From contig NC_135250.1 in NCBI RefSeq assembly GCF_964204865.1, forward strand, positions 6,696,001 through 6,760,000: a stretch of DNA of 64,000 nucleotides. Direction: 5' to 3'. Shown here piece by piece: positions 1 to 64,000 of the stretch (its first letter is position 1; each line of letters starts with the position of its first letter). Under the pieces are notes generated by a model. That model was not told the DNA's origin, searched no databases, and worked only from the letters and a program-made list of their open reading frames with translations. Made by a program: the position numbers and the translations under genes. Origin of the DNA: Styela clava (Eukaryota > Chordata > Ascidiacea > Stolidobranchia > Styelidae).

Positions 1-249
1 AAATATTCCATGCTGAGAACCGATTGCATTTTTTTATTTCGCAATCTGTGCCTGAATATCAATAATTGTTTTTTTCATTGTTTGCTCACAATTAATTTCA
101 AACAAATTTATTTATCGCCATATTTAAACTGCATGATTGCTCTTTTCTTGTCATTGTTGTAAACTGCTTGTCTGAGGAAGTCTGATTTTGGTCAGACGAA
201 ACGTTACAGAAATATATTTGTGTTAGTGTGCAGCAGGACTCTTGAATTG
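1..249. repeat. Direct repeat copy 1 (cut by the window edge)
   Basis: This stretch recurs almost base for base at 589-837, 588 bp downstream, with only single-base differences (for example gcctgaat versus gtctgaat near base 50). It ends in a conserved CTTGAATTG. It contains a hammerhead-like core at 172-201. A ~0.25 kb direct repeat spaced by ~0.6 kb and carrying such a core resembles the pseudo-LTR arrangement of Penelope-like elements, but no reverse transcriptase or GIY-YIG coding is visible, so the element class is an inference. Confidence 0.8.
164..233 (+). ncRNA. Hammerhead-ribozyme-like motif, copy 1
   Basis: CTGAGGA at 172-178 matches the CUGANGA box. It is followed by a perfect 6 bp hairpin (GTCTGA / TCAGAC around TTTTGG) and then GAAA at 198-201. 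CTGC at 164-167 can pair with GCAG at 230-233 to close stem I. One extra A lies between the CUGANGA box and stem II, and stem III would be short and partly wobble-paired. Cleavage activity is therefore only possible, not shown. Confidence 0.45.
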
Positions 250-588
250 CATATTATAGTATTTTATTCCTGCTACAGCATCCTTGCATTACATGCATAC
301 GGATCCACTAGCGCAAAGGCATAGAGAAAGGATTGGGAGTTAGTCTCGCGCAACCTCTACTGATCGTTATATTAGCCTTTTTCGCGTGACTTCTGTATCC
401 GAATGGATCCTGCCAAACTCCGGACTCGACAACTACCACAAGAAAAGAATTTAGAAGCAATACTAAAAAGAATTCAACGCCTTTAAAAGAACCACATTAT
501 AAGGACCCTGGCTATCAAGATCTGAGCCTAGAACACATTGATAAATGTTCTAGTGAAACTTATTGTGAAATCAAGCACGCCGCGGAAC
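250..588. other. Spacer between the two direct repeats
   Basis: No recognisable gene. A short plus-strand reading frame from the ATG at 403 (about 27 codons, Lys/Gln/Arg-rich, ending TAA near 486) is too short to interpret. The spacer probably belongs to the same repetitive element as its flanks. Confidence 0.4.
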
Positions 589-837
589 AAATATTCCATG
601 CTGAGAACCGATTGCATTTTTTTATTTCGCAATCTGTGTCTGAATATCAATAATTGTTTTTTTCATTGTTTGCTCACAATTAATTTCAAACAAATTTATT
701 TATCGCCATATTTAAACTGCATGATTGCTCTTTTCTTGTCATTGTTGTAAACTGCTTGTCTGAGGAAGTCTGATTTTGGTCAGACGAAACGTTACAGAAA
801 TATATTTGTGTTAGTGTGCAGCAGGACTCTTGAATTG
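589..837. repeat. Direct repeat copy 2
   Basis: Near-identical to 1-249 from AAATATTCC to CTTGAATTG. It lies about 100 bp beyond the last visible exon of the minus-strand O-fucosyltransferase-like gene, so it sits either in an intron of that gene or at the point where the gene is interrupted. Confidence 0.85.
752..821 (+). ncRNA. Hammerhead-ribozyme-like motif, copy 2
   Basis: Second occurrence of the same core: CTGAGGA at 760-766, a 6 bp hairpin, GAAA at 786-789, and CTGC 752-755 / GCAG 818-821 as possible stem I strands. Every core base is unchanged between the copies. Both have the same extra A after the first box. Confidence 0.45.
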
Positions 838-943
838 AATGAATATATACTGGAATTTATGATACATAAATAATTAACAGCTACGAAAATTTAAGTATGT
901 AATATATTCGTTTATAACATCTCAACAATATTATTATTATTAC

Positions 944-2875
944 CTATAATTATATTTAACGTCGTCCACACGCATGGCTCGTTTAATTTTTGCCATTCTC
1001 CGCACTGGAAATGAAGGAGGTTCACACGCGCGATCGTGTTTCTTCAGCATTTTCATTTCCGTGAAACCATCTGTACCGAGTACAGTATCATGTGTGCTCC
1101 CTAGAATCATTCCGCTTGTTTTTTTGAGATAAGAGAAAAAATTGCATTCCGCGTCTTGTTTCTGATAAAAATTTGAGCAGAAAAAATACAATCAGATTGT
1201 TCTGTTCAAAGTTTCATTCACAAATGAGCATGGTTATCGAATATCCCACTACTCTCTCAAGAGCGTTGCTGAAAACGCATTTGGTATTGGAATTTTGTGG
1301 AAATTACTAAATTAGGAAATAAAATGTCGCCTTATCGAGCGATGAATGATAACACAATTTACCTGAAATCCGACATCAAATTTCAAATAGCACAGTTCCT
1401 GCATTTTATCAACCGTAACCATAGAAACTAAGCGTGAAAGAAAGTTGAGATCAACCCTTCTTGAAGCTGGCACTTCACTTTCGTGAAACGTATCTCTGTC
1501 CATTCTATGGGGTAAAAACTGAGGAACGACAACTGTTCTATCAAATAAAAGGTATGAAATTATGACGTTAAGTGCCTAGCAAACAGTTGCCCAAAGTCGT
1601 GAGATTAGATGCCCTAATGTACGTACAATCTTTGGTCATCATTAAATTTAGGTAATTTCACCAAACGGACATGTCTCAAGATGAGTCATTATCGCAACTA
1701 ACGTGAGTCAGTTCAAGTCTAAAATCAGGTGGTTGAGTCAACCATAAGTGAAATTTCTCAATTACAGTATACGTCTTCATGCGTGCGCTATACTCGACCG
1801 GTATCAGTAAGGTATTTGCAAAATATTGTGTCTGCAACCGAATAATTAATTCTTAAAAAAAATGTGAAACTGCTGATGAATATTTTTAACATACCTATTC
1901 GTTTCAATTCCAATGAATATTGCTTCCTGAAATGAAATTAGTTCATTGCTCGGCCCATTTTGATTTGCTGGATATATTATTCGGGCTGGATTCAATTGAA
2001 TTAGCGGTTTATCAGATGGTTTCCAGTCCAGTTCATTTGCCCATTTTGGACACAATTCGTTTGTATCTTTAACCTGAAAAATTTATGTTTGGCATGGCCT
2101 TGGGTAGTTCTATATTACTAAAGGATTTTCAGCGTAATTATAATAGCTTACACAAACGTTTCTATTCACTTTGCAAGCTCGTAAATTACCTTCTCTCCTT
2201 CAGACTGGAACTTGTTCGATTTACGAGATTCACAGTTCCATTGGCGCATTGCCAGCAAACGTGATATTTCGTCCGCGTCTTTCTGTTTACGAATAGGAAC
2301 TGTGACCAAAAATAAGACAGTGTATTGACTTTTTTGTTTATTTAACTTAACACGCCTCGTCATGTTTGGTGCACTTATTAGATGGAGTTTATTCGACATG
2401 CTAACCACTGGATTGCCATACTATTAGTGTGACATAGCTTATTATAGTAAGGTGGCATGGATACACACCAAGAAGACAAAGCGAAAAATGTTTTTCTACT
2501 TGTTGATATAAATTATTGATTAGTGTTATTGGCATATAAAAATAACTTGAAATCGTATTTCCACTTTTTAATAGAAAACTGTAATTTATTTCAATTTCAA
2601 AAATGCTATGGTTTCACCAAATCACTCTACTAACTGAAAGGACAATATTTTAACTATATAAAATTCCATTTTTTGCTTTTGATTACATTCATCTATATAC
2701 AAGATTCTAAAATAAGTATGGCAAATCTCTCACTTGTTTCTTCTGAATTTCTTCTAATATTTTCACGGAGTATCCTGTTCGGCGACATGAAATAAAGCAG
2801 ACATACCACCAACATCGCAAGTTCAGCTACAACTCTACAAATTTTAAATATTGGACGGTGCTTTAGCCATATCAT
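944..2875 (-). CDS. O-fucosyltransferase-like type II membrane protein (partial, 5 exons)
   Basis: Exons read on the minus strand: 2701-2875 (ATG at 2875; donor less certain), 2190-2407, 1895-2073, 1363-1537 and 944-1161. All have GT-AG borders and compatible phases. The N-terminus has a basic cytoplasmic start (MIWLKHRPIFKICR) and one hydrophobic segment of about 18 residues (VVAELAMLVVCLLYFMSP), the layout of Golgi glycosyltransferases. Exons 3-4 join to give NGPSNELISFQEAIFIGIET followed by NRTVVVPQFLPHR. This is the N-terminal signature of GDP-fucose-dependent O-fucosyltransferases (a G-x-N/S-N-x turn, then NRT-V-P). The family adds fucose to Ser/Thr of secreted proteins; substrate and exact subfamily cannot be told. 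Exon 5 ends in phase 2 at a good donor (AG/GTAATA). No following exon is visible before the repeats at 837-1, so the catalytic C-terminal half is outside the window or lost. Confidence 0.72.
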
Positions 2876-4202
2876 TGCAGCAAATTTTATAATTTATCGG
2901 TACTAGCCTATTTTGTCTTTCTACCAGTCTAATTCGAAATAAGAGAAATTAGGAATAATGGTAATTATACACTTTAATCTCTTTTCAAATAGTACAAATT
3001 CCACAATCTATTGGCGAATGATTCGGCTTTAAGAATTTTGCTTCTTATACAGCTTTTATCGGAGTCATTGGGTTCTCTAGTTTACCTGTTGATTATTTAC
3101 ATTTTAGGTACTGGTTGATGCAAGAATTCACTCTAGTCAAGTTTGAAAATGTAACTAAGGCGGAAGGAACATGTACTGAAAGTTTTTTGAAAAACTCAAT
3201 AAAAGTTTGAAATCACATCAAATATGAGCAAAACTGTATTGAAATGCGGGTGCTATAATAGCCCAAACCGCCTCTGAAACATACTTCGTATTGTTTTATA
3301 TCCTCCTTGTTTGCTGCCCCGAAAACGGGTTTCGTAAGTTACTTCTAGTAAGTTAGTGCAAATAAAACTGATTGACATCACGATCCCGCATGCCAAGCAG
3401 TAGAGTAACTGAGTACAAATGATTTTGATATTTGTTCTCGAGAGAAAGCAACTGTTTATAATAATAATAACTCAACTAAACAAATTTTTCTTTCGGACTC
3501 ATCTTTTACTTCAAATATCGGAGCACAGAGATTGCCCCAGGCTATTTATGTTCCCTATATGTTCAACGCGGGTAATTGTCACCTGTAATTTGACCCAAGC
3601 CAGCGTATCAAATTAGTAGCCTTGAGTACAGTATTGTCATATTTTACGATAGAAACAAATTCCTGTCGACAATAAAATCTACGGGTTCTCATATCTACAG
3701 CTTGTCTGGCAGTTTGTAATTAACCCTTCCGTTTTGTTTTTGAATAATCGTTTGTAAATACTCATTCGTGAGTAAATTCATTCATGAGTAGCCTAATTCT
3801 TCATTCTCCCGTCTCACAATACAAAGTATGAAAATAATATGTTTGAAGAGAGGAAACTGGGGAACGCAAATAAAACTGGAATTAAAGGTAAATTAAAACC
3901 TGCGGAAGTGTTCTCGTATCGTGTTTCCTCAAAAATGAGACAGTATCCTATTTCATTTTTTTGTTCGAAAAATAACACTAGGGCTTATTTTTAGAGGATT
4001 TCTTTTATTTTCATTTATCAAAAACAAAATTACGAAGTAGAGAAGTACGAGATTTCCAAATATACAAAATTTGGAAACTGATCTTCATTTAATTATAAAT
4101 AACCCTTTACCCGCTCACGCGTTGGAATTATTCATTTAAATTTTAAAACGTGTAGGAGAGATTTCTTCTTATCGACTCGGTAAAAAAAAATTTCGCGCTA
4201 TC
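2876..4202. other. Intergenic, nothing recognised
   Basis: AT-rich sequence without convincing coding potential; short open frames here have no recognisable motif. It includes the presumed promoter of the minus-strand fucosyltransferase-like gene just above 2875. Phrases such as GGGCTTATTTTTAGAGG (about 3982) and AAGTCTTATTTTTAGGG (about 5060) on either side of the hAT insertion suggest an older repeat that the hAT entered. Confidence 0.4.
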
Positions 4203-5022
4203 GACTAGGTCAGGGGTGGGCAACCCCCGGCACGCGTGCCAAACTTGGCGACGGAAGTCTCGGAATTGATATCATTTTCCTTCAGGTAAAAAGCTTCAAG
4301 ACTCTGAATTATATGATGAAACTCGGTTTTCGTTCATTCATTATAGTTTGTTAACAATCCATTATTTATTTAAACCCTTTTTGCTCTTTCATTGCGTATA
4401 TGGCTACAAATAAATATATTATGAAGAGCGCTGTGCCTGTGCCACCCTTTCTCTTCATTTCTACTTGAGTTATGAAGTTGTAAAGCTCATGTTGGCTAGA
4501 TTGGCTAGAGTTACTTGCTAACTTACTGTCATAAATTGATTTCGAAAGAAATATAAGCGATCAGGGAAGGGAAGACAAGGGAGGAGTGCAGAAACGAACT
4601 ATTGCGTGATTGGGATGCCATTTCCGAGAATTTTTCGTGTTCTAAAAAAATTTGCAACTGCATTACTCTCCATGTTTTCATCTACATATTATGCTTGTGA
4701 ATTTTGGTTCTCAGTTATGAACTTTATTGAATCTCGTAAAAGGAGTAGCCTGGAAGTTATAAAATATAAACCCAATGTAAAATCTTTATCAGCGGTAATG
4801 CAGCTGATATAGAAAAAGTAATCAAATCTATTGTCAAACTGATATTTTCCCGATTATTGAATCTGTCTGTATATGTTTAAAAGGGTTATTATTGTGTATT
4901 TCTGCTTTAAAAATGGCAAAGCATTGTTTTTAATTTCGGTCGGCACGCGGAACTGTTTTGTCGATAAAATTTGCCGATTTTGGCACGCGAGTCAAAAAAG
5001 GTTGCCCACCCCTGGACTAGGT
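4203..5022. mobile_element. hAT DNA transposon, decayed, with perfect 8 bp target duplication
   Basis: The element occupies 4211-5014 (804 bp). It begins CAGGGGTGGGCAACC and ends with the exact inverse GGTTGCCCACCCCTG. Both ends are flanked by GACTAGGT (4203-4210 and 5015-5022), the 8 bp duplication typical of hAT. Subterminal GGCACGCG also recurs inverted. A remnant of the transposase C-terminus lies inside on the plus strand. The perfect target duplication argues for a fairly recent insertion of an already deleted copy. Confidence 0.92.
4606..4812 (+). pseudogene. hAT transposase C-terminal (dimerisation) remnant
   Basis: The frame reads MIGMPFPRIFRVLKKF, then LLSMFSSTYYACEFWFSVMN, then FIESRKRSSL. 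This is the hAT C-terminal signature (FP-x-L ... S-x-F-x-STY-x-CE-x-x-FS-x-MN-x-I-K/R-x-x-RS-x-L) seen in ZBED5/SCAND3-like transposases. Only about 65 residues remain; the catalytic DDE and BED zinc finger parts are missing. It is a fossil fragment in the element at 4211-5014. Confidence 0.85.
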
Positions 5023-5462
5023 CTTATCTTAAGTGGAAGCTTATATTGAATTCAGAATAAGTCTTATTTTTAGGGAAACCCGGTATACTCAGTAAAGTAA
5101 AAAAAACAAACTTAACATAACACGATTGAAAACAACATCACTCCAGAGTTATATAAATGCTCTGATCACTCTGAAAACGTAAGTACAAGAAGTCCGTAGT
5201 CAAGTTGCGAATTCATTGAAATTTTTACTTGTCCAGTGGCAGCACCTATTGTCCCATTAAATGTTTATTCTAAAAAAATCTATTTTCTTAATATTTAATT
5301 TCATGGTACGGTCAAAATTAAGTCCGGTGACTCCAGAGTTAGTGATAGACTAAATTGCTGACTAAGGCTGCGCACAAAATGGATTTAGCTGATTCATGAT
5401 ATCACTATATCGTTATCGTTTCTCAATTCACCGCTCGCTATTTTGATCTGTGCAGTGAAGTT
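5023..5462. other. Upstream region of the proteasome gene
   Basis: No ORF of note. It should contain the promoter and 5' UTR of the proteasome gene starting at 5463. I see no clear TATA box at a convincing distance. Confidence 0.4.
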
Positions 5463-7621
5463 ATGGAGTTTTTAATTGGAATCAGAGGTCCAGATTTTGT
5501 ATTGCTTGCTGCTGATACTTCTGCAGCAAGGAGTATTGTGGTATTTCAACAAGGTAGGCGATCTGTGAGTTTATTTTTCTCGTATACGGTATAGGGGTGT
5601 AAAGCCCTTCCGCTGTTTCGCGTGGGGTCACTTGGTTTTCTGTTTACACTGCCACAGACAGTAAGTACCTTACCGACCTAGTTACCGTACGGTACCGTAG
5701 TACTTGCACCAGTTATTGCATATTTTTATGGTTTTGATCTGATACCGGTACCGGTATTGAAATCAATCAGTTATAACATAATGAACTACTCCATTTTTAT
5801 CAATACAGCATTACTGCATTAAGCGTGACAGTTCTATATCTGCGTATTCAATGCGATTTCTTATCGAATGTTATCCAAACTTGAGTTGATACAAAATGAT
5901 TTTTTCACAAGCTTTAGTATTAAAGTACCGGTAATAATTTTAGTCAATACCGGTATCAGTTATAATCTCTGAAGTATACCGCTACCGGTACCTATTTGAA
6001 GAATTTCGTTTACATTATCAAAGTATTAAAAGTGATCATGAATCATGGCTCAAAAATAGTGCACCATTTGCTAAAAACCATCGAAAAGATTTCGAGAATA
6101 TCCACATTGTGACTTATTCATTTTACAGATGAAGATAAAATGGTCAAATTGGGGTCGAACACATTAATGGCTGTTTCTGGTGAACCTGGGGACAGGGATC
6201 AGTTCTCAGAATATATTCAGAAAAATTTAACTCTTTATAAATTGAGAAATGGATATGAATTGTCTACACGAGCCGCAGCTAATTTTACTCGAAGGAATCT
6301 TGCGGAATATCTGAGAAGCAGGGTAATTTTTTATCGTTTTCAATCCATCGATCCATATAGAGCAGTTATATTTGTAAGTTCTCGGAAAAACCATTGGGCA
6401 TCTTTACTGTGTAGCCTATGGGTGATTTACTAAAGACTAAATATGTAAGCAAAAAGTTTAATGATAAGTGTCTGTTATGGTGAACATATAATAGAACAAG
6501 TTTGTTTCCATTGCAAAAAAATTTTTTTTTCCGAGTACAAAATTGTCAAAAAGTCTTTTTTTTTATTGCTGTTTTTGAAGTACCTCAATGTTTTTTGGGG
6601 AAGTCAAACAGCATCAATCAAAATTTCAGTGCAAAAATCCATGTGAGGCCGTGTCAGTCAATAGTACTGCTAAACTTCATTAAGGTTTTACCATAATCTT
6701 ATTCCAATTTTCCTTAGTTCTATTACAAGTTCGGGGACTAGCCAAGTGACTCCCGTAGTATTTGTACCTGAAATTATGGCCTAACCCCAACCTGGTACAC
6801 ATACTACTTTCCGGTGTCCGCCATATTGTTTCGCATACTACAGAAGTACCGAGTTATGAATATTAAAATGTGATAGATAGATTTCCTATTTGATTAGTTT
6901 CACTTTTTCATAATGTTTTTATTTTCAACAGACTCCATATATGGCAAATCTGTTGATAGGTGGTGTTGATCCAGACATGGGACCGGCACTGTATTTCATG
7001 GATTACTTGGCATCGTCAATGGAGGTACCCTTTGCTGCTCATGGTTACGGTTCATATTTTTGTCTTTCTATATTGGACAGACTGTATCGTCCAGATTTAT
7101 CCAAACTTGAGGCAGTTGAAATCTTGGATAAATGCATGCAAGAGGTTTGTATTGTTTTTTATATCTTTATTTAAAATTTTTGTTCATTGAGTTTTGATTC
7201 GAATCCTTTCCTCATTTATCTGAGCATTATGAACACATTAGTCATAAGACTACTAATCATCCTGAATGAGAGTCACAACACATGTCCAAGTCTCCGGTGG
7301 ATCATAATTAGTATAATGTTGTAAATCATGACATCAGAAGAAAGTTCCTAGCTAAGACTGTGAATTCCACATATTGACCAATCACCAGGCAAAACTGACC
7401 AATTTGACTGGTAGACCACTGAGTCAAAGGCATAGATAGCATAAAGCAACATTTAAAATTATTTATATTTCTCATTTTTATAGCTGCGTAAAAGATTTAT
7501 CATTCAAATACCTGCTGTCAGAGTTCGTATTGTTGATAAAGATGGCATACATTCTCTCTCTGAAACCCTAGCAGAAAAAGATAGACCTTCAACAAAAGTT
7601 CCTGCTTTTGAGTTTGTATGA
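5463..7621 (+). CDS. psmb2: Proteasome subunit beta type-2 (20S beta-4)
   Basis: Four exons: 5463-5553, 6129-6322, 6932-7144 and 7484-7621, all GT-AG, summing to 636 nt (211 aa). The product starts [20 protein letters not shown] and includes [48 protein letters not shown] and [11 protein letters not shown], all hallmarks of PSMB2. This subunit forms part of the beta ring of the 20S proteasome in cytosol and nucleus. It lacks the propeptide and the N-terminal catalytic Thr of beta-1/2/5, so it is structural, as in other animals. The length is about 10 residues above the usual ~201; the extra residues form a C-terminal tail ending VPAFEFV. The start is secure because the first codon matches the family N-terminus. 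No intact neighbour in the window looks co-regulated. Confidence 0.97.
6716..6850. repeat. Dispersed foldback repeat (CCCGTAGTAT family), intron 2 of psmb2
   Basis: It contains TCCCGTAGTATTTGTACC, then GGCCTAACCCCAACCTGG, then TACACATACTACTTTCC and the phrase GTCCGCCATATTG. The same phrases recur near 31361-31760, 36770, 41890-42060, 44880-45137 and 62085-62290. It is probably a short non-autonomous element whose two ends are inverted copies of each other. Confidence 0.65.
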
Positions 7622-8239
7622 TTTCAAAAATTGCCAACGTTGAATTGTAGAATGTTGTACACATAATGAATGAGGAAAGCCAATTACTGTTCGTTGGCTC
7701 CTTATATATGTGCTGTGTCCAGTTAGAATGATACTCATTCCTTATAATTTTGAGAAGAATATTCAAAATTCCACCAGTGAGCAGAATTTTGATATTCATA
7801 CTCAAATCCTCTTTAAGCTACACATGCTTGAATTTTTGATAAAATGCTGATTCTTGGTTTTCTAAACAAAAATATAATTGAGCCAATTTCAGTTGAGCTC
7901 TGTTCTACTGATGTTTTGTTAGGACATCTAAAAAAATACATTGAATCGACTTCTTTGTGTTTGATGCATTTTGCAGTTTGTAAGTTCATTCTAGCAGGTT
8001 GAAAATTCCTGAAGGTAACAGCTTCTGAATCAATATCTGGGTATTGTTTGATGTTCGTTTAGCAATAACTAATGTGTTGTGTTTGTCTGGTTTGCTTTTT
8101 TTTGTCATAGAGTTTGTGGTTGGATTGTAGAGGTGTTATTAGGCCCCTGTACGTTTTTGTGTCACCTTTCTGCAGACCGGTAGTAACCTTTCCACAGACG
8201 GCGATGGGCCACGGCCCGGTGGTTTCCGACTACCTGATC
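7622..8239. other. 3' flank of psmb2
   Basis: Non-coding; presumed 3' UTR and downstream sequence. No strong AATAAA sits close to the stop codon. No other gene is supported here on either strand. Confidence 0.4.
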
Positions 8240-8549
8240 CAGGGGTGGGTGAGCAAGGTTTTCAAACCACTGGCAAAAATTTTGCCCAGTTAGACTGGCC
8301 GGCCATGTGAGTGTGACGTAAAAAGTTACATTTTATGGACAATATTTACAGTGTTACAAATGTCAAAGTGGAAAACAATAAACCTCTGGCCAAAACTAAA
8401 TTTAATCGCAATTTCAACAAATTTCTTAAGCTATTTTTTAGTTAAAACATCAAAATTAGGCTTTAGTTCGGTTGTGGCAGCATCAGACTGGCTATATTGA
8501 ATAACCCAACGGGCCGGGTTTGGCCAGATGCTGTAGTTTGCCCATGTCA
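8240..8549. mobile_element. Degenerate hAT-like fragment
   Basis: It starts CAGGGGTGGGTGAGCAAGG and ends near GGGCCGGGTTTGGCCAGATG followed by GTAGTTTGCCCATG. That ending is the usual form of hAT right ends (GGGCC...TTTGCCCACCCCTG) after decay. No matching target duplication was found, so the borders are approximate. Confidence 0.45.
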
Positions 8550-9184
8550 TGTATAGACTATACTTGCAATATAGTTTATCAAGGGCACAATTCTCAGGGG
8601 TTTGCAGCATTTACTGTAGTGGTGAGATTCAGCGGGCATGCCAAAACTACTTCTTGAATTGGTTTGATAATCAGCGAACCTGTTCTTGTTTTCTATTTTG
8701 GACATTAGAAGACCGCATCAAATCGGTAACGTGCACCGCAGCTGACGACTAGGTTCTATATTTGGCGTTTCGCAAATTCTGCATAAGATGTAATGAAAAT
8801 TTGTATCTAATATATAGAAAGAAAAATGTGAATTTAATATGAAGGGAACCTGATCTTAATTCAGAATCTCAGCACAGATTTATTAATATTAAAACCTAAA
8901 CCGAGTTCTTTTTTAAATGTCCTGCATGATGTCTAGTTAAAATCTAGCGACTTTGTATTGAGCATTGTTGGGTTGGTGTCGAAAACGTATAACGCAATAT
9001 ATATTGGAGAAGTGTTGCATATTGCATCATCTATAGGTGGACACAGAATAATCTTCATACAAGGTGAACCGAAAAAACGGAACCCATAGAATACCGGTAT
9101 GTTCCAAATGGACTAGGTTTTGGGTTACCGAACTACACCCATCACTGATTGCAATGTAATAAAGTTCATTGCAGTGTTGATTAT

Positions 9185-9264
9185 TGTGAAAAAAATATCA
9201 GGAATTTTGTGAAAATTCGCGGCACACTTTCAAGACCTTGCCGCGGCACGCAGGGAAACCCTGG
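9185..9264. mobile_element. Solo hAT terminal fragment
   Basis: The segment CGCGGCACACTTTC through GCAGGGAAACCCTGG resembles the right end of hAT elements whose left end starts CAGGGTTTCCC and has GTGCCGCGG inside. No partner end was found nearby. The rest of 8550-9987 holds nothing that I can identify. Confidence 0.4.
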
Positions 9265-9987
9265 ATAAGTACATGAAAACCCCAAATTGGATGTCCCGTT
9301 GATGACGTAGTAGTGAGAGCTCTTCGCCTAATTTTGCATTAGGTCAAAGGCAATTATAGCGTTCTGTGTACTTATTTTGAACTAATTCTATTAATTCTGC
9401 CGTGCATTTGGAAAACGCTTCAGTAGTTTAAACATATACCAACGTCCTAAATAATATTATTGCATTATAAGAAATTACAGTAAACTCAACTAATTGAGGT
9501 CAAGATGTACTCGAGTTTTGTGCTGGACCTTTTGCCGCAACATATTTTTCCAATGAAATAACGCATACCGGGCTATTTTTTGTCTCAAATCATCTATATA
9601 CATTTTATAATTTATTTGGGTCTGTTACTAGTCTTTTTGTTATATTGTCGGTATATATAGATTGCAGATGTTAATTTTCTGCGCAGACATAAATTAAAAG
9701 CTAAAAACGATCAAGACTTGTTGCAATTGACCCGCAAAATCTTGTTTTAATCTTATTAACTGTCGAAAGAATAATATTTACGGATAAGGGATTTAATAAA
9801 ACTGATTTGTAAGAGTTGTGCCGCGACTTTTTCATCTCGCTGTTAGTGTGAAGCTGCAAGCTGAAAAAGTTTTGGAACCCCTGTCCTGTACTAATCAGCA
9901 GTGCGCTTACGGGGAACTTGTCAGCGCTCATCGCGATGTTTCGGATACAATCGGACGTGATATTAACTCAAAAAAACAAGACTATCT

Positions 9988-10284
9988 CAGCGACGGTTGG
10001 CGCATCGTGCTAAGCGTTAGGAATTTGCGTGGGTTTGAATCCCGTTGAAGACAAAATTAAGTGCGGGAGATTTGCTGGGTACGTCGCCGCCATAGGGTCG
10101 TTTACGTAACAGGTGGTCAGTTGACGGTTAAGGCTTCCTCTATCATCCAGTCAATGCATTTAAAACCTAAAACTCGCTATCTAATCCCATACTCGGTAAC
10201 TCCACGAGAGGCTGTGGTACACCATATGATTAAGCAGTATTATTGGCTTTCCTCTCCCCATGAATAAATATGAAAATCCTACTC
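9988..10284 (+). mobile_element. tRNA-derived SINE, copy 1
   Basis: The head GGTTGGCGCATCGTGCTAAG corresponds to an A box and GGGTTTGAATCCC (10031-10043) to a B box. The body and the 3' tail (GGCTTTCCTCTCCCCATGAA, then TAAATATGAAAATCC) match the copy at 45421-45712 on the other strand. Between A and B boxes this copy lacks about 45 bp that the other copy has. Confidence 0.8.
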
Positions 10285-10646
10285 CAACCGCAAGACTCTC
10301 TGCATCAGCCGTTCCGCCTATTTTATATATCCATTGCGAAATGTGTAATGAACGGTGTTCTAAACCTTAAGCAAACGATCAAATTTTAACTTTATTTAGT
10401 GTTTATTCAATTCTTATTTTATGGATAAAAGAATCACGTAAACACTTAATTACATGGGATGGTTTGAAAATTGAAGATATTTGTTGGCGATTGAAGTACT
10501 GTTCCAGGTCAGGTGAAATCAGGATATGATCAATGGCTGTGGAATTGACGAGCGACTTTTAGTATTCATATACCAATGGTTTTGAATTTGATTAGATTCC
10601 AGTCGTGAAATTTAGTAGACAGAAGTATTAGTCGTCTTTCCATAAC
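10285..10646. other. 3' flank of SDR gene A
   Basis: Non-coding. It lies downstream of the minus-strand SDR gene A and should hold its 3' UTR. No shared array tail with AATAAA is obvious here, consistent with A being the most divergent array member. Confidence 0.35.
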
Positions 10647-11420
10647 TTATAGGCCATATCCTCCAGTGACTTCCAAGCATGCCCCATTTACGAACGAACT
10701 TTCTTCACATGCCAGAAATAAAATACAGCTTGCTACTTCTTCGGGCTTTGCTATTCTTTTCATGGGAATATCTTTTTCAAGAGAAGCAATATGGTCTTCC
10801 GGAAAAGTTTCGAGTAACGGTGTTTTAGTAGGACCAGGTAACACTGCATTGCAACGAACTTTATGCTGAGCATATTCTAACGCAGCAGTTTTAGTTAATC
10901 CAATTACCCCAAATTTAGAAGAACAATAACTCGACACTCCTGGGAATCCTTGTATTCCATACCGGCTCGATACATTGACTATGATTCCTCTGGTGTCCTC
11001 GTCGTCTCTGGATATTCCTAACGACATCATAAATTGCTTGCACATTATAAAGGTACCTTTCAAATTAACTCGAATGGTATCATCAAAAACTTGCTCTTCC
11101 GTTTCGCTGAGAAAACGTTGGGTTTGTGCGATGCCTGCACAGTTAATAAGCACAGTCACTTTCTTTCCAAGTTCTTCCTCAGCGGTCTTGAAGGCTTTTT
11201 GAACTTGATCAGATGAGGTTACATCAGCTTTAATGGAACAGTGTATGCAGTCTTGTTTACTGTCCATAAGTTTTATAGTCTCCGCGATTCCGTCTTGATT
11301 TGAATCCAAAACCGCAACGCTGCAACCTTCTCGGGCAAATACTTTGCAAACTGAGCGTCCTATTCCACTTCCTCCTCCAGTCACAATAGCAGCCTTCCCC
11401 GATAATCGATAAAGCGACAT
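10647..11420 (-). CDS. Classical SDR oxidoreductase, array member A (intronless)
   Basis: A single-exon frame of 257 aa. It has the classical SDR layout: TGGGSGIG dinucleotide-binding turn near residues 14-21, Asp in VAVLDSN (an acidic residue that favours NAD over NADP), DVTSSDQ, NCAG, a catalytic Ser in NVSS and YCSSK as the Tyr-x-x-x-Lys pair. It ends ACLEVTGGYGL. The family oxidises or reduces hydroxyl/keto groups; overall resemblance is to HSD17B8/FabG-like members, but the substrate is unknown. It is the most divergent copy and is transcribed away from the rest. A splice-acceptor-like TTTTCAG/ATT lies 40 bp upstream of the ATG (complement of 11461-11463), as in the other members. Confidence 0.9.
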   Translation of the reverse strand: MSLYRLSGKAAIVTGGGSGIGRSVCKVFAREGCSVAVLDSNQDGIAETIKLMDSKQDCIHCSIKADVTSSDQVQKAFKTAEEELGKKVTVLINCAGIAQTQRFLSETEEQVFDDTIRVNLKGTFIMCKQFMMSLGISRDDEDTRGIIVNVSSRYGIQGFPGVSSYCSSKFGVIGLTKTAALEYAQHKVRCNAVLPGPTKTPLLETFPEDHIASLEKDIPMKRIAKPEEVASCILFLACEESSFVNGACLEVTGGYGL

Positions 11421-11463
11421 TATAGGGCCTTAGGTTCAATTAAAGCTCTTGAATACGAATCTG

Positions 11464-12336
11464 AAAATGGAATTTAGATGTCTATTACATACACGTTTTA
11501 TATTTCATTTGCCATTCTATTACTTAAACTGGGGAGAACAAATTTAATATTCACGGAAAGAAGCGAATATAGTCGAAACACAAATACGTATGTAGGCTAT
11601 TGGGTTTAAACGCTTCACTGTCCAGCTCAAACAAACATCGCAAACTTACAGCGTGACTGAAAGAATTTCAAATTGTCAATATTTACTTGAGTGTATTGTC
11701 CACAAAAACAAATACATAATGCAATGCTGGACGAAAGTACAGGCCAAAAAAAAAATATTACAAACATTAATTGACATTGTATTAGAAAGAAACAAATCCT
11801 GAAAGTATTTGCTATACGTCATTTTGAACGTTTCGATTGTTGTATCATAAAAGCAACATTGCTCGCCATCATTGTTGAAGTTATTGGTTACGAAGTGGAC
11901 CCCCGGGTTATTTTGCTAATTTGTTGGGATCTTTTGTACGAAGCACCTGCCAAAAAAACACCCCTGCAACCGCTCAAAATAAAATAGTAATTATCCGGTT
12001 GGGGCTAAAAATGCAGATTGCTCTAAAAATTCAAATTTTTAAATCATTCCGAACCTTAACTAGATAGTTACTACCGGTAATTTTTTATTTTAAAACGTGG
12101 CGGGTGTGATTTCCTCAAATCTCGCATTTTTTCATTAGTGATGGGGGCTTTGTATAAAAGATCTATTTGTTGTTGATAATTGTGTTGTTTGGTGGTTGTT
12201 TCTGTGGTTCGTTTCTTCTGCAACTAATCGGAGTAAGTTCGTCCGTCTGTAAAGGCTGAAAATCCAAAACGATTCGCGTTTGTCCTGAAACATAAATTCA
12301 GAATTCACGGATGGCAAATTACATCACGCTCTAGAG
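11464..12336. other. Upstream region of SDR gene A, no gene seen
   Basis: AT-rich non-coding sequence between SDR A and the hAT-like element at 12337. It should include the promoter of A. No motif with support. Confidence 0.35.
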
Positions 12337-13978
12337 CAGTGGTTCTTAAACTTATTGAGCCTCGCCCCCCTTTGAAAAATTTTATGAACTTCGCGCCCCC
12401 CCCCCCCTCTTTTTGCTTTGAAAAAATGCTTTTGTAATGGGCAAGTTGCTTTATAATAAGATGGCGCTGTGAGAGTGTTGGTCTCATAGTGTCATTGCTC
12501 AGATTATTTAGGCATAAAACGCATCGGGGTACAATTTCGCCCTTCACTATCGTATGTATAAAGCAATACACAAATACTGGTCATCATACATTCTCTTTTT
12601 TCCGCTCAGGTTGCAATACCTGGTGAAGTCAACTTAAATTTTACGTAAAATTAAGCACGCAATAAACGTATGCTCTTTGCGTGGTATTTTCTGCATATAC
12701 GTTTACGACGGGTAAAATTTCAATCATTTACTTCACTATTGAGCAATGCACAAATAATTACTGTATGTTAAAAATACACAACAATTACAGACTTCTTGGC
12801 TTGCCTAACATCTCTAAAATTCACTACCAAAACCTTTGGACAACCACTAGGTCAAAAATACAGTTTACACAATGGAGAAGTGCAAATGAATTTATGTAGA
12901 TTTGTAGCATAAAAAAGCCGTTCAATTGTAAAAAGTAATTATGCATGTGGACTTTTCCCGGCCCTTGAGCGCTGAAAAATAAAGTCCCTAATGACGTTTG
13001 CGATTGCATTTTGTTTAAATGTCCGATTGTTTTCGCCCTCATTTCTCTCAACAAATATTTTGTGCCGCGAAGACATAATTACTTTTTGCGTTCTCGCACA
13101 CCTGTGGGGAAAACGAGTTAGTATTTAATATATAATCATATCAGCGACGAGATGCTAAAGATAGAATGAAGAAGTGAATCCGCAACCAAAAATTTCTTGA
13201 TGAAAAAAGCGGCATTATAAAATACTAAAACTAAAACGGAATACACCAACGGATTTTGTTATGGGATGGAACGCGAAAGTTCAAAAACACTTTCTTAGAC
13301 ATCGCAAATCTCGTATATTCCTTGTTCCCGCGGCACACCTGTAGTGTGGATAAAGCAACCATTTCAAATATTTATATCGATCATGGATTGAATGTTTTAT
13401 TTAACAGGAAAACCAATACATATCCGTTGAAAAAGTCGGCTATTTCAACGAGTGGTGTAATCTCAACAACTGACCCAGGAGCCGTACCACGGGTGTTATG
13501 GGGCGATGAATATGTATTTCTGATTTATTAATATACTTTATATGTAATTTCATTGTACTATATTGAATATATATACTTTTTGGAGATTTTATACCAGATC
13601 TTTCTAACGACAATAACGAATTTGCATGAGCGCAATATATATCAAAACTAAATATTGTCGGACAGTTGATTTCACATCCTCATGCCCAGGGATTGATGTG
13701 GTATTTTAGATCTGTAATGAGTTTATTCTGTCATGAGTCGTCGCAACCGCGAGCTACCTTGAACACAAATGAAGTAAAATAGAGAGACATTTCGAATTCT
13801 TGTAGTTGTTATAGATTGAATAATGCGGGACAAAAAAGGGGTATTATACCGCGAAAAATCAGGCATTTTTAACGAACCTAAGACCGTTTCAGGTGACGTT
13901 GCATGGAAACTTTCGATTCCATCTTGTGACCTCTCGCGCCCCCCAAGGGGGGCACGCCCCCCAGTTTAAGAACCACTG
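12337..13978. mobile_element. hAT-like non-autonomous element (family X), copy 1
   Basis: The left end CAGTGGTTCTTAAACTT and right end AAGTTTAAGAACCACTG-type inverse (AGTTTAAGAACCACTG, ending 13978) are the Charlie/MER5 style hAT termini. The flanks ctctagag / gtttagaa share a TAGA core, fitting a mutated 8 bp target duplication. The interior (about 12930-13540) resembles the interiors of the elements at 17334-18811 and 21916-23230. Shared phrases include GATTGCATTTTG, GTGCCGCGAAGAC and CGACGAGATGCTAAAG. A C-tract of about 11 lies at 12396. No transposase is left. Confidence 0.75.
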
Positions 13979-15362
13979 TTTAGAAAAGTAGATTCGTATT
14001 CTGCTTGTCCTATACCCCGTAATATCAGGAATTCGAAGGTTAAGATTAAGATGCCACATGTTTATATATCGTACAAGTCTCACAATCGAATTACTCCTAT
14101 GAGCAGATATTGAAATACACTTCAAACTTTAATACTAGTATACAGTTGAAATGAAATTTACGGCTGACAAAGAACATGCTGACAAAAAAAGCACTCTCGT
14201 CCGAAGGCCGAAAATGCGTCACCAATCTTCTCGGCACAAGCAACGTTGCATTAAGCTTGACGCGAGTAAATCACCAAAAAGGAAACGATATCAAAACGAA
14301 CGATATCAAATTCCCCGTGTTGGACATACTAATAATATAAAGGGTTTAAATAACATTAAAAAATTCACAATAACAAATATATACTCGCTACATCACAATT
14401 CAACTTCATATTCGTTTTTTCCTTTAACTTATGCTACATCCGTTAAAATTTGACCAATATACCCCGTATGCAACATGCCGGTGCTGAAGATCCAGACATT
14501 TTTTGTCTGATTGATAACTCATACTTGAGTCCTGGCCTCGTAGGCCAGAAGAAAATCCGTACCCGAAAATTGGAAACGGATGCGGATCGGAGATTCATTC
14601 ATGGCTGGCCGTGGCTCATACTCGATCACAACATCTTCGTGATTTCCGTGTTCTTTTATTTGAACATTACTTCATGCACGCACCGTTGACATACTTAAGA
14701 CGGATTCTCGAGGAAAGAGATACCAATCTATGGTGACATTGAGAGTTTCCAGCAAAAAGCTAGAGAAAGTGTTTTCACTAATATTGTTGTGTTGTTTGTT
14801 GTTGATTTCTTTTGTCTCCTTGAACTTTGATCGAAGCTGGTCCTAGATTACTGTTATTAAATTCCGTTTCTGCTTTCAAAATAAAATTGATAAAAAGGGC
14901 TAGGCCGCTATGGAATAAGAATATCCCTCCAACATTACATTTTTATTTGTCTTGAGATAGGCTCAGATTTCTACAGTAGATCAGGTACGATCCATGTTCC
15001 GTGTGTTTGCTGTTGAAAGATTTCTGGCTTCTTGTGCGAGCATTCGATGAGGCGTGTGCAAACTCCTGAAAGCATGTGAACTAAGCTGTTTGCAAACACT
15101 ACCATCAATCAGGTTTAAGCATCATGCACGCATCGTTGATTTAATTAAGACGGATGGAGAAAGAGATAACAATCTCTGGTGACCATGAGACTTCCCAGCA
15201 AAAATCTAGAGAAGAAAGTGTTTTCACTGATATGCAATTGTAATGAATGTGAACTAATAGCAACCGATGTAGACCACCTGTACATACATCATTGATCCAC
15301 TTACAGATGAATTCTATTGCAATTGAGTCAGGTTTAGAATTTCAGATTGGAAATAAATAAAA
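13979..15362. other. Intergenic with a repeated array-flank block
   Basis: No recognised gene. Two related stretches occur at about 14675-14780 and 15120-15230. Both contain TTAAGACGGAT, AAAGAGATA, CCAATCT or ACAATCTCTGG, and CCAGCAAAAA followed by CTAGAGAA and GTGTTTTCACT. The second, with 15000-15120 before it, is found inverted at about 28680-28860 and 36290-36475, upstream of SDR genes F and H. It is therefore a duplicated upstream block of the array rather than unique sequence. Confidence 0.55.
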
Positions 15363-15659
15363 ATGTCAGAAACTTTATTATTCGCTCCTTTTACCCAAAG
15401 AGTGTTGTTTGTGGAAATGATATCATACATTTTGATTATATACCCTACGATTACTTGTTGCGATAGCTATCGATCTCAAGTTCAGGATATATATGCAAAA
15501 AATGTAAATTGCAGCTGTTTTATCCACAGAGATTTATGCTTTTATTTAACTAAGTGTCATACATGGTTCACGAATAAATACTGTGTCGGAAAGTTATCAA
15601 GTTCAAATTGTTTCGTTAACTGCATCACGTCCTGCTTTGATATCGCAATGCCGACATAA
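15363..15659 (+). CDS. Hypothetical small cysteine-rich, possibly secreted peptide
   Basis: An open frame of 98 aa; a second in-frame Met (MISYILIIYPTIT) would give an 80-residue form with a hydrophobic leader. Ten Cys follow, as CC, CSC, DLC, TKC, KYC, SNC, VNC and TSC. The segment CSCFIHRDLCFYLTKCHTWF recalls endothelin-type spacing (CSC...C-x-Y...CH...W), but the inter-cysteine distances differ by one or two residues and no dibasic cleavage site precedes it. A TTTCAG/ATT acceptor-like site lies about 25 bp before the first ATG, as in the SDR genes downstream. Without homologues this could be a chance ORF. It lies 220 bp upstream of SDR gene B on the same strand. Confidence 0.3.
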   Translation: MSETLLFAPFTQRVLFVEMISYILIIYPTITCCDSYRSQVQDIYAKNVNCSCFIHRDLCFYLTKCHTWFTNKYCVGKLSSSNCFVNCITSCFDIAMPT

Positions 15660-15878
15660 CGAAAGCTTTATTACAGCAAATGCAGCAGAGCACTGAAGCT
15701 GACAATCGCTCAGTGATCTTACTGCCGGCAGTTAAGTAAGTTACTCGCATTATGCTATATACTCATACAAGATGCTTAGATTGAATAATAATGAAATATA
15801 AAAAAAAATTTACATTTAAAATGAGAATCGTTTTTTCAGATTTTAATTTAAATAAGAACGAATACGAATTTGATTACA

Positions 15879-16652
15879 ATGTCGCTCAGATTATCGGGAA
15901 AGGCGGCTATGGTAACTGGAGGGGGAAGTGGGATTGGACGATCGGTTTCTGAACTGTTCGCTAGAGAAGGTTGTAGTGTTGCAATTTTGGATCTAAACCA
16001 AGACGGGCTGGATGAAACATTAAAACTTCTTGATACGAACCATGGTAACGTACATTGTACAATCAAGTCCGATGTAAGCTCTTCCGATCAAGCAAAAGAA
16101 GCCTTCAAGACTGCCGAAGAAAAACTTGGGAAAAAAATTACAGTGCTTGTTAACTGTGCAGGAATAGCAACCACTCCATCTTCTTTTGACCAGATGGAGG
16201 AAACTGTCTTCGACGACCTTATTCGAGTTAATTTGAAAGGTACTTTCATAATGTGCAAGCAATTTTTGTTGTCACTGGAAAAGTTTAACACTAATTCCAA
16301 TGACACCCGAGCCACCGTGGTAAATATATCGAGCTCTACTGTCATCAAATGCGTAGCAGAAATGTCCGATTATATCGCTTCTAAATTTGGGGTCGTTGGC
16401 ATCACCAAAACCTTGGCTTTGGATTATGGAAAACATAAAGTTCGATGCAATGCAGTGTTACCTGGCCTAACTACAACGCCACTACTAAAGACGTTTCCCA
16501 GAGATTTTCTACAAGCGATTGAAGAGGGTATACCGATGAAAAGATTGGCAAAACCCGAGGAAATAGCAAAATGTATTTTATTCCTGGCATCTGATGAAAG
16601 TTCATACGTGAACGGGGCATGCCTCGAAATCACTGGAGGCTATGGTTTATAA
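15879..16652 (+). CDS. Classical SDR oxidoreductase, array member B (intronless)
   Basis: 257 aa starting MSLRLSGKAAMVTGGGSGIG. I chose the ATG at 15879 because it aligns with the start of every other copy; the frame is open only three codons further upstream. Motifs: TGGGSGIG 13-20, Asp38 after beta-2, NCAG 92-95, Asn118, Ser152 and Tyr165-IAS-Lys169, all intact. The C-terminus is ACLEITGGYGL. It should be a soluble NAD(H)-dependent oxidoreductase of HSD17B8/FabG type with unknown substrate. TTTTTTCAG/ATTTTAAT at 15831-15839 lies 39 bp before the ATG. The 3' tail has AATAAA at 16819. Confidence 0.9.
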   Translation: MSLRLSGKAAMVTGGGSGIGRSVSELFAREGCSVAILDLNQDGLDETLKLLDTNHGNVHCTIKSDVSSSDQAKEAFKTAEEKLGKKITVLVNCAGIATTPSSFDQMEETVFDDLIRVNLKGTFIMCKQFLLSLEKFNTNSNDTRATVVNISSSTVIKCVAEMSDYIASKFGVVGITKTLALDYGKHKVRCNAVLPGLTTTPLLKTFPRDFLQAIEEGIPMKRLAKPEEIAKCILFLASDESSYVNGACLEITGGYGL

Positions 16653-16751
16653 TTAACAGTGGGATGATATGCTGATTGGCATTCCAAAGAACTCACTAAT
16701 CATTGTCAATATTCTGCAATCATATGACTAAAATCATGTTGTGAATTGATA

Positions 16752-16781
16752 TATAATATGTATATATATATATATATATAC
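16752..16781. repeat. TA dinucleotide microsatellite
   Basis: An AT/TA run in the presumed 3' UTR of SDR gene B. Comparable TA runs are found at the same place in C (19975-19994) and E (about 24889). Confidence 0.8.
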
Positions 16782-16818
16782 ATACTGAATTTAGAAATTT
16801 GTTTACCGATACTGAGAG

Positions 16819-16824
16819 AATAAA
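16819..16824 (+). terminator. Polyadenylation signal AATAAA of SDR gene B
   Basis: AATAAA in the context GAGAGAATAAAATGTTT, 167 bp after the stop. The same context occurs after C (20036) and D (21680); after E it is changed to GAGAGCATAAAATG. Confidence 0.7.
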
Positions 16825-17333
16825 ATGTTTGATAATGTGAATGTATCTTTGAAAATTTTTGCGAAGGTAGGACCTCCTGAAACAAATCCTTTAGAGCTCA
16901 GTATAAGTGAATAATCCCCAATCATTCAAAATTTGTCCGAATTAAAGTTTTTAACAACGTTGGCTGTCAAACTGAAACTGGGGACATGTACCGTACGTTT
17001 CAGCCCACGTATATTTGGTCCTTCAACTTTACACCGATGAACGTTATCTATGGTACATTTACACACAGGGGCATCGGTACCAACGGGAATTGCACCCATA
17101 TATATTTGCATCGTATTAAATATATAAGCCGGCTGATCATTTTTTGTAAATTGTCAGAGCATAAGATATCTGAGCCAAACATTGATTGATATTTTTTATC
17201 ATCAGCGAGTTGATTTTAGCTTATTGGCCATTGAAGCCACGATTCAAAAAGACGAAAAACACAAATCTGATTAAAGATTTTTAAATAACTTGTTTCTGTC
17301 GTGGCTTTCGATTGTATATAATTCAGGGGTGCC

Positions 17334-18811
17334 CAACAAGTCGATCGCCTTCCCTTAAGTAGTCGATAGCGTCTGGTGTTGAGTGAATTTAATAACATAC
17401 CACAAAAAAATACTCCGAACCAATTTTATGCAGCGCCTCTCGTGTGTTTTAAAACAGAAAGAATGCAGTCCTGCACATGCGCAAAATACGTCATACATAT
17501 ACAGTATTTGAGCCCGGGCAAGCATATTACGTAACAAAAGTTTCGCCGCTGCCGAAGTTTAGAAATGACCTTGCCGAATTTCGTGCGCCTTGAATCGCGA
17601 ACGATCCTACGATACTTCTGTAGCATGCGAAAGTTATTGCGTCACTCCAACAGGAGAGTGATAAATTTATTCGCAACTGTTGTAGTTCGGGGTGACCCCC
17701 TCCCTCTAGATTGAATTTTTGGAAAAATGAAAAAGTCGCTAATAACGCGTGCATTTGCATTTTGTTAAAATCGTCGATTGTTTTCGTCAGCGTGACGTGT
17801 TATTTAATCCGTAAACACCTTTACGTCGGTGTTTATTCCACCTAAATCACAATTTTTTTCTCAACATATATATGTCTTGTGCCACGAGAACGACGGTAAT
17901 AACTTTTTTCTCACACGGAACTGTGAAACCAGTGAGAAAAACGAGTTATTATGTAAACATCGGCGACGAGAATCGAGATGCTAAAAAAAATTGAAAAAGT
18001 TAGTTTTGATTTAGGAATACCGCAACAGCTCACAATACTATTTTAGAGATTGTTAACTGACAAATTTCGTGTGCTATGACGCACATTTTGATTGATTGGC
18101 TTTTGAAACCATATAGTCACTGTAAATTGAGACAGTTAATTTTGAGCGCAATGTACCTTTTGATCAATTCTAAAATTACTGACGGGCCTAACGCAACTTG
18201 ATATAAAAGTAATATGAGTTTAAAGTAAATTCAATCAATTTTTTTTGTACTAAAATAAGTTTTACTCCGATATCGCAGACGAAAAGATTTTTTTAACGAT
18301 AATATTTTCACTCTAATCTTTAAATTAGAGTGAAGCCAGTGCTGCTCACATTTGTTGAGTTCACGAAATCGCAAAACGATATATATTCGGGCACTTTACC
18401 ACACATGTTTATGTCCGCAGATTGCCGTATTATTTCAGAGTAATAATGCTTTTATTTTGTCGAAGCAACCGCAGGTTAAGTTGGACACAATTAAACTGGT
18501 AAAGCAAGACATTTGAAATATGCCTAATGGATTCAATTACTTTGGGCGAAAAAAAATTACACGCTAAAAAATCGGCTCGTTTTATGTTCGAAAAGTTAGA
18601 CAAGCACTTTTACTGTGCGATTTATTCAAGAATGCGCCCACATAGCCAGGCTTATTTGCAGCGATGGAATTTTTTGTATGCGTGTGTACAGTCATCTGCA
18701 TATTCTTCTATACGCATTGGTTGTATGAACTTATGACCTAACGATCAGTCGATCGCGAGCTATTTTGAAGATTTTAGTCGATCGCGGTCGAAAGCAGGTT
18801 GGCCACCCGTG
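17334..18811. mobile_element. hAT-like non-autonomous element (family X), copy 2
   Basis: The left end CAGGGGTGCCCAACAAGTCG with GATCGCC following is mirrored by the right end GTCGATCGCGGTCG, then GGTTGGCCACCCGTG (ending about 18811). The flanks ATTGTATATAATT and ACTATTATAATATG join to give the uninterrupted sequence seen at 23615-23637 (GATTGTATATATTATAATAT). This shows that the element was inserted into an array unit. The interior (17690-17990) matches the elements at 12337 and 21916. No transposase coding was seen. Confidence 0.75.
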
Positions 18812-19127
18812 GACTATTATAATATGTTGTAGTATGGTGTTTTGTCGCGTTATCCATGATTGCTATGTCCGTATATTTGCGTTTACCAATATTTTCTACA
18901 CACCAAATGCCTGAAGGGCGCATTGTGAGCAAATATATACAGAATACAGGATTCCAGATCATTCATTCGTGCCGATGTTTATTAACATGTACAACAAGTT
19001 TTTGCCTCATTAGCTATTGTTCAAATAGGTAATATTATGGGGAACAAACCGATGTGATGTTTATAAATTTAAAATGAAGATCGTTTCTTTCAGATTTTAA
19101 ATTAAACGAATAAGATATTTTTGTACA

Positions 19128-19874
19128 ATGTCGCACAGATTATCGGGAAAGGCTGCTGTTGTAACTGGAGGGGAAAGTGAAATTGGGCAATCGATTTCTG
19201 AATTATTTGCTAGAGAAGGTTGCAGTGTGGCAATTTTGGATTTAAATCAAGACGGGATGGAGGAAACATTAAAAGTTCTCTTGCACTATTAAGGCGGATG
19301 TGACCTCATCCGACCAAGCACAAAGGGCCTTCGAGACTGCCGAGGAAAAACTTGGAAAAAAAAATTGCAGTTCTTGCTGCGCAGAAATCGCAACCAGTCC
19401 AATTTCTCTTGACCAGATGGAAGAAACTGACTTCGACGACGTTATTCGAGGTAATTTGAAAGGTACTTTCATGATGTGCAAGCAATTTTTGTTGTCACTG
19501 GAAAAGTTCAACACTAATTGCAATGACACCCGAGCAACCGAGGTGAATATATCGAGCGGTACTGTCATCAAATGCGTAGCAAAAGTGTCCGATTATATTG
19601 CTTCTAAATTTGGGGTCGTTGGCATCACCAAAACCTTGGCTGTGGAATATGGAAAACATGAAGTTCGATGCAATGCAGTGTTACCTGGTCTAACTACAAC
19701 GCCACTGCTAACGACGTTTACCAGAGATTTTCTACAAGCGATTGAAGAGGGTATACCGATGAAAAGATTGGCGAAAGCAGACAAAATAGCAAAATGTATT
19801 TTATCCTGGCATTCGACGAGAGTTCGTACGTAAACGGGGCATGTCTCGAAATCACTGGAGGATATAGTTTATAA
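19128..19874 (+). pseudogene. SDR array member C, frameshifted
   Basis: The start (ATG at 19128) and the end (TTATAA) align with the intact copies, but the body is broken. A 23 bp deletion near 19275-19285 shifts the frame. The run of A after CTTGG (about 19357) and a nearby deletion destroy the NCAG motif, and a one-base loss near 19805 removes the in-frame C-terminus. The TGGGSGIG turn is already changed to TGGESEIG. YIASK is retained in one frame. The leader with TTTCAG at 19091-19093 and the tail AATAAA are preserved, so this is a tandem duplicate rather than a processed copy. The next copy's ATG lies 1.65 kb downstream. Confidence 0.93.
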
Positions 19875-20035
19875 TTTCCAGACGTAGAATCCGTCGATTG
19901 TCATTCCAGAGAACTCGCTATTCGTGCATTGTCAATAATTAGTAGTTATATGACTGAAATCATGTTGTGAATTGATATATATATATATATATATCAAATT
20001 CCAAACTTCAGAAATTTTTTAGCTGGCATTGAGAG

Positions 20036-20041
20036 AATAAA
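20036..20041 (+). terminator. Polyadenylation signal AATAAA of pseudogene C
   Basis: AATAAA in the conserved context GAGAGAATAAAATGTTT after the broken SDR copy C. Confidence 0.6.
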
Positions 20042-20690
20042 ATGTTTAATAATGTGAATGTACGTATATATACTGTATTTGAAACATACTGCCGAGGAGG
20101 GATCGCCTAAGCAATACCAAATAAAGCTAAGTAAAAGTGTTTAATCTTCAACCATTCAATTTGCCCGAATTAAAGTTTCAATAATGTTGGCTATTGAACT
20201 GGCGATGGCGACATGGTCACCGTACCTTTTACCCTACGTACACTTGCTTATTCAACTTTGCACCAATGAACGTTAACACCGACAGACAGTTGTATCCATG
20301 TTTGCTTTAATCTAATGTACATTTGCACACAGGGGCATTGATGCCAACGGTAATTTGCGTCGTATTGAATACATAAGCGGGCTGGCATTTTTGAAAGTTG
20401 TTACAGCGTGAAGTATCTGATCACGATATAGCATTGTAACTTACGAGGTATTCTGTGCAGCTTGACTGAGAAACCTGACCACCACGCATTAGTCTAAATT
20501 CGGTATTGAAACTGAATTACAGTGAAATGAATTGTGCTTTGCCCAAAGGCGGGAACTTTTGAGTCTGTACTCTTGCAAATTGTATGTAGCTGTTGTACAG
20601 TCCACACGTAAGGATTTGATCACTATTCAAAGTTTCGAGGAAACGATAAATAAGATTAGACCTGAAGAATGTATATATATATATATATAG

Positions 20691-20754
20691 GTAACAAACC
20701 GATGTGATGGTTATAAATTTAAAATGAAGATCGTTTTTTTTCAGATTTTAATTT
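20691..20754 (+). promoter_or_regulatory. 5' UTR mini-intron or trans-splice acceptor region of SDR gene D
   Basis: GTAACAAACCGATG follows ...ATATAG, and the segment ends ATCGTTTTTTTTCAG before ATTTTAAT. It can be read as a 64 bp GT-AG intron. The same arrangement is seen at 33005-33057 (gene G), and in C with a disturbed donor. In B, F and H mainly the acceptor half is shared. If the host uses spliced-leader trans-splicing, the acceptor alone would suffice. All reading frames between the acceptor and the ATG contain stops, so it does not add coding sequence. Confidence 0.55.
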
Positions 20755-20778
20755 AAACGAATAAGATATTTTTGTACA

Positions 20779-21552
20779 ATGTCGCTCAGATTATCCGGAA
20801 AAGCTGCTGTTGTAACTGGAGGGGGAAGTGGGATTGGGCAATCGGTTTCTGAATTATTTGCTAGAGAAGGTTGCAGTGTTGCAGTTTTGGATCTTAATCA
20901 AGACGGGATGGATGAAACATTGAAACTACTTGATACGAACCATGGCAATGTACATTGCACAATCAAGGCGGATGTAAGCTCTTCCGATCAAGCAAAAGAG
21001 GCCTTCAGGACTGCCGAAGAAAAACTTGGAAAAAAAATTACAGTGCTTGTTAACTGTGCAGGAATTGTAACCACTCCATTTTCTTTTGACCAGATGGGGG
21101 AAACTGCCTTCGACGACGTTATTCGAGTTAATTTGAAAGGTACTTTCATAATGTGCAAGCAATTTTTGTTGTCACTGGCAAACTTTAATACCAATTCTAA
21201 TGACACCCGAGCAACCGTGGTAAATATATCGAGCCTTAATGGCGTAAAATGCGTAGCAGAAGCGTCCAGTTATGCTGCATCTAAATTTGGGGTCGTTGGC
21301 ATCACCAAAACCTTGGCTTTGGAATACGAAAAACATAAAGTTCGATGCAATGCAGTGTTACCTGGCCTAACTAAAACGCCACTACTAAAGTCAATTCCCA
21401 GAGATTTTCTACAAGCGATTGAAGAGGGTATACCGATGAAAAGATTGGCCAAACCCGAGGAAGTAGCAAAATGTATTTTATTCCTGGCATCCGATGATAG
21501 TTCGTACGTGAACGGGGCATGCCTCGAAATCACTGGAGGATATGGTTTATAG
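20779..21552 (+). CDS. Classical SDR oxidoreductase, array member D (intronless)
   Basis: 257 aa, MSLRLSGKAAVVTGGGSGIG at the start. Motifs: TGGGSGIG 13-20, Asp38, NCAG 92-95, Asn118, Ser152, Tyr165-AAS-Lys169 and ACLEITGGYGL at the end. The protein looks fully functional; it should be a cytosolic or organellar NAD(H)-dependent oxidoreductase of unknown substrate. D is the closest relative of the truncated copy G (33092). Their similarity extends from 20043-21398 to 32336-33711, including leader and upstream flank. A splice-acceptor-like TTTCAG lies 24 bp before the ATG. The upstream frame LITIQSFEETINKIRPEE has TTG in place of the ATG seen in E and G. Confidence 0.92.
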   Translation: MSLRLSGKAAVVTGGGSGIGQSVSELFAREGCSVAVLDLNQDGMDETLKLLDTNHGNVHCTIKADVSSSDQAKEAFRTAEEKLGKKITVLVNCAGIVTTPFSFDQMGETAFDDVIRVNLKGTFIMCKQFLLSLANFNTNSNDTRATVVNISSLNGVKCVAEASSYAASKFGVVGITKTLALEYEKHKVRCNAVLPGLTKTPLLKSIPRDFLQAIEEGIPMKRLAKPEEVAKCILFLASDDSSYVNGACLEITGGYGL

Positions 21553-21679
21553 TTTACAGTGGGTTGATATTCTAAATTAATCACGTATTGTCAATATTCT
21601 TACATGACTGAAATCATGTTAGGAGTTGACATATATACTAAATTTAAAACTTTAGAATTTTTTTTACCGACATTAAGAG

Positions 21680-21685
21680 AATAAA
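21680..21685 (+). terminator. Polyadenylation signal AATAAA of SDR gene D
   Basis: AATAAA in the array context TTAAGAGAATAAAATGTTT, about 130 bp after the stop of D. Confidence 0.65.
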
Positions 21686-21915
21686 ATGTTTAGTAATGTG
21701 AATGCGTACTGTATTTGAAACATACTACGAAGGAGAGATCGCCCAAGCATAACCAAATAGAGCTAAGTATAAGTGATTAATCCTCGACCACTCAAAATTT
21801 ATCCGAATTATTGTTTTTAATAATTTTGGCTATCAAACTGATACTGGCGATAGGTAGCCTACCGTACGTTTTATCCCACGTACAATGAACGTTAACACCC
21901 ACAGACAGTTATATT

Positions 21916-23230
21916 CAGTGGCGCCAATTTTTGGAAAATTCTCTAATAACGCGTGCGATTGCATTTTGCTAAAATCGCTGGTTGTTTTGAGTCAGCGTGA
22001 AGTGTTATTGAGACCGTAAACACCTTTACGTTGGTATTTATTCTACCTAAATTGCAAATTTCCCACATATTTGTGAATCCGATGAGAGGTATTATACATT
22101 CATCGGCGATGAACGACTAAGACAAATAAGGGGGTGAATGCGCGACGCAAATTTTTTGATTGAAAAGCGGCAATGTAAAATACTCAAAATAAAACCGTAA
22201 ACAATATAGGTTTAGTTGCAGGAGGCCCGCCACAGAATAAAACGCCTATTTCGTACGCCTAAGGCACACATTATGTTTGGTCGGCGCTGAGAACCAACCA
22301 TACAAACACTACAATCGAAATACCTTTTTATCCATTACTTCAAATTTCCGTCGAAAATTTTTGTGGTATTATTATATACAAGGTCGGAAACGCGACTTGT
22401 TTCAGAGTTGCAATGATATAAGATAATTAATTAACGTATATTCAATCAATTTTGATTGTACTAAAATAAATTTTACTTCACTAGATTTTATAGCAGACTT
22501 GGGGATTTTTCTAACGGTTTTATCTTAAAAATAATCTGAGTGGCAGCATTGCGATAGAGCGGAGTCAGTCTTGCAAGTACAGCTCAGTACAGCTCAATTG
22601 TCGACTTCGCAAAATGGCCAAAATACGGATCAAAACTAGATATAATGGGAAAGTTTACAATTGAATTAATAAAGCAAGACATTTTAAAAATACGTATCGG
22701 ACATGGTTTGAGCACTTTGCACAACAGAAAAACATTACTATATATCCGTCGAAAAAGTCGTTCTGCGTGAATTTCGAGGCGATGAATATGTATTTTCGAT
22801 TTACTGATACAATTTATAAGTATTTAATTGTACTTCACGGGATTTTATCACAGATCTTGAGATTTTTTTACGGCGATAACGAATTCGCAAGATCGCAAAA
22901 TAAAATATTAAAACTAAATACAATTAGTCATGTTTATTTTCTATTTTCACGTCAATAGATTGACGTGGTTTTAGATTAGTAATGTTTATATTTTGACACA
23001 AGAAGACACAACCGCGAGTTACGCTGGACACAATTATATTAATATTGAAAGAAATTTTAGATTCTCGTAGCTGTCACGAATTGAATATTTTATGCGACAA
23101 AAAGTCGGTATACGCTGAAAATGTTGGCTCTACTTACCGAGCGCGTAATCGCGGCCTCTGTTACAGAAGGGAATGGAAACTTCCGAATTTGAAACCATCC
23201 CCTTTTTTGAAAATTCTGGCTACTCGCCTG
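21916..23230. mobile_element. hAT-like non-autonomous element (family X), copy 3
   Basis: Interior sequence (AATAACGCGTGCGATTGC, then TTTTGCTAAAATCG and CGTAAACACCTTTACGTTGG) matches 17730-17840 and, more weakly, 12985-13030. The left end CAGTGGCGCCAATTTTTGG and right end CTGGCTACTCGCCTG are decayed inverted termini. The insertion splits an array flank: ACAGACAGTT before it continues as GCAACTATGTCTGTTTTAAT after it, matching CAGTTGCATCCATGTTTG in sister units. Confidence 0.65.
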
Positions 23231-23860
23231 GCTGCAACTATGTCTGTTTTAATATAATGAACATTTGCACACAGGGGCGTTGGTTACAACGGGAATCGTT
23301 GAGTATATAACCGGGCTGGTTATTTCTCCAAATTGATAAGGCATAAGGTATCCGAACCAAATAGCGCATTGTCTGGTAATCACTGCAACTTGATTGCGAG
23401 ATCTGGCCACAACGCATTATTCTAAATTAAGTCTCGAAACCGGTTTAGTCATAATATATTATATTTTCGGATTCAGATTGAAAGGACAAGAGAAAAAGTA
23501 TATTTTTTGAACATAAGTCAGTTGTTTTCAGCTACTTGGGTAGTTAGTGGAGCTACGATTAAAAACACGAATCTAATAAAAGATTTCTATATAACTTGTT
23601 TGTGTCGAAGCTTTCGATTGTATATATTATAATATGTTATATATTTACGGTAATAGTATGTTATTTTGTCGTGTTATTCGTGATTGCTATGTCCGTATAT
23701 TTGCGTTTTCTCATATTTTCTGCACATTAAATGCCTAAAGGGCGAATTGCGAGCAGTAATCCAGAACACAAGATTTCAGATCATTAATTCGCGGCGGTGT
23801 TTATTAACATGCAAAACAGGTTTTTGTTCATTCGCTGTTCTACAGGACACACGCAAGAAT

Positions 23861-23929
23861 ATGATCACAATTCAAAGTTTCGAGGAAACGATTAATAAAA
23901 TTAGACCTGAAGAAATAATTTATAGGTAA
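23861..23929 (+). promoter_or_regulatory. Leader upstream ORF of SDR gene E
   Basis: A 22-codon frame starting MITIQSFEETINKIRPEE and ending at TAA 23927-23929, 83 bp before the E start codon. The same frame is found in G (ATG at 32902) and in the leader-only relict at 31845-31907 (minus), and with TTG for ATG in D. The following GTAACAAACC could be a donor, but in E the acceptor reads TTTTTCAC instead of TTTCAG, so E may use another site (for example TTTAG at about 23994). Whether the frame is translated is unknown. Confidence 0.4.
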
Positions 23930-24011
23930 CAAACCGATGTAAATTTCAAATGAAGTACTTTTTTTTTCACATTCTAACTTAAACGAATAATTTAGTACAA
24001 TAATAAGAACA

Positions 24012-24785
24012 ATGTCGCTCAGATTATCTGGAAAGGCTGCTGTTGTAACTGGAGGGGGAAGTGGAATTGGGCGATCTGTTTCTGAAATATTCGCTAGAGA
24101 AGGTTGCAGTGTAGCAGTTTTGGATTTAAATCAAGACGGGATGGAGGAAACATTAAAAGTTCTCGATTTTGACCATGGTAACACACACTGCACTATTAAG
24201 GCAGACGTGACCTCTTCCGATCAAGCAAAAGAGGCCTTCAAGAATGCCGAGGAAAAACTTGGTAAAAAAATTACAGTTCTCGTTAACTGTGCAGGAATTG
24301 CAACCAGTCCAAGTTCTTTTGACCAGATGAAGGAAACTCACTTCGACGACGTTATTCAAGTTAATTTGAAAGGTACTTTTATAATGTGCAAGCAATTTTT
24401 GTTGTCACTGGAAAACTTCAATACTAATTCCAATGACACCCGAGCAACAGTGGTGAATATATCTAGCATTGCTGGCATAAAAGGCATAGGAGAAATGTCC
24501 AACTATGTTGCTTCTAAATTTGGAGTCGTTGGCATCACCAAAACCTTGGCTTTGGAATACGGAAAACATAAAGTTCGATGCAATGCGGTCTCACCTGGCC
24601 TGACCACAACGCCAATACTAAAGGTGTTTTCTAGAGATTTTCTACAAGCGATTGAAGAGGGTATACCGATGAAAAGATTGGCGAAACCTGAAGAAATAGC
24701 GAAATGCATTTTATTCTTGGCATCCGATGAGAGTTCGTACGTAAACGGGGCATGCCTCGAAATCACTGGAGGATATGGTGTATAA
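24012..24785 (+). CDS. Classical SDR oxidoreductase, array member E (intronless)
   Basis: 257 aa, MSLRLSGKAAVVTGGGSGIG at the start, TGGGSGIG, Asp38, NCAG, Asn118, a NISS serine, Tyr165-VAS-Lys169 and ACLEITGGYGV at the end. All catalytic positions are intact. It is closest to pseudogenes C (shared GMEETLKVL) and I (shared ETLKVLD-type segment, SSIAGIKG and the VYK-type end GGYGV). The start is fixed by alignment with the other copies. The leader differs from D and G in having lost the TTTCAG site. The poly(A) context is altered to GCATAAAATG. Confidence 0.91.
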   Translation: MSLRLSGKAAVVTGGGSGIGRSVSEIFAREGCSVAVLDLNQDGMEETLKVLDFDHGNTHCTIKADVTSSDQAKEAFKNAEEKLGKKITVLVNCAGIATSPSSFDQMKETHFDDVIQVNLKGTFIMCKQFLLSLENFNTNSNDTRATVVNISSIAGIKGIGEMSNYVASKFGVVGITKTLALEYGKHKVRCNAVSPGLTTTPILKVFSRDFLQAIEEGIPMKRLAKPEEIAKCILFLASDESSYVNGACLEITGGYGV

Positions 24786-26097
24786 ATACAGACGTAGAAT
24801 ACGTCGATTGTCATTCCGGAGAACTCACTTATCGCTCATTGTAAATATTCTGTAATTATATAACTAAAATCATGCTGAGAATTGATGATATATATATATA
24901 CAGATATACTAAATTCAAAACTTTGGAAATTTATTTACCTGCATTGAGAGCATAAAATGTTTAGTAATATCAGTGTATACTGTATTTGAAACATACTGCA
25001 AAGGAGAGATCGCCTGAGTATAACCAAGTAGGGCTAAATACAAGTGATTAATCCTCGACCTCGACCACACAAAATTTGTCCGAATGAAAGTTTTTAATAT
25101 TGTTGGCTATCAAACTGATACTGGCGACATGTACCGTACGTTTTTGCCCACGTACATTTGCTTATACAACTTTGCACCAATGAACGTTAACACCCACAGA
25201 CAGTTGCATCCATGTTTGTTTTAATCTAATGTACATTAGCACACAGGGGAATTGGTGCCAACGGTAATTTGCGTCGTATTAAATACATAAGCGGGCTGGC
25301 ATTTTTTCAAACTGGATTTATTGAAACAATGGACAAAATGGCCACCAAGGCGCTGGCGAAATTAAACTTTTGACCAAGTTAATAAAATTAACAAGTTGAA
25401 ATTTTATTCTTTTATATAAGGCTGCTATGGAGGATATGGTTTATAGTTTACAGGGGGTGATATATATGCTGATTGTCATTCCAAATAACTCACTAATTGC
25501 GTATTATATTCAAAACTTTGGAAATTTGTTTACCAAAATTGAGACTTTATATATTGAGACTTTTACATACTGGTAGTTGCACCGTAACTATCACAATTAA
25601 ATGCATAGCTTTCGAGTTACATGATTGCACATGACAAACTGGTTGGAAAAGGAATATTGAATGAACCTAGATAAAAGATAATCAGCTTGGCCTGGAGAAA
25701 AGCTTGTTTATGAATGTTCATCGATCGGAGGCAAAGGGCATCGTGGTCTTCTCAACTGACGCAAAATATCATAATATGGATCTAAATATAAACCCCTCAA
25801 GCTAGGCTGATCTAAAGAAATGGAATTTTGTCAAAGACACGAATATTCGAATATTCTATTCAGCTCTCTTTGGTTTTGTTTAGGCAATCCACGCACCTTT
25901 CAGTTTTTTTTTTAAATATATATACATTTACTTCACTCAAGTATATATTTTATTATCCCAATGTCCGTGAATAAATTTATGACGTTTTGAATTTAGTATA
26001 TTATATTTATTCACAAGAAGTAGGCTATATAGTCCGGTAATTGCAGGAATGTAGGATATCGAAAATGAGTGTTTTGCACGTTCAATCTTCGTATAAA
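24786..26097. other. 3' flank of E and convergent region with F
   Basis: Non-coding. 24786-25320 is the shared 3' tail and flank of the array. 25418-25446 is a micro-relict of an SDR gene. From there to 26097 the sequence is repeated at 33870-34642 with few changes, so it is part of the F/H duplication. E and F are convergent across this interval. Confidence 0.65.
25418..25446 (+). pseudogene. SDR micro-relict (gene ends fused)
   Basis: AAGGCTGCT, from codons 8-10 of an SDR copy, is joined directly to ATGGAGGATATGGTTTATAG, the last codons of an SDR gene. More than 700 bp between them are missing. The same junction occurs at 33871-33900, so the deletion predates the duplication of this block. 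Confidence 0.75.
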
Positions 26098-26865
26098 TTA
26101 TGCACCTCCATTGATTTCGAGGCATGCCCCATTTACGAACGAACTTTCATCGCAGGCCAGGAACAAAATACATCTCGCTACTTCCTCGGGTTTTGCCATT
26201 CTTTTCATCGGTATCTTATCCATAATCGGTTGTAGAAAATCTCTGGAAAATCGCTGTATCATTGGTGTTAAAGTCGGGCCAGGTAACACTGCATTGCAAC
26301 GAACTTTATGTTTTTCATATTCCAAAGCCATTGTTTTAGTCATTCCAACGACCCCAATTTTTGAAGCAGTGTAACTTGTCTGTTCTGCTACGCATTTTGT
26401 GGCAAGAATGCTAGATATATTCACCACCGTTCCTCGGGTGTCATTAGAATTAGTCCTAAAACTTTTCAGTGACAACAAAAATTGCTTGCACATTATGAAA
26501 GTTCCTTTCAAATTAACTCGAATAGCGTCGTTGAAGACAGTTTCTTCCGTCTGGTCAAAAGAAAATGGAGCGATTGCAATCCCTGCACAGTTAACGAGCA
26601 CTGTAATTTTTTTTCCAAGTTTTTCTTCGGCAGTCTTGAAGGCCTCTTTTGCTTGATCGGAAGAGCTTACATCCGCCTTGATTGTGCAATGTACATTGCC
26701 ATGGTTCGTATCAAGTAGTTTCAATGTTTCATCCATCCCGTCTTGATTTAGATCCAAAATTGCAACACTGCAACCTTCTCTAGCAAATAATTCCGAAACC
26801 GATCGCCCAATCCCGCTTCCTCCTCCAGTTACAACAGCAGCCTTCCCGGATAATCTGAGCGACAT
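26098..26865 (-). CDS. Classical SDR oxidoreductase, array member F (intronless)
   Basis: 255 aa starting MSLRLSGKAAVVTGGGSGIG; NCAG, NISS and Tyr-TAS-Lys are intact. The C-terminus differs from B, D and E: ACLEINGGA then stop, caused by a small deletion in GGATATGGTTTATAA. Together with H it forms a subfamily with LACDESSF, LPGPTLTPMI and KIGVVGMTKT. It is in opposite orientation to B-E. An acceptor-like TTATCAG/ATTTTGAA lies 25 bp upstream of the ATG (complement of 26891-26893). The upstream leader keeps the ...AAATAAAGTTAGACCTGAAGAAG phrase in spirit but has lost the upstream ORF to stops. Confidence 0.9.
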   Translation of the reverse strand: MSLRLSGKAAVVTGGGSGIGRSVSELFAREGCSVAILDLNQDGMDETLKLLDTNHGNVHCTIKADVSSSDQAKEAFKTAEEKLGKKITVLVNCAGIAIAPFSFDQTEETVFNDAIRVNLKGTFIMCKQFLLSLKSFRTNSNDTRGTVVNISSILATKCVAEQTSYTASKIGVVGMTKTMALEYEKHKVRCNAVLPGPTLTPMIQRFSRDFLQPIMDKIPMKRMAKPEEVARCILFLACDESSFVNGACLEINGGA

Positions 26866-27529
26866 TGTACTTATTCGTTTTATTCAAAATCTGATAAAAA
26901 AAACATTCGCATTATAAATTTTCAGCTTCGCGCAGATTTTTTCTATAATTTCTATTTTTTCTATTTTTTCTATAATTTTCTATTCTCTTCTTCAGGTCTA
27001 ACTTTATTTATCGTTTTAATGAAACTTTAAGTTATTATCCTATCCGTTGTGTGTAGTTCGTAAGGCCGCTCACGTAGCAAAACGTGCTTTACATTCTAAT
27101 AATCATAAGCGCAAATAAACTATCTTAACATCGTCTCTATCGTTGACCACAATTCGCCCTTCAGGTATTTGGTGTGTAGAAAAAACACGACCAAGTAACA
27201 TAGCACAATATATTATAATATATATAAACAATCAAACGCCATGGCACAAAAAACGTATGTAATAAATCTCATACTTCGGTAACCATTTTGTACATTTTTC
27301 AAAAAATCAAACATCAAGTTACAAAACAGTACACGTATTTGTGCCTGGCAGAGAGAATGAAGCTAAAATGCACAAGAAATTGAAACAACAATGATGAACA
27401 AATATAAATCGTACCGACGGGTGATATATATGTATTGTGTTCTGTTCAGAATTTTGGAAGTACCCAGGTGCACGTCCTGTCAAACATGGAAATTTGCATG
27501 AGAATTACGGGTCGCTATACAACACCCAC

Positions 27530-28434
27530 ATAAATATTTTTCAGAAGAAACAATCGCTGGGCAAGTTCCGTGGCTCCGTTCAAGCAAATTGGTGATGTCG
27601 GTTGCCCGGATTTATTTGCGTCATAAAAACCGTTTATTTTGCGAGGAACGATTTAATTTACATCTGAACTTCTCTCGGTGATTTCCGCAGTGACGCGATA
27701 ATTTTGAAATGTGATTTTTATTTATAATGTTTTATACATGTTATTTATAATGATTATAATTTCAAATGTTTATAGACTTACAAATTTCTATCGTGTGAAC
27801 ACACTACAATTCATTTCAACGTATTTAATATTATTGCGGCCTGTCTTGCAATTACGGTAACTATATTTTCTTATATAAACTTGGCACACACTAGTAGTGA
27901 CAATCAAATAGCAAATCAAATTTCCGAACCGCTTTAACTGAAAATAACAGTACATATTTTTCAAGTGCTACCAAATTTTATTTATATTCTATTCGTTATT
28001 CTCGTTATGTAGACATTGCGATATCAATGAGGCAGAGATACATACCAAGAATTTTGAACTTCGTAAAAGCATCAATCTTTGTGAATGAAAAAGCTGCGAT
28101 CTATTTCTATTTGTCGCTGGTATATTTAAACGTTGGACTTGGAATCGAAAGATGCGCAACAAGTAATCGTAGGATATATAATGTAAAATATCATTTTCAA
28201 AATCATCACTCTTTCGGTAAAATGAGTGGATAATGAAGTTTTCTGATTATTTTAATAAATACATTCCCAATCTGAAATTCTAGACTAGACACAACAGCAA
28301 TGAATCTCATTTCTTAGTACACCCGCTTTCAACAAGTGGGACATGGGCCACAACAATTTTTCAAGAGCGCCCCATAAAAATGTCTAGCGTTATCGAAAAA
28401 TTTAGCTTTACTTGTGTCACTATACTCAAATTTT
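27530..28434. mobile_element. Insertion present at F but absent at H
   Basis: Upstream of H the sequence runs GGGTCGCTATACACTATACTT without a break. Upstream of F the same flanks are separated: GGGTCGCTATACA...CACTATACTCAAATTT. CTATAC at both borders could be a target duplication. The insert has no clear terminal repeats or coding, so its class is unknown. Confidence 0.5.
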
Positions 28435-28679
28435 GATTATAGTAGCAATGAATGATGCTACTGGTTTCATTCTACTCATTAAAGTGAAAGTGCTCATTTT
28501 TGAGAAAAAGTTATCTACTTGCATACTAAAGTAAATGGGCCAAAGAATTTTTCCACAACAAAAATTATCCAAGTGAGAAAAAAGGTTGAGTACCACTGTC
28601 TTAGTAGAATCAGTACTATCTTTACCGGTAGTCTACATCGGCTGCTATATTAGTTTACATTGAACTTGCATATTAGTTC

Positions 28680-28860
28680 CTGCGAGAAACTCTCAACTTT
28701 GCAAAAGATTGTTATCTCCTACCTCAAGAATTCAGTCCTAATTAAATCAACGGAGCGTGTATGACCAAGTTGCTGGCAATGTTTGCACACAGATTAGTTC
28801 ACATATTTACAGAAGTTTGCATCCGTCTCATCGAAATTTTGCACAGGAAACCACAAGTCT
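28680..28860. repeat. Conserved array upstream block
   Basis: Contains GAGAAACTCTCAACTTTGC, GATTGTTATCTC, AATCAACGGAGCGTG, TTTGCACACAG, TAGTTCACAT and GTCTCATCGAAATTTTGCAC. Near-identical sequence is at 36290-36475 and a more diverged inverse at about 15000-15230. In each case it lies upstream of an intact SDR gene (about 1.9 kb for F, 0.9 kb for H, 0.7 kb for B). Confidence 0.7.
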
Positions 28861-28912
28861 AAAAAGGCGCGGATCTTGGATCAAGCTTGACAAATCCAAC
28901 CGTAGGTAGGCT

Positions 28913-31090
28913 TGCACGTAATTGACAAAAATCAATTCCGTAATTACGGCAAAATCAATTACGTAATGACCCCGTAATTGCGATATTTTTCCACGCATTT
29001 AAACCTATCATAACAACCAATTGAATCCACTTCTTTTCCGAATGGGACATTGAAGTTGGGTTTTCATATTCTTGGCAGTACTACACGCCGTCGGCAGATG
29101 TTAAAGACAAATATCAAGGAGTGAATTCAAATTAATTTTATTCTGATTTTTATCTTTTGTTTTAGCTTTGGTTTTACTTTATCACCTTCGCAAATTAACC
29201 GTCCCATTTTTATGCGATCAATTTTATTTTATCATTACCGACACTGGTATACGGATATTTATGGAAACGATAGTTTTTTAAAACCACCTTAGTACTGAAT
29301 AAAAATTACGGGTTTCTAATTTATTAACCAACGACGAGCGTATTCTCTCGTTTGATTATACTTGCGATTTCCTCGCGACGAAGACTTGTTTTTGCAGCGT
29401 CTTCTGCATTATCCGACATTACTGCCTTGTTAGCATTTTATAATAATAATTATTGATGTCGACTTATTGACGATATTCCGATTACCATGCTTCATTTTAC
29501 ATTTAATCATTTCTGAACTGTTTATAACATTATTTGCGATAAATTTAGACCAAATATTATTTATTTGAGTATAATTTAAATATCGAACTTATATGATATG
29601 CCTTCTCCGAAAATACAAAAGTTATATCGCAAAACAATGCATTTTGGGACATTTATTTTACACTCACGACATTTATTTGCTAACTCAAGTCGGCGATCCT
29701 ATCGGCCAAGATTGACACAAGTTTGGTCGAGTGCCGGTGGTATTCAAGTCGACGATAAATCAAAATAAGTTGCCGCATTTGGTAAGACAGTTAATCATAT
29801 ATGGCCGAAATATTGAGAGGAATTGTGAAAAACATCAAGATCAAGGCCAAGTCCGGACTGATATATAACGATAAAACCGTTAACAGAACATCAAGATTTT
29901 GTAATAGAAAATGGATCTCGCACAGAATAAACACACTGGCTCATATTTGATTATATATGATAGCAGTTAAATTTTTAGCGGTCCGCGAGGAATCCGTCGT
30001 TTTGCTGTTTCTCTGCCGTCTCAATCGCTTTACCGATGCCGAGAAGACGAAGTTGCGTTGGTTCATTACGCAATCTCTCTTTTGTCGTCATATAGCTATC
30101 TGATAAGCGCGACATTAATTATCATGGCGAGGTATTGGCGCGAGTGATCAATCGCTCTTTTCGCTTATTCGGTTCCAATTCGTCGCGAAAGCTCTTCGTT
30201 AAATTTCACAAGATCGTCGTGTTGAAAGGTTATGGATATTTTCCTGTTTATACCCCAAGCCTGAAATAAAACAGCCAAAAACAGTATGATATTCCATGTT
30301 CATATATCAAGTGTTGATATTAACAATAAAGAATGGTTAAGCATTGCTAATCCACACTTGGTGGGGAATTCCCACTATTTAAACGCGTGACTATAAAATA
30401 GAATAAAATAGAAACGGAACATATATACCATAAGTAACGGAAAACTGGAACAAGTAAATAATAAATAAAAGTAAAATGGATACAAATGTTTGATAGACCA
30501 TGTTTGAAAGATTGATCTCCTGCGTTCATTAGTCATTTCACCCGAAGAAGTTGAAACCGGGCGTGTTAGCGTCCATCGGTCTTAACACAATTCTTCCCCC
30601 TATCTACGGTTATTATGTACATTGGCAATGGCCATGCTAGATAAGATGCGAGAGAAGTTGAAACCAGGTGTGATGGCGTCAATCGGTCTCAACGCAATTC
30701 TATCCCTTATCTACGGTTAAGTTACGGGAGAAGTTAAAACCAGGTGTGTTGGCGTCAAACGGCCCTACTCAATTCTTCTCCCTTAACTACGTTAATAATT
30801 TACATTGGCCCTGCCAGAAAAGTTGATAATAGGTTAGTAAAGGGCAACGCGTCATGCCTTCTTTCACCTACATAACAAGAGAGAGAAAAGTAGGAAGAAC
30901 GACTGCGAATACCGGAACTCTAACTTCTTCTACTTGTTGAGCTTTCATTTTTCGCAATCGACGAAATTGACTGCTTTGAAGAAAGCTCGTTTCAATGCAA
31001 TAATTACGACTTTACGTAATTCGTAACTTCCCTTCCGTAACTCCAAATAATTACGTAATTCCGTAAATCTGTAAATTACGTGCAAGCCTA
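28913..31090. mobile_element. Inverted-terminal-repeat element absent from the sister duplicate
   Basis: The ends are GTAGGCTTGCACGTAATT and its exact inverse AATTACGTGCAAGCCTAC. CGTAG flanks both sides as a short direct repeat. The sister block upstream of H (36505-36515) has the uninterrupted flank CCAACATTAGAG. The ends also contain many TAATTACG repeats. The interior holds decayed coding: on the minus strand a start MSDNAEDAAKTSLRREEI (29417 downward) and fragments FQHDDLVKFNEELSRRIG and TTKERLRNEPTQLRLLGIG around 30020-30240. None is recognisable. It is a DNA transposon, probably non-autonomous now. Confidence 0.75.
30545..30830. repeat. Three imperfect tandem copies inside the 28913-31090 element
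   Basis: GAAGTTGAAACCGGGCGTG (about 30547), GAAGTTGAAACCAGGTGTG (about 30653) and GAAGTTAAAACCAGGTGTG (about 30731) each start a unit. Each unit continues with GGCGTCAATCGG-type sequence, an AATTCTTCTCCC-type segment and CTACGGTTA. Spacing is about 106 and 78 bp. Confidence 0.75.
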
Positions 31091-31844
31091 CCGTAGAGGT
31101 GTTAGTCTTTCCCAGTACAAACAAGGGAGCTATGCTAGACGTGAAAATCGCGCATCTGTCGCATCTGTCCTGGTCAAGTGGCGGCCATGACAAGAAATGT
31201 TTGAATCGGGTCCAGTCTGTCCTTATTTTCTTTGTACCCTGGAATCAAATATGAGTTTAGCAATCAAAAAATTATGTCATTCGGGTTCATCAACATCTCT
31301 ATGTATGTACAAATCATAATCCGTTCGGATATTGGGTTCAAATTGGTGTTATTTTTGGAGTTTTAGAAGTATGTGCACCAAGATGGCGCACAACCTGAAC
31401 ATAGTAAGTGTATCAGGTTTAGGTTCAGGTTGTGTGCCATCTTGGTGCACATACTTCGGGAGCGCCTTATTTTTAACGAATTTGGCATGAGTAGAGAAAA
31501 TCCGAATATGAAGTGAAATGGCTGTAAGCGTGGCAAGAAAAATCGGCATCCAGAAGTATTTGTACCAATATGGAGGTAACAAATTTTGTTCGCCTATTTT
31601 ACATCAAGTTGTGTGAATGGACTGAAACCTATGGGCAGGGGATATATTTACTTGGCTAACACAGACAATCCCCGAATTCGTAATAAAACTAAAATAGGGA
31701 AAATCGGAATAAAATTATGGCCTAACCCTAACTACGGGAGTACCGAAAAATCTCCATTGCAATTTCATTTCCTTGGACTTGTGTAAAAAAGATCCTCAAT
31801 TCTCCTTTTGAATTTATGAATTTCACATCGGCTTGCTACCTTAC
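31091..31844. other. Duplicated flank and foldback repeat region
   Basis: 31120-31380 aligns with 36520-36790 (for example GCTAGACGTGAAAATCGCGC and ATGTCATTCGGGTTCATCAA). It is followed by members of the CCCGTAGTAT foldback family, including the hairpin at 31366-31457. No gene. Confidence 0.55.
31366..31457. repeat. Long inverted repeat (hairpin)
   Basis: GAAGTATGTGCACCAAGATG, then GCGCACAACCTGAAC, is mirrored by GTTCAGGTTGTGTGCCATCT, then TGGTGCACATACTTC, with arms of about 35 nt around a short loop. The arms carry the CAAGATGGC and TATGTG(C/T)ACCA phrases of the foldback family. Only one diverged arm is left at 36775-36800, in the sister block. Confidence 0.85.
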
Positions 31845-31907
31845 CTAATTTTTTTCTCCAGGTCTAATTTTATTCATCGTTTCCTCGAAACTTGGAATTG
31901 TGATCAT
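31845..31907 (-). pseudogene. Leader-only SDR relict with intact upstream ORF
   Basis: On the minus strand MITIPSFEETMNKIRPGEKN then TAG, followed by GTAAGGTAGCAAGCCGATGTG. This is the SDR leader (compare GTAACAAACCGATGTG), but no SDR body follows. It shows that an array unit once stood here in reverse orientation and that its coding part was lost. Confidence 0.65.
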
Positions 31908-31924
31908 AATCTTGCGTGTAGATC

Positions 31925-32335
31925 AGGGTCGTCCAACCTTTTTGGCCGAAGGGCCACATGTATTTTACTAATAATTGCGCGGGCCACTTAACATGGCAGT
32001 TGTGTTCTAGTTTTGCCCCATTGACTACAGGTTAATGAAAAACCAAAAAATACCCTCACACTAAACTTTCACAATTATTAGAACAAGAAAACTGTTGTTT
32101 CCCGACCATTGATGAGGCGCCATCAGTGGTTATTCCCCAAAGTTTGGCCAAAGAAAAGCCATGCCGCTTTATCGTTTTCATCACAGCTTTCAACAAATCA
32201 ATGCCCATAGTTGTACCCTTAATTGGGACAGTGGCTGTGAGCTCTTCGGTAATTTCAAATCATCATAAACTACCCGCAAGAAGATCGCCAAGTCGCCAAC
32301 TGAGCTACGAGATAGCGATCAGAGACCGCCGACTG
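31925..32335 (-). mobile_element. hAT fragment with transposase remnant
   Basis: At 31926 the plus strand begins CAGGGTCGTCCAACCTTTTT, then GGCCGAAGGGCCACAT, a hAT-like terminus. On the minus strand about 32090-32250 reads EITEELTATVPIKGTTMGID, KAVMKTIKRHGFSLAKLWGI and TTDGASSMVGK. TDGA-x-SM-x-G is the conserved segment around the second catalytic Asp of ZBED5/SCAND3-like hAT transposases. The fragment ends abruptly at about 32335, where SDR array flank resumes. Confidence 0.8.
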
Positions 32336-32972
32336 TTTAATAATGTGAATGTACGTATGTATATAGAATTTGAAACATACTGCAAAGGAGGGATCGCCTA
32401 AGCATAACCAAATAGAGCTAAGTAAAAGAGATTAATCTTCAACCATTCAATTTGTTCGAATTAAAGTTTCAATAATGTTGGCTATTAAACTAGCGACATG
32501 GTCCCGTGCCTTTTACCCGAAGTGTATTTGCTTATTCAACTTTGCACCAATGAACGTTAACACCCACAGACAGTTGCATCCATGTTTGATTTAATCTAAT
32601 GTACATTTGCACACAGTGGCATTGGTGCCAACGGTAATTTGCGTCGTATTAAATTCATAAGCGGGCTGGCATTTTTAAAAATTGTTACGGCGTGAAGTAT
32701 CTGATCCCGATATAGCATTGTGACTTGCGAGGTATTCTGTGCAGCATGATTAAGAAATCTGACCACCACGCATTAGTCTAAATACGGTATTGAAACTGAA
32801 TTATAGTGAAATGAATTGTGCTTTGCCCAAAGGCGGGAACTTTTGAGTCTATACGCTTTCAGATTGTATTTAGCTGTTGTACAGTCCACGCGTCCAAGGA
32901 TATGATCACAATTCAGAGTTTCGGGGAAACGATGAATAAGATTAGACCTGAAGAAAAAATGTATATATATAT

Positions 32973-33005
<33 letters not shown>

Positions 33006-33711
33006 TAACAAACCGATGTGATGTTTATAAATTTAAAATGAGGATCGTTTCTTGCAGATTTCAATTTAAACGAATAAGATATTTTTGTACAATGTCGCTC
33101 AGATTATCCGGGAAAGCTGCTATTGTCACTGGAGGGGGAAGTGGGATTGGGCAATCGGTTTCTGAATCATTTGCTAGAGAAGGTTGCAGTGTTGCAGTTT
33201 TGGATCTAAATCAAGACGGGATGGATGAAACATTGAAACTACTTGATACGAACCATGACAATGTACATTGCACAATCAAGACGGATATAATCTCTTCCGA
33301 TCAAGCAAAAGAGGCCTTCAAGACTGCCGAAGAAAAACTTGGAAAAAAAATTACCGTGCTTGTTAACTGTGCAGGAATTGTAACCACTCCATTTTCTTTT
33401 GACCAGATGGGGGAAACTGCCTTCGACGACGTTATTCGATTTAATTTGAAAGGAACTTTCATAATGGGCAAGCAATTTTTGTTATCACTGGCAAACTTTA
33501 ATACTAATTCTAATGACACCCGAGCAACCGTGGTAAATATATCGAGCCTTAATGGCGTAAAATGCGTAGCAGAAGCGTCCAGTTATGCTGCATCTAAATT
33601 TGGGGTCGTTGGCATGACCAAAACCTTGGCTTTGGAATACGAAAAACATAAAGTTCGATGCAATGCAGTGTTACCTGGCCTAACTAAAACGCCACTACTA
33701 AAGTCAATTCC
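32336..33711 (+). repeat. Segmental duplicate of 20043-21398
   Basis: The two blocks align from TTTAATAATGTGAATGTACG to AAAGTCAATTCC, covering 3' flank of the preceding unit, leader with mini-intron and most of the SDR body (D versus G). The TA run in the leader is longer here (about 32958-33002). Confidence 0.85.
33005..33057 (+). promoter_or_regulatory. 5' UTR mini-intron or trans-splice acceptor of SDR copy G
   Basis: Counterpart of 20691-20754: GTAACAAACCGATGTGATG ... GATCGTTTCTTGCAG then ATTTCAAT, 34 bp before the ATG. The short length (53 bp) would suit compact-genome introns. Confidence 0.5.
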
Positions 33712-33718
33712 TTCATGA
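33092..33718 (+). pseudogene. SDR array member G, 3' truncated
   Basis: An open frame of 208 aa from MSLRLSGKAAIVTGGGSGIG to LKSIPS, with NCAG and Tyr165-AAS-Lys169 intact. It stops about 49 residues short of the family end. The 3' part of the gene was replaced by a piece of array leader (TTCATGATTGCTATCCG..., matching 23677 onward). The missing part is the last helix-strand unit that shapes the substrate pocket and completes the Rossmann sheet, so the product is probably not functional. The ORF would also be open upstream to 33038, but the aligned start is at 33092. Confidence 0.85.
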
Positions 33719-33850
33719 TTGCTATCCGTATATTTGCGTTTTCTCATATTTTCTGCACATCAAATGCCTGAAGGGCGAATTGCGAGCAGTAATCCAGAAG
33801 ACAAGATAATTCAGATCATTAATTTGCGCCGGTGTTTATTAACATGTACA

Positions 33851-33900
33851 ATGTCGCTCAGATTATCCGGAAAGGCTGCTATGGAGGATATGGTTTATAG
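33851..33900 (+). pseudogene. SDR micro-relict 2
   Basis: ATGTCGCTCAGATTATCCGG, then AAAGGCTGCT joined to ATGGAGGATATGGTTTATAG: the first ten codons of an SDR gene fused to its last codons. It is preceded by leader sequence fused at a shared TGTACAA. Same internal junction as 25418-25446. Confidence 0.8.
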
Positions 33901-36190
33901 TTTACAGGGAGTGATATACTGATTGTCATTCCAAATAACGTACTAATCGCGTATTATATTCAAAACTTTGGAAATTTGTTTACCAACATTGAGAATTTAT
34001 ATTAAAAAAAAAACACTGCGGAAAGAAGGGCTACTTAAACAAAACCAAAGAGAGTGAAATATACTTTGTAGCAGGGTATTTAACTCGTCGCTGGTGTTAG
34101 GTTTTTACATACTGGTAGTTACATCGTATATATTTTAACAAGCACAATTATAGCTTTTGAGTTACATGATTGCACATGACAAACTGGTTGGACAAGGAAT
34201 ATTAAGAACCTAGATAAAAGATAATCAGCTTGGACTTGTGAAAAGCTTGTTTTAGATGTCCATCGATCGGAGGCAAAGGGCATCGGGGTCTTCTCAACTG
34301 ACGCAAAATATCATATTATGGATCTAAATATAAACCCCTCAAGCTAGGCTGATCTAAAGAAATGGAATTTTGTCAAAAACACGACTATTCATTCAAATAT
34401 TCTATTCAGCTCTCTTTGGTTTGTTTAGGCAATCCACGCACCTTTCATTTTTTTTTTCAAATATATTTACATTTACTTGACTCAAGTATATATTTTATTA
34501 TCACAATGTCCGTAAATAAATTTATGACGTATTCAATTTAGTATATTATATCTATTCACAAGAGGTAGGCTATATAGTCTGGTAATTGCAGGAATGTAGG
34601 ATATCGAAAATGAGTGTTTTACCCGTTCAATCTTCGTATAAATTATGCACCTCCATTGATTTCGAGGCATGCTCCATTTACGAATGAACTTTCATCGCAG
34701 GCCAGGAACAAAATACATTTCGCTACTTCCTCGGGTTTTGCCATTCTTTTCATCGGTATCTTATCCACAATCGGTTGTACAAAATATCTGGAAAATTGCT
34801 GTATCATTGGTGTTAAAGTCGGGCCAGGTAACACTGCATTGCAACGAACTTTATGTTTTTCATATTCCAATGCCATTGTTTTTGTCATTCCAACGACCCC
34901 AATTTTTGAAGCAGCGTAACTCGTCTGTTCTGCTACGCATTTTGTGGCAAGAATGCTAGATATGTTCACCACCGTTCCTCGAGTGTCATTAGAATTAGTC
35001 CTAAAACTTTCCAGTGACAACAAAAATTGCTTGCACATTATGAAAGTCCCTTTCAAATTAACTCGAATAGCGTCGTCAAAGTTAGTTTCTTCCGTCTGGT
35101 CAAAAGAAAAATGAGCGATTGCAATCCCTGCACAGTTAACAAGCACGGTAATTTTTTTTCCAAGTTTTTCTTCGGCAGTCTTGAAGGCCTCCTTTGCTTG
35201 ATCGGAAGAGCTTACATCCGCCTTGATTGTGCAATGTACATTACCATGGTTCGTATCAAGAAGTTTTAATGTTTCATCCATCCCCTCCTGATTTAAATCC
35301 AAAATTGCAACACTGCAACCTTCTCTAGCAAATAATTCCGAAACCGATCGCCCAATCCCGCTTCCTCCTCCAGTTACAATAGCAGCCTTTCCGGATAATC
35401 TGAGCGACATTGTACTTATGTGTTTTTATTTAAAATCTGATAAAAAAAAACATTCTCATGTTAAATTTTCAGCTTCGCGCAGATTTTTTCTATAAATTTC
35501 TTCTTCAGGTCTAACTTTATTTATCGTTTTAATGAAACTTTAAGTTATGATCCTATCCGTTGTGTGTAGACCGTAGAGCCGCTTACGTAACAAAACGTGA
35601 TTTACATGCTAATAATCATTATCTTAACATCGTCTCTATCGTTGACCACAATTCTTCGTTTCGGTATTTGGTGTGTAGAAAAAACACGACCAAGCACAAT
35701 ATTTTATAATATAAACAATCAAACGCCGTGGCCCAAAAAACGTATGTAATAAATTTCATACTTCGGTTACCATTTTGTACATTTTTCAAAAAATCAAACA
35801 TCAAGTTAAAATACACGTATACACGTTGTGCCTGACAGAGATAATAAAGTTAAAAAGCGCTAGAAATTGAAACAAGAATGATGAGCAAATATAAATCGTA
35901 CCGACGGGTGATATATATGTATTTTGTTCTGTTCAGAATTTTGGAAGTAGCCTACCCAGGTGCACGTCCTGTCAAACTAGAATTGCACGGGATAAACGTA
36001 ACAAATGGTGTAGTAGCAGAAGCCTCATGTGTACCCGGAGGATTAAAATTCATAGAAACTTGCATGAAAATTACGGGTCGCTATACACTATACTTAAATT
36101 TTGATTATAGTAGCAAAGAATGAAGCTACTGGTTTTCATTCTATCCATTAAAGTGAAAGTGCTCATTTTTGAGGAAAAGCTTTCTACTTG
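33870..36190. repeat. Segmental duplicate of the 25418-28530 block
   Basis: Alignment runs from the micro-relict through the 3' flank, SDR H (versus F), its leader and upstream sequence, offset about 8.45-8.55 kb. The F block carries extra insertions at 27530-28434 and, just beyond, 28913-31090. Confidence 0.85.
34643..35410 (-). CDS. Classical SDR oxidoreductase, array member H (intronless)
   Basis: 255 aa, near-identical sister of F: MSLRLSGKAAIVTGGGSGIG at the start, NCAG, NISS, Tyr-AAS-Lys and the shortened end ACLEINGGA. Differences from F are scattered substitutions (for example IAHFSFDQTEETNFDD for IAPFSFDQTEETVFND and SRYFVQPIV for SRDFLQPIM). The frame is fully open, so both duplicates are probably maintained. 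TTATCAG/ATTTTAAA lies 26 bp before the ATG (complement of 35437-35439). Transcription is toward G, as F is toward E. Confidence 0.9.
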   Translation of the reverse strand: MSLRLSGKAAIVTGGGSGIGRSVSELFAREGCSVAILDLNQEGMDETLKLLDTNHGNVHCTIKADVSSSDQAKEAFKTAEEKLGKKITVLVNCAGIAIAHFSFDQTEETNFDDAIRVNLKGTFIMCKQFLLSLESFRTNSNDTRGTVVNISSILATKCVAEQTSYAASKIGVVGMTKTMALEYEKHKVRCNAVLPGPTLTPMIQQFSRYFVQPIVDKIPMKRMAKPEEVAKCILFLACDESSFVNGACLEINGGA

Positions 36191-37994
36191 CATGATAAAG
36201 CTTAGTCTTAGTAGAATCAGTACTACCTTTACCGGTAGTCTACATCGGCTGCCATATTAGTTTACATTGAACTTGCATTTTAGTTCCTGCGAGAAACTCT
36301 TAACTTTGCAAGAGATTGTTATCTCCTACCTCAAGAATTCAGTCCTAAATAAATCAACGGAGCGTGTATGACCAATTCGTTGGCAATGTTTGCACACAGC
36401 ATAGTTCACATTTTTACAGAAGTTTGCATTCGTCTCATCGAAATTTTGCACAGGAAACCACAAGTCTAAAAAGATGCGGATCTTGGATCAAGCTTGACAA
36501 ATCCAACATTAGAGTCTCTCTTAGTACAAACAAGTGAGCTATGCTAGACGTGAAAATCGCGCATCTGTACTGGTCAAGTGGCGGCCTGGTCAAGTGGCGG
36601 CCATGTTTGAATCGAGTCCACTCTGTCCTTATTTTCTTTGTACCCTGGAATCAAATATGTGTCAGCAATCGGAAAATTATGTCATTTGGGTTCATCAACA
36701 TCTCTATGTATATACAGATCATAATTCGTATGGATATGGGGTTTAAATTGGTGTTGTTTTTGGAGTTTCTGGAGTATGTGTACCAAGATGGCGCACAACC
36801 TGACCTGTTTTACATGTTAATAAACACCGGCGCGAATAAATGATCTGAAATCTTGTCTGAAACTGCTCGCAATTCGCCCTTCAGACATTTGGTGTGTAGA
36901 AAAAATGAGAAAACACAAAGAAACGGACATAGCAATCACGAATAACAGGACCAAATAACACACCGCAACATATTATATAATACAATCGAAAGCTACCACA
37001 GTTAATCTTTGATTAGATTCGTTGTTCGTGTTTTTGAATCGTAGTTCCACTGCCCAACAAGCTGAAAACAATTGGCTGATGTTCAAAAATATGCATCTTC
37101 TCTCAACTTATAATCAAAATTGTTTTGAAAATCCGAAATACAACATCATTTGAGTGAACTAAATTCAGATTTGACTAAAGGAAAGGATTTCAAGGAATCA
37201 AAAAAAAATCAAATTTTGGCTTGATTATTTTTTTACATTTTTTAACTCATAAGTTTAACTTCGCAAGTGCCTTAGTGGCCATTTTGTCCATTGGTTCATG
37301 AAATTCAATATAAAGTCGCAAAAATGTATATACGTGTGCTTTCAGTTGCCTAGATTCAATTACACAATGAAAACTGTATTTTTAGCGACGGCCGAATAAT
37401 CTTTCGCCGTATGTTCTATCAGTGATTTTTACTTTGGGATGCGATAAATTGTAAATGTGATAAAGTATAGACTCAAAAGTTCCCACCTTTGGACAGAGCA
37501 CAAATCATTTCTCCGTAATTCAGTTTCAAAACTGAATTTAGACCAATGCGTGGTGGCCAGATCTCGCAATCAAATTGCAGAGAATACTAGATAATACGAT
37601 ATTTGGCTCAGATGCGACTGCCTGTGGGTGTTAAGTAAAAGGTAAAGTGAAAGGAGCAAATGTACGTGGGCTAAAACGTACGGTACATGTCGTCATTATC
37701 AGTTTGATAACCAAGGTTATTGAAAACTTTGATTCGAACAAATTTTGAGTGGTCGAGGTCGAGGATTGATTACTTATACTTTGCTCTATTTGGTTATGCT
37801 AAGGAACCTCCTTCGCAGTATACATTCACGTTACTAAACATTTTATTCGCTCAATGCCGGCAAATTTTTGAAAGATTTGAATTTAGTATATATATCAATT
37901 CACAACATGATTTTAGTCATATAACTACAGAATATTGACAATGCGTGATTATTGAGTTCTTTGCAATGACAATCAGCATATCATCCCCTGTAAA
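35411..37994. other. Upstream block of H and 3' flank of pseudogene I
   Basis: No gene. 35411-36850 repeats the F upstream block. 36850-37994 is array 3' flank in inverse orientation (for example ACACACCGCAACATATTATA, GTGGTGGCCAGATCTCGC-type sequence and GGTCGAGGTCGAGG, inverse to 23640, 23400 and 25055). Short open frames here (36541-36843, 37720-37938) lie in these repeats and are unlikely to be genes. Confidence 0.55.
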
Positions 37995-38735
37995 TTATAC
38001 ACCATATCCTCCAGTGATTTCGAGTCATGTCCCGTTTACGTACGAACTCTCATCGGATGCTAGGAATAAAATACATTTCGCTATTTCCTCAGCTTTCGCC
38101 AATCTTTTCATCGGTGTACCCTCTTCAATCGCTTGTAGAAAATCTCTGGAAAACACCATTAGTATTGGCGTTGTGGTCAGGCCAGGTGCATGCATGGCAT
38201 CGAACTTCATGTTTTCCGTATACCAAAGCCAATGTTTTGGTGATGCCAACGACTTTAAATTTAGAAGCAACATAGTTGGACATTTCTGTTATGCCTTTTA
38301 TGCCAGCAATGCTCGATATATTTACCACTGTTGCTCGGGTGTCATTAGAAGTAGTGTTAAAGTTTGCCAGTGACAACAAAAATTGCTTGCGCATTATAAA
38401 AGTACCTTTCAAATTAACTCGAAAAATGTCGTTGAAGACGTTGAAGAAGAATGTTTCTTCCATCTGGTCAAAAGAAGATAGATTGGTTGCAATTCCTGCA
38501 CAGTTAACGAGAACTGTAATTTTTTTTCCAAGTTTTTCCTCAGCAATCTTGAAGGCCTCTGTTGCTTGACCTGAAGAGGTCACGTCCGTCTTAATAGTGC
38601 AATGTGTGTTACCAGGGTCAGAATCAAGAACTTCGGATGTTTCCTCCATCCCGTCTTAATTTAAATCCCAAACTGCTACACTGCAACCTTCTCTAGCGAA
38701 TAATTCAGAAACCGATCGCTCAATCTCACTTCCAT
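37995..38735 (-). pseudogene. SDR array member I, multiply disabled
   Basis: Closest to E (SSIAGIKG, GGYGV-type end). Defects: the first ~16 codons are deleted, so that leader AATAATTTAT runs straight into GGAAGTGAGATTGAG (TGGGSGIG reduced to GSEIE). CAA is changed to TAA in LNQDG. There is a 9 bp expansion at EETFFFNVFNDI, a frameshift after VRCHA near 38190, and TGC changed to TGA in NGAC near the C-terminus. NCAG and Tyr-VAS-Lys survive in frame. The damage is spread over the whole body, so this is an old inactive copy at the right border of the array. Confidence 0.93.
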
Positions 38736-39572
38736 AAATTATTCGTTTAAGTTTCCGTTATGACCGTTTTTTTTCATTCAACCAAGATGGTTGTTTTAAA
38801 AAATTGCTTCACGATACTTTGCCACTAGAAAATATATTCAACGTTCCTGTTCACTCTTGGACATAATATTTTCGACCGGCTTTTGTTGACAAGAGCTGCT
38901 GGACTGCCGATTATTGGACTGTGGTTTCCTTTTATTATTTGTTTTTACATAAAAAAAAAAAAATTTTTACCAGTGCGTTTTAATTAATTAACATATTGGA
39001 TTTTTACGGAATCCACATATTGCTTAGCAAAACTGACAAACAAATCGGTGGAGATGAATTGCGATCGTGTCTGATTTTGAACAGGATCTTCCTTTCACTA
39101 CTCTGAAGTTGATGATAACAGGTTTTAAAAGAAAAAATAACACACGAATTGAGATGAAATAGCAGGCTTATACTCAAATGCTTGACAAATAAAAATAGAT
39201 AATATGACTTAACGTTAGAAAATGAATTCACACTATAGCGTTCCATACTGATCTATGTTCTATAACGAGGTATCGAATGAAATTTCGTTATTGGCAAGGA
39301 GCTGGACACAAATCAAGAAGCAACATCCGTATATGTGTTTTTAAATTACATTCAACACGCACATGGGCACTTCTGTATAATAGTATATTTATATACAAAA
39401 CTATAATTGATTTAGTTTTTTTCAAAGTAGCGTTTTGATAAGATATTTTGTCCCTTCAATGGGGATCACGCCGCGTCCCCTTACGAAATGAAAGTATCGG
39501 AATTTTAAAGAACTTTCGAGTGATGACTTGCGTCTTCAATTGTCCCATCTGCAGGAATTTACTAAACAATTG
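38736..39572. other. Intergenic between the SDR array and the mosaic gene
   Basis: No supported gene. It should contain the 3' UTR of the minus-strand mosaic gene ending at 39573. An A-rich run lies at 38951-38963. Confidence 0.4.
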
Positions 39573-42500
39573 TCAATGACGCAAAAGTCTTCTCCTTCTT
39601 GCCAATGCTCTTCTGACTGCGATGTCACTACTTCGCGTCTGTATTCTTCGGTGAATCATCTCGCAGTCATCTACGGATTTCAGACCGATCAGTTTGGTAT
39701 TCCCACGTATCGCACTTGTATGAACGTGGGGAATGTAATTTGGACACCTACTGCAATAGCCCATCCCTGTTTTATCTTGATAAAAGCCTGGGGAACATGA
39801 AAGACATTTCACCGCAGATTTGATTCGAGGCCTGTAAGTTCCTCGCGGACACTCGACACATTTTCCTCGCCCTTCGCTATCTTGCTCGGGAACTTGGCCT
39901 CTTGGGCAATCGTTTGTCTCAGGTGCTAGTTTTATAAGGCGAGGCTGTGATGCGCGGTAGTGTACAACGGCGTTAGTAATATAAACAGGTGTTATCGGGG
40001 ATGGTAGGTGCTGGCTTACGGTCTCGATTCTTGTAGTAGGCTCTGTCGGTACCAAGAAAAACTTTGGTCTTTCCAGAAATTTAATTTCCGGGATTTCAGT
40101 TGCCAATGTTGGTACGCCTGTTTCCGAATACATTGCGCTTGTTAGAGACTGCATTGCAACGGTCGTAGGGGATGAAGACGTACGAGCACTATATATCAAG
40201 GTGATTTCCATTGGAGTGGGAGATGGCTCGGTGGTGGTTGTGGTTGTTGTACTCAATGTTGGTGTAGTTACTAGATTTCGGATATTTTCTCCGATCGAAC
40301 GAACATCTAAAAGTGAAAAAAAAATATGATTGCGAAATTGTAGTTATCATGAAATTGGCGAACCTTAAACAAAGAATTGATTCAACGTTTACATTCAAGA
40401 AATGTAATTTTCAAATTTTCTCGTTCGCCTAATTAGGCAATTAAGATCAGGCAAAAAAGAACATCTTAACCCCCTTCCACAAACGGGTCTACTAATATGT
40501 GATTGAGTCGCCGTGCGCAGCGGAGAATCCAAGAAATAGTTTTAGAGTGGAATAGATAAAGATAAAATCTTATTTACTATTGCGCTTCAAGTTATCAACA
40601 AAGTCTTTATTAAAAAGCCACTCATTCTTGTATAAACGATGTTTTCAGGTCTACACTCCGAACAATGCTCGTAATAGGCAGCTACTGGTATGTCGGAGGC
40701 TAACATTTTTTTAGTTCAACATTGCCTACCCTATTTACCACACACTAGGTCAGGCGGTAATACATCGTTAACGAAACTATTTAGCAAATGTGAACAAATA
40801 TTTATTTACCAATGCAATCTGGAATGACATTTCCTGGAGTCCAAACACCGTCGTTATCGCATACAAATGTTGGTGGCCGTCTCTGGAACGCGTACCGTGG
40901 ATTACATCTTGGAATGCAATACACTCCTCGTGCCCAGGTTTGACAACGTGCCTGGCCGTTCTTAGGACCTGTTGGTCTGCCACAAGAAATGGCTCCTGCC
41001 TGTTGCAAGCTTTTAGGGCCTGTAAGTTTTGAGATAAGTTTTAAAAATTAGCGATCGCTTCAAATAAATTTTATTGAATGAGAAAAACTTACGTCGAATT
41101 GAGACAGTGAAAGCGCATTCCGCCATGTTTCCTGCAGCGTCACTGGCAGTGTACGACACGCTGTAAGTACCCCAAGTGATATTTCCACGTGGAAATCTTG
41201 ATTCCTTCACTAGTTCAACCGCAACATTATCTCTGTAAAACAAGAGATCAATGCTCAAATATAGGGACACGATGACTGCGCATTGGTATGGCACGATAAA
41301 GCCTCAGAGCACGGAATTTGCTGATATGATTGTCGGCAAAGCGTGGAGGAGGCGGTCAAAAGTGGCGAATAGAATTGCTTTTTTTCCCCAACAGCAAATA
41401 CAATAACTCCAACAACAACAATATTAACAACAACAATTTGGGAAAACGATACATGGGTTCACTTCATGACCATCTCAGTAAATATGATACACGAATTTCT
41501 TTCCTTACCTGAAAACAGGACGCTTCCATGATATTTGAGGGAATTTTTCCATCGATTCAATAGATATTGATCTTGGGCATTGTTGAATTATCGGTGCTTG
41601 TCTGTCTAAAAATACAGTTTCAGAGTTTGAATATTAACCAACTTTAAGATTATAAAATTCATTATACCTCTCACTCGAACACGCATTACGCAAGAAGCTT
41701 GACGTATCTTATCATTAGTATACGCCGTAAACCTAACACTTGTTGTGCCAGCTGGAAATATATCCCTGGATTCACTGCCGTCATTTCTCTGCTCTGTGAT
41801 CTCCATGTTTGTAACTGGCTTTGGAAGCTGAAACAGCACGATGTACTTATAGAAATTATGTTTTCAACCCTAATTGATTGATTAGTTAAAAATGGTACTC
41901 CCGTAGTATGTGTACCATGTTAGGGTTAGCGGACTGTTTGTGTTAGCCAAGTGAATATACTCTCACAGGTCTATAGGTTTCAGTCTCTTCACACAACTTG
42001 CTGTGAATTAATCAATCGAAATTATTCATCTCCATATTGGTACACATACTTCTGGAGCGCCTTCAAAATTGGTCCTTACCGTAACTTTTGCAGAAGATTC
42101 CCCTGGTGCAAGTTCAACGTCAATATCTCGCGGACACTGAATTTGTGGATTATCAGATGATGCTGAATATTGGAAAGAATGCTTTCATTAGCGTAGAAAC
42201 AAAACTCTTGAATCATATAAGAATATACAAACCAGTAAGATTTCTGGCAACGCATGTCGGCGGCTCGTGATCCCATCTGTGGTTTATATTGCATCGTATG
42301 ACTCTCCCTCCTTTCATAACGTGAGTGGATACTTTGCAAGAAAAGACACACATCATCCAAGGCATGCTGCTGTTTTGCGCACATGCTGGAGGTATTACTT
42401 TCACTCCATCGGGAATAGCCATTGGAGGACACCAGCCTGCAGCTGTTTACGTAAAATAATATATGTTGGTTGAAAATCAACAAATGTCTAATTTAGTTTC

Positions 42501-45500
42501 TTTGTATAAGATCAGACTTACGACTACATGTGGGCGGTTTCCCTGTCCACCCACTATCAACGCATCTTCGCCTATTCACACCCACCATTTTGTACCCACT
42601 ATTACAAGCATACAGGCAGAATCTTCCCCGTGTTACAGTACCGTGATGAACGCAAGGCGCTTCAGGCAGAACGCGTCCGTTGGAAAGAGGTTCCAGTTTA
42701 GGACATGCGCCAATCAACGCTAGAGAAAAGAAAGAAAAATAGTCAAATATGTGGATGCCTACTGAAATGTATAAAAATTTCAGCCAAATGTTAAAAGAAT
42801 TGTAAAGAATTTAATATGAAAGTAAGTCTGTGAATAATAAAAACTAGCAAATGTTGGAGAGCAATATAACCTAGCAATATAATCGTATAACCTAGCTAAC
42901 GTTGGAAAAACAATCAAAATCCTTTTAGTGACCTTTTACATTTTCAAGTACTGAAAATCAATTTGTCTATATATAGTGCAATAAAACCTATTTTTCACAA
43001 CCCATACAACAACAATTAAGCAGTTCACTTCATGTCCAAAAACGTAAAATTCTGCGACTTTTAAAAACTTTTCCAGTGAAGTTAATACTCACGACTACAA
43101 CTTCTTCCATCGCGATTCAATCGCCAATCATTATCACATGAACATCTGTATCCCGGTCGAAGATTATGACAATGAACTTGACAACCTCCATTATTAGTCT
43201 GGCACTCGTCGATGTCTAAAATACGCAAATATCGATAATAGCCATATGATTGTATTTCAAGCCGCCAATCAGAAAACATCGATTAGAAATTAACGATAAA
43301 ATCAAAAATGAGTAGACAGCAGACTGATCAATAAATTTCAGCGATTTTTTCCATCTTTTTGTATTAAAAAATCGAAATCGATCGGTCCATTAATTGCAAA
43401 AATTAAGATTTTTTACGAAAACAACAAACACCCCAAAGAGAATTACAGCAATAATTTAGCGTTTTATAAGTCCCACACGTCGGCTTTTCAATTAATGCAT
43501 GCCTCTATATTAAATGTCTGGATTTCAATCTCAACATCTTCAGAAAAGCATTTCGCATTAATATATGTATACCTATGCACACGTTTGAATTTCTCGACTC
43601 CATCTTATATCCCCTGGTGCAAGTACAGTTATAGCCTCCCTCGGTATTGCTGCACAATCCACCTCTTCCACACGCTCCCCGATACAGTGAGCATTCGTCT
43701 ATGTCTGTCAAATGAAATAGAACGTAACTCGATTTATCGGCACCTGATGAAACCAATTATTACAAGGATATCTATTTTCTCATAGTGATATCGTGGATAG
43801 ACAAAAAGATTTTAGTATAGTTAAATTGTAACCTTGGCACTTTCTCCCGTCTGGTCCAAGTCGGAATCCGTCTGGGCATTCGCAGGATACGCTGCCAGGC
43901 GTATTGGCGCAATTATGAGAACAACCATAGTTTGCGTCCTCGCATTCATCAATGTCTGAAAGGCACAAAATATAAAAATCAAACCCAATTTAGTTTCCTT
44001 AAAATTTAGTTTATGTAAACTCATCCATATTTGATGATAATACCTGTACATGCTATGTTCAATTCTGGACTCCCTCTGTATCCAGGCAAACACAAACAGT
44101 GGCTTTTGTCAGCTCCTCCTGCTTTTTTCGTTACTGAATTTTGTGGACATGGAAGACATCCGTTTCCGTCCATATATGTATTCTCTTTGCAACCTGTTAA
44201 AACATAATCCATTAAACAAAGTTGTTGCATGATATCTTTTGTACGAATTAACTATAACTCAAGATACCCGAGCACGAAAATCCATCTGGAGAAAGAACGC
44301 GATCCTCTGGGCAAGTACACGTATAACTCCCATCATTGTTGATGCAACCATACGTACAGGGAGAAGATTCACACTCATCTTGATCTAAAATATGATTTTC
44401 TTTCGTTTTAGGACTTTCAATTAAAATTAAGCCTTTTACACAGCATCGTTTACCTGAACAAGTCTGCATATCTTCATTTAATTTATACCCAAGTGAGCAG
44501 GAACAAAAGTAAGATCCATCTGTGTTTGTGCATATTTGTTGACAATTCCCGAGACCACCATGTTCACTGCATTCATTTTCATCTAAAATGTTCCAGATTT
44601 ATAATTTATTACATTGAAGTTTAAATTTCATTATTAATTTGAAGTGGATAGTCGACATACCAACACACGTCTTTTCGCCTGTTTCTTCGATCACACTCAT
44701 AACATATCCAGGCTGGCATACTTCAGAACAAGTCAATCCCTCAGCGTTTAAACGATAATTCACGTTGCATGCACATCGGAAACTTCCCGGGGTGTTTTGA
44801 CAAAGATGTTGACAGGGGCTGCTAGTAAGACACTCGTCCGTATCTACAATTTACCAAAACAACATTTTAGGGGCTTGTAACCTCGGATATGTTCCTTGGC
44901 TACGCATGTAATATGTGAACCAAGATGGCGGACACCGGGACGCAGTATGTGTACCAGGTTAGGGCTAGGCCATAATTTCAGGTACAAATACTACGGGAGA
45001 CACTTGATTAGCCCCCAAACTCTTAATAGAACTAAAATAAATAAAATTGGAAAACAAATTATGTTCTAACCCTAACCTGGTACACATACTACGTTCCAGT
45101 GTCCGTCATATTGGTTCACATACTACGGGAGCGCCGTCCCTTGCACCCACAGTGGTGGTGTACAAACGACCATGGTTAATTATCCGCGATTTAAAAATTT
45201 AAGCAACAATTTACTGACGAAGTACATACCTTCACATGTTAGCATATCGTCTTGTAAGGTGTAACCAGGTGAACAAGAGCAAAAGAAGGAACCATCGGTA
45301 TTTGTACACATATGTTGGCACGCCCCTAGGCCTTCGTTATCTTCGCATTCGTTGTTGTCTGAAAAATATATATTGTGTGTTTAAAAATCGAAGTAAAAAT
45401 ACACTCACGATTTGTCTTAGGATAGGATAGGATTAACATATTTATTCCGGGGAGAGGGAAAGCCGATAACACGACACGTATGGGATTAGTTGCCCAGTTA

Positions 45501-48500
45501 TTTGTTTTCCGAAGCATATACTTGATGGTAGAGGAAGCCGCAAGCGACCAGCGGTTACGTGGACCACCCTACGACGACGAAGAGTCCAGCAATCCTCTCG
45601 CACATAACTATCCCCACATGGGATTCGAACCAGCGACCCACGCAGGGTAATCAGAGGTGCGGTGGCGAGCGTATTCCTAACGCTTAGCACGATGCGCCAC
45701 ACCACCGAGCCATGTTTCAAAATATTTTGCTGACTCACCAACACAAATTTCTTCGCCAGAGTCCGTATCTAGCTGGCTCACATACCCAGGTTGGCACAAT
45801 CCTGAGCAAGTTAGTCCGTCTTCGTTTAGTCGATAATCTGGGTTGCAGGAACATTGAAAACTTCCGAACGTGTTTTTACATAGTTGCTGACATGGGCTAC
45901 TAATCAAACACTCGTTGATATCTGAAATGAAAATGAGGTTTCAAACTTTTTGAAAGTAGTGAAAGCAAAGAGTTTTCAATAAGAATCGTGAGTGAGACTA
46001 AATAAAGTACAAATAATTGCAAATATCTGTGGGAATATAGTGAAACTTTAATAATAAAAAAATGCCAGGTTTAGTGCCTGCCTATATACATTCAATCAAT
46101 ACAGTACAATTTTCCATAATTTTAATGTTTTTAAGGTTTATTAATAATGTATTTTTAGAGTATCTTTCACCAACTGTGTGGCAAAATGAACCAGTTAGAT
46201 TTAGAACATCTGGATTTTAATGGTTTCTTCAGAATTCAATTCAATGTTCCAAACACATTTTCTGGTAATCAGTCGCGGCAGCAAATGTTCTGAATATGGG
46301 AAGAGTTCAAGTTTACCGAAAGTATGAACCCGGCAAAGCAACCCACACGTGAACCAAAGTTCCTCAAGGTTTAATATCTGAAGTTACAAATAATACGTTG
46401 ATATACTAACCTAAACAAGTTCTGTTATCATGCTTCATAAGGGAATATCCTTCTCGACAGGAACAATAGAATGATCCGGGGGTGTTGTAACATTCGTGAT
46501 TGCAAATTTTCTTTCGTGGTGCATTACACTCGTCGATATCTTGAATAAAGAAAATATATTTATTAAATACCGGTATATGTGTCTTTAAAATATGGTTAAA
46601 ATGACCCGAAGAGTCGAGCAAGAAGTTTGCACTCCACTTTACCGAGCAGGTAAAGATTTACATAGAACATGGCATTTCTTCATTCATTATGCTCACTACT
46701 ACTTACTTGTAAATTGTTCCCTATGCACGGATTTCGAACCTCGCAGGGGTTACGAAGTCGTAAACTACCGTGAGACGACAAGGGGAGCAGCAATTCTCTC
46801 GCACATACCGGTAACTATTCTCAACAAGAATTTGCCTGCGTACCCACAGTGCATGGTTTCATGGAAAGTGTTTTCCTAAGTTTCGATAGTCCGTATAGCC
46901 TTTATTCACTCACCCAAACACGTTGTTCCATCAGTGGAACGAAAATATCCTTCTTCGCAAGTGCAGAAGAACCTTCCTGGAATGTTCACACAGGATTGCG
47001 GACATCCTCCGTTATCAACAAGACATTCGTCAATATCTACGAAAAAATAATATCGTAGTGTACTGACAAAATCATGGAATAGCATAAAAAATGAACGCTC
47101 AAGAGGGTATACTAAATGTGTGTTTCTCAGTTCTCTCTAGTTTAGTTTGCAGTATAGTCCCACTTTGTAATACCAAACTCGTAAAATCGGGGGCCAAGTG
47201 CTTGTACAAACTTCCGCTCATAAATATACTCACCAGAACATCGTCCTGACGAATCTTCCTTAAATCCAGGTGGACATTTGACGTCTTCTGGAATGTTGTT
47301 GAATGATATTTGTTGATAAAACAAGTACAGAAAATTATCCAGCCAACAATTTTGTCAATAATTTCAATGGGCCATAAAGGTATGGTTATTTAATTATATT
47401 ATTGTAAAAAAAAATAATTCATTTATTTGCGCGAAAAAATATGTCATTTGAAAAGCTTTATAAAACTTAAAGATTCAGTCAAGGTTCGTTAGGCGCAAGG
47501 TCACCAGTTACATGTTACTACGGAAACAAATGGCGCGAAAATTTAGTGTGATAGCTTGTGATCATGGTTTGACAATTCGCAACAATTGTAGGCCACTCAG
47601 TAGGTATTGCAGGCTTAAAGTTTATTCATATCTGTCTCTGTTGACAATAGAAGAAAACTTTAGTAAAAGGCTGAACGCTTTTCATCAGGTTGGTAGCAGT
47701 AAGATATTTGGGTGGACAGGCAGACTAGGTTATACCGGTAACGTCAGACTACAGTAGCAGGCAGGTGAATTACTCTTCAATATTATGTGAAATCTTATAG
47801 AAATATACCCTTAAAATAGCCTATGTTGATTGTTAACCCTACTGCTACGCACCGGTACCTCATCAGATATTTAATATATATCTTAAGTTCGCCAAAAATA
47901 GCAATAAGTAACACATACTTTCGCATCTTGGCAATTTTCCTTTCCATTTTCCATTTCTCATGCAGTAAATATTCCTATCACCTCCTACTAACTTCAAACG
48001 AACGAGGCAGTGATACTCAACAAAATATTGATAGTCATCTCCTTCGTAGTCTCTGGGCTTTGGTTGGGTCCTGCGAAATTATTTATGAAATACAAATATA
48101 AACTATTTTACAATAGTTTGTTACAATATCCATTGCAAAGTCATTTGCTTACGTGTAATATCCTCTGAACAGTCTCCTCGGTGGAGGGCAGTTTTTAATT
48201 TCAGTGGATGTCTGGGGTTCTTCGTCGCTTGCGAGATCATCCGGTATCTAATTAAAAAGAACAAGTAGATATAACATAAACCGCATTAGAATAAACTAAA
48301 CCAGTGGTTCTCAACATTTTTTGCACTTAACCTCTAAGCGGTGTTATTAGATTTACCCCTAATGTACTCACTGGCGCTCATTTATTAAAAAACGAAATTG
48401 CCAAATTACCCTCATTATATTCGCACGGGTGACTAGCTGTTTCCAAGGTCTGACTGAGTAGTAGGTAATGCTTGCAGATTCAACGTCAAACTGGATTCGA

Positions 48501-51500
48501 GCTTTGGATTTGGATTTATTCACCCCAAAAACAAAGTAATTCAGCCCCAGGAAAATCTACCCCAGGTTAATGAATACCTATCTAATCTGAAGAGTTGTTA
48601 TGTACCTGCATAATTCCCGGGACCAGTACTCCATTGTCGCTGCCCTGGGTTGCTTCTCTTGTTAGTCCTGAAAATAGATAATGAACAATTTTCTAATTAC
48701 AAGTTTTGAAATGAGTTGCTGCTTCGAAGTTGAAGAAAACTCGAAATATAGAAGTCGTTAGGGTTTTCTATATTTATCGAGACCAACTTATATGTTGCAT
48801 AAAACTCTAATTTGAAAAAGTGTTTCGGTGAGAGTGGTACGAATTCAGAAAAGGCTTGGTTAGGCATGTTTCCACAGATAAAGAGGCGAGAGTGTCTCGA
48901 AGCCCACTATTTTGTTCGTCATTCGCATAGTGAACAATAACGTATTGTTTCAATTGAAAAACACGATAAACATAGTGAAGATAAAATCTCAGGAAGGGTA
49001 CCTCCACCGTTATTATCTTCAAATCTATGGAGTACCTCATCACGCCTCGCTTCAATCACCGTCGGAACAGATCGCACTGAAATTATTCAATGTAAAATTA
49101 AAATGACTTGTATATTAGAAACCTAATATTACTTCTACATTTGATGCGACTACCAAATATTTAATCACTACCTACGTTCCCGTAGATCGAATCCAAAGTT
49201 CGACTGTTTGGGATTAGTTCTGGTGGATGTGTTTGTGACTTTCCCTCCTCATCTTCTGACTGCAATGAAAATGTTCACGATTTTATTGAATTCGATTTCA
49301 GTTGTACATAATGTATAAACGGAATTGATCAGACATTCACCTCGCGCGTTATTCCTGATTGTAGATTTAATTTGGGGGTTTTCAGCGTGCCCTGTTCCTC
49401 CCTATTTAATAGTATTGGCCTGATCGATGTTCTTGTTTGCATGGGTACATATCGGGGACGGTAGTATTGTGGGCCTCCATAATGCGTCATGGGTCGATAT
49501 CTCGGAGACTGGCCAGCTGGCGACATTATTGGCAGCATATACCGATTTCGATATTCATAGGAATTTCTATAACTTCCTTGTGAATGCTCGAAGGGACGGC
49601 GTTGTGATACATACGAATTATATGAAACTTGTGGTGATGTTGGGGCCATTTTTTGGGAATCCGGAATACTTAGTGGTGGCATTTGTCGTTCTTGAGTAAT
49701 TCGACTTGATACATCTTCTGTTCTATCTGTGACTTCATCATCTTCTTCTGATCCTCTGCCTTTGTATAAAGGTAATACTCCGCTCGAACCAAGTTTTTTC
49801 AGAAACTCGGAATGAAAAACTGGAGGTTTGTCTGAAGGTCCGACGAAAATCGGTTTCTGCATTTTAACATTTTCGACATATTGTCTATCAACTAATTCTG
49901 GCTTAGAATTTGATGACTTTGCTGTTGAGTTTATCTGCGTTGAAATGTTTCTATTTTCTTCAATACGTTGTGGCGGATTCGTAGGAACTATTTTTGTAGT
50001 TGTGGGAGAAGTATCTGATAAAATATATTAATAGGAAAAACAAACAATCAAATACAAGCGTTAGTCAGAAAAAAAGAGACAGATGCTCATGGGAAAGTGG
50101 TCGAAGGTCTGATGTCCAAAATATCCTTAAATTACTTTATTGGTAACGTCTTGGTGGAAATATATACAGTAAATTTGCCATCTGAGAACCTCGACGTCGT
50201 TACACTCCTAAATGACAAGTGTTTTTGAGAACATCAAGTCTTTCACGTTGGTTACGTGGATTGGCCGATGCTGCACGAATCGTTAGGTAACTAAAAGATA
50301 TGCGTGAGAAGCTAACACTGTGATTACTTCATTGAATATCCACAAGTCCACTTCACAAACCTTTACTGATATTAATAAACACACTTACTTTGGCATATTG
50401 GCGGTGGTGCATTCCAGTGAAACCCATCGCAGTAAATAACGTCTTCGCCAATCGTACGGAATCCAGATTGACACTGGTATCGAACAACGGCACCCTTCAT
50501 TTTTTCGTATTTCATTGAATTTAATGGCTGAACATATGGGGGACATCCTGGAGCTAGAAAATATCAATAGTATTTTCTCTAATTCATATAAGGTAACTAA
50601 CTTGGCTTAACACAATTAATGTTTGAACGTGAGATATTTCAGGTGAATATATATATATAGTGGAACAAGCAGAAAGTTTTGTTGTAGACAAATTTGAATT
50701 CTTATTGAAGACAGGTACAAACTTAGGATCTTATGTACAAAGCCCTCGCCAAGTAACACCCCGCCAGCTATCAAACCGAGTGATTATCCAGTTAGGGGTG
50801 GGAATGCAGATTGCGCTGGCAATTCATATTTCCAACCCTCACCCCAACTGGATAATCACTAATTTGTTATCCCCCTTTTCTGCATTAGTGGCGAGGGCTT
50901 TGTACAAAAAAAACCCAAACTTTCTGTCGAGTACAAAAGAAGTTGCTGGAACTACAAAAAAATCCACAATGCGGAATAAATAACAGGGTCTGTCATAGTA
51001 GTTTGTACTTAATGCGATTCCTTTTTCAAACTAAGTACTCGAAGTATCGCTCCTCCGTTTTCGATATATATATATATCTTTTTAATTGAAAACTAAGCGG
51101 TAAACCATGCAACACAGACCGCTACAGCTTTTTCATAGAAACACGAACGAATAAGTTGTCAATTATGCATAATATAACAAGGTAAAGAAAAGGTGGCAGT
51201 AAGAACTAACCGACACAAACAGGTTTCTTTCCTCGCCAATTCCCTCTGGAACATGACAGCAATGGAGGACCCATCGTTTGATAACCCGGGTCACAGAAAA
51301 ATTGCACAAGCATTCCATTCTTTAGGAATTTTGCGTTTCCATGAATTATTCTTCCCGGATCTCCGCATGGAACGGCTTAAAAGAAAAACAACTATTGAAT
51401 ATAAAGATTTCATATTTATTCAACATCCATTAACAAGTAGATACGTTTTCGTTCAAATGATAGTTTGACTATATCATTGGTCTCGGTATGGGACATCTCA

Positions 51501-51748
51501 CTAAAATATAATTTTCTGTTTAACACTTATTATTTAGGTTCTGATATATGTGCATCATCAAGCCCGTTAAAAACAGCCTGAAACGAGTACGCCAGTAATA
51601 GATTCAATTCGCCATTATACCGGTGGTAATTATTTGTCATATATATATATATATATATTTAAAATAAAACTTCATGTTACGCACCTTCAGTCATGTCCAT
51701 AATCAGCAAAAGAGATATAGCAGTTAGGTACATGAAACATATATCCAT
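39573..51748 (-). CDS. Secreted sushi-EGF-HYR mosaic protein (28 exons)
   Basis: Exons, 5' to 3': 51685-51748, 51211-51375, 50389-50553, 49341-50014, 49172-49259, 48606-48667, 48153-48247, 47919-48070, 47234-47287, 46914-47036, 46411-46539, 45739-45921, 45230-45358, 44661-44843, 44454-44582, 44268-44384, 44044-44193, 43833-43955, 43573-43704, 43093-43215, 42522-42719, 42233-42442, 42080-42162, 41668-41827, 41509-41605, 41093-41232, 40810-41019, 39573-40306. Sum 4872 nt, 1623 aa, phases consistent. Order: signal peptide ([20 protein letters not shown]); sushi x2; Ser/Pro/Tyr/Arg-rich linker (exons 4-6); sushi (exons 7-8); EGF run (exons 9-20), many starting DIDEC or DENEC as in calcium-binding EGF, with a CLPCPQNS cysteine module in exon 17; sushi x2; two HYR modules (CPRDIDVEL...; CPRSISIES...[12 protein letters not shown]); sushi-like; Thr/Pro-rich stretch; GCC2/ephrin-receptor-like module ([26 protein letters not shown]); basic tail [13 protein letters not shown]. 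The parts list resembles SVEP1/polydom and SCUBE proteins, but the order differs and no VWA, pentraxin or CUB is seen. A matrix or adhesion role is inferred. Confidence 0.88.
41890..42065. repeat. CCCGTAGTAT foldback family copy in intron 23
   Basis: It begins TACTCCCGTAGTATGTGTAC and ends TATTGGTACACATACTTCTG followed by GAGCGCC. TTAGCCAAGTGAATATACTC and AGGTTTCAGTC match 31620-31660 (inverse) and 62180-62220. Confidence 0.75.
44880..45137. repeat. CCCGTAGTAT foldback family copy in intron 13
   Basis: The left half (CAAGATGGCGGACACCGGGA, CAGTATGTGTACCAGGTTAG) is mirrored by the right half (CTAACCTGGTACACATACTA, CCAGTGTCCGTCATATTGG) and it ends ACTACGGGAGCGCC. The whole element is a ~250 bp foldback. 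Confidence 0.8.
45421..45712 (-). mobile_element. tRNA-derived SINE, copy 2 (fullest copy)
   Basis: On the minus strand: head GGCTCGGTGGTGTGGCGCAT, then CGTGCTAAGCG (A box), GGTTCGAATCCC (B box, about 45619-45630) and a body ending in GGCTTTCCCTCTCCCCGGAA, then TAAATATG and repeats of ATCCT. It is inserted in intron 12 of the mosaic gene, only 26 bp past the exon 12 donor, in the same orientation as the gene. It matches 9988-10284 throughout. Confidence 0.88.
46735..46830 (-). mobile_element. SINE fragment, diverged
   Basis: GGTTACGAAGTCG ... GAGACGACAAGGGGAGCAGC, then AATTCTCTCGCACATA and AACTATTCTC matches 45555-45615 of the SINE in the same order. Head and tail are not recognisable. It lies in intron 10 of the mosaic gene. 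Confidence 0.6.
48302..48575. mobile_element. hAT MITE in intron 6 of the mosaic gene
   Basis: The left end CAGTGGTTCTCAACATTTTT and right end CTACCCCAGGTTAATGAA, with TTTACCCCTAATG inside, match the element at 57973-58170. Target duplication is not clear. Confidence 0.6.
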
Positions 51749-54612
51749 ATTGTGTGTATTCCTTTCAGACGTTAAATAAAACGTCTCTATTAATACATAC
51801 TAAAGATATTCACTTAACAACTACCCGATGTAATTTCTTACTAAATGGCGCTGAAAAAGTATGGTGCTAAAACTACAAAGCTACCAAACTGGTTTTACAA
51901 GCTAGATTCTAGTTTGGCGGAAACAAACGTCCTGAAATGGACTGTTAAATTGTCACTATCGTGTGGAATTCTACAATACAAATAGCCTGGTTCGCTGATT
52001 TCACATCCAACAGTGACATTGTGTTTACACTGAGAGGATTGTTCTGCGTTTGTTTTTATTATTCTAAACCCGTTACCCCAACTTGTCAAATTAAAGATAA
52101 TTTAGTCAGCAAAAGTGAAAAATTATCCAAACTTTCTCAGATGTTTGCCGCACCGATTCGCTACTTGAGCTTAAATCAACCGTGGCGGACCTTTGTGGTT
52201 GTTAGGAGTTCAAAATATCACAAATGACGAAAATACTTCCGATGACCCAATCGGTATTGTTTCCCATTTCGTGGGAAAGGTGTGATGTATCAAACAGCAG
52301 CAGTGACAAAAAAGGAGAAATTACATATTATGTAGCCTGCCTTCAACCTAAGCCAAGCTGTAGAATTTGAATGATCTTCCCAAACCTCATATATTAACTG
52401 AAATGTAAACATTTAAGTTTATACTGATATTGGTACCGCAAAACCATATCATGTATGTATCATATTATTTCTCATTTTCTACTACTTCACTTGCAAACAA
52501 ACTGTTAGCTCACAAGAAATTTATGCATTGCTTCTAATTTTTGAAATTAGCTGGCTTCCAGATTTAAGCTACGTCTTTCACTTAATTTGAAAAATGTTTC
52601 ATGGTTTTCCCTGCTTCGTGTTATTGTGAGGGTCGCAATAGTTTCCCTAACTTTACTTTAAATCCAGATGCTGTTGTTATACAATTTGGAAAAAGCCTTG
52701 TATCATAATTAAATGATTGTATCGGGTTTGCAAACTTAGTTTACCCGCTAGGCGTACAAATTTGGTCGGCAATTTCAGGCCAATTTTCGCGATATGGACG
52801 ATTATACCAAAACTGCACAATGATCTTTTTTGTCCTTCATAATGCGATAATAAGCGGGTTCTGTTATCATTATGTCATTTTCAGGATATAGAAAGAGACC
52901 ATTATATATAAATTGCTGCATAAAAATAGCCCACGGTTTAGCAGTTAAATAGGGTGACAAGGGTTCATAGCTTTGCTGCAAAATGCAGCAGTGATATCGT
53001 GGAAATAATGACGTTTTGTCCATCAAACTGCGGCTTAGTCTGATCTGGGTCTCTGATTCGAATCCAACGGGATCCAATATAAAATTTAACAAACGTAAAA
53101 AATAAAGGCATTCGCGTCAAATAATTCGACCAATCACAGTTTATTTACTTAGTCCAATAATATAGTCATGGTGCCTAGTGAATCATTTCCTCGTGCCTCT
53201 GTAAAACCTTGGATACACTGACATAGTACAATTAGTATAGACGATTATTATCATTAACTCGAGTTTTCGCTTTTAAATTGGCTCTCACAAAGTGGTTTGT
53301 AATAAGCCTTGTTAAAATATTGTATCAAAAAACGCCTAGGAAACTATAATTTTGGGTGGATAAATTGGACGTATCACCAGTGAAGTTTAGGTTGTGTTTT
53401 CGATGGGTAATCCTATTGGAATCACGCTATTTCTAGCCCCATTTTTGGCTGGACGAAAGATACCTCCTGCGCACTAAATTGAATTCCGCAGAGGGCTGTC
53501 ACATATGAGTAGAACTTTTATCGTGGGTAAGTGCTGACGAATTACAGTCTTCCCGCCTATTACTTCCTTAGATGTACATAACGCAGGAGAGCCTTTCATT
53601 TGTTCCTCGCCAAACGACGCTTTTCTCCTCGCAGGGTTAAACATGAAATCCTAACTCTCTGTTAACGCACATTGTTTTCCTAAATTTCTCGATTTGATTT
53701 CATACTTTGTTCAAAATAATCTTTTTATTCGAATATTTTATTTATTTTTAAAAATAAAATCTACATGGAATGAGCCATTTGCAAAAAAAAATCTAAAAAA
53801 TGCCGATCAATATGAGATTATACTAAAGAACACATGATCGTAAATGGAAGCCGCCTAAAAATGTAACAGTGATAAATCAAAGACACAAGGAATATAGAAA
53901 ATAGGTAACATACAAGGTAATGGTTAGCTCTTGCTAGTTGCAAACCAATTTATAATTGGAACAGGGTCAATCAAGTGACCATGTATAGCCGAACATATGA
54001 ATACTCATTTTATCTTTGGTTCAGGTATGGTACAGTGATAATGATGTTAGGTAACAAATTTTAACAGACACAAAAATAAATAAAAATCTAGGTGATCTCA
54101 TGAGCGTAATTTGCCACTAATGTAGAAAATAAAAACAGTGATGGATGGACAAAATAGGTATGAATAGCTAGGTAAAATGAATTTCTAATGAAAAAATGTT
54201 GTTTAAAAATATTTCATAGTTAACATTTGGATGGAAATGGAAATGACTTGTTCTAACTGCTAATAAGGTAAGGTAAAAAGTTGATTTTCTGATTATTATA
54301 TACATATAAATAAGAATAGATAAAAAATATACGAAGACCTACAGCGGAACCTTGGGTTATACTTTGATCTTTTTCAAAAATGTCAAACGAAAATTTCCTG
54401 AACAATCGCATATGCAGAGCTGAACATCTGCTTGCGTTTTAAAGGGTGACAGTGAGGAAATATGTACAAATTCAAGGTAAAATTTCGAGTTGCTAGAAAT
54501 TTAGTTCTTGTGCGAAGTAAAAGTGAACACACACTTTATAATAGTGTCACGCTCATATATACAAACTACAGCTCATTCGTGAAATAATATTCTGCAAAAC
54601 AAAACTCTTATT
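51749..54612. other. Intergenic between the mosaic gene and the dynein gene
   Basis: No supported gene on either strand. The part just above 51748 should hold the promoter of the mosaic gene and the part just below 54613 the 3' UTR of the dynein gene. A frame at 52802-53092 (minus) has no recognisable motif. GATTCGAATCC at about 53055 resembles a B box but lacks a convincing A box. Confidence 0.45.
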
Positions 54613-57600
54613 TCAATATTGTCTAACAGTGGCTGTAAGACCTCTCAATGCCCATCGTGAGGAAGGTATGGAATCTCTTGATACGTCAAGGTCAAAGACA
54701 GGTTTTCTTTTGCTTGTTGTTGTGACGAAAACTGGACATGAGTAATAATCAATCGGTCTGCAAAAAAATTGAATAAAACTATTTTGAGAAATTTGTAAAT
54801 TGGGGAGAGCGAAAAGTGTACATTTACTCTCACCCAATGGTGAAACTTGTTATGGAACTATTTGATTAATTAAACAAACAAGTGGTTTCTGTCTATCAAC
54901 AAACTAGTCAACACTGAATAAAATTTTCCTATTCATTCCCAAGGCGAAGTTCATAACCTAGTTCAATTGAGTCTCTTGACTGTTTACCTGTCACTATAAT
55001 GTATGGAAATACCAACCATTCCAGTTTATAGATGCATGTAACAGGTCATAAACTAATACAATAATATTTTAAGTTGGAAAATCTTTTGTGGAATTCAGAT
55101 AAAATTCATACTTACATCAAAAAGAAAAAAGCCATTGCCTAATCTATTTAAAGTCAAACTGTTGCCCCTTGTCTAGTTATTGGTTTGAGTACGTGAATAG
55201 CTGATGAGTTTAGCGTTGTAGATGCATGAGCATCAAGCTATATTTTTTCTTATATTTGATGCTTTCCTAGCGAATAGTACAAGCAATCTCCTACTAATAA
55301 CACTACAAGAAAATTTCTTTCTCTGTTACCTGGTAAGGTCATTTGTTGTTCCAAGTTTTGTTGATTCCATAACAAAAGTAACATGGATAACAGGAAGTCC
55401 TGTTGGACCACGTTTTGGTGGTGAATCTTGCATTTCACCAGTTGTTTTCTCCCATGTACTTCCCCATAAGTAGACACCATGGATGAAAATGCCCTCAGAA
55501 GGTGGGTCACGAAGCTACAATTAAAATATTTGTTAATATCATAACAACACCGACAGACACGGACTAGTCAGGTTTTTGAAACTAAGGCTTAGGGTGGCTA
55601 AAGTGCATGATTGCCATCAGGTATATTCATGTCGAAGATAAGATGAAGTTTTTCTTTATGGAATTCGAATCATTGGAATATTACATGGTTTTACCAATAC
55701 CAATGGGCTTCATTTATTTTCTGCTCTAGAGTGGCTATGTTTCGAAACAAGTCATCTGCTATTGAGTCTAAATTGCGACTTGTTTAAAACAAGAATAGAC
55801 AAGCCATTTTGGGTCCAACATTGAATGCTTAAGACCATGATCATATCACGGTGACCGTACATTTGAACCCATGCGTATATCCGCGAGTTCAATCTATATC
55901 CGGATGCTAAAACCCATGGGTTAGTATGGGTTCAAATATCCGTAAAACAAAAAAATTTCCATAGGTGCAATAGTATGCAGGTGCAATTGTCATGGGTTCA
56001 AATGTACGTGGGTTCAAATATACGGGAACCTCATATCACGTCTCAAATCAAGACAAGACACCAACCAACCTGCACCAAACTACCTAAGTCAGGTAAAATG
56101 GTCCATAATGCCAATTGAAGTTATTTTGAACATTAAAACTATTTAAATAGTTAAGGAAACTGACAATCACATCCTAACAACTAATTATTAATACTTATTC
56201 ATTAAATAAAACCTACATGGTCTTTATCTCGTTGAGTGATTTCAGTTTGTACAACAATGTTATCGACACTTCCGTATTTTTCTAGATGGTTCTTGACGGC
56301 TTCTTGTTTGAATATCGACATCAATGCATGGGGATTGAAAAATGCTCCGAGCCAGTATGCTGCTACCTTGTCTCTTCCCTGAAAATATAATACGACTAGG
56401 TGAATTTTAATCTAAAAATATAATTACTCACATGGAATATCACCAATAAGTTTCTTATCAGTAAATACTCGTAGATAAAATAATGGTACAGAATTTTTGC
56501 CTAATCAAAATTGCAAGTAATCACAAGCAAGCGATGCAAAACCGCTTGCTTGCATTTTGTGGACCCATAAATGGTACTGCTTCAAAATTGTGTATAAGTG
56601 AGTCATTATAAACATGTGATGAATTAATTGACTGACTTCTGACTTCTTCATACAAAACAAGATATATTTCGATCAAACAGCACTGTTTGATGATATTTGG
56701 AATAATAAAACATATTTGTTTAAACGAGAATAATTTATTTTTGCTTAGTCAACAACTTGGTCCACAACCTCATATTGAAATGTATTGCTATTGTCAAATC
56801 AATTTCCAAAAAAAAAACTGTGTTTAATAAAATTGTACTTACAAGCATTAAAATTCTCTCCAAGTGCGCTGAACGCTGTCCTAAATCATTCAACCATGTA
56901 GTGAGAGAAGTTGAATCGGGAGGTGCAGTTTCCCCAGCGAGTACCATCCAGCGTTGAGGTATTTTACCATAGTAAAGATAATCTGACGTCTCAACATCAG
57001 CTGGAGTCATGTGATCTCCAATGTGGTCGAGAGTCTCAACAGCATTCTTCACTGAAGTCAGACTCCTACAAAATATATAAAAAATTATGTAAAAAATTAA
57101 TTTTTAATCGTGAATGTTGATTGATAAGCCAACAAATCATGGACTAATTTCATAAAAACATTATAGAATATTCATCCCAAATTGTGAAAATGGCAATAAA
57201 CTTCGCTTGGGCAATACAAAGTAAATTGGTGAGGCTTTATCAATTTATCGTAAAAATAATCCTGTTTTCCCCCCATTATGTTAACTTTTGTACAGTCTCT
57301 ATATAGAAAATTCTTTGACGGCACATAAATATATAGTTTTAATCATCAAGATACCTGGACTTTTCATATTTATCTTATAACTGAGAAGTGATACGGCAAC
57401 ATTCATCTCTCATATGGCTGACTACAAGTTTAGTGTTTCAGGTCAATGAATGTAATTTGGCAGTTACATGAATCGCCCTATGACATTGAGGAGTCCAGCG
57501 TCCAAACATACAGTTTAGAAATTGTATTCCTATAATTTTATTCTGACAATAAATGAGATCCAAATGAGAATTCCACCTTTTTATTTCCAGAAGCAAGTAA

Positions 57601-60600
57601 TTCATTTTTTCCATTTCTTTATGTAAAAACAAGTTGAAAGTTGTCTGACCTCCAATCTTTTTTATTCTTTCAGCGAGATAATCCTGTAGAATTAATTTGT
57701 AAATTTAACTGAAATTTCTATAACATACTAAGTTACAACAATAATATCTGATACTTACTCGATTCCAAGTCTTTGGGATCTTTGATAATGCATTGTAGCA
57801 GATTTCCCATAATTCAATTTCCTTTCTATTTTTCAGTAAGGCTTGAACATGAGTGGCAAACACACCCCTGTAAACAAAACGGTAGAATTTCCTTTAATAA
57901 GTTGCTCAGAAAAAGATCCATATAAGTTGCAACTCAAATGCAGGGTGTCCTGGGCCAACCAAGTATGGGTTCCAGTGGTTCTTAACCTTTTTTGAATAAT
58001 TTACCCCTTTATCAAACAAGGTTACAAGATTTACCCCCAATACATCTGATATTAAAAATTCATCAGGTAAAATATAAATAGCTCTAAATTTAGATGCGAA
58101 GTCTCTCTCTCTCTCTCTTGCTTTTTATACCCCGTCTACCCCCAGGGGTAAATTTACCCCAGGTTAAGAAATGAGGTTATGCACAATTCTCAATTGGGGA
58201 GGAGTTCCATCTCAGTGAAGATTTGTTGTTTTTGGATATTAAATATAGAAATATTACTTTGTATTTGGTGTAGTCCTACCAATATTTTTTTTCTTCCAGC
58301 ATTGGTGCAATACGTTATAAACTATCCAGAAGTTGGGGTTTACGTAACAGTGGATAAGGTTCCAAACCTCTTGAAACCGGCTTGTTTGAGTACGCTCTGT
58401 GCCCCGGCAAGCCGGTTTACCGGCTTGTTTTTCATGCCGGAAGGTATCAACTTCATGACGGTTTTTCACTGTTTTTAGGCGTTTTAGCAGGGTTCTTGGT
58501 GTTTTTAGACTGTTTTCATTGTTTTTGAGCGTTTTAGCAGGGTTAAAGATTGAACAAATAATGGAACTATTGGTATATCATTTTAGATATTTTCAGCATA
58601 TAAAAAATCATAACAAACATTTTTTCACACCTGTGTAATATCCATGGATGACTGCTGCTTGAACTGATGCTTGTATGATGAGGTCCAAGCAGGGAGGTTG
58701 GAGGTTGAGGATATAATTTGTGCGATAATGTCTTTGACTCAGGTTGCGCGTCATAAATCTGGTTCAGTCTGAATGAGATGTTATGAGAATTTAACTGAAA
58801 ATTGAAAATGTTAGTTGTATAGTAGATTGTTCTCGTGTCATTTCTAGAATTGAGATTGAAACACAAATTGAAAAAAAAACATTCAATTGTTATTTTTACT
58901 CTTACTTTATGTCTAAAATATTGGAGCCTTTCTTGATGCATAAAAAAGGAAATGACAATCGTAATATTTTGTTCTATCGCCCATTACTAAATATAAAATA
59001 CGAATCAAATATATTTGAAAGTCATACAAGAAAAAGTTGCTTGAACAGTGATGTCAACAGTTGGTACCATGTTCTCATCTCACTGCTGAATATCTCATAC
59101 AAGGTGGGTAGGTTTGAGTTATGTGAAACATAAATATGCGTGAAAGGATTGCTGGACTTCTCTTAATCAAAAAGTGTTATACATGAATGATAACCAATTA
59201 TGCTCCATAAAATGCTCAGCAGTTGGTAAATTGTGCTCGGCATCAGGAACACACTAATCATTGTACATCTGATAACCCTGTGCAGGTAGGCAGGTTCTGA
59301 TTTTGTACGAAGGACTTATTTAATACCAGAAACTGCTGGACTTTTCATTGTCGTTCATGTATCTGCTGGTATATCATATATAACTTAACTACAAATCCAT
59401 TGTTTGAAACAAATACCTAAATATTACCTATTCCAATACTCGACATATGCTGATAACCGAACGAAAGGCATGGGTTCACCATATGATTAATCATTTTTAT
59501 CACCTTTTCTCTTCCTACTGAGATAAATATCAATATTCTATTCAATCTAACCCTATGATAGTGACATTACTGTTTTCTTATACGCCCTTTTGAATAAATT
59601 GTAATATTCTGTTCGTACCTTGTAAAAATATACTGATCATTTCCAATGACACCTTCAGGTGATGGATGTAAGTTGCAGCCTTCAGGACAATCCAATGCAT
59701 GATGAGGAGATGATTCCAATGCTTGACTCACTGATGTTTGCTTTGTGTTTGCAGTGAAAAAGACTGCTGGAAGTCTATACCTCACTGCACAAATAAAATA
59801 TTGACGATATGGCAAGTTTATTAGCTGCTGAATAGAACTACAAAGGCTACTGAAACTATACAGATTATGGCGGTGCAACGTGCCAGCAAAGTTTAAGTCA
59901 ATAAAATCAGGAAAATAACAGAGGGATTACGTGAACCAGTGAACAATTGAATCGAAAAATTTGAGGAGAAAGACAAAAAATTGATTTAATATAAATGACA
60001 AACCTTTAGGTAATTCAAATTCCCTTTTTACAGAGTTAGAAGCAAGCCAGTAATCAACGAGACAATTCAAACTTTGTTGATCGTTTGCATTTGTAACATA
60101 GTTGCCATAAGTGAGTTCAGCGATTTGATATCTAAAAAAGTATAGAATTGTGTCAAAAATGAGTGTGAAAGACTATTGTGTCGGTGTCGTTGATTGAAAA
60201 TCATTCTTTTGAACCCCTTGCCCATCACATCAGCTAGAGCAATGGTTCTCAAACAAGCGGGTGTGCCCTACATGAGGAGGCGTAGATAATTTTTTTAAGG
60301 GGCGTGATGCTAAAAATAAAATTTATCTTTTTCTAAAAATCTTTTAGATTTTATCTTACCCGCCCTATTTTTGATATTTACTTTATTTTGGATATTTGCA
60401 TCCCATCCACGTATTTTCAACGAATTTTTTAGATAAAACATCTTTTCGCCTCACTATCTGTTATTTGTAGCTTATTGTTACTTTTGAGGTGGGACGCGAG
60501 ACTCTAAATCTAAAGGTGCGGCTTAAAAAGTTTGAGAACCACTGAGCTAGAGTGTAATAAAATTGAGGGAGTAATGTCAAAATAGAAAATTTCATCCGCA

Positions 60601-63600
60601 AAAACATATTAGATTCTTCTGTATTAACAGCCGATTGGCTAGAGGTTTGTTCAGCTCGGAAGTGTATAAACTTCTTTTAAAATCTGGTATTAATTAAAAT
60701 ATAACAAACTTCATCATTTTCAAAACACTTTTAAATAAGTCAGTTCACCTCAAACCAGACCATGAAATGTTCTTGATCATAGCATTTGTACTTGATGCAA
60801 CTTCTGATGATCCACCAACCATCATGTCTGTAAATTCTCTCTGAACTGCATCAAGAGACATCTAGAAATGGTTTCCCATAGAATGAATTAATATAACTTT
60901 ACGAACAAAAAGAAATGATTGATTCACGTATTCTACTAGACCAAACATTACCACTCAGATATCTCAACTAAGACAACTCGACTCACAGATTGGCTATTAC
61001 AATCAATTTCCCAAATAGTGCATCTATGTGCACTCAAAATATATTGACAGTAATATTTGGGGTAAGGATGGGCCAGGATTCAGATCCGGGCGTGGATTTA
61101 ATTTACGCCATTTATTTTTATCTAATTTACGCCTGTGTTTGTACTTTTACCTTCATAAATCTCAATAGATATACCCCAACTGGTTAAAATTCAAGGTTAG
61201 ATCTGTAACAATATCCCCAGTGTGTATTATAAACACTCCTAAAAATGACGACAGATATCCAGATAATATAACGCATGTTAAGGACTATTGATCGCCTATA
61301 ACAGTGATGTTTTTCTCTCTCTCCCTGTCGCCGCCAGTCGCCTTCAAACTTTTTGGTTTACACATGAATAATAAAATATGTGTTGGCGCAATATTTTTTG
61401 AGTCTTCGATTCGCGTAAAGAATAAAGGTGAAACAAGCCCTGGATCAACCCAAGGCGAAATTTATTAATACCTATTTCAAATCGATCTTTTAGGTGCAAT
61501 CTTTTCCTTAAAACGGGAGCAATGGAAAACATGGAGAATTTTAGCATTTTTACATGAACTACTAAATTGCAAGCAGATGTACCACGAGTGGCATCTATCA
61601 TTTGCGCACGCGACATAATAAGTTTACAGCTAAAAGTATATGGAATTATGTAGAAGCATTGTAGTCAAAAGCTTTTTATTTTTTATATTGACATGTAAGA
61701 ATTTCGAAATAGCCGCCTAGAATTAACAGTGGGTGGTGGGCTGGAAATGCAGTTCACAACCAAGGCGCATATTGACTCATGTTTACGTTTGTATTATGGT
61801 CGCCAAAAAAAGGAAAAGTATATTTTTGAAATGATTCAACAGCTACCTGTGGAACCATTAGGCAAGTAACATGAGCTACATCTTATGTTTGTGAGCGCAC
61901 ATTGCTGTAGCTTGGTCAAAAACGTGTCTTTCTGCTTTTTCCTTGTGACGTCACAGACTCGGCAGATTCGATTCAAGACCTTGACTTATTACTCGGATTC
62001 GTCGAATTTCTGTAATGCCGGACTCGTCCCATCCCCAATTTGGGGCCACTTTATTATAATAGAATCAACTTATGAAGAAGTTGAGATAAAAAGGTAAACC
62101 AGTAGTGTGTGTACCAGGATAGGCTTACACCATAGTTTTGTTCCGATTTTTCCTATTTTAGTTCTATTATGAGGACTGTTTGTGTTACCGGGGTAAATAG
62201 GTTTCAGTCCCTTTACACAACTTGATGTAAAATAGGCGAACAAAATCAGTTACCTCCATATTGGTACACATACTTCCGGAGCCTAAAAGTTACCGGTATA
62301 TTTTAAACAGATAACAAAGTTACCTTTAGTTGTTCAATATTAATGTCCTTGAATGCATGTGGATCCTGCCATCCTACATTGATTGGAAACTTTGATCGTA
62401 GACTTACTGCACCATGCAGTAAACATATGTTGTGTAAACAAGGAAGATATTCAGGCCGAGTGGAAGTGGTGAAGATGTCTGCATCGACAACGGTGGAGAA
62501 AAATCGAAGCAGATTGTCTTTCATTCCCTAGATAGAGGAGAAGTTTATTTAGACTAGAAATTATGGAAAATTGAAAAAATAAGGATAAAAACACGTAAAA
62601 TTTTTGCAAATAATTGTGGAATAAAAGAGGCATGTGCTTGTTTGCACGTAGAAGAAAAGCTTGTAATAGAAAAAAGTCATCCACTCTTTCTCACGAGTAC
62701 GAAAATATAGGAAGGTATTAACCTCATCGAAAACAAAAAAATGGGGTACATCATATGACTTAAACATCTCATCAGCTTTCCCCTCCCACGAGATAAATAC
62801 AAAAATAGCAAGTACATACACCACACAATATTTTATAAGCTAGTTTTTTGACTCAAAATCAACAAATAGGTTTTCTGTATAAATGACTTTATCTAATATC
62901 ATCTTGATAACTGGGAACTAACAAGACCAAACAAACATTTTAACACAGCACAAGAAAAAAGTTATATTCTGATGGAGATCAAAGCATATAAGGTGACCGA
63001 ATCGTATGAAAATCCATACCTCATACAATATTAATAAAATCTTTTTATTTAACATTACCTTGGGGTGATCAATCACAAGCTTTATAGATGTATGTAACAA
63101 TGGGTCAGGAAGAGCATTGGCTCTTGCTGAACAAGATAAAAACAATCGGAAGTTTGCATGAGCATCTCTGCTTGATCCGTGACTCGTAAGTGATGATGCA
63201 TTGTTGTTACTTTGTGATACAATCGAGTAAACGGTGTTTAGAAGATTCTTGTTAAGTTGGACATTGTGCAAAAGTAGCCACGTTCCCTTGAAATAGATTT
63301 AAACAATATTAATGTAAGGCAATTTTTTAACAAAACAGATTTTTTTAACATTTTTTTATGAAGTTCAAATTGGTAATGATACGAGACAACAAAAAGGTTT
63401 TGTTACAAATCCTCTCATATAATTAGTTAGCAGTTTAGTTCAGGCATAAAAGCATTATAACGATACAATTTTCTTATAAAGTGTTCTCTCATCCACACTC
63501 CAAGGCTCTGTGCAAGCATTGATACAGATAGAGCTGAACTGGAATTTTCCTGAGAGATTTTTGAACTATGACACCAGCATAATTCTTCCCAATGCTCTGT

Positions 63601-64000
63601 AAACTAGTTTTGCTTTAGTTTAATCTGGATGTGCAAGTAATTCCAATCCTTTTGCATTGCAAGCTTATACCTGAGTCCGATTTATTATCTATACCTATGA
63701 TGTTACAATGCCCTAACAGCTAGCTTGTGCGAAGTGAACAACGCATGTAATAAGCTCAATTCTTGAAATTACTAGAAAGCCTATGTTAAATAAAAGTGTG
63801 GTAATTAACAAATTCGAATTGTTCATTCTGTGACACAAGTTTGGACGACGACTTTTTTGTATGTCGAAGGTCATTGTATTTCATGTTAGATACTCACATT
63901 ATCCATTGCATTAGAAAGTCCAGTTCGAACTTTCTTTTCTTCTGATGATCCTTCGCCCACGAATTCAATCACTTGTAATTTGATTTCATTGTTTGATTCA
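54613..64000 (-). CDS. Dynein heavy chain family protein, C-terminal part (AAA6 to end)
   Basis: Fourteen exons, 5' to 3': 63898-beyond 64000, 63059-63286, 62324-62527, 60749-60861, 60004-60131, 59619-59784, 58631-58768, 57759-57867, 57577-57683, 56843-57065, 56217-56378, 55330-55514, 54613-54757, plus the join to upstream sequence outside; 13 have both borders here or end at the stop. Landmarks of the dynein AAA6/C-terminal region: GTWLLLHNVQLNK, NFRLFLSCSARANALPDPLL, IKLVIDHPKGMKDNLLRFF, YQIAELTYGNYVTNANDQQS, FLHKEMEKMNYLLLEIKRSL, YGKIPQRW, AYWLGAFFNPHALMSIF, PPSEGIFIHGVYLWGSTWE and the end SSRWALRGLTATVRQY. The motor class moves along microtubules; AAA6 does not hydrolyse ATP. The sequence departs from axonemal and cytoplasmic consensus at several places, so a DNHD1-like member is possible. 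The N-terminal and main motor parts are outside the window. Confidence 0.87.
55851..56030. mobile_element. MITE with perfect 10 bp flanking duplication
   Basis: TCATATCACG occurs at 55841-55850 and 56031-56040. The element starts GTGACCGTACATTTGAACCC and ends with the near-inverse GGGTTCAAATATACGGGAAC(C). The interior also has GGGTTCAAATATCCG. It lies in a dynein intron. The TIR/duplication combination does not fit plain hAT. Confidence 0.8.
57973..58170. mobile_element. hAT MITE in a dynein intron
   Basis: CAGTGGTTCTTAACCTTTTT at the left, CCCAGGTTAAGAAATGAG at the right, with several TTTACCCC phrases and a CT run (58100-58120) inside. Same family as 48302-48575. Confidence 0.65.
59460..59540 (+). 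mobile_element. SINE 3' tail fragment
   Basis: GGGTTCACCATATGATTAAT, then CACCTTTTCTCTTCCTACTG and AGATAAATATCAATATTC match the SINE tail at 10218-10282 (TACACCATATGATTAAGCAG ... CCCCATGAATAAATATGAAA). Confidence 0.6.
60240..60544. mobile_element. hAT MITE with perfect 8 bp target duplication
   Basis: CAATGGTTCTCAAAC at the left and GTTTGAGAACCACTG at the right are inverse except for one base. AGCTAGAG flanks both ends (60232-60239 and 60545-60552). Length 305 bp, in a dynein intron. Confidence 0.92.
62085..62290. repeat. CCCGTAGTAT foldback family copy in a dynein intron
   Basis: It begins CCAGTAGTGTGTGTACCAGG and ends TATTGGTACACATACTTCCG followed by GAGCC. GGACTGTTTGTGTTA, AGGTTTCAGTCCC and TACACAACTTGATGTAAAAT match the copies at 41930-42005 and 31590-31690 (inverse). 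Confidence 0.75.
62740..62815 (+). mobile_element. SINE 3' tail fragment
   Basis: GGGTACATCATATGACTTAA ... CAGCTTTCCCCTCCCACGAG, then ATAAATACAAAAAT matches the tail of the SINE at 9988-10284. Confidence 0.6.

Follow-up and report, generated by a model that had tools for sequence, protein, structure and literature searches.

A block-duplicated cluster of short-chain dehydrogenase (SDR) genes of the HSD17B8 branch is the likely content of a 28-kb array from Styela clava, its open members being predicted NAD-type reductases that diverge at the substrate pocket. The array lies within the window, the whole 64,000-nt stretch of DNA analysed (contig NC_135250.1, positions 6,696,001 to 6,760,000). 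What is new here is gene conversion in the 5′ half of the genes together with a few codons in the 3′ half with omega above 1.

The array contains six open and three broken SDR copies

Mapping of frames and bodies bore out the preliminary description, which had six intact SDR genes and three broken bodies within 28 kb and in both orientations. The frames of A, B, D, E, F and H are open from ATG to stop (255–257 aa), and C, G and I are broken.

10647..11420, (-) strand: SDR copy A, 257 aa, open; basal in the array, 67 % identical to B
15879..16652, (+) strand: SDR copy B, 257 aa, open
19128..19874, (+) strand: SDR copy C, broken by stops and by a change of frame; omega 0.92 at its tip
20779..21552, (+) strand: SDR copy D, 257 aa, open; converted tract in common with F
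24012..24785, (+) strand: SDR copy E, 257 aa, open
26098..26865, (-) strand: SDR copy F, 255 aa, open
33092..33718, (+) strand: SDR copy G, truncated; 97 % identical to D across the common part
34643..35410, (-) strand: SDR copy H, 255 aa, open; duplicate of F
about 37995..38733, (-) strand: SDR copy I, broken, first codons missing; omega 1.2 at its tip; sister to E

Copies A and B matched PF13561 in a Pfam scan (E 1e-54 and 6.5e-55, respectively), and the other eight array copies matched B in the genome search at 5e-150 to 4e-79, far from chance. Besides A, identity to B is 89 % for D, 88 % for E, 83 % for F and 82 % for H. The array had been called young, which fits the pairs D/G (97 % identical) and F/H (dS 0.12) but not copy A, whose dS to the others is 1.1–1.5. 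All six open window copies contain the classical SDR motifs TGxxxGIG, Asn-Ser-Tyr-Lys and PG; TGxxxGIG, N118, S152, Y165 and K169 are kept in every one of them, so the catalytic motifs are indeed retained in the intact members, the four residues being those that we take to be catalytic.

A search for array bodies and pieces, with copies B, C, D, E, F and H combined into a profile, recovered all nine bodies plus relict pieces at five further places. Relicts are thus present, as described previously, although their number had been given as three.

25427..25632, (+) strand: tail relict of another unit, E–F interval; profile match
31780..31992, (-) strand: leader-like relict; profile match 5.9e-17
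32334..32581, (+) strand: tail relict upstream of G, within the block common to the upstream side of D
33713..33956, (+) strand: collapsed second unit fused to G; three adjoining profile matches
36784..36953, (-) strand: leader-only relict, H–I interval; profile match

The collapsed unit at the end of G consists of a leader piece, the first eleven codons and a tail piece, with short repeats at the joins. Its reading as a spliced cDNA insert was rejected because the joins, as judged by eye, sit on these repeats, so that deletions better account for the joined pieces.

Open copies are constrained and differ in the evolution of their two halves

The open copies are constrained (omega 0.20) and the broken ones are near-neutral, the tips of C, G and I having a joint omega of 0.86 versus 0.24 elsewhere in the tree (2dlnL 25.2, p 5e-7). 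A dN/dS near 1 for all copies, which had been named beforehand as the outcome that would refute the description, is thus not seen.

As traced in the alignment, gene conversion has demonstrably exchanged part of the coenzyme-binding 5′ half between copies. Copies D and F share an identical run at columns 123–232 (p 0.0005, the lowest value that 2000 shuffles can give; top-ranking among 15 pairs), and the runs with p<0.05, found in three pairs (D–F, D–H and E–F), are all situated in the 5′ half. Additionally, the trees of the 5′ and 3′ halves conflict (AU 0.0014 and 0.039); the whole-gene tree is not rejected with the 3′ half (AU 0.16) nor, by SH (0.23), with the 5′ half, for which AU is 0.035.

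In the 3′ half (codons 96–258, six copies), site tests gave p 2.1e-4 for M1a/M2a and 1.7e-5 for M7/M8. The fast codons, whose posteriors are naive (NEB) and derived from five or six sequences, mostly adjoin the catalytic Ser and Tyr or sit in the loop that follows the PG motif, with one of the six (110) outside positions 152–169, 198–217 and 252–257. These three stretches, whose borders were chosen post hoc, after the data and the Nasonia passages discussed below, represent 44 of 257 positions and hold 28 of the 71 residues at which copies B, D, E, F and H vary (p 3e-8); in the C-terminus alone, four of six positions are variable (p 0.051).

The fast sites might reflect relaxed constraint, or gene conversion plus multi-base changes, rather than positive selection, and we consider this unlikely but well worth weighing. 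Only five or six sequences enter the test, mean omega for codons 151–215 is 0.39, below 1, and conversion was detected in the array; moreover, a replicate site test on the C6 array of the same family gave no class above 1 (M1a/M2a p 1), indicating that such a class is not a general trait of the family. Nevertheless, the test was confined to the 3′ half, whereas the significant conversion runs are in the 5′ half; its outcome was similar without A and on an alternative tree; and none of 48 null simulations for five copies (without A) attained the observed value. Positive selection on a few codons of the 3′ half is our preferred reading.

The array is one cluster of a genome-wide family related to HSD17B8

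A genome search identified at least 29 full-length family genes on six contigs, each consisting of one uninterrupted frame; this count covers full-length single-frame matches only, with any multi-exon relatives and about a dozen partial matches falling outside it. The array, on contig C1 at about 6,706–6,735 kb, is one cluster of this larger family, and the enzyme expansion put forward previously, which may be lineage-specific, is evident within this genome. A further scan of the genome contigs yielded five loci with 29–34 % identity.

Estradiol 17-beta-dehydrogenase 8 (PDB 2pd6 and 4cql, which we take to be human HSD17B8) leads the solved relatives both for B (7.2e-47, the second-ranked molecule being at 3.1e-39) and for the six-copy profile (2.8e-57, with the runner-up at 1.2e-49), and thereby ranks first among the 591 and 650 PDB sequences matched, respectively. 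The window copies are 40–42 % identical to it, and a copy on C16, also with an uninterrupted frame and the first to branch in the tree, is 49 % identical. The tree included the 29 family genes, 2pd6, four PDB chains that are presumably bacterial and four other SDRs of the genome; it was built without the partial or broken C17_14516, C1_16038, C6_10787, C17_14507, C3_6841 and C17_14525, the window copies C, G and I, and additional short C6 pieces from the genome search. In it, the family groups with HSD17B8 with 98 % ultrafast bootstrap and 95 % SH-aLRT. Judged by this tree and the structural matches, the array is a local cluster of classical short-chain dehydrogenases that belong to the HSD17B8 branch. 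Among the best 25 of 223 NCBIfam families, A and B fell under the cut-off of the SDR equivalogs (for FabG, scores of 213.5 and 205.2 versus a cut-off of 296), and Rfam gave zero matches within the window at gathering thresholds. An expansion of HSD17B8 was not found as a subject among the titles listed in our literature searches.

The coding introns were probably lost before the array arose, because the 29 members on six contigs, including the C16 copy nearest to HSD17B8, are all uninterrupted. It had been suggested that the array could have lost its introns through one retroposition; the loss, by any route, most simply predates the array. A single retroposition founding the array, with DNA duplication afterwards, would fit the uninterrupted coding sequence, and the count of 29 excludes by definition any multi-exon relatives; however, in view of the uninterrupted frames across six contigs and in the first-branching C16 copy, we consider it improbable.

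Acquisition of the family through gene transfer from bacteria is very improbable. The coding sequence lacks introns, and 20 plasmid-borne SDRs among the matches listed (at least 5000 records) are 37–39 % identical to B; against this, HSD17B8 comes first among the matched PDB sequences, the C16 copy reaches 49 % identity to it, and the tree unites the family with HSD17B8 at 98 %, with only four presumed bacterial chains included.

Copies were duplicated as blocks of DNA

The duplication history of the array is well supported, and comprises two pairs of long blocks:

25561..27485: block with F; direct copy of 34103–35977 (with H), 90 %
34103..35977: block with H; duplicate of 25561–27485
20043..21398: block covering most of D together with the upstream side of D; direct copy of 32334–33711 (with G), 92 %
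32334..33711: block with G; duplicate of 20043–21398

Homology between copies exceeds the AATAAA common to most of them by at least 200 bases, extending in B–E to +1167 with the poly(A) signal near +940, and in several pairs it continues for hundreds of bases on the 5′ side of the splice-site-like tract, reaching -736 in D/G and -620 in F/H. The borders of the copies therefore do not coincide with mRNA ends, since the common sequence runs beyond the poly(A) signal and, for several of the pairs, also beyond the leader; in addition, the duplicated blocks bring neighbouring relicts along. Homology that passes the poly(A) signals and enters the intron-like leaders indicates copying at the DNA level, and the relicts inside the blocks likewise agree with the segmental duplication, rather than repeated retroposition, proposed in the preliminary description. 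That every copy was an independent processed cDNA insertion is scarcely credible: the open copies have no introns in their coding sequence, and the homology of B to other copies begins only at about -70, but an insertion of this kind would account neither for the common flanks nor for the relicts that travel within the blocks.

An assembly artefact (uncollapsed alleles or misjoined repeats) can practically be discarded despite the resemblance of F to H and D to G, given the 8–10 % difference within block pairs, the occupation of both orientations, the zero N in the window and the location of the array on a 32.7-Mb contig. No further near-identical array copies appeared among the genome-search matches and the best candidates scored for the D unit, which outside the array gave only short matches, to coding parts of relatives.

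Predicted function and comparison with known systems

An acidic residue after beta-2 in SDRs goes with NAD preference. All six open window copies have Asp38 at this position, whereas the nine C6 copies of the tree have Gly-Arg instead. The open genes are thus predicted, from Asp38 and the catalytic Asn-Ser-Tyr-Lys, to code for NAD(H)-type oxidoreductases, which may act on a hydrophobic alcohol or ketone, for example a 3-oxoacyl compound or one resembling a hydroxysteroid. HSD17B8 has 3-oxoacyl-ACP/hydroxysteroid activity and works in a complex with CBR4 in mitochondria, and its branch is usually regarded as conserved fatty-acid machinery. It resembles the array enzymes as their nearest solved relative and tree partner, sharing their catalytic residues and, after beta-2, their Asp; it differs in that humans have a single housekeeping gene with several coding exons, versus at least 29 uninterrupted genes here, and in the limited identity to the window copies.

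In the history documented by the sequences, repeated block-wise duplication of a gene with an uninterrupted coding sequence placed copies in both orientations; some of them have broken and are drifting, and the open ones stay constrained, their 5′ coenzyme half partly exchanged by conversion and their 3′ half diverging, a few codons faster than neutral. Duplication could have let copies adopt different substrates, in the manner of the adjacent pheromone SDRs of Nasonia. They may have a role in specialised metabolism or detoxification, as suggested previously, the site tests lending this indirect support in the C1 array and none in the C6 array. More tentatively, HSD17B8 might have given rise to about thirty uninterrupted genes in clusters that differ in predicted coenzyme, with C1 pockets driven apart and parts of the coenzyme halves kept alike by conversion, forming a modular set of enzymes that would serve the chemistry of this animal, be it in defence, signalling or detoxification.

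Passages of the Nasonia study (PMC6344473) describe NV10127–NV10129 as neighbouring classical SDRs, 88–98 % identical and presumably originated by duplication, which differ mostly in the active site, in a stretch starting 33 residues downstream and elsewhere, e.g. in the C-terminal end. Activity was altered when two active-site residues of NV10129, or six C-terminal residues of NV10127, were changed, and epimerisation failed to increase in most cases where active-site residues were transferred into NV10127; the enzymes are compared there to 15-hydroxyprostaglandin dehydrogenase. Differences among the array copies cluster similarly to those in these passages, although the Nasonia SDRs are three enzyme-assayed genes of another SDR branch. 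Tandem SDR clusters are also reported from fishes, e.g. 8–14 copies of dhrs11-a in cichlids (PMC8073704), where likewise one SDR expanded within one lineage; these belong to other SDR families, and the main text of that article mentions hsd17b8 zero times. Tandem SDR expansion is already known (PMC8073704, PMC6344473), and the array alone is ordinary. What would matter is a readable block-by-block duplication history tied to the split pattern, with part of the cofactor half exchanged between copies and the substrate half diverging; it would offer a short list of codons, and the share of enzyme diversification due to pocket changes would be testable on natural pairs such as D/F.

Leader sequences

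The description of the genes as intronless holds for the coding sequence of the open copies only. The transcripts are predicted to have a non-coding first exon, with a splice about 25–40 nt upstream of the ATG. A role of the leader tract as a trans-splicing signal was also considered. Copy E has CAC and CATAAA in place of the polypyrimidine-CAG and AATAAA of other copies, and the tracts preceding the ATG in other family members differ in strength.

Contents and surroundings of the array

The frame listing of the window contains six ATG-to-stop SDR frames of 255–257 aa, and tblastn with their products as queries located nine SDR bodies between 10,650 and 38,733, bearing out the array reported in the preliminary description; the rest of the window had no match to these products at E 1e-3. 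Pfam assigns A and B to the SDRs (PF13561/PF00106), and both fall under the cut-off of each of the 25 NCBIfam families listed. A nucleotide profile of the unit matched all nine bodies plus pieces at five further places in the window.

SDR bodies, relict pieces and neighbouring features of the window
A, − strand, open
B, + strand, open
C, + strand, broken
D, + strand, open
E, + strand, open
F, − strand, open
G, + strand, truncated
H, − strand, open
I, − strand, broken
25427–25632, relict piece of the unit
31992–31780, relict piece of the unit
32334–32581, relict piece of the unit
33713–33956, relict piece of the unit
36953–36784, relict piece of the unit
near 6.1–7.1 kb, proteasome beta-2 exons
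39.6–44.9 kb, sushi, EGF and ephrin-receptor-like exons, perhaps parts of one gene
56.2–57.1 kb, two weak Dynein_C matches, under the Pfam cut-off

The neighbouring exons suggest that the DNA comes from an animal. The window also holds a 252-base direct repeat (1–252 and 589–840, 99.2% identity) and two inverted dispersed-repeat pairs, perhaps mobile elements (6680–6842/45075–44907, 82%; 31549–31730/62280–62120, 77%).

Duplication of the unit

The array arose by duplication at the DNA level, as had been proposed, and then deletion. This is supported by two direct block pairs (20043–21398/32334–33711, 92% identity; 25561–27485/34103–35977, 90%) and by unit alignments that extend upstream to −736 (D/G) or −620 (F/H) and downstream, in several pairs, to about +1130 to +1300, past an AATAAA common to B, C, D, F, H and I (A has a separate one of its own). 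Additionally, a second unit survives in fragments at the end of G, where leader, eleven initial codons and tail meet at short repeats. Flank pieces 28598–28900 and 31104–31398 match 36205–36507 and 36513–36803; at one site the two pieces abut and at the other they are separated by 2.2 kb, which suggests an insertion or deletion later than the F/H duplication.

In A, B, D, F and H a polypyrimidine tract with terminal CAG stands 28–43 nt 5′ of the start codon, and C and G have a similar one. The tract is read as the 3′ end of a predicted 5′ UTR intron; donor-like GTs, judged by eye only, occur upstream in the same five open copies. The frame of E is open and constrained (tip omega 0.21). E has CAC and CATAAA in place of the CAG and AATAAA of other copies; it may be losing expression or using other sites.

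The family across the genome

The preliminary interpretation mostly holds; what changes is chiefly its scale and timing. The window array (C1:6,696,001–6,760,000 for the window) is one cluster of a more extensive HSD17B8-type family whose coding sequences are uninterrupted. Searching the 376.6-Mb assembly (379 contigs) with protein B produced 87 matches with E of 1e-3 or lower, including 29 family genes, defined by a match from residue ≤5 to ≥254, without stops and with identity ≥47%; each is one open frame by this counting rule, and partial and broken members adjoin them outside the count.

Family genes per contig
C1, seven (six in the window and one more)
C3, two
C6, nine
C10, one
C16, one
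C17, nine

With HSD17B8, the nearest solved relative, as query, the best match was the uninterrupted C16 gene (L044/L038, C16:12,983,827–12,984,573; 49%), probably the conserved orthologue, and the window copies matched at 40–42%. The 29 genes and HSD17B8 were joined in the tree (98%), with the C16 gene as first branch and the window copies as a single clade (100%) in which A is basal; the branching order of most clusters was weak (35–88%). Three genes of the family (L025, L027 and L029; C17:10,777–10,786 kb), set about 3.7 kb apart, encode almost the same protein and look like its youngest cluster. In a search that scores its best candidates, the DNA unit of D was found in the window array only, plus short coding matches elsewhere in the genome. 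Thirteen more distant SDRs (27–36% identity to B) gave nearly full-length matches in one frame; uninterrupted SDRs are thus common in this genome and no mark of the window array, in a tally that is blind to multi-exon SDRs, which would match in pieces only.

Constraint on open and broken copies

Pairwise omega among the open copies was 0.16–0.44 (15 pairs). The result that would have refuted the preliminary description, dN/dS near 1 for all copies, did not occur. In branch fits with stop and gapped codons masked, omega was 0.86 over the tips of C, G and I taken jointly and 0.24 over the remaining branches (2dlnL 25.2, p 5e-7), and a three-class fit gave 0.20 for the open tips. Fitted singly, C reached 0.92 and I 1.2, G (0.49) did not differ from the rest (p 0.40), and open B, D, E, F and H ranged from 0.17 to 0.37. 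Tip F on the 3′ half was at the fit bound (54.6, p 0.12), taken as noise from a short branch.

Two halves with different histories

The part worth following is that the cofactor half is partly converted and the substrate half diverges. D and F carry the same base at 26 consecutive polymorphic sites (columns 123–232; p 0.0005, 2000 shuffles, 15 pairs tested; D–H p 0.0095, E–F p 0.04), and their synonymous difference is 0.107 in codons 1–95 versus 0.250 in codons 96–258. The 3′-half tree was rejected on the 5′ half (AU 0.0014), and the 5′-half tree on the 3′ half by AU (0.039) but not by SH (0.056); AU for the whole-gene tree was 0.035 (5′ half) and 0.16 (3′ half).

For codons 96–258 of the six copies, M2a was preferred over M1a (p 2.1e-4) and M8 over M7 (p 1.7e-5) and M8a (p 1.2e-5). 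The M1a/M2a result held without A (p 4.4e-4; other tree, 1.6e-4) and without both A and the C-terminus (3.0e-4), and none of 48 M1a null simulations for the five copies without A reached 15.45 (maximum 7.76). Naive posteriors above 0.5 marked sites 110, 153, 154, 162, 166 and 205, or only 110, 162 and 205 without A. Five of the six lie inside residues 152–169, 198–217 and 252–257, regions whose borders were set post hoc, and from the general SDR fold we infer that the fast sites may line the substrate pocket. N118, S152, Y165 and K169, which we take to be catalytic from the usual SDR alignment, are conserved.

This kind of array is already known. Tandem SDR duplications are described for fish in PMC8073704, and PMC9859523 gives a possible retrogene origin for human SDR7C4 and SDR42E1, which belong to families other than that of the window array. 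In PMC6344473, differences among three neighbouring Nasonia SDRs cluster in the active site and elsewhere, another cluster starting 33 residues downstream of the active site; NV10129 behaves like NV10128 after two active-site changes, and six C-terminal changes raise epimerisation by NV10127 7-fold, most transfers of active-site residues into it bringing no rise (PMC6344473).

Nine genes (L037, L039–L043, L054–L056) form the array at C6:10.77–10.83 Mb, where several broken pieces also occur. Omega for these genes is 0.33, and the site test finds no class exceeding 1 (M1a/M2a p 1). Variable positions among them also cluster in the same three regions (29/100 versus 17.1 expected, p 6.6e-5), driven by 198–217 (15/20 variable, p 7e-4); singly, 152–169 (p 0.11) and 252–257 (p 0.16) were not significant. 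The loop is therefore variable in both the C1 and C6 arrays, with excess change shown on C1 only. The C6 genes have Gly-Arg at the position of Asp38 in the C1 genes; by the usual SDR rule Gly-Arg in place of Asp goes with NADP(H), which points to a predicted coenzyme switch in the C6 genes.
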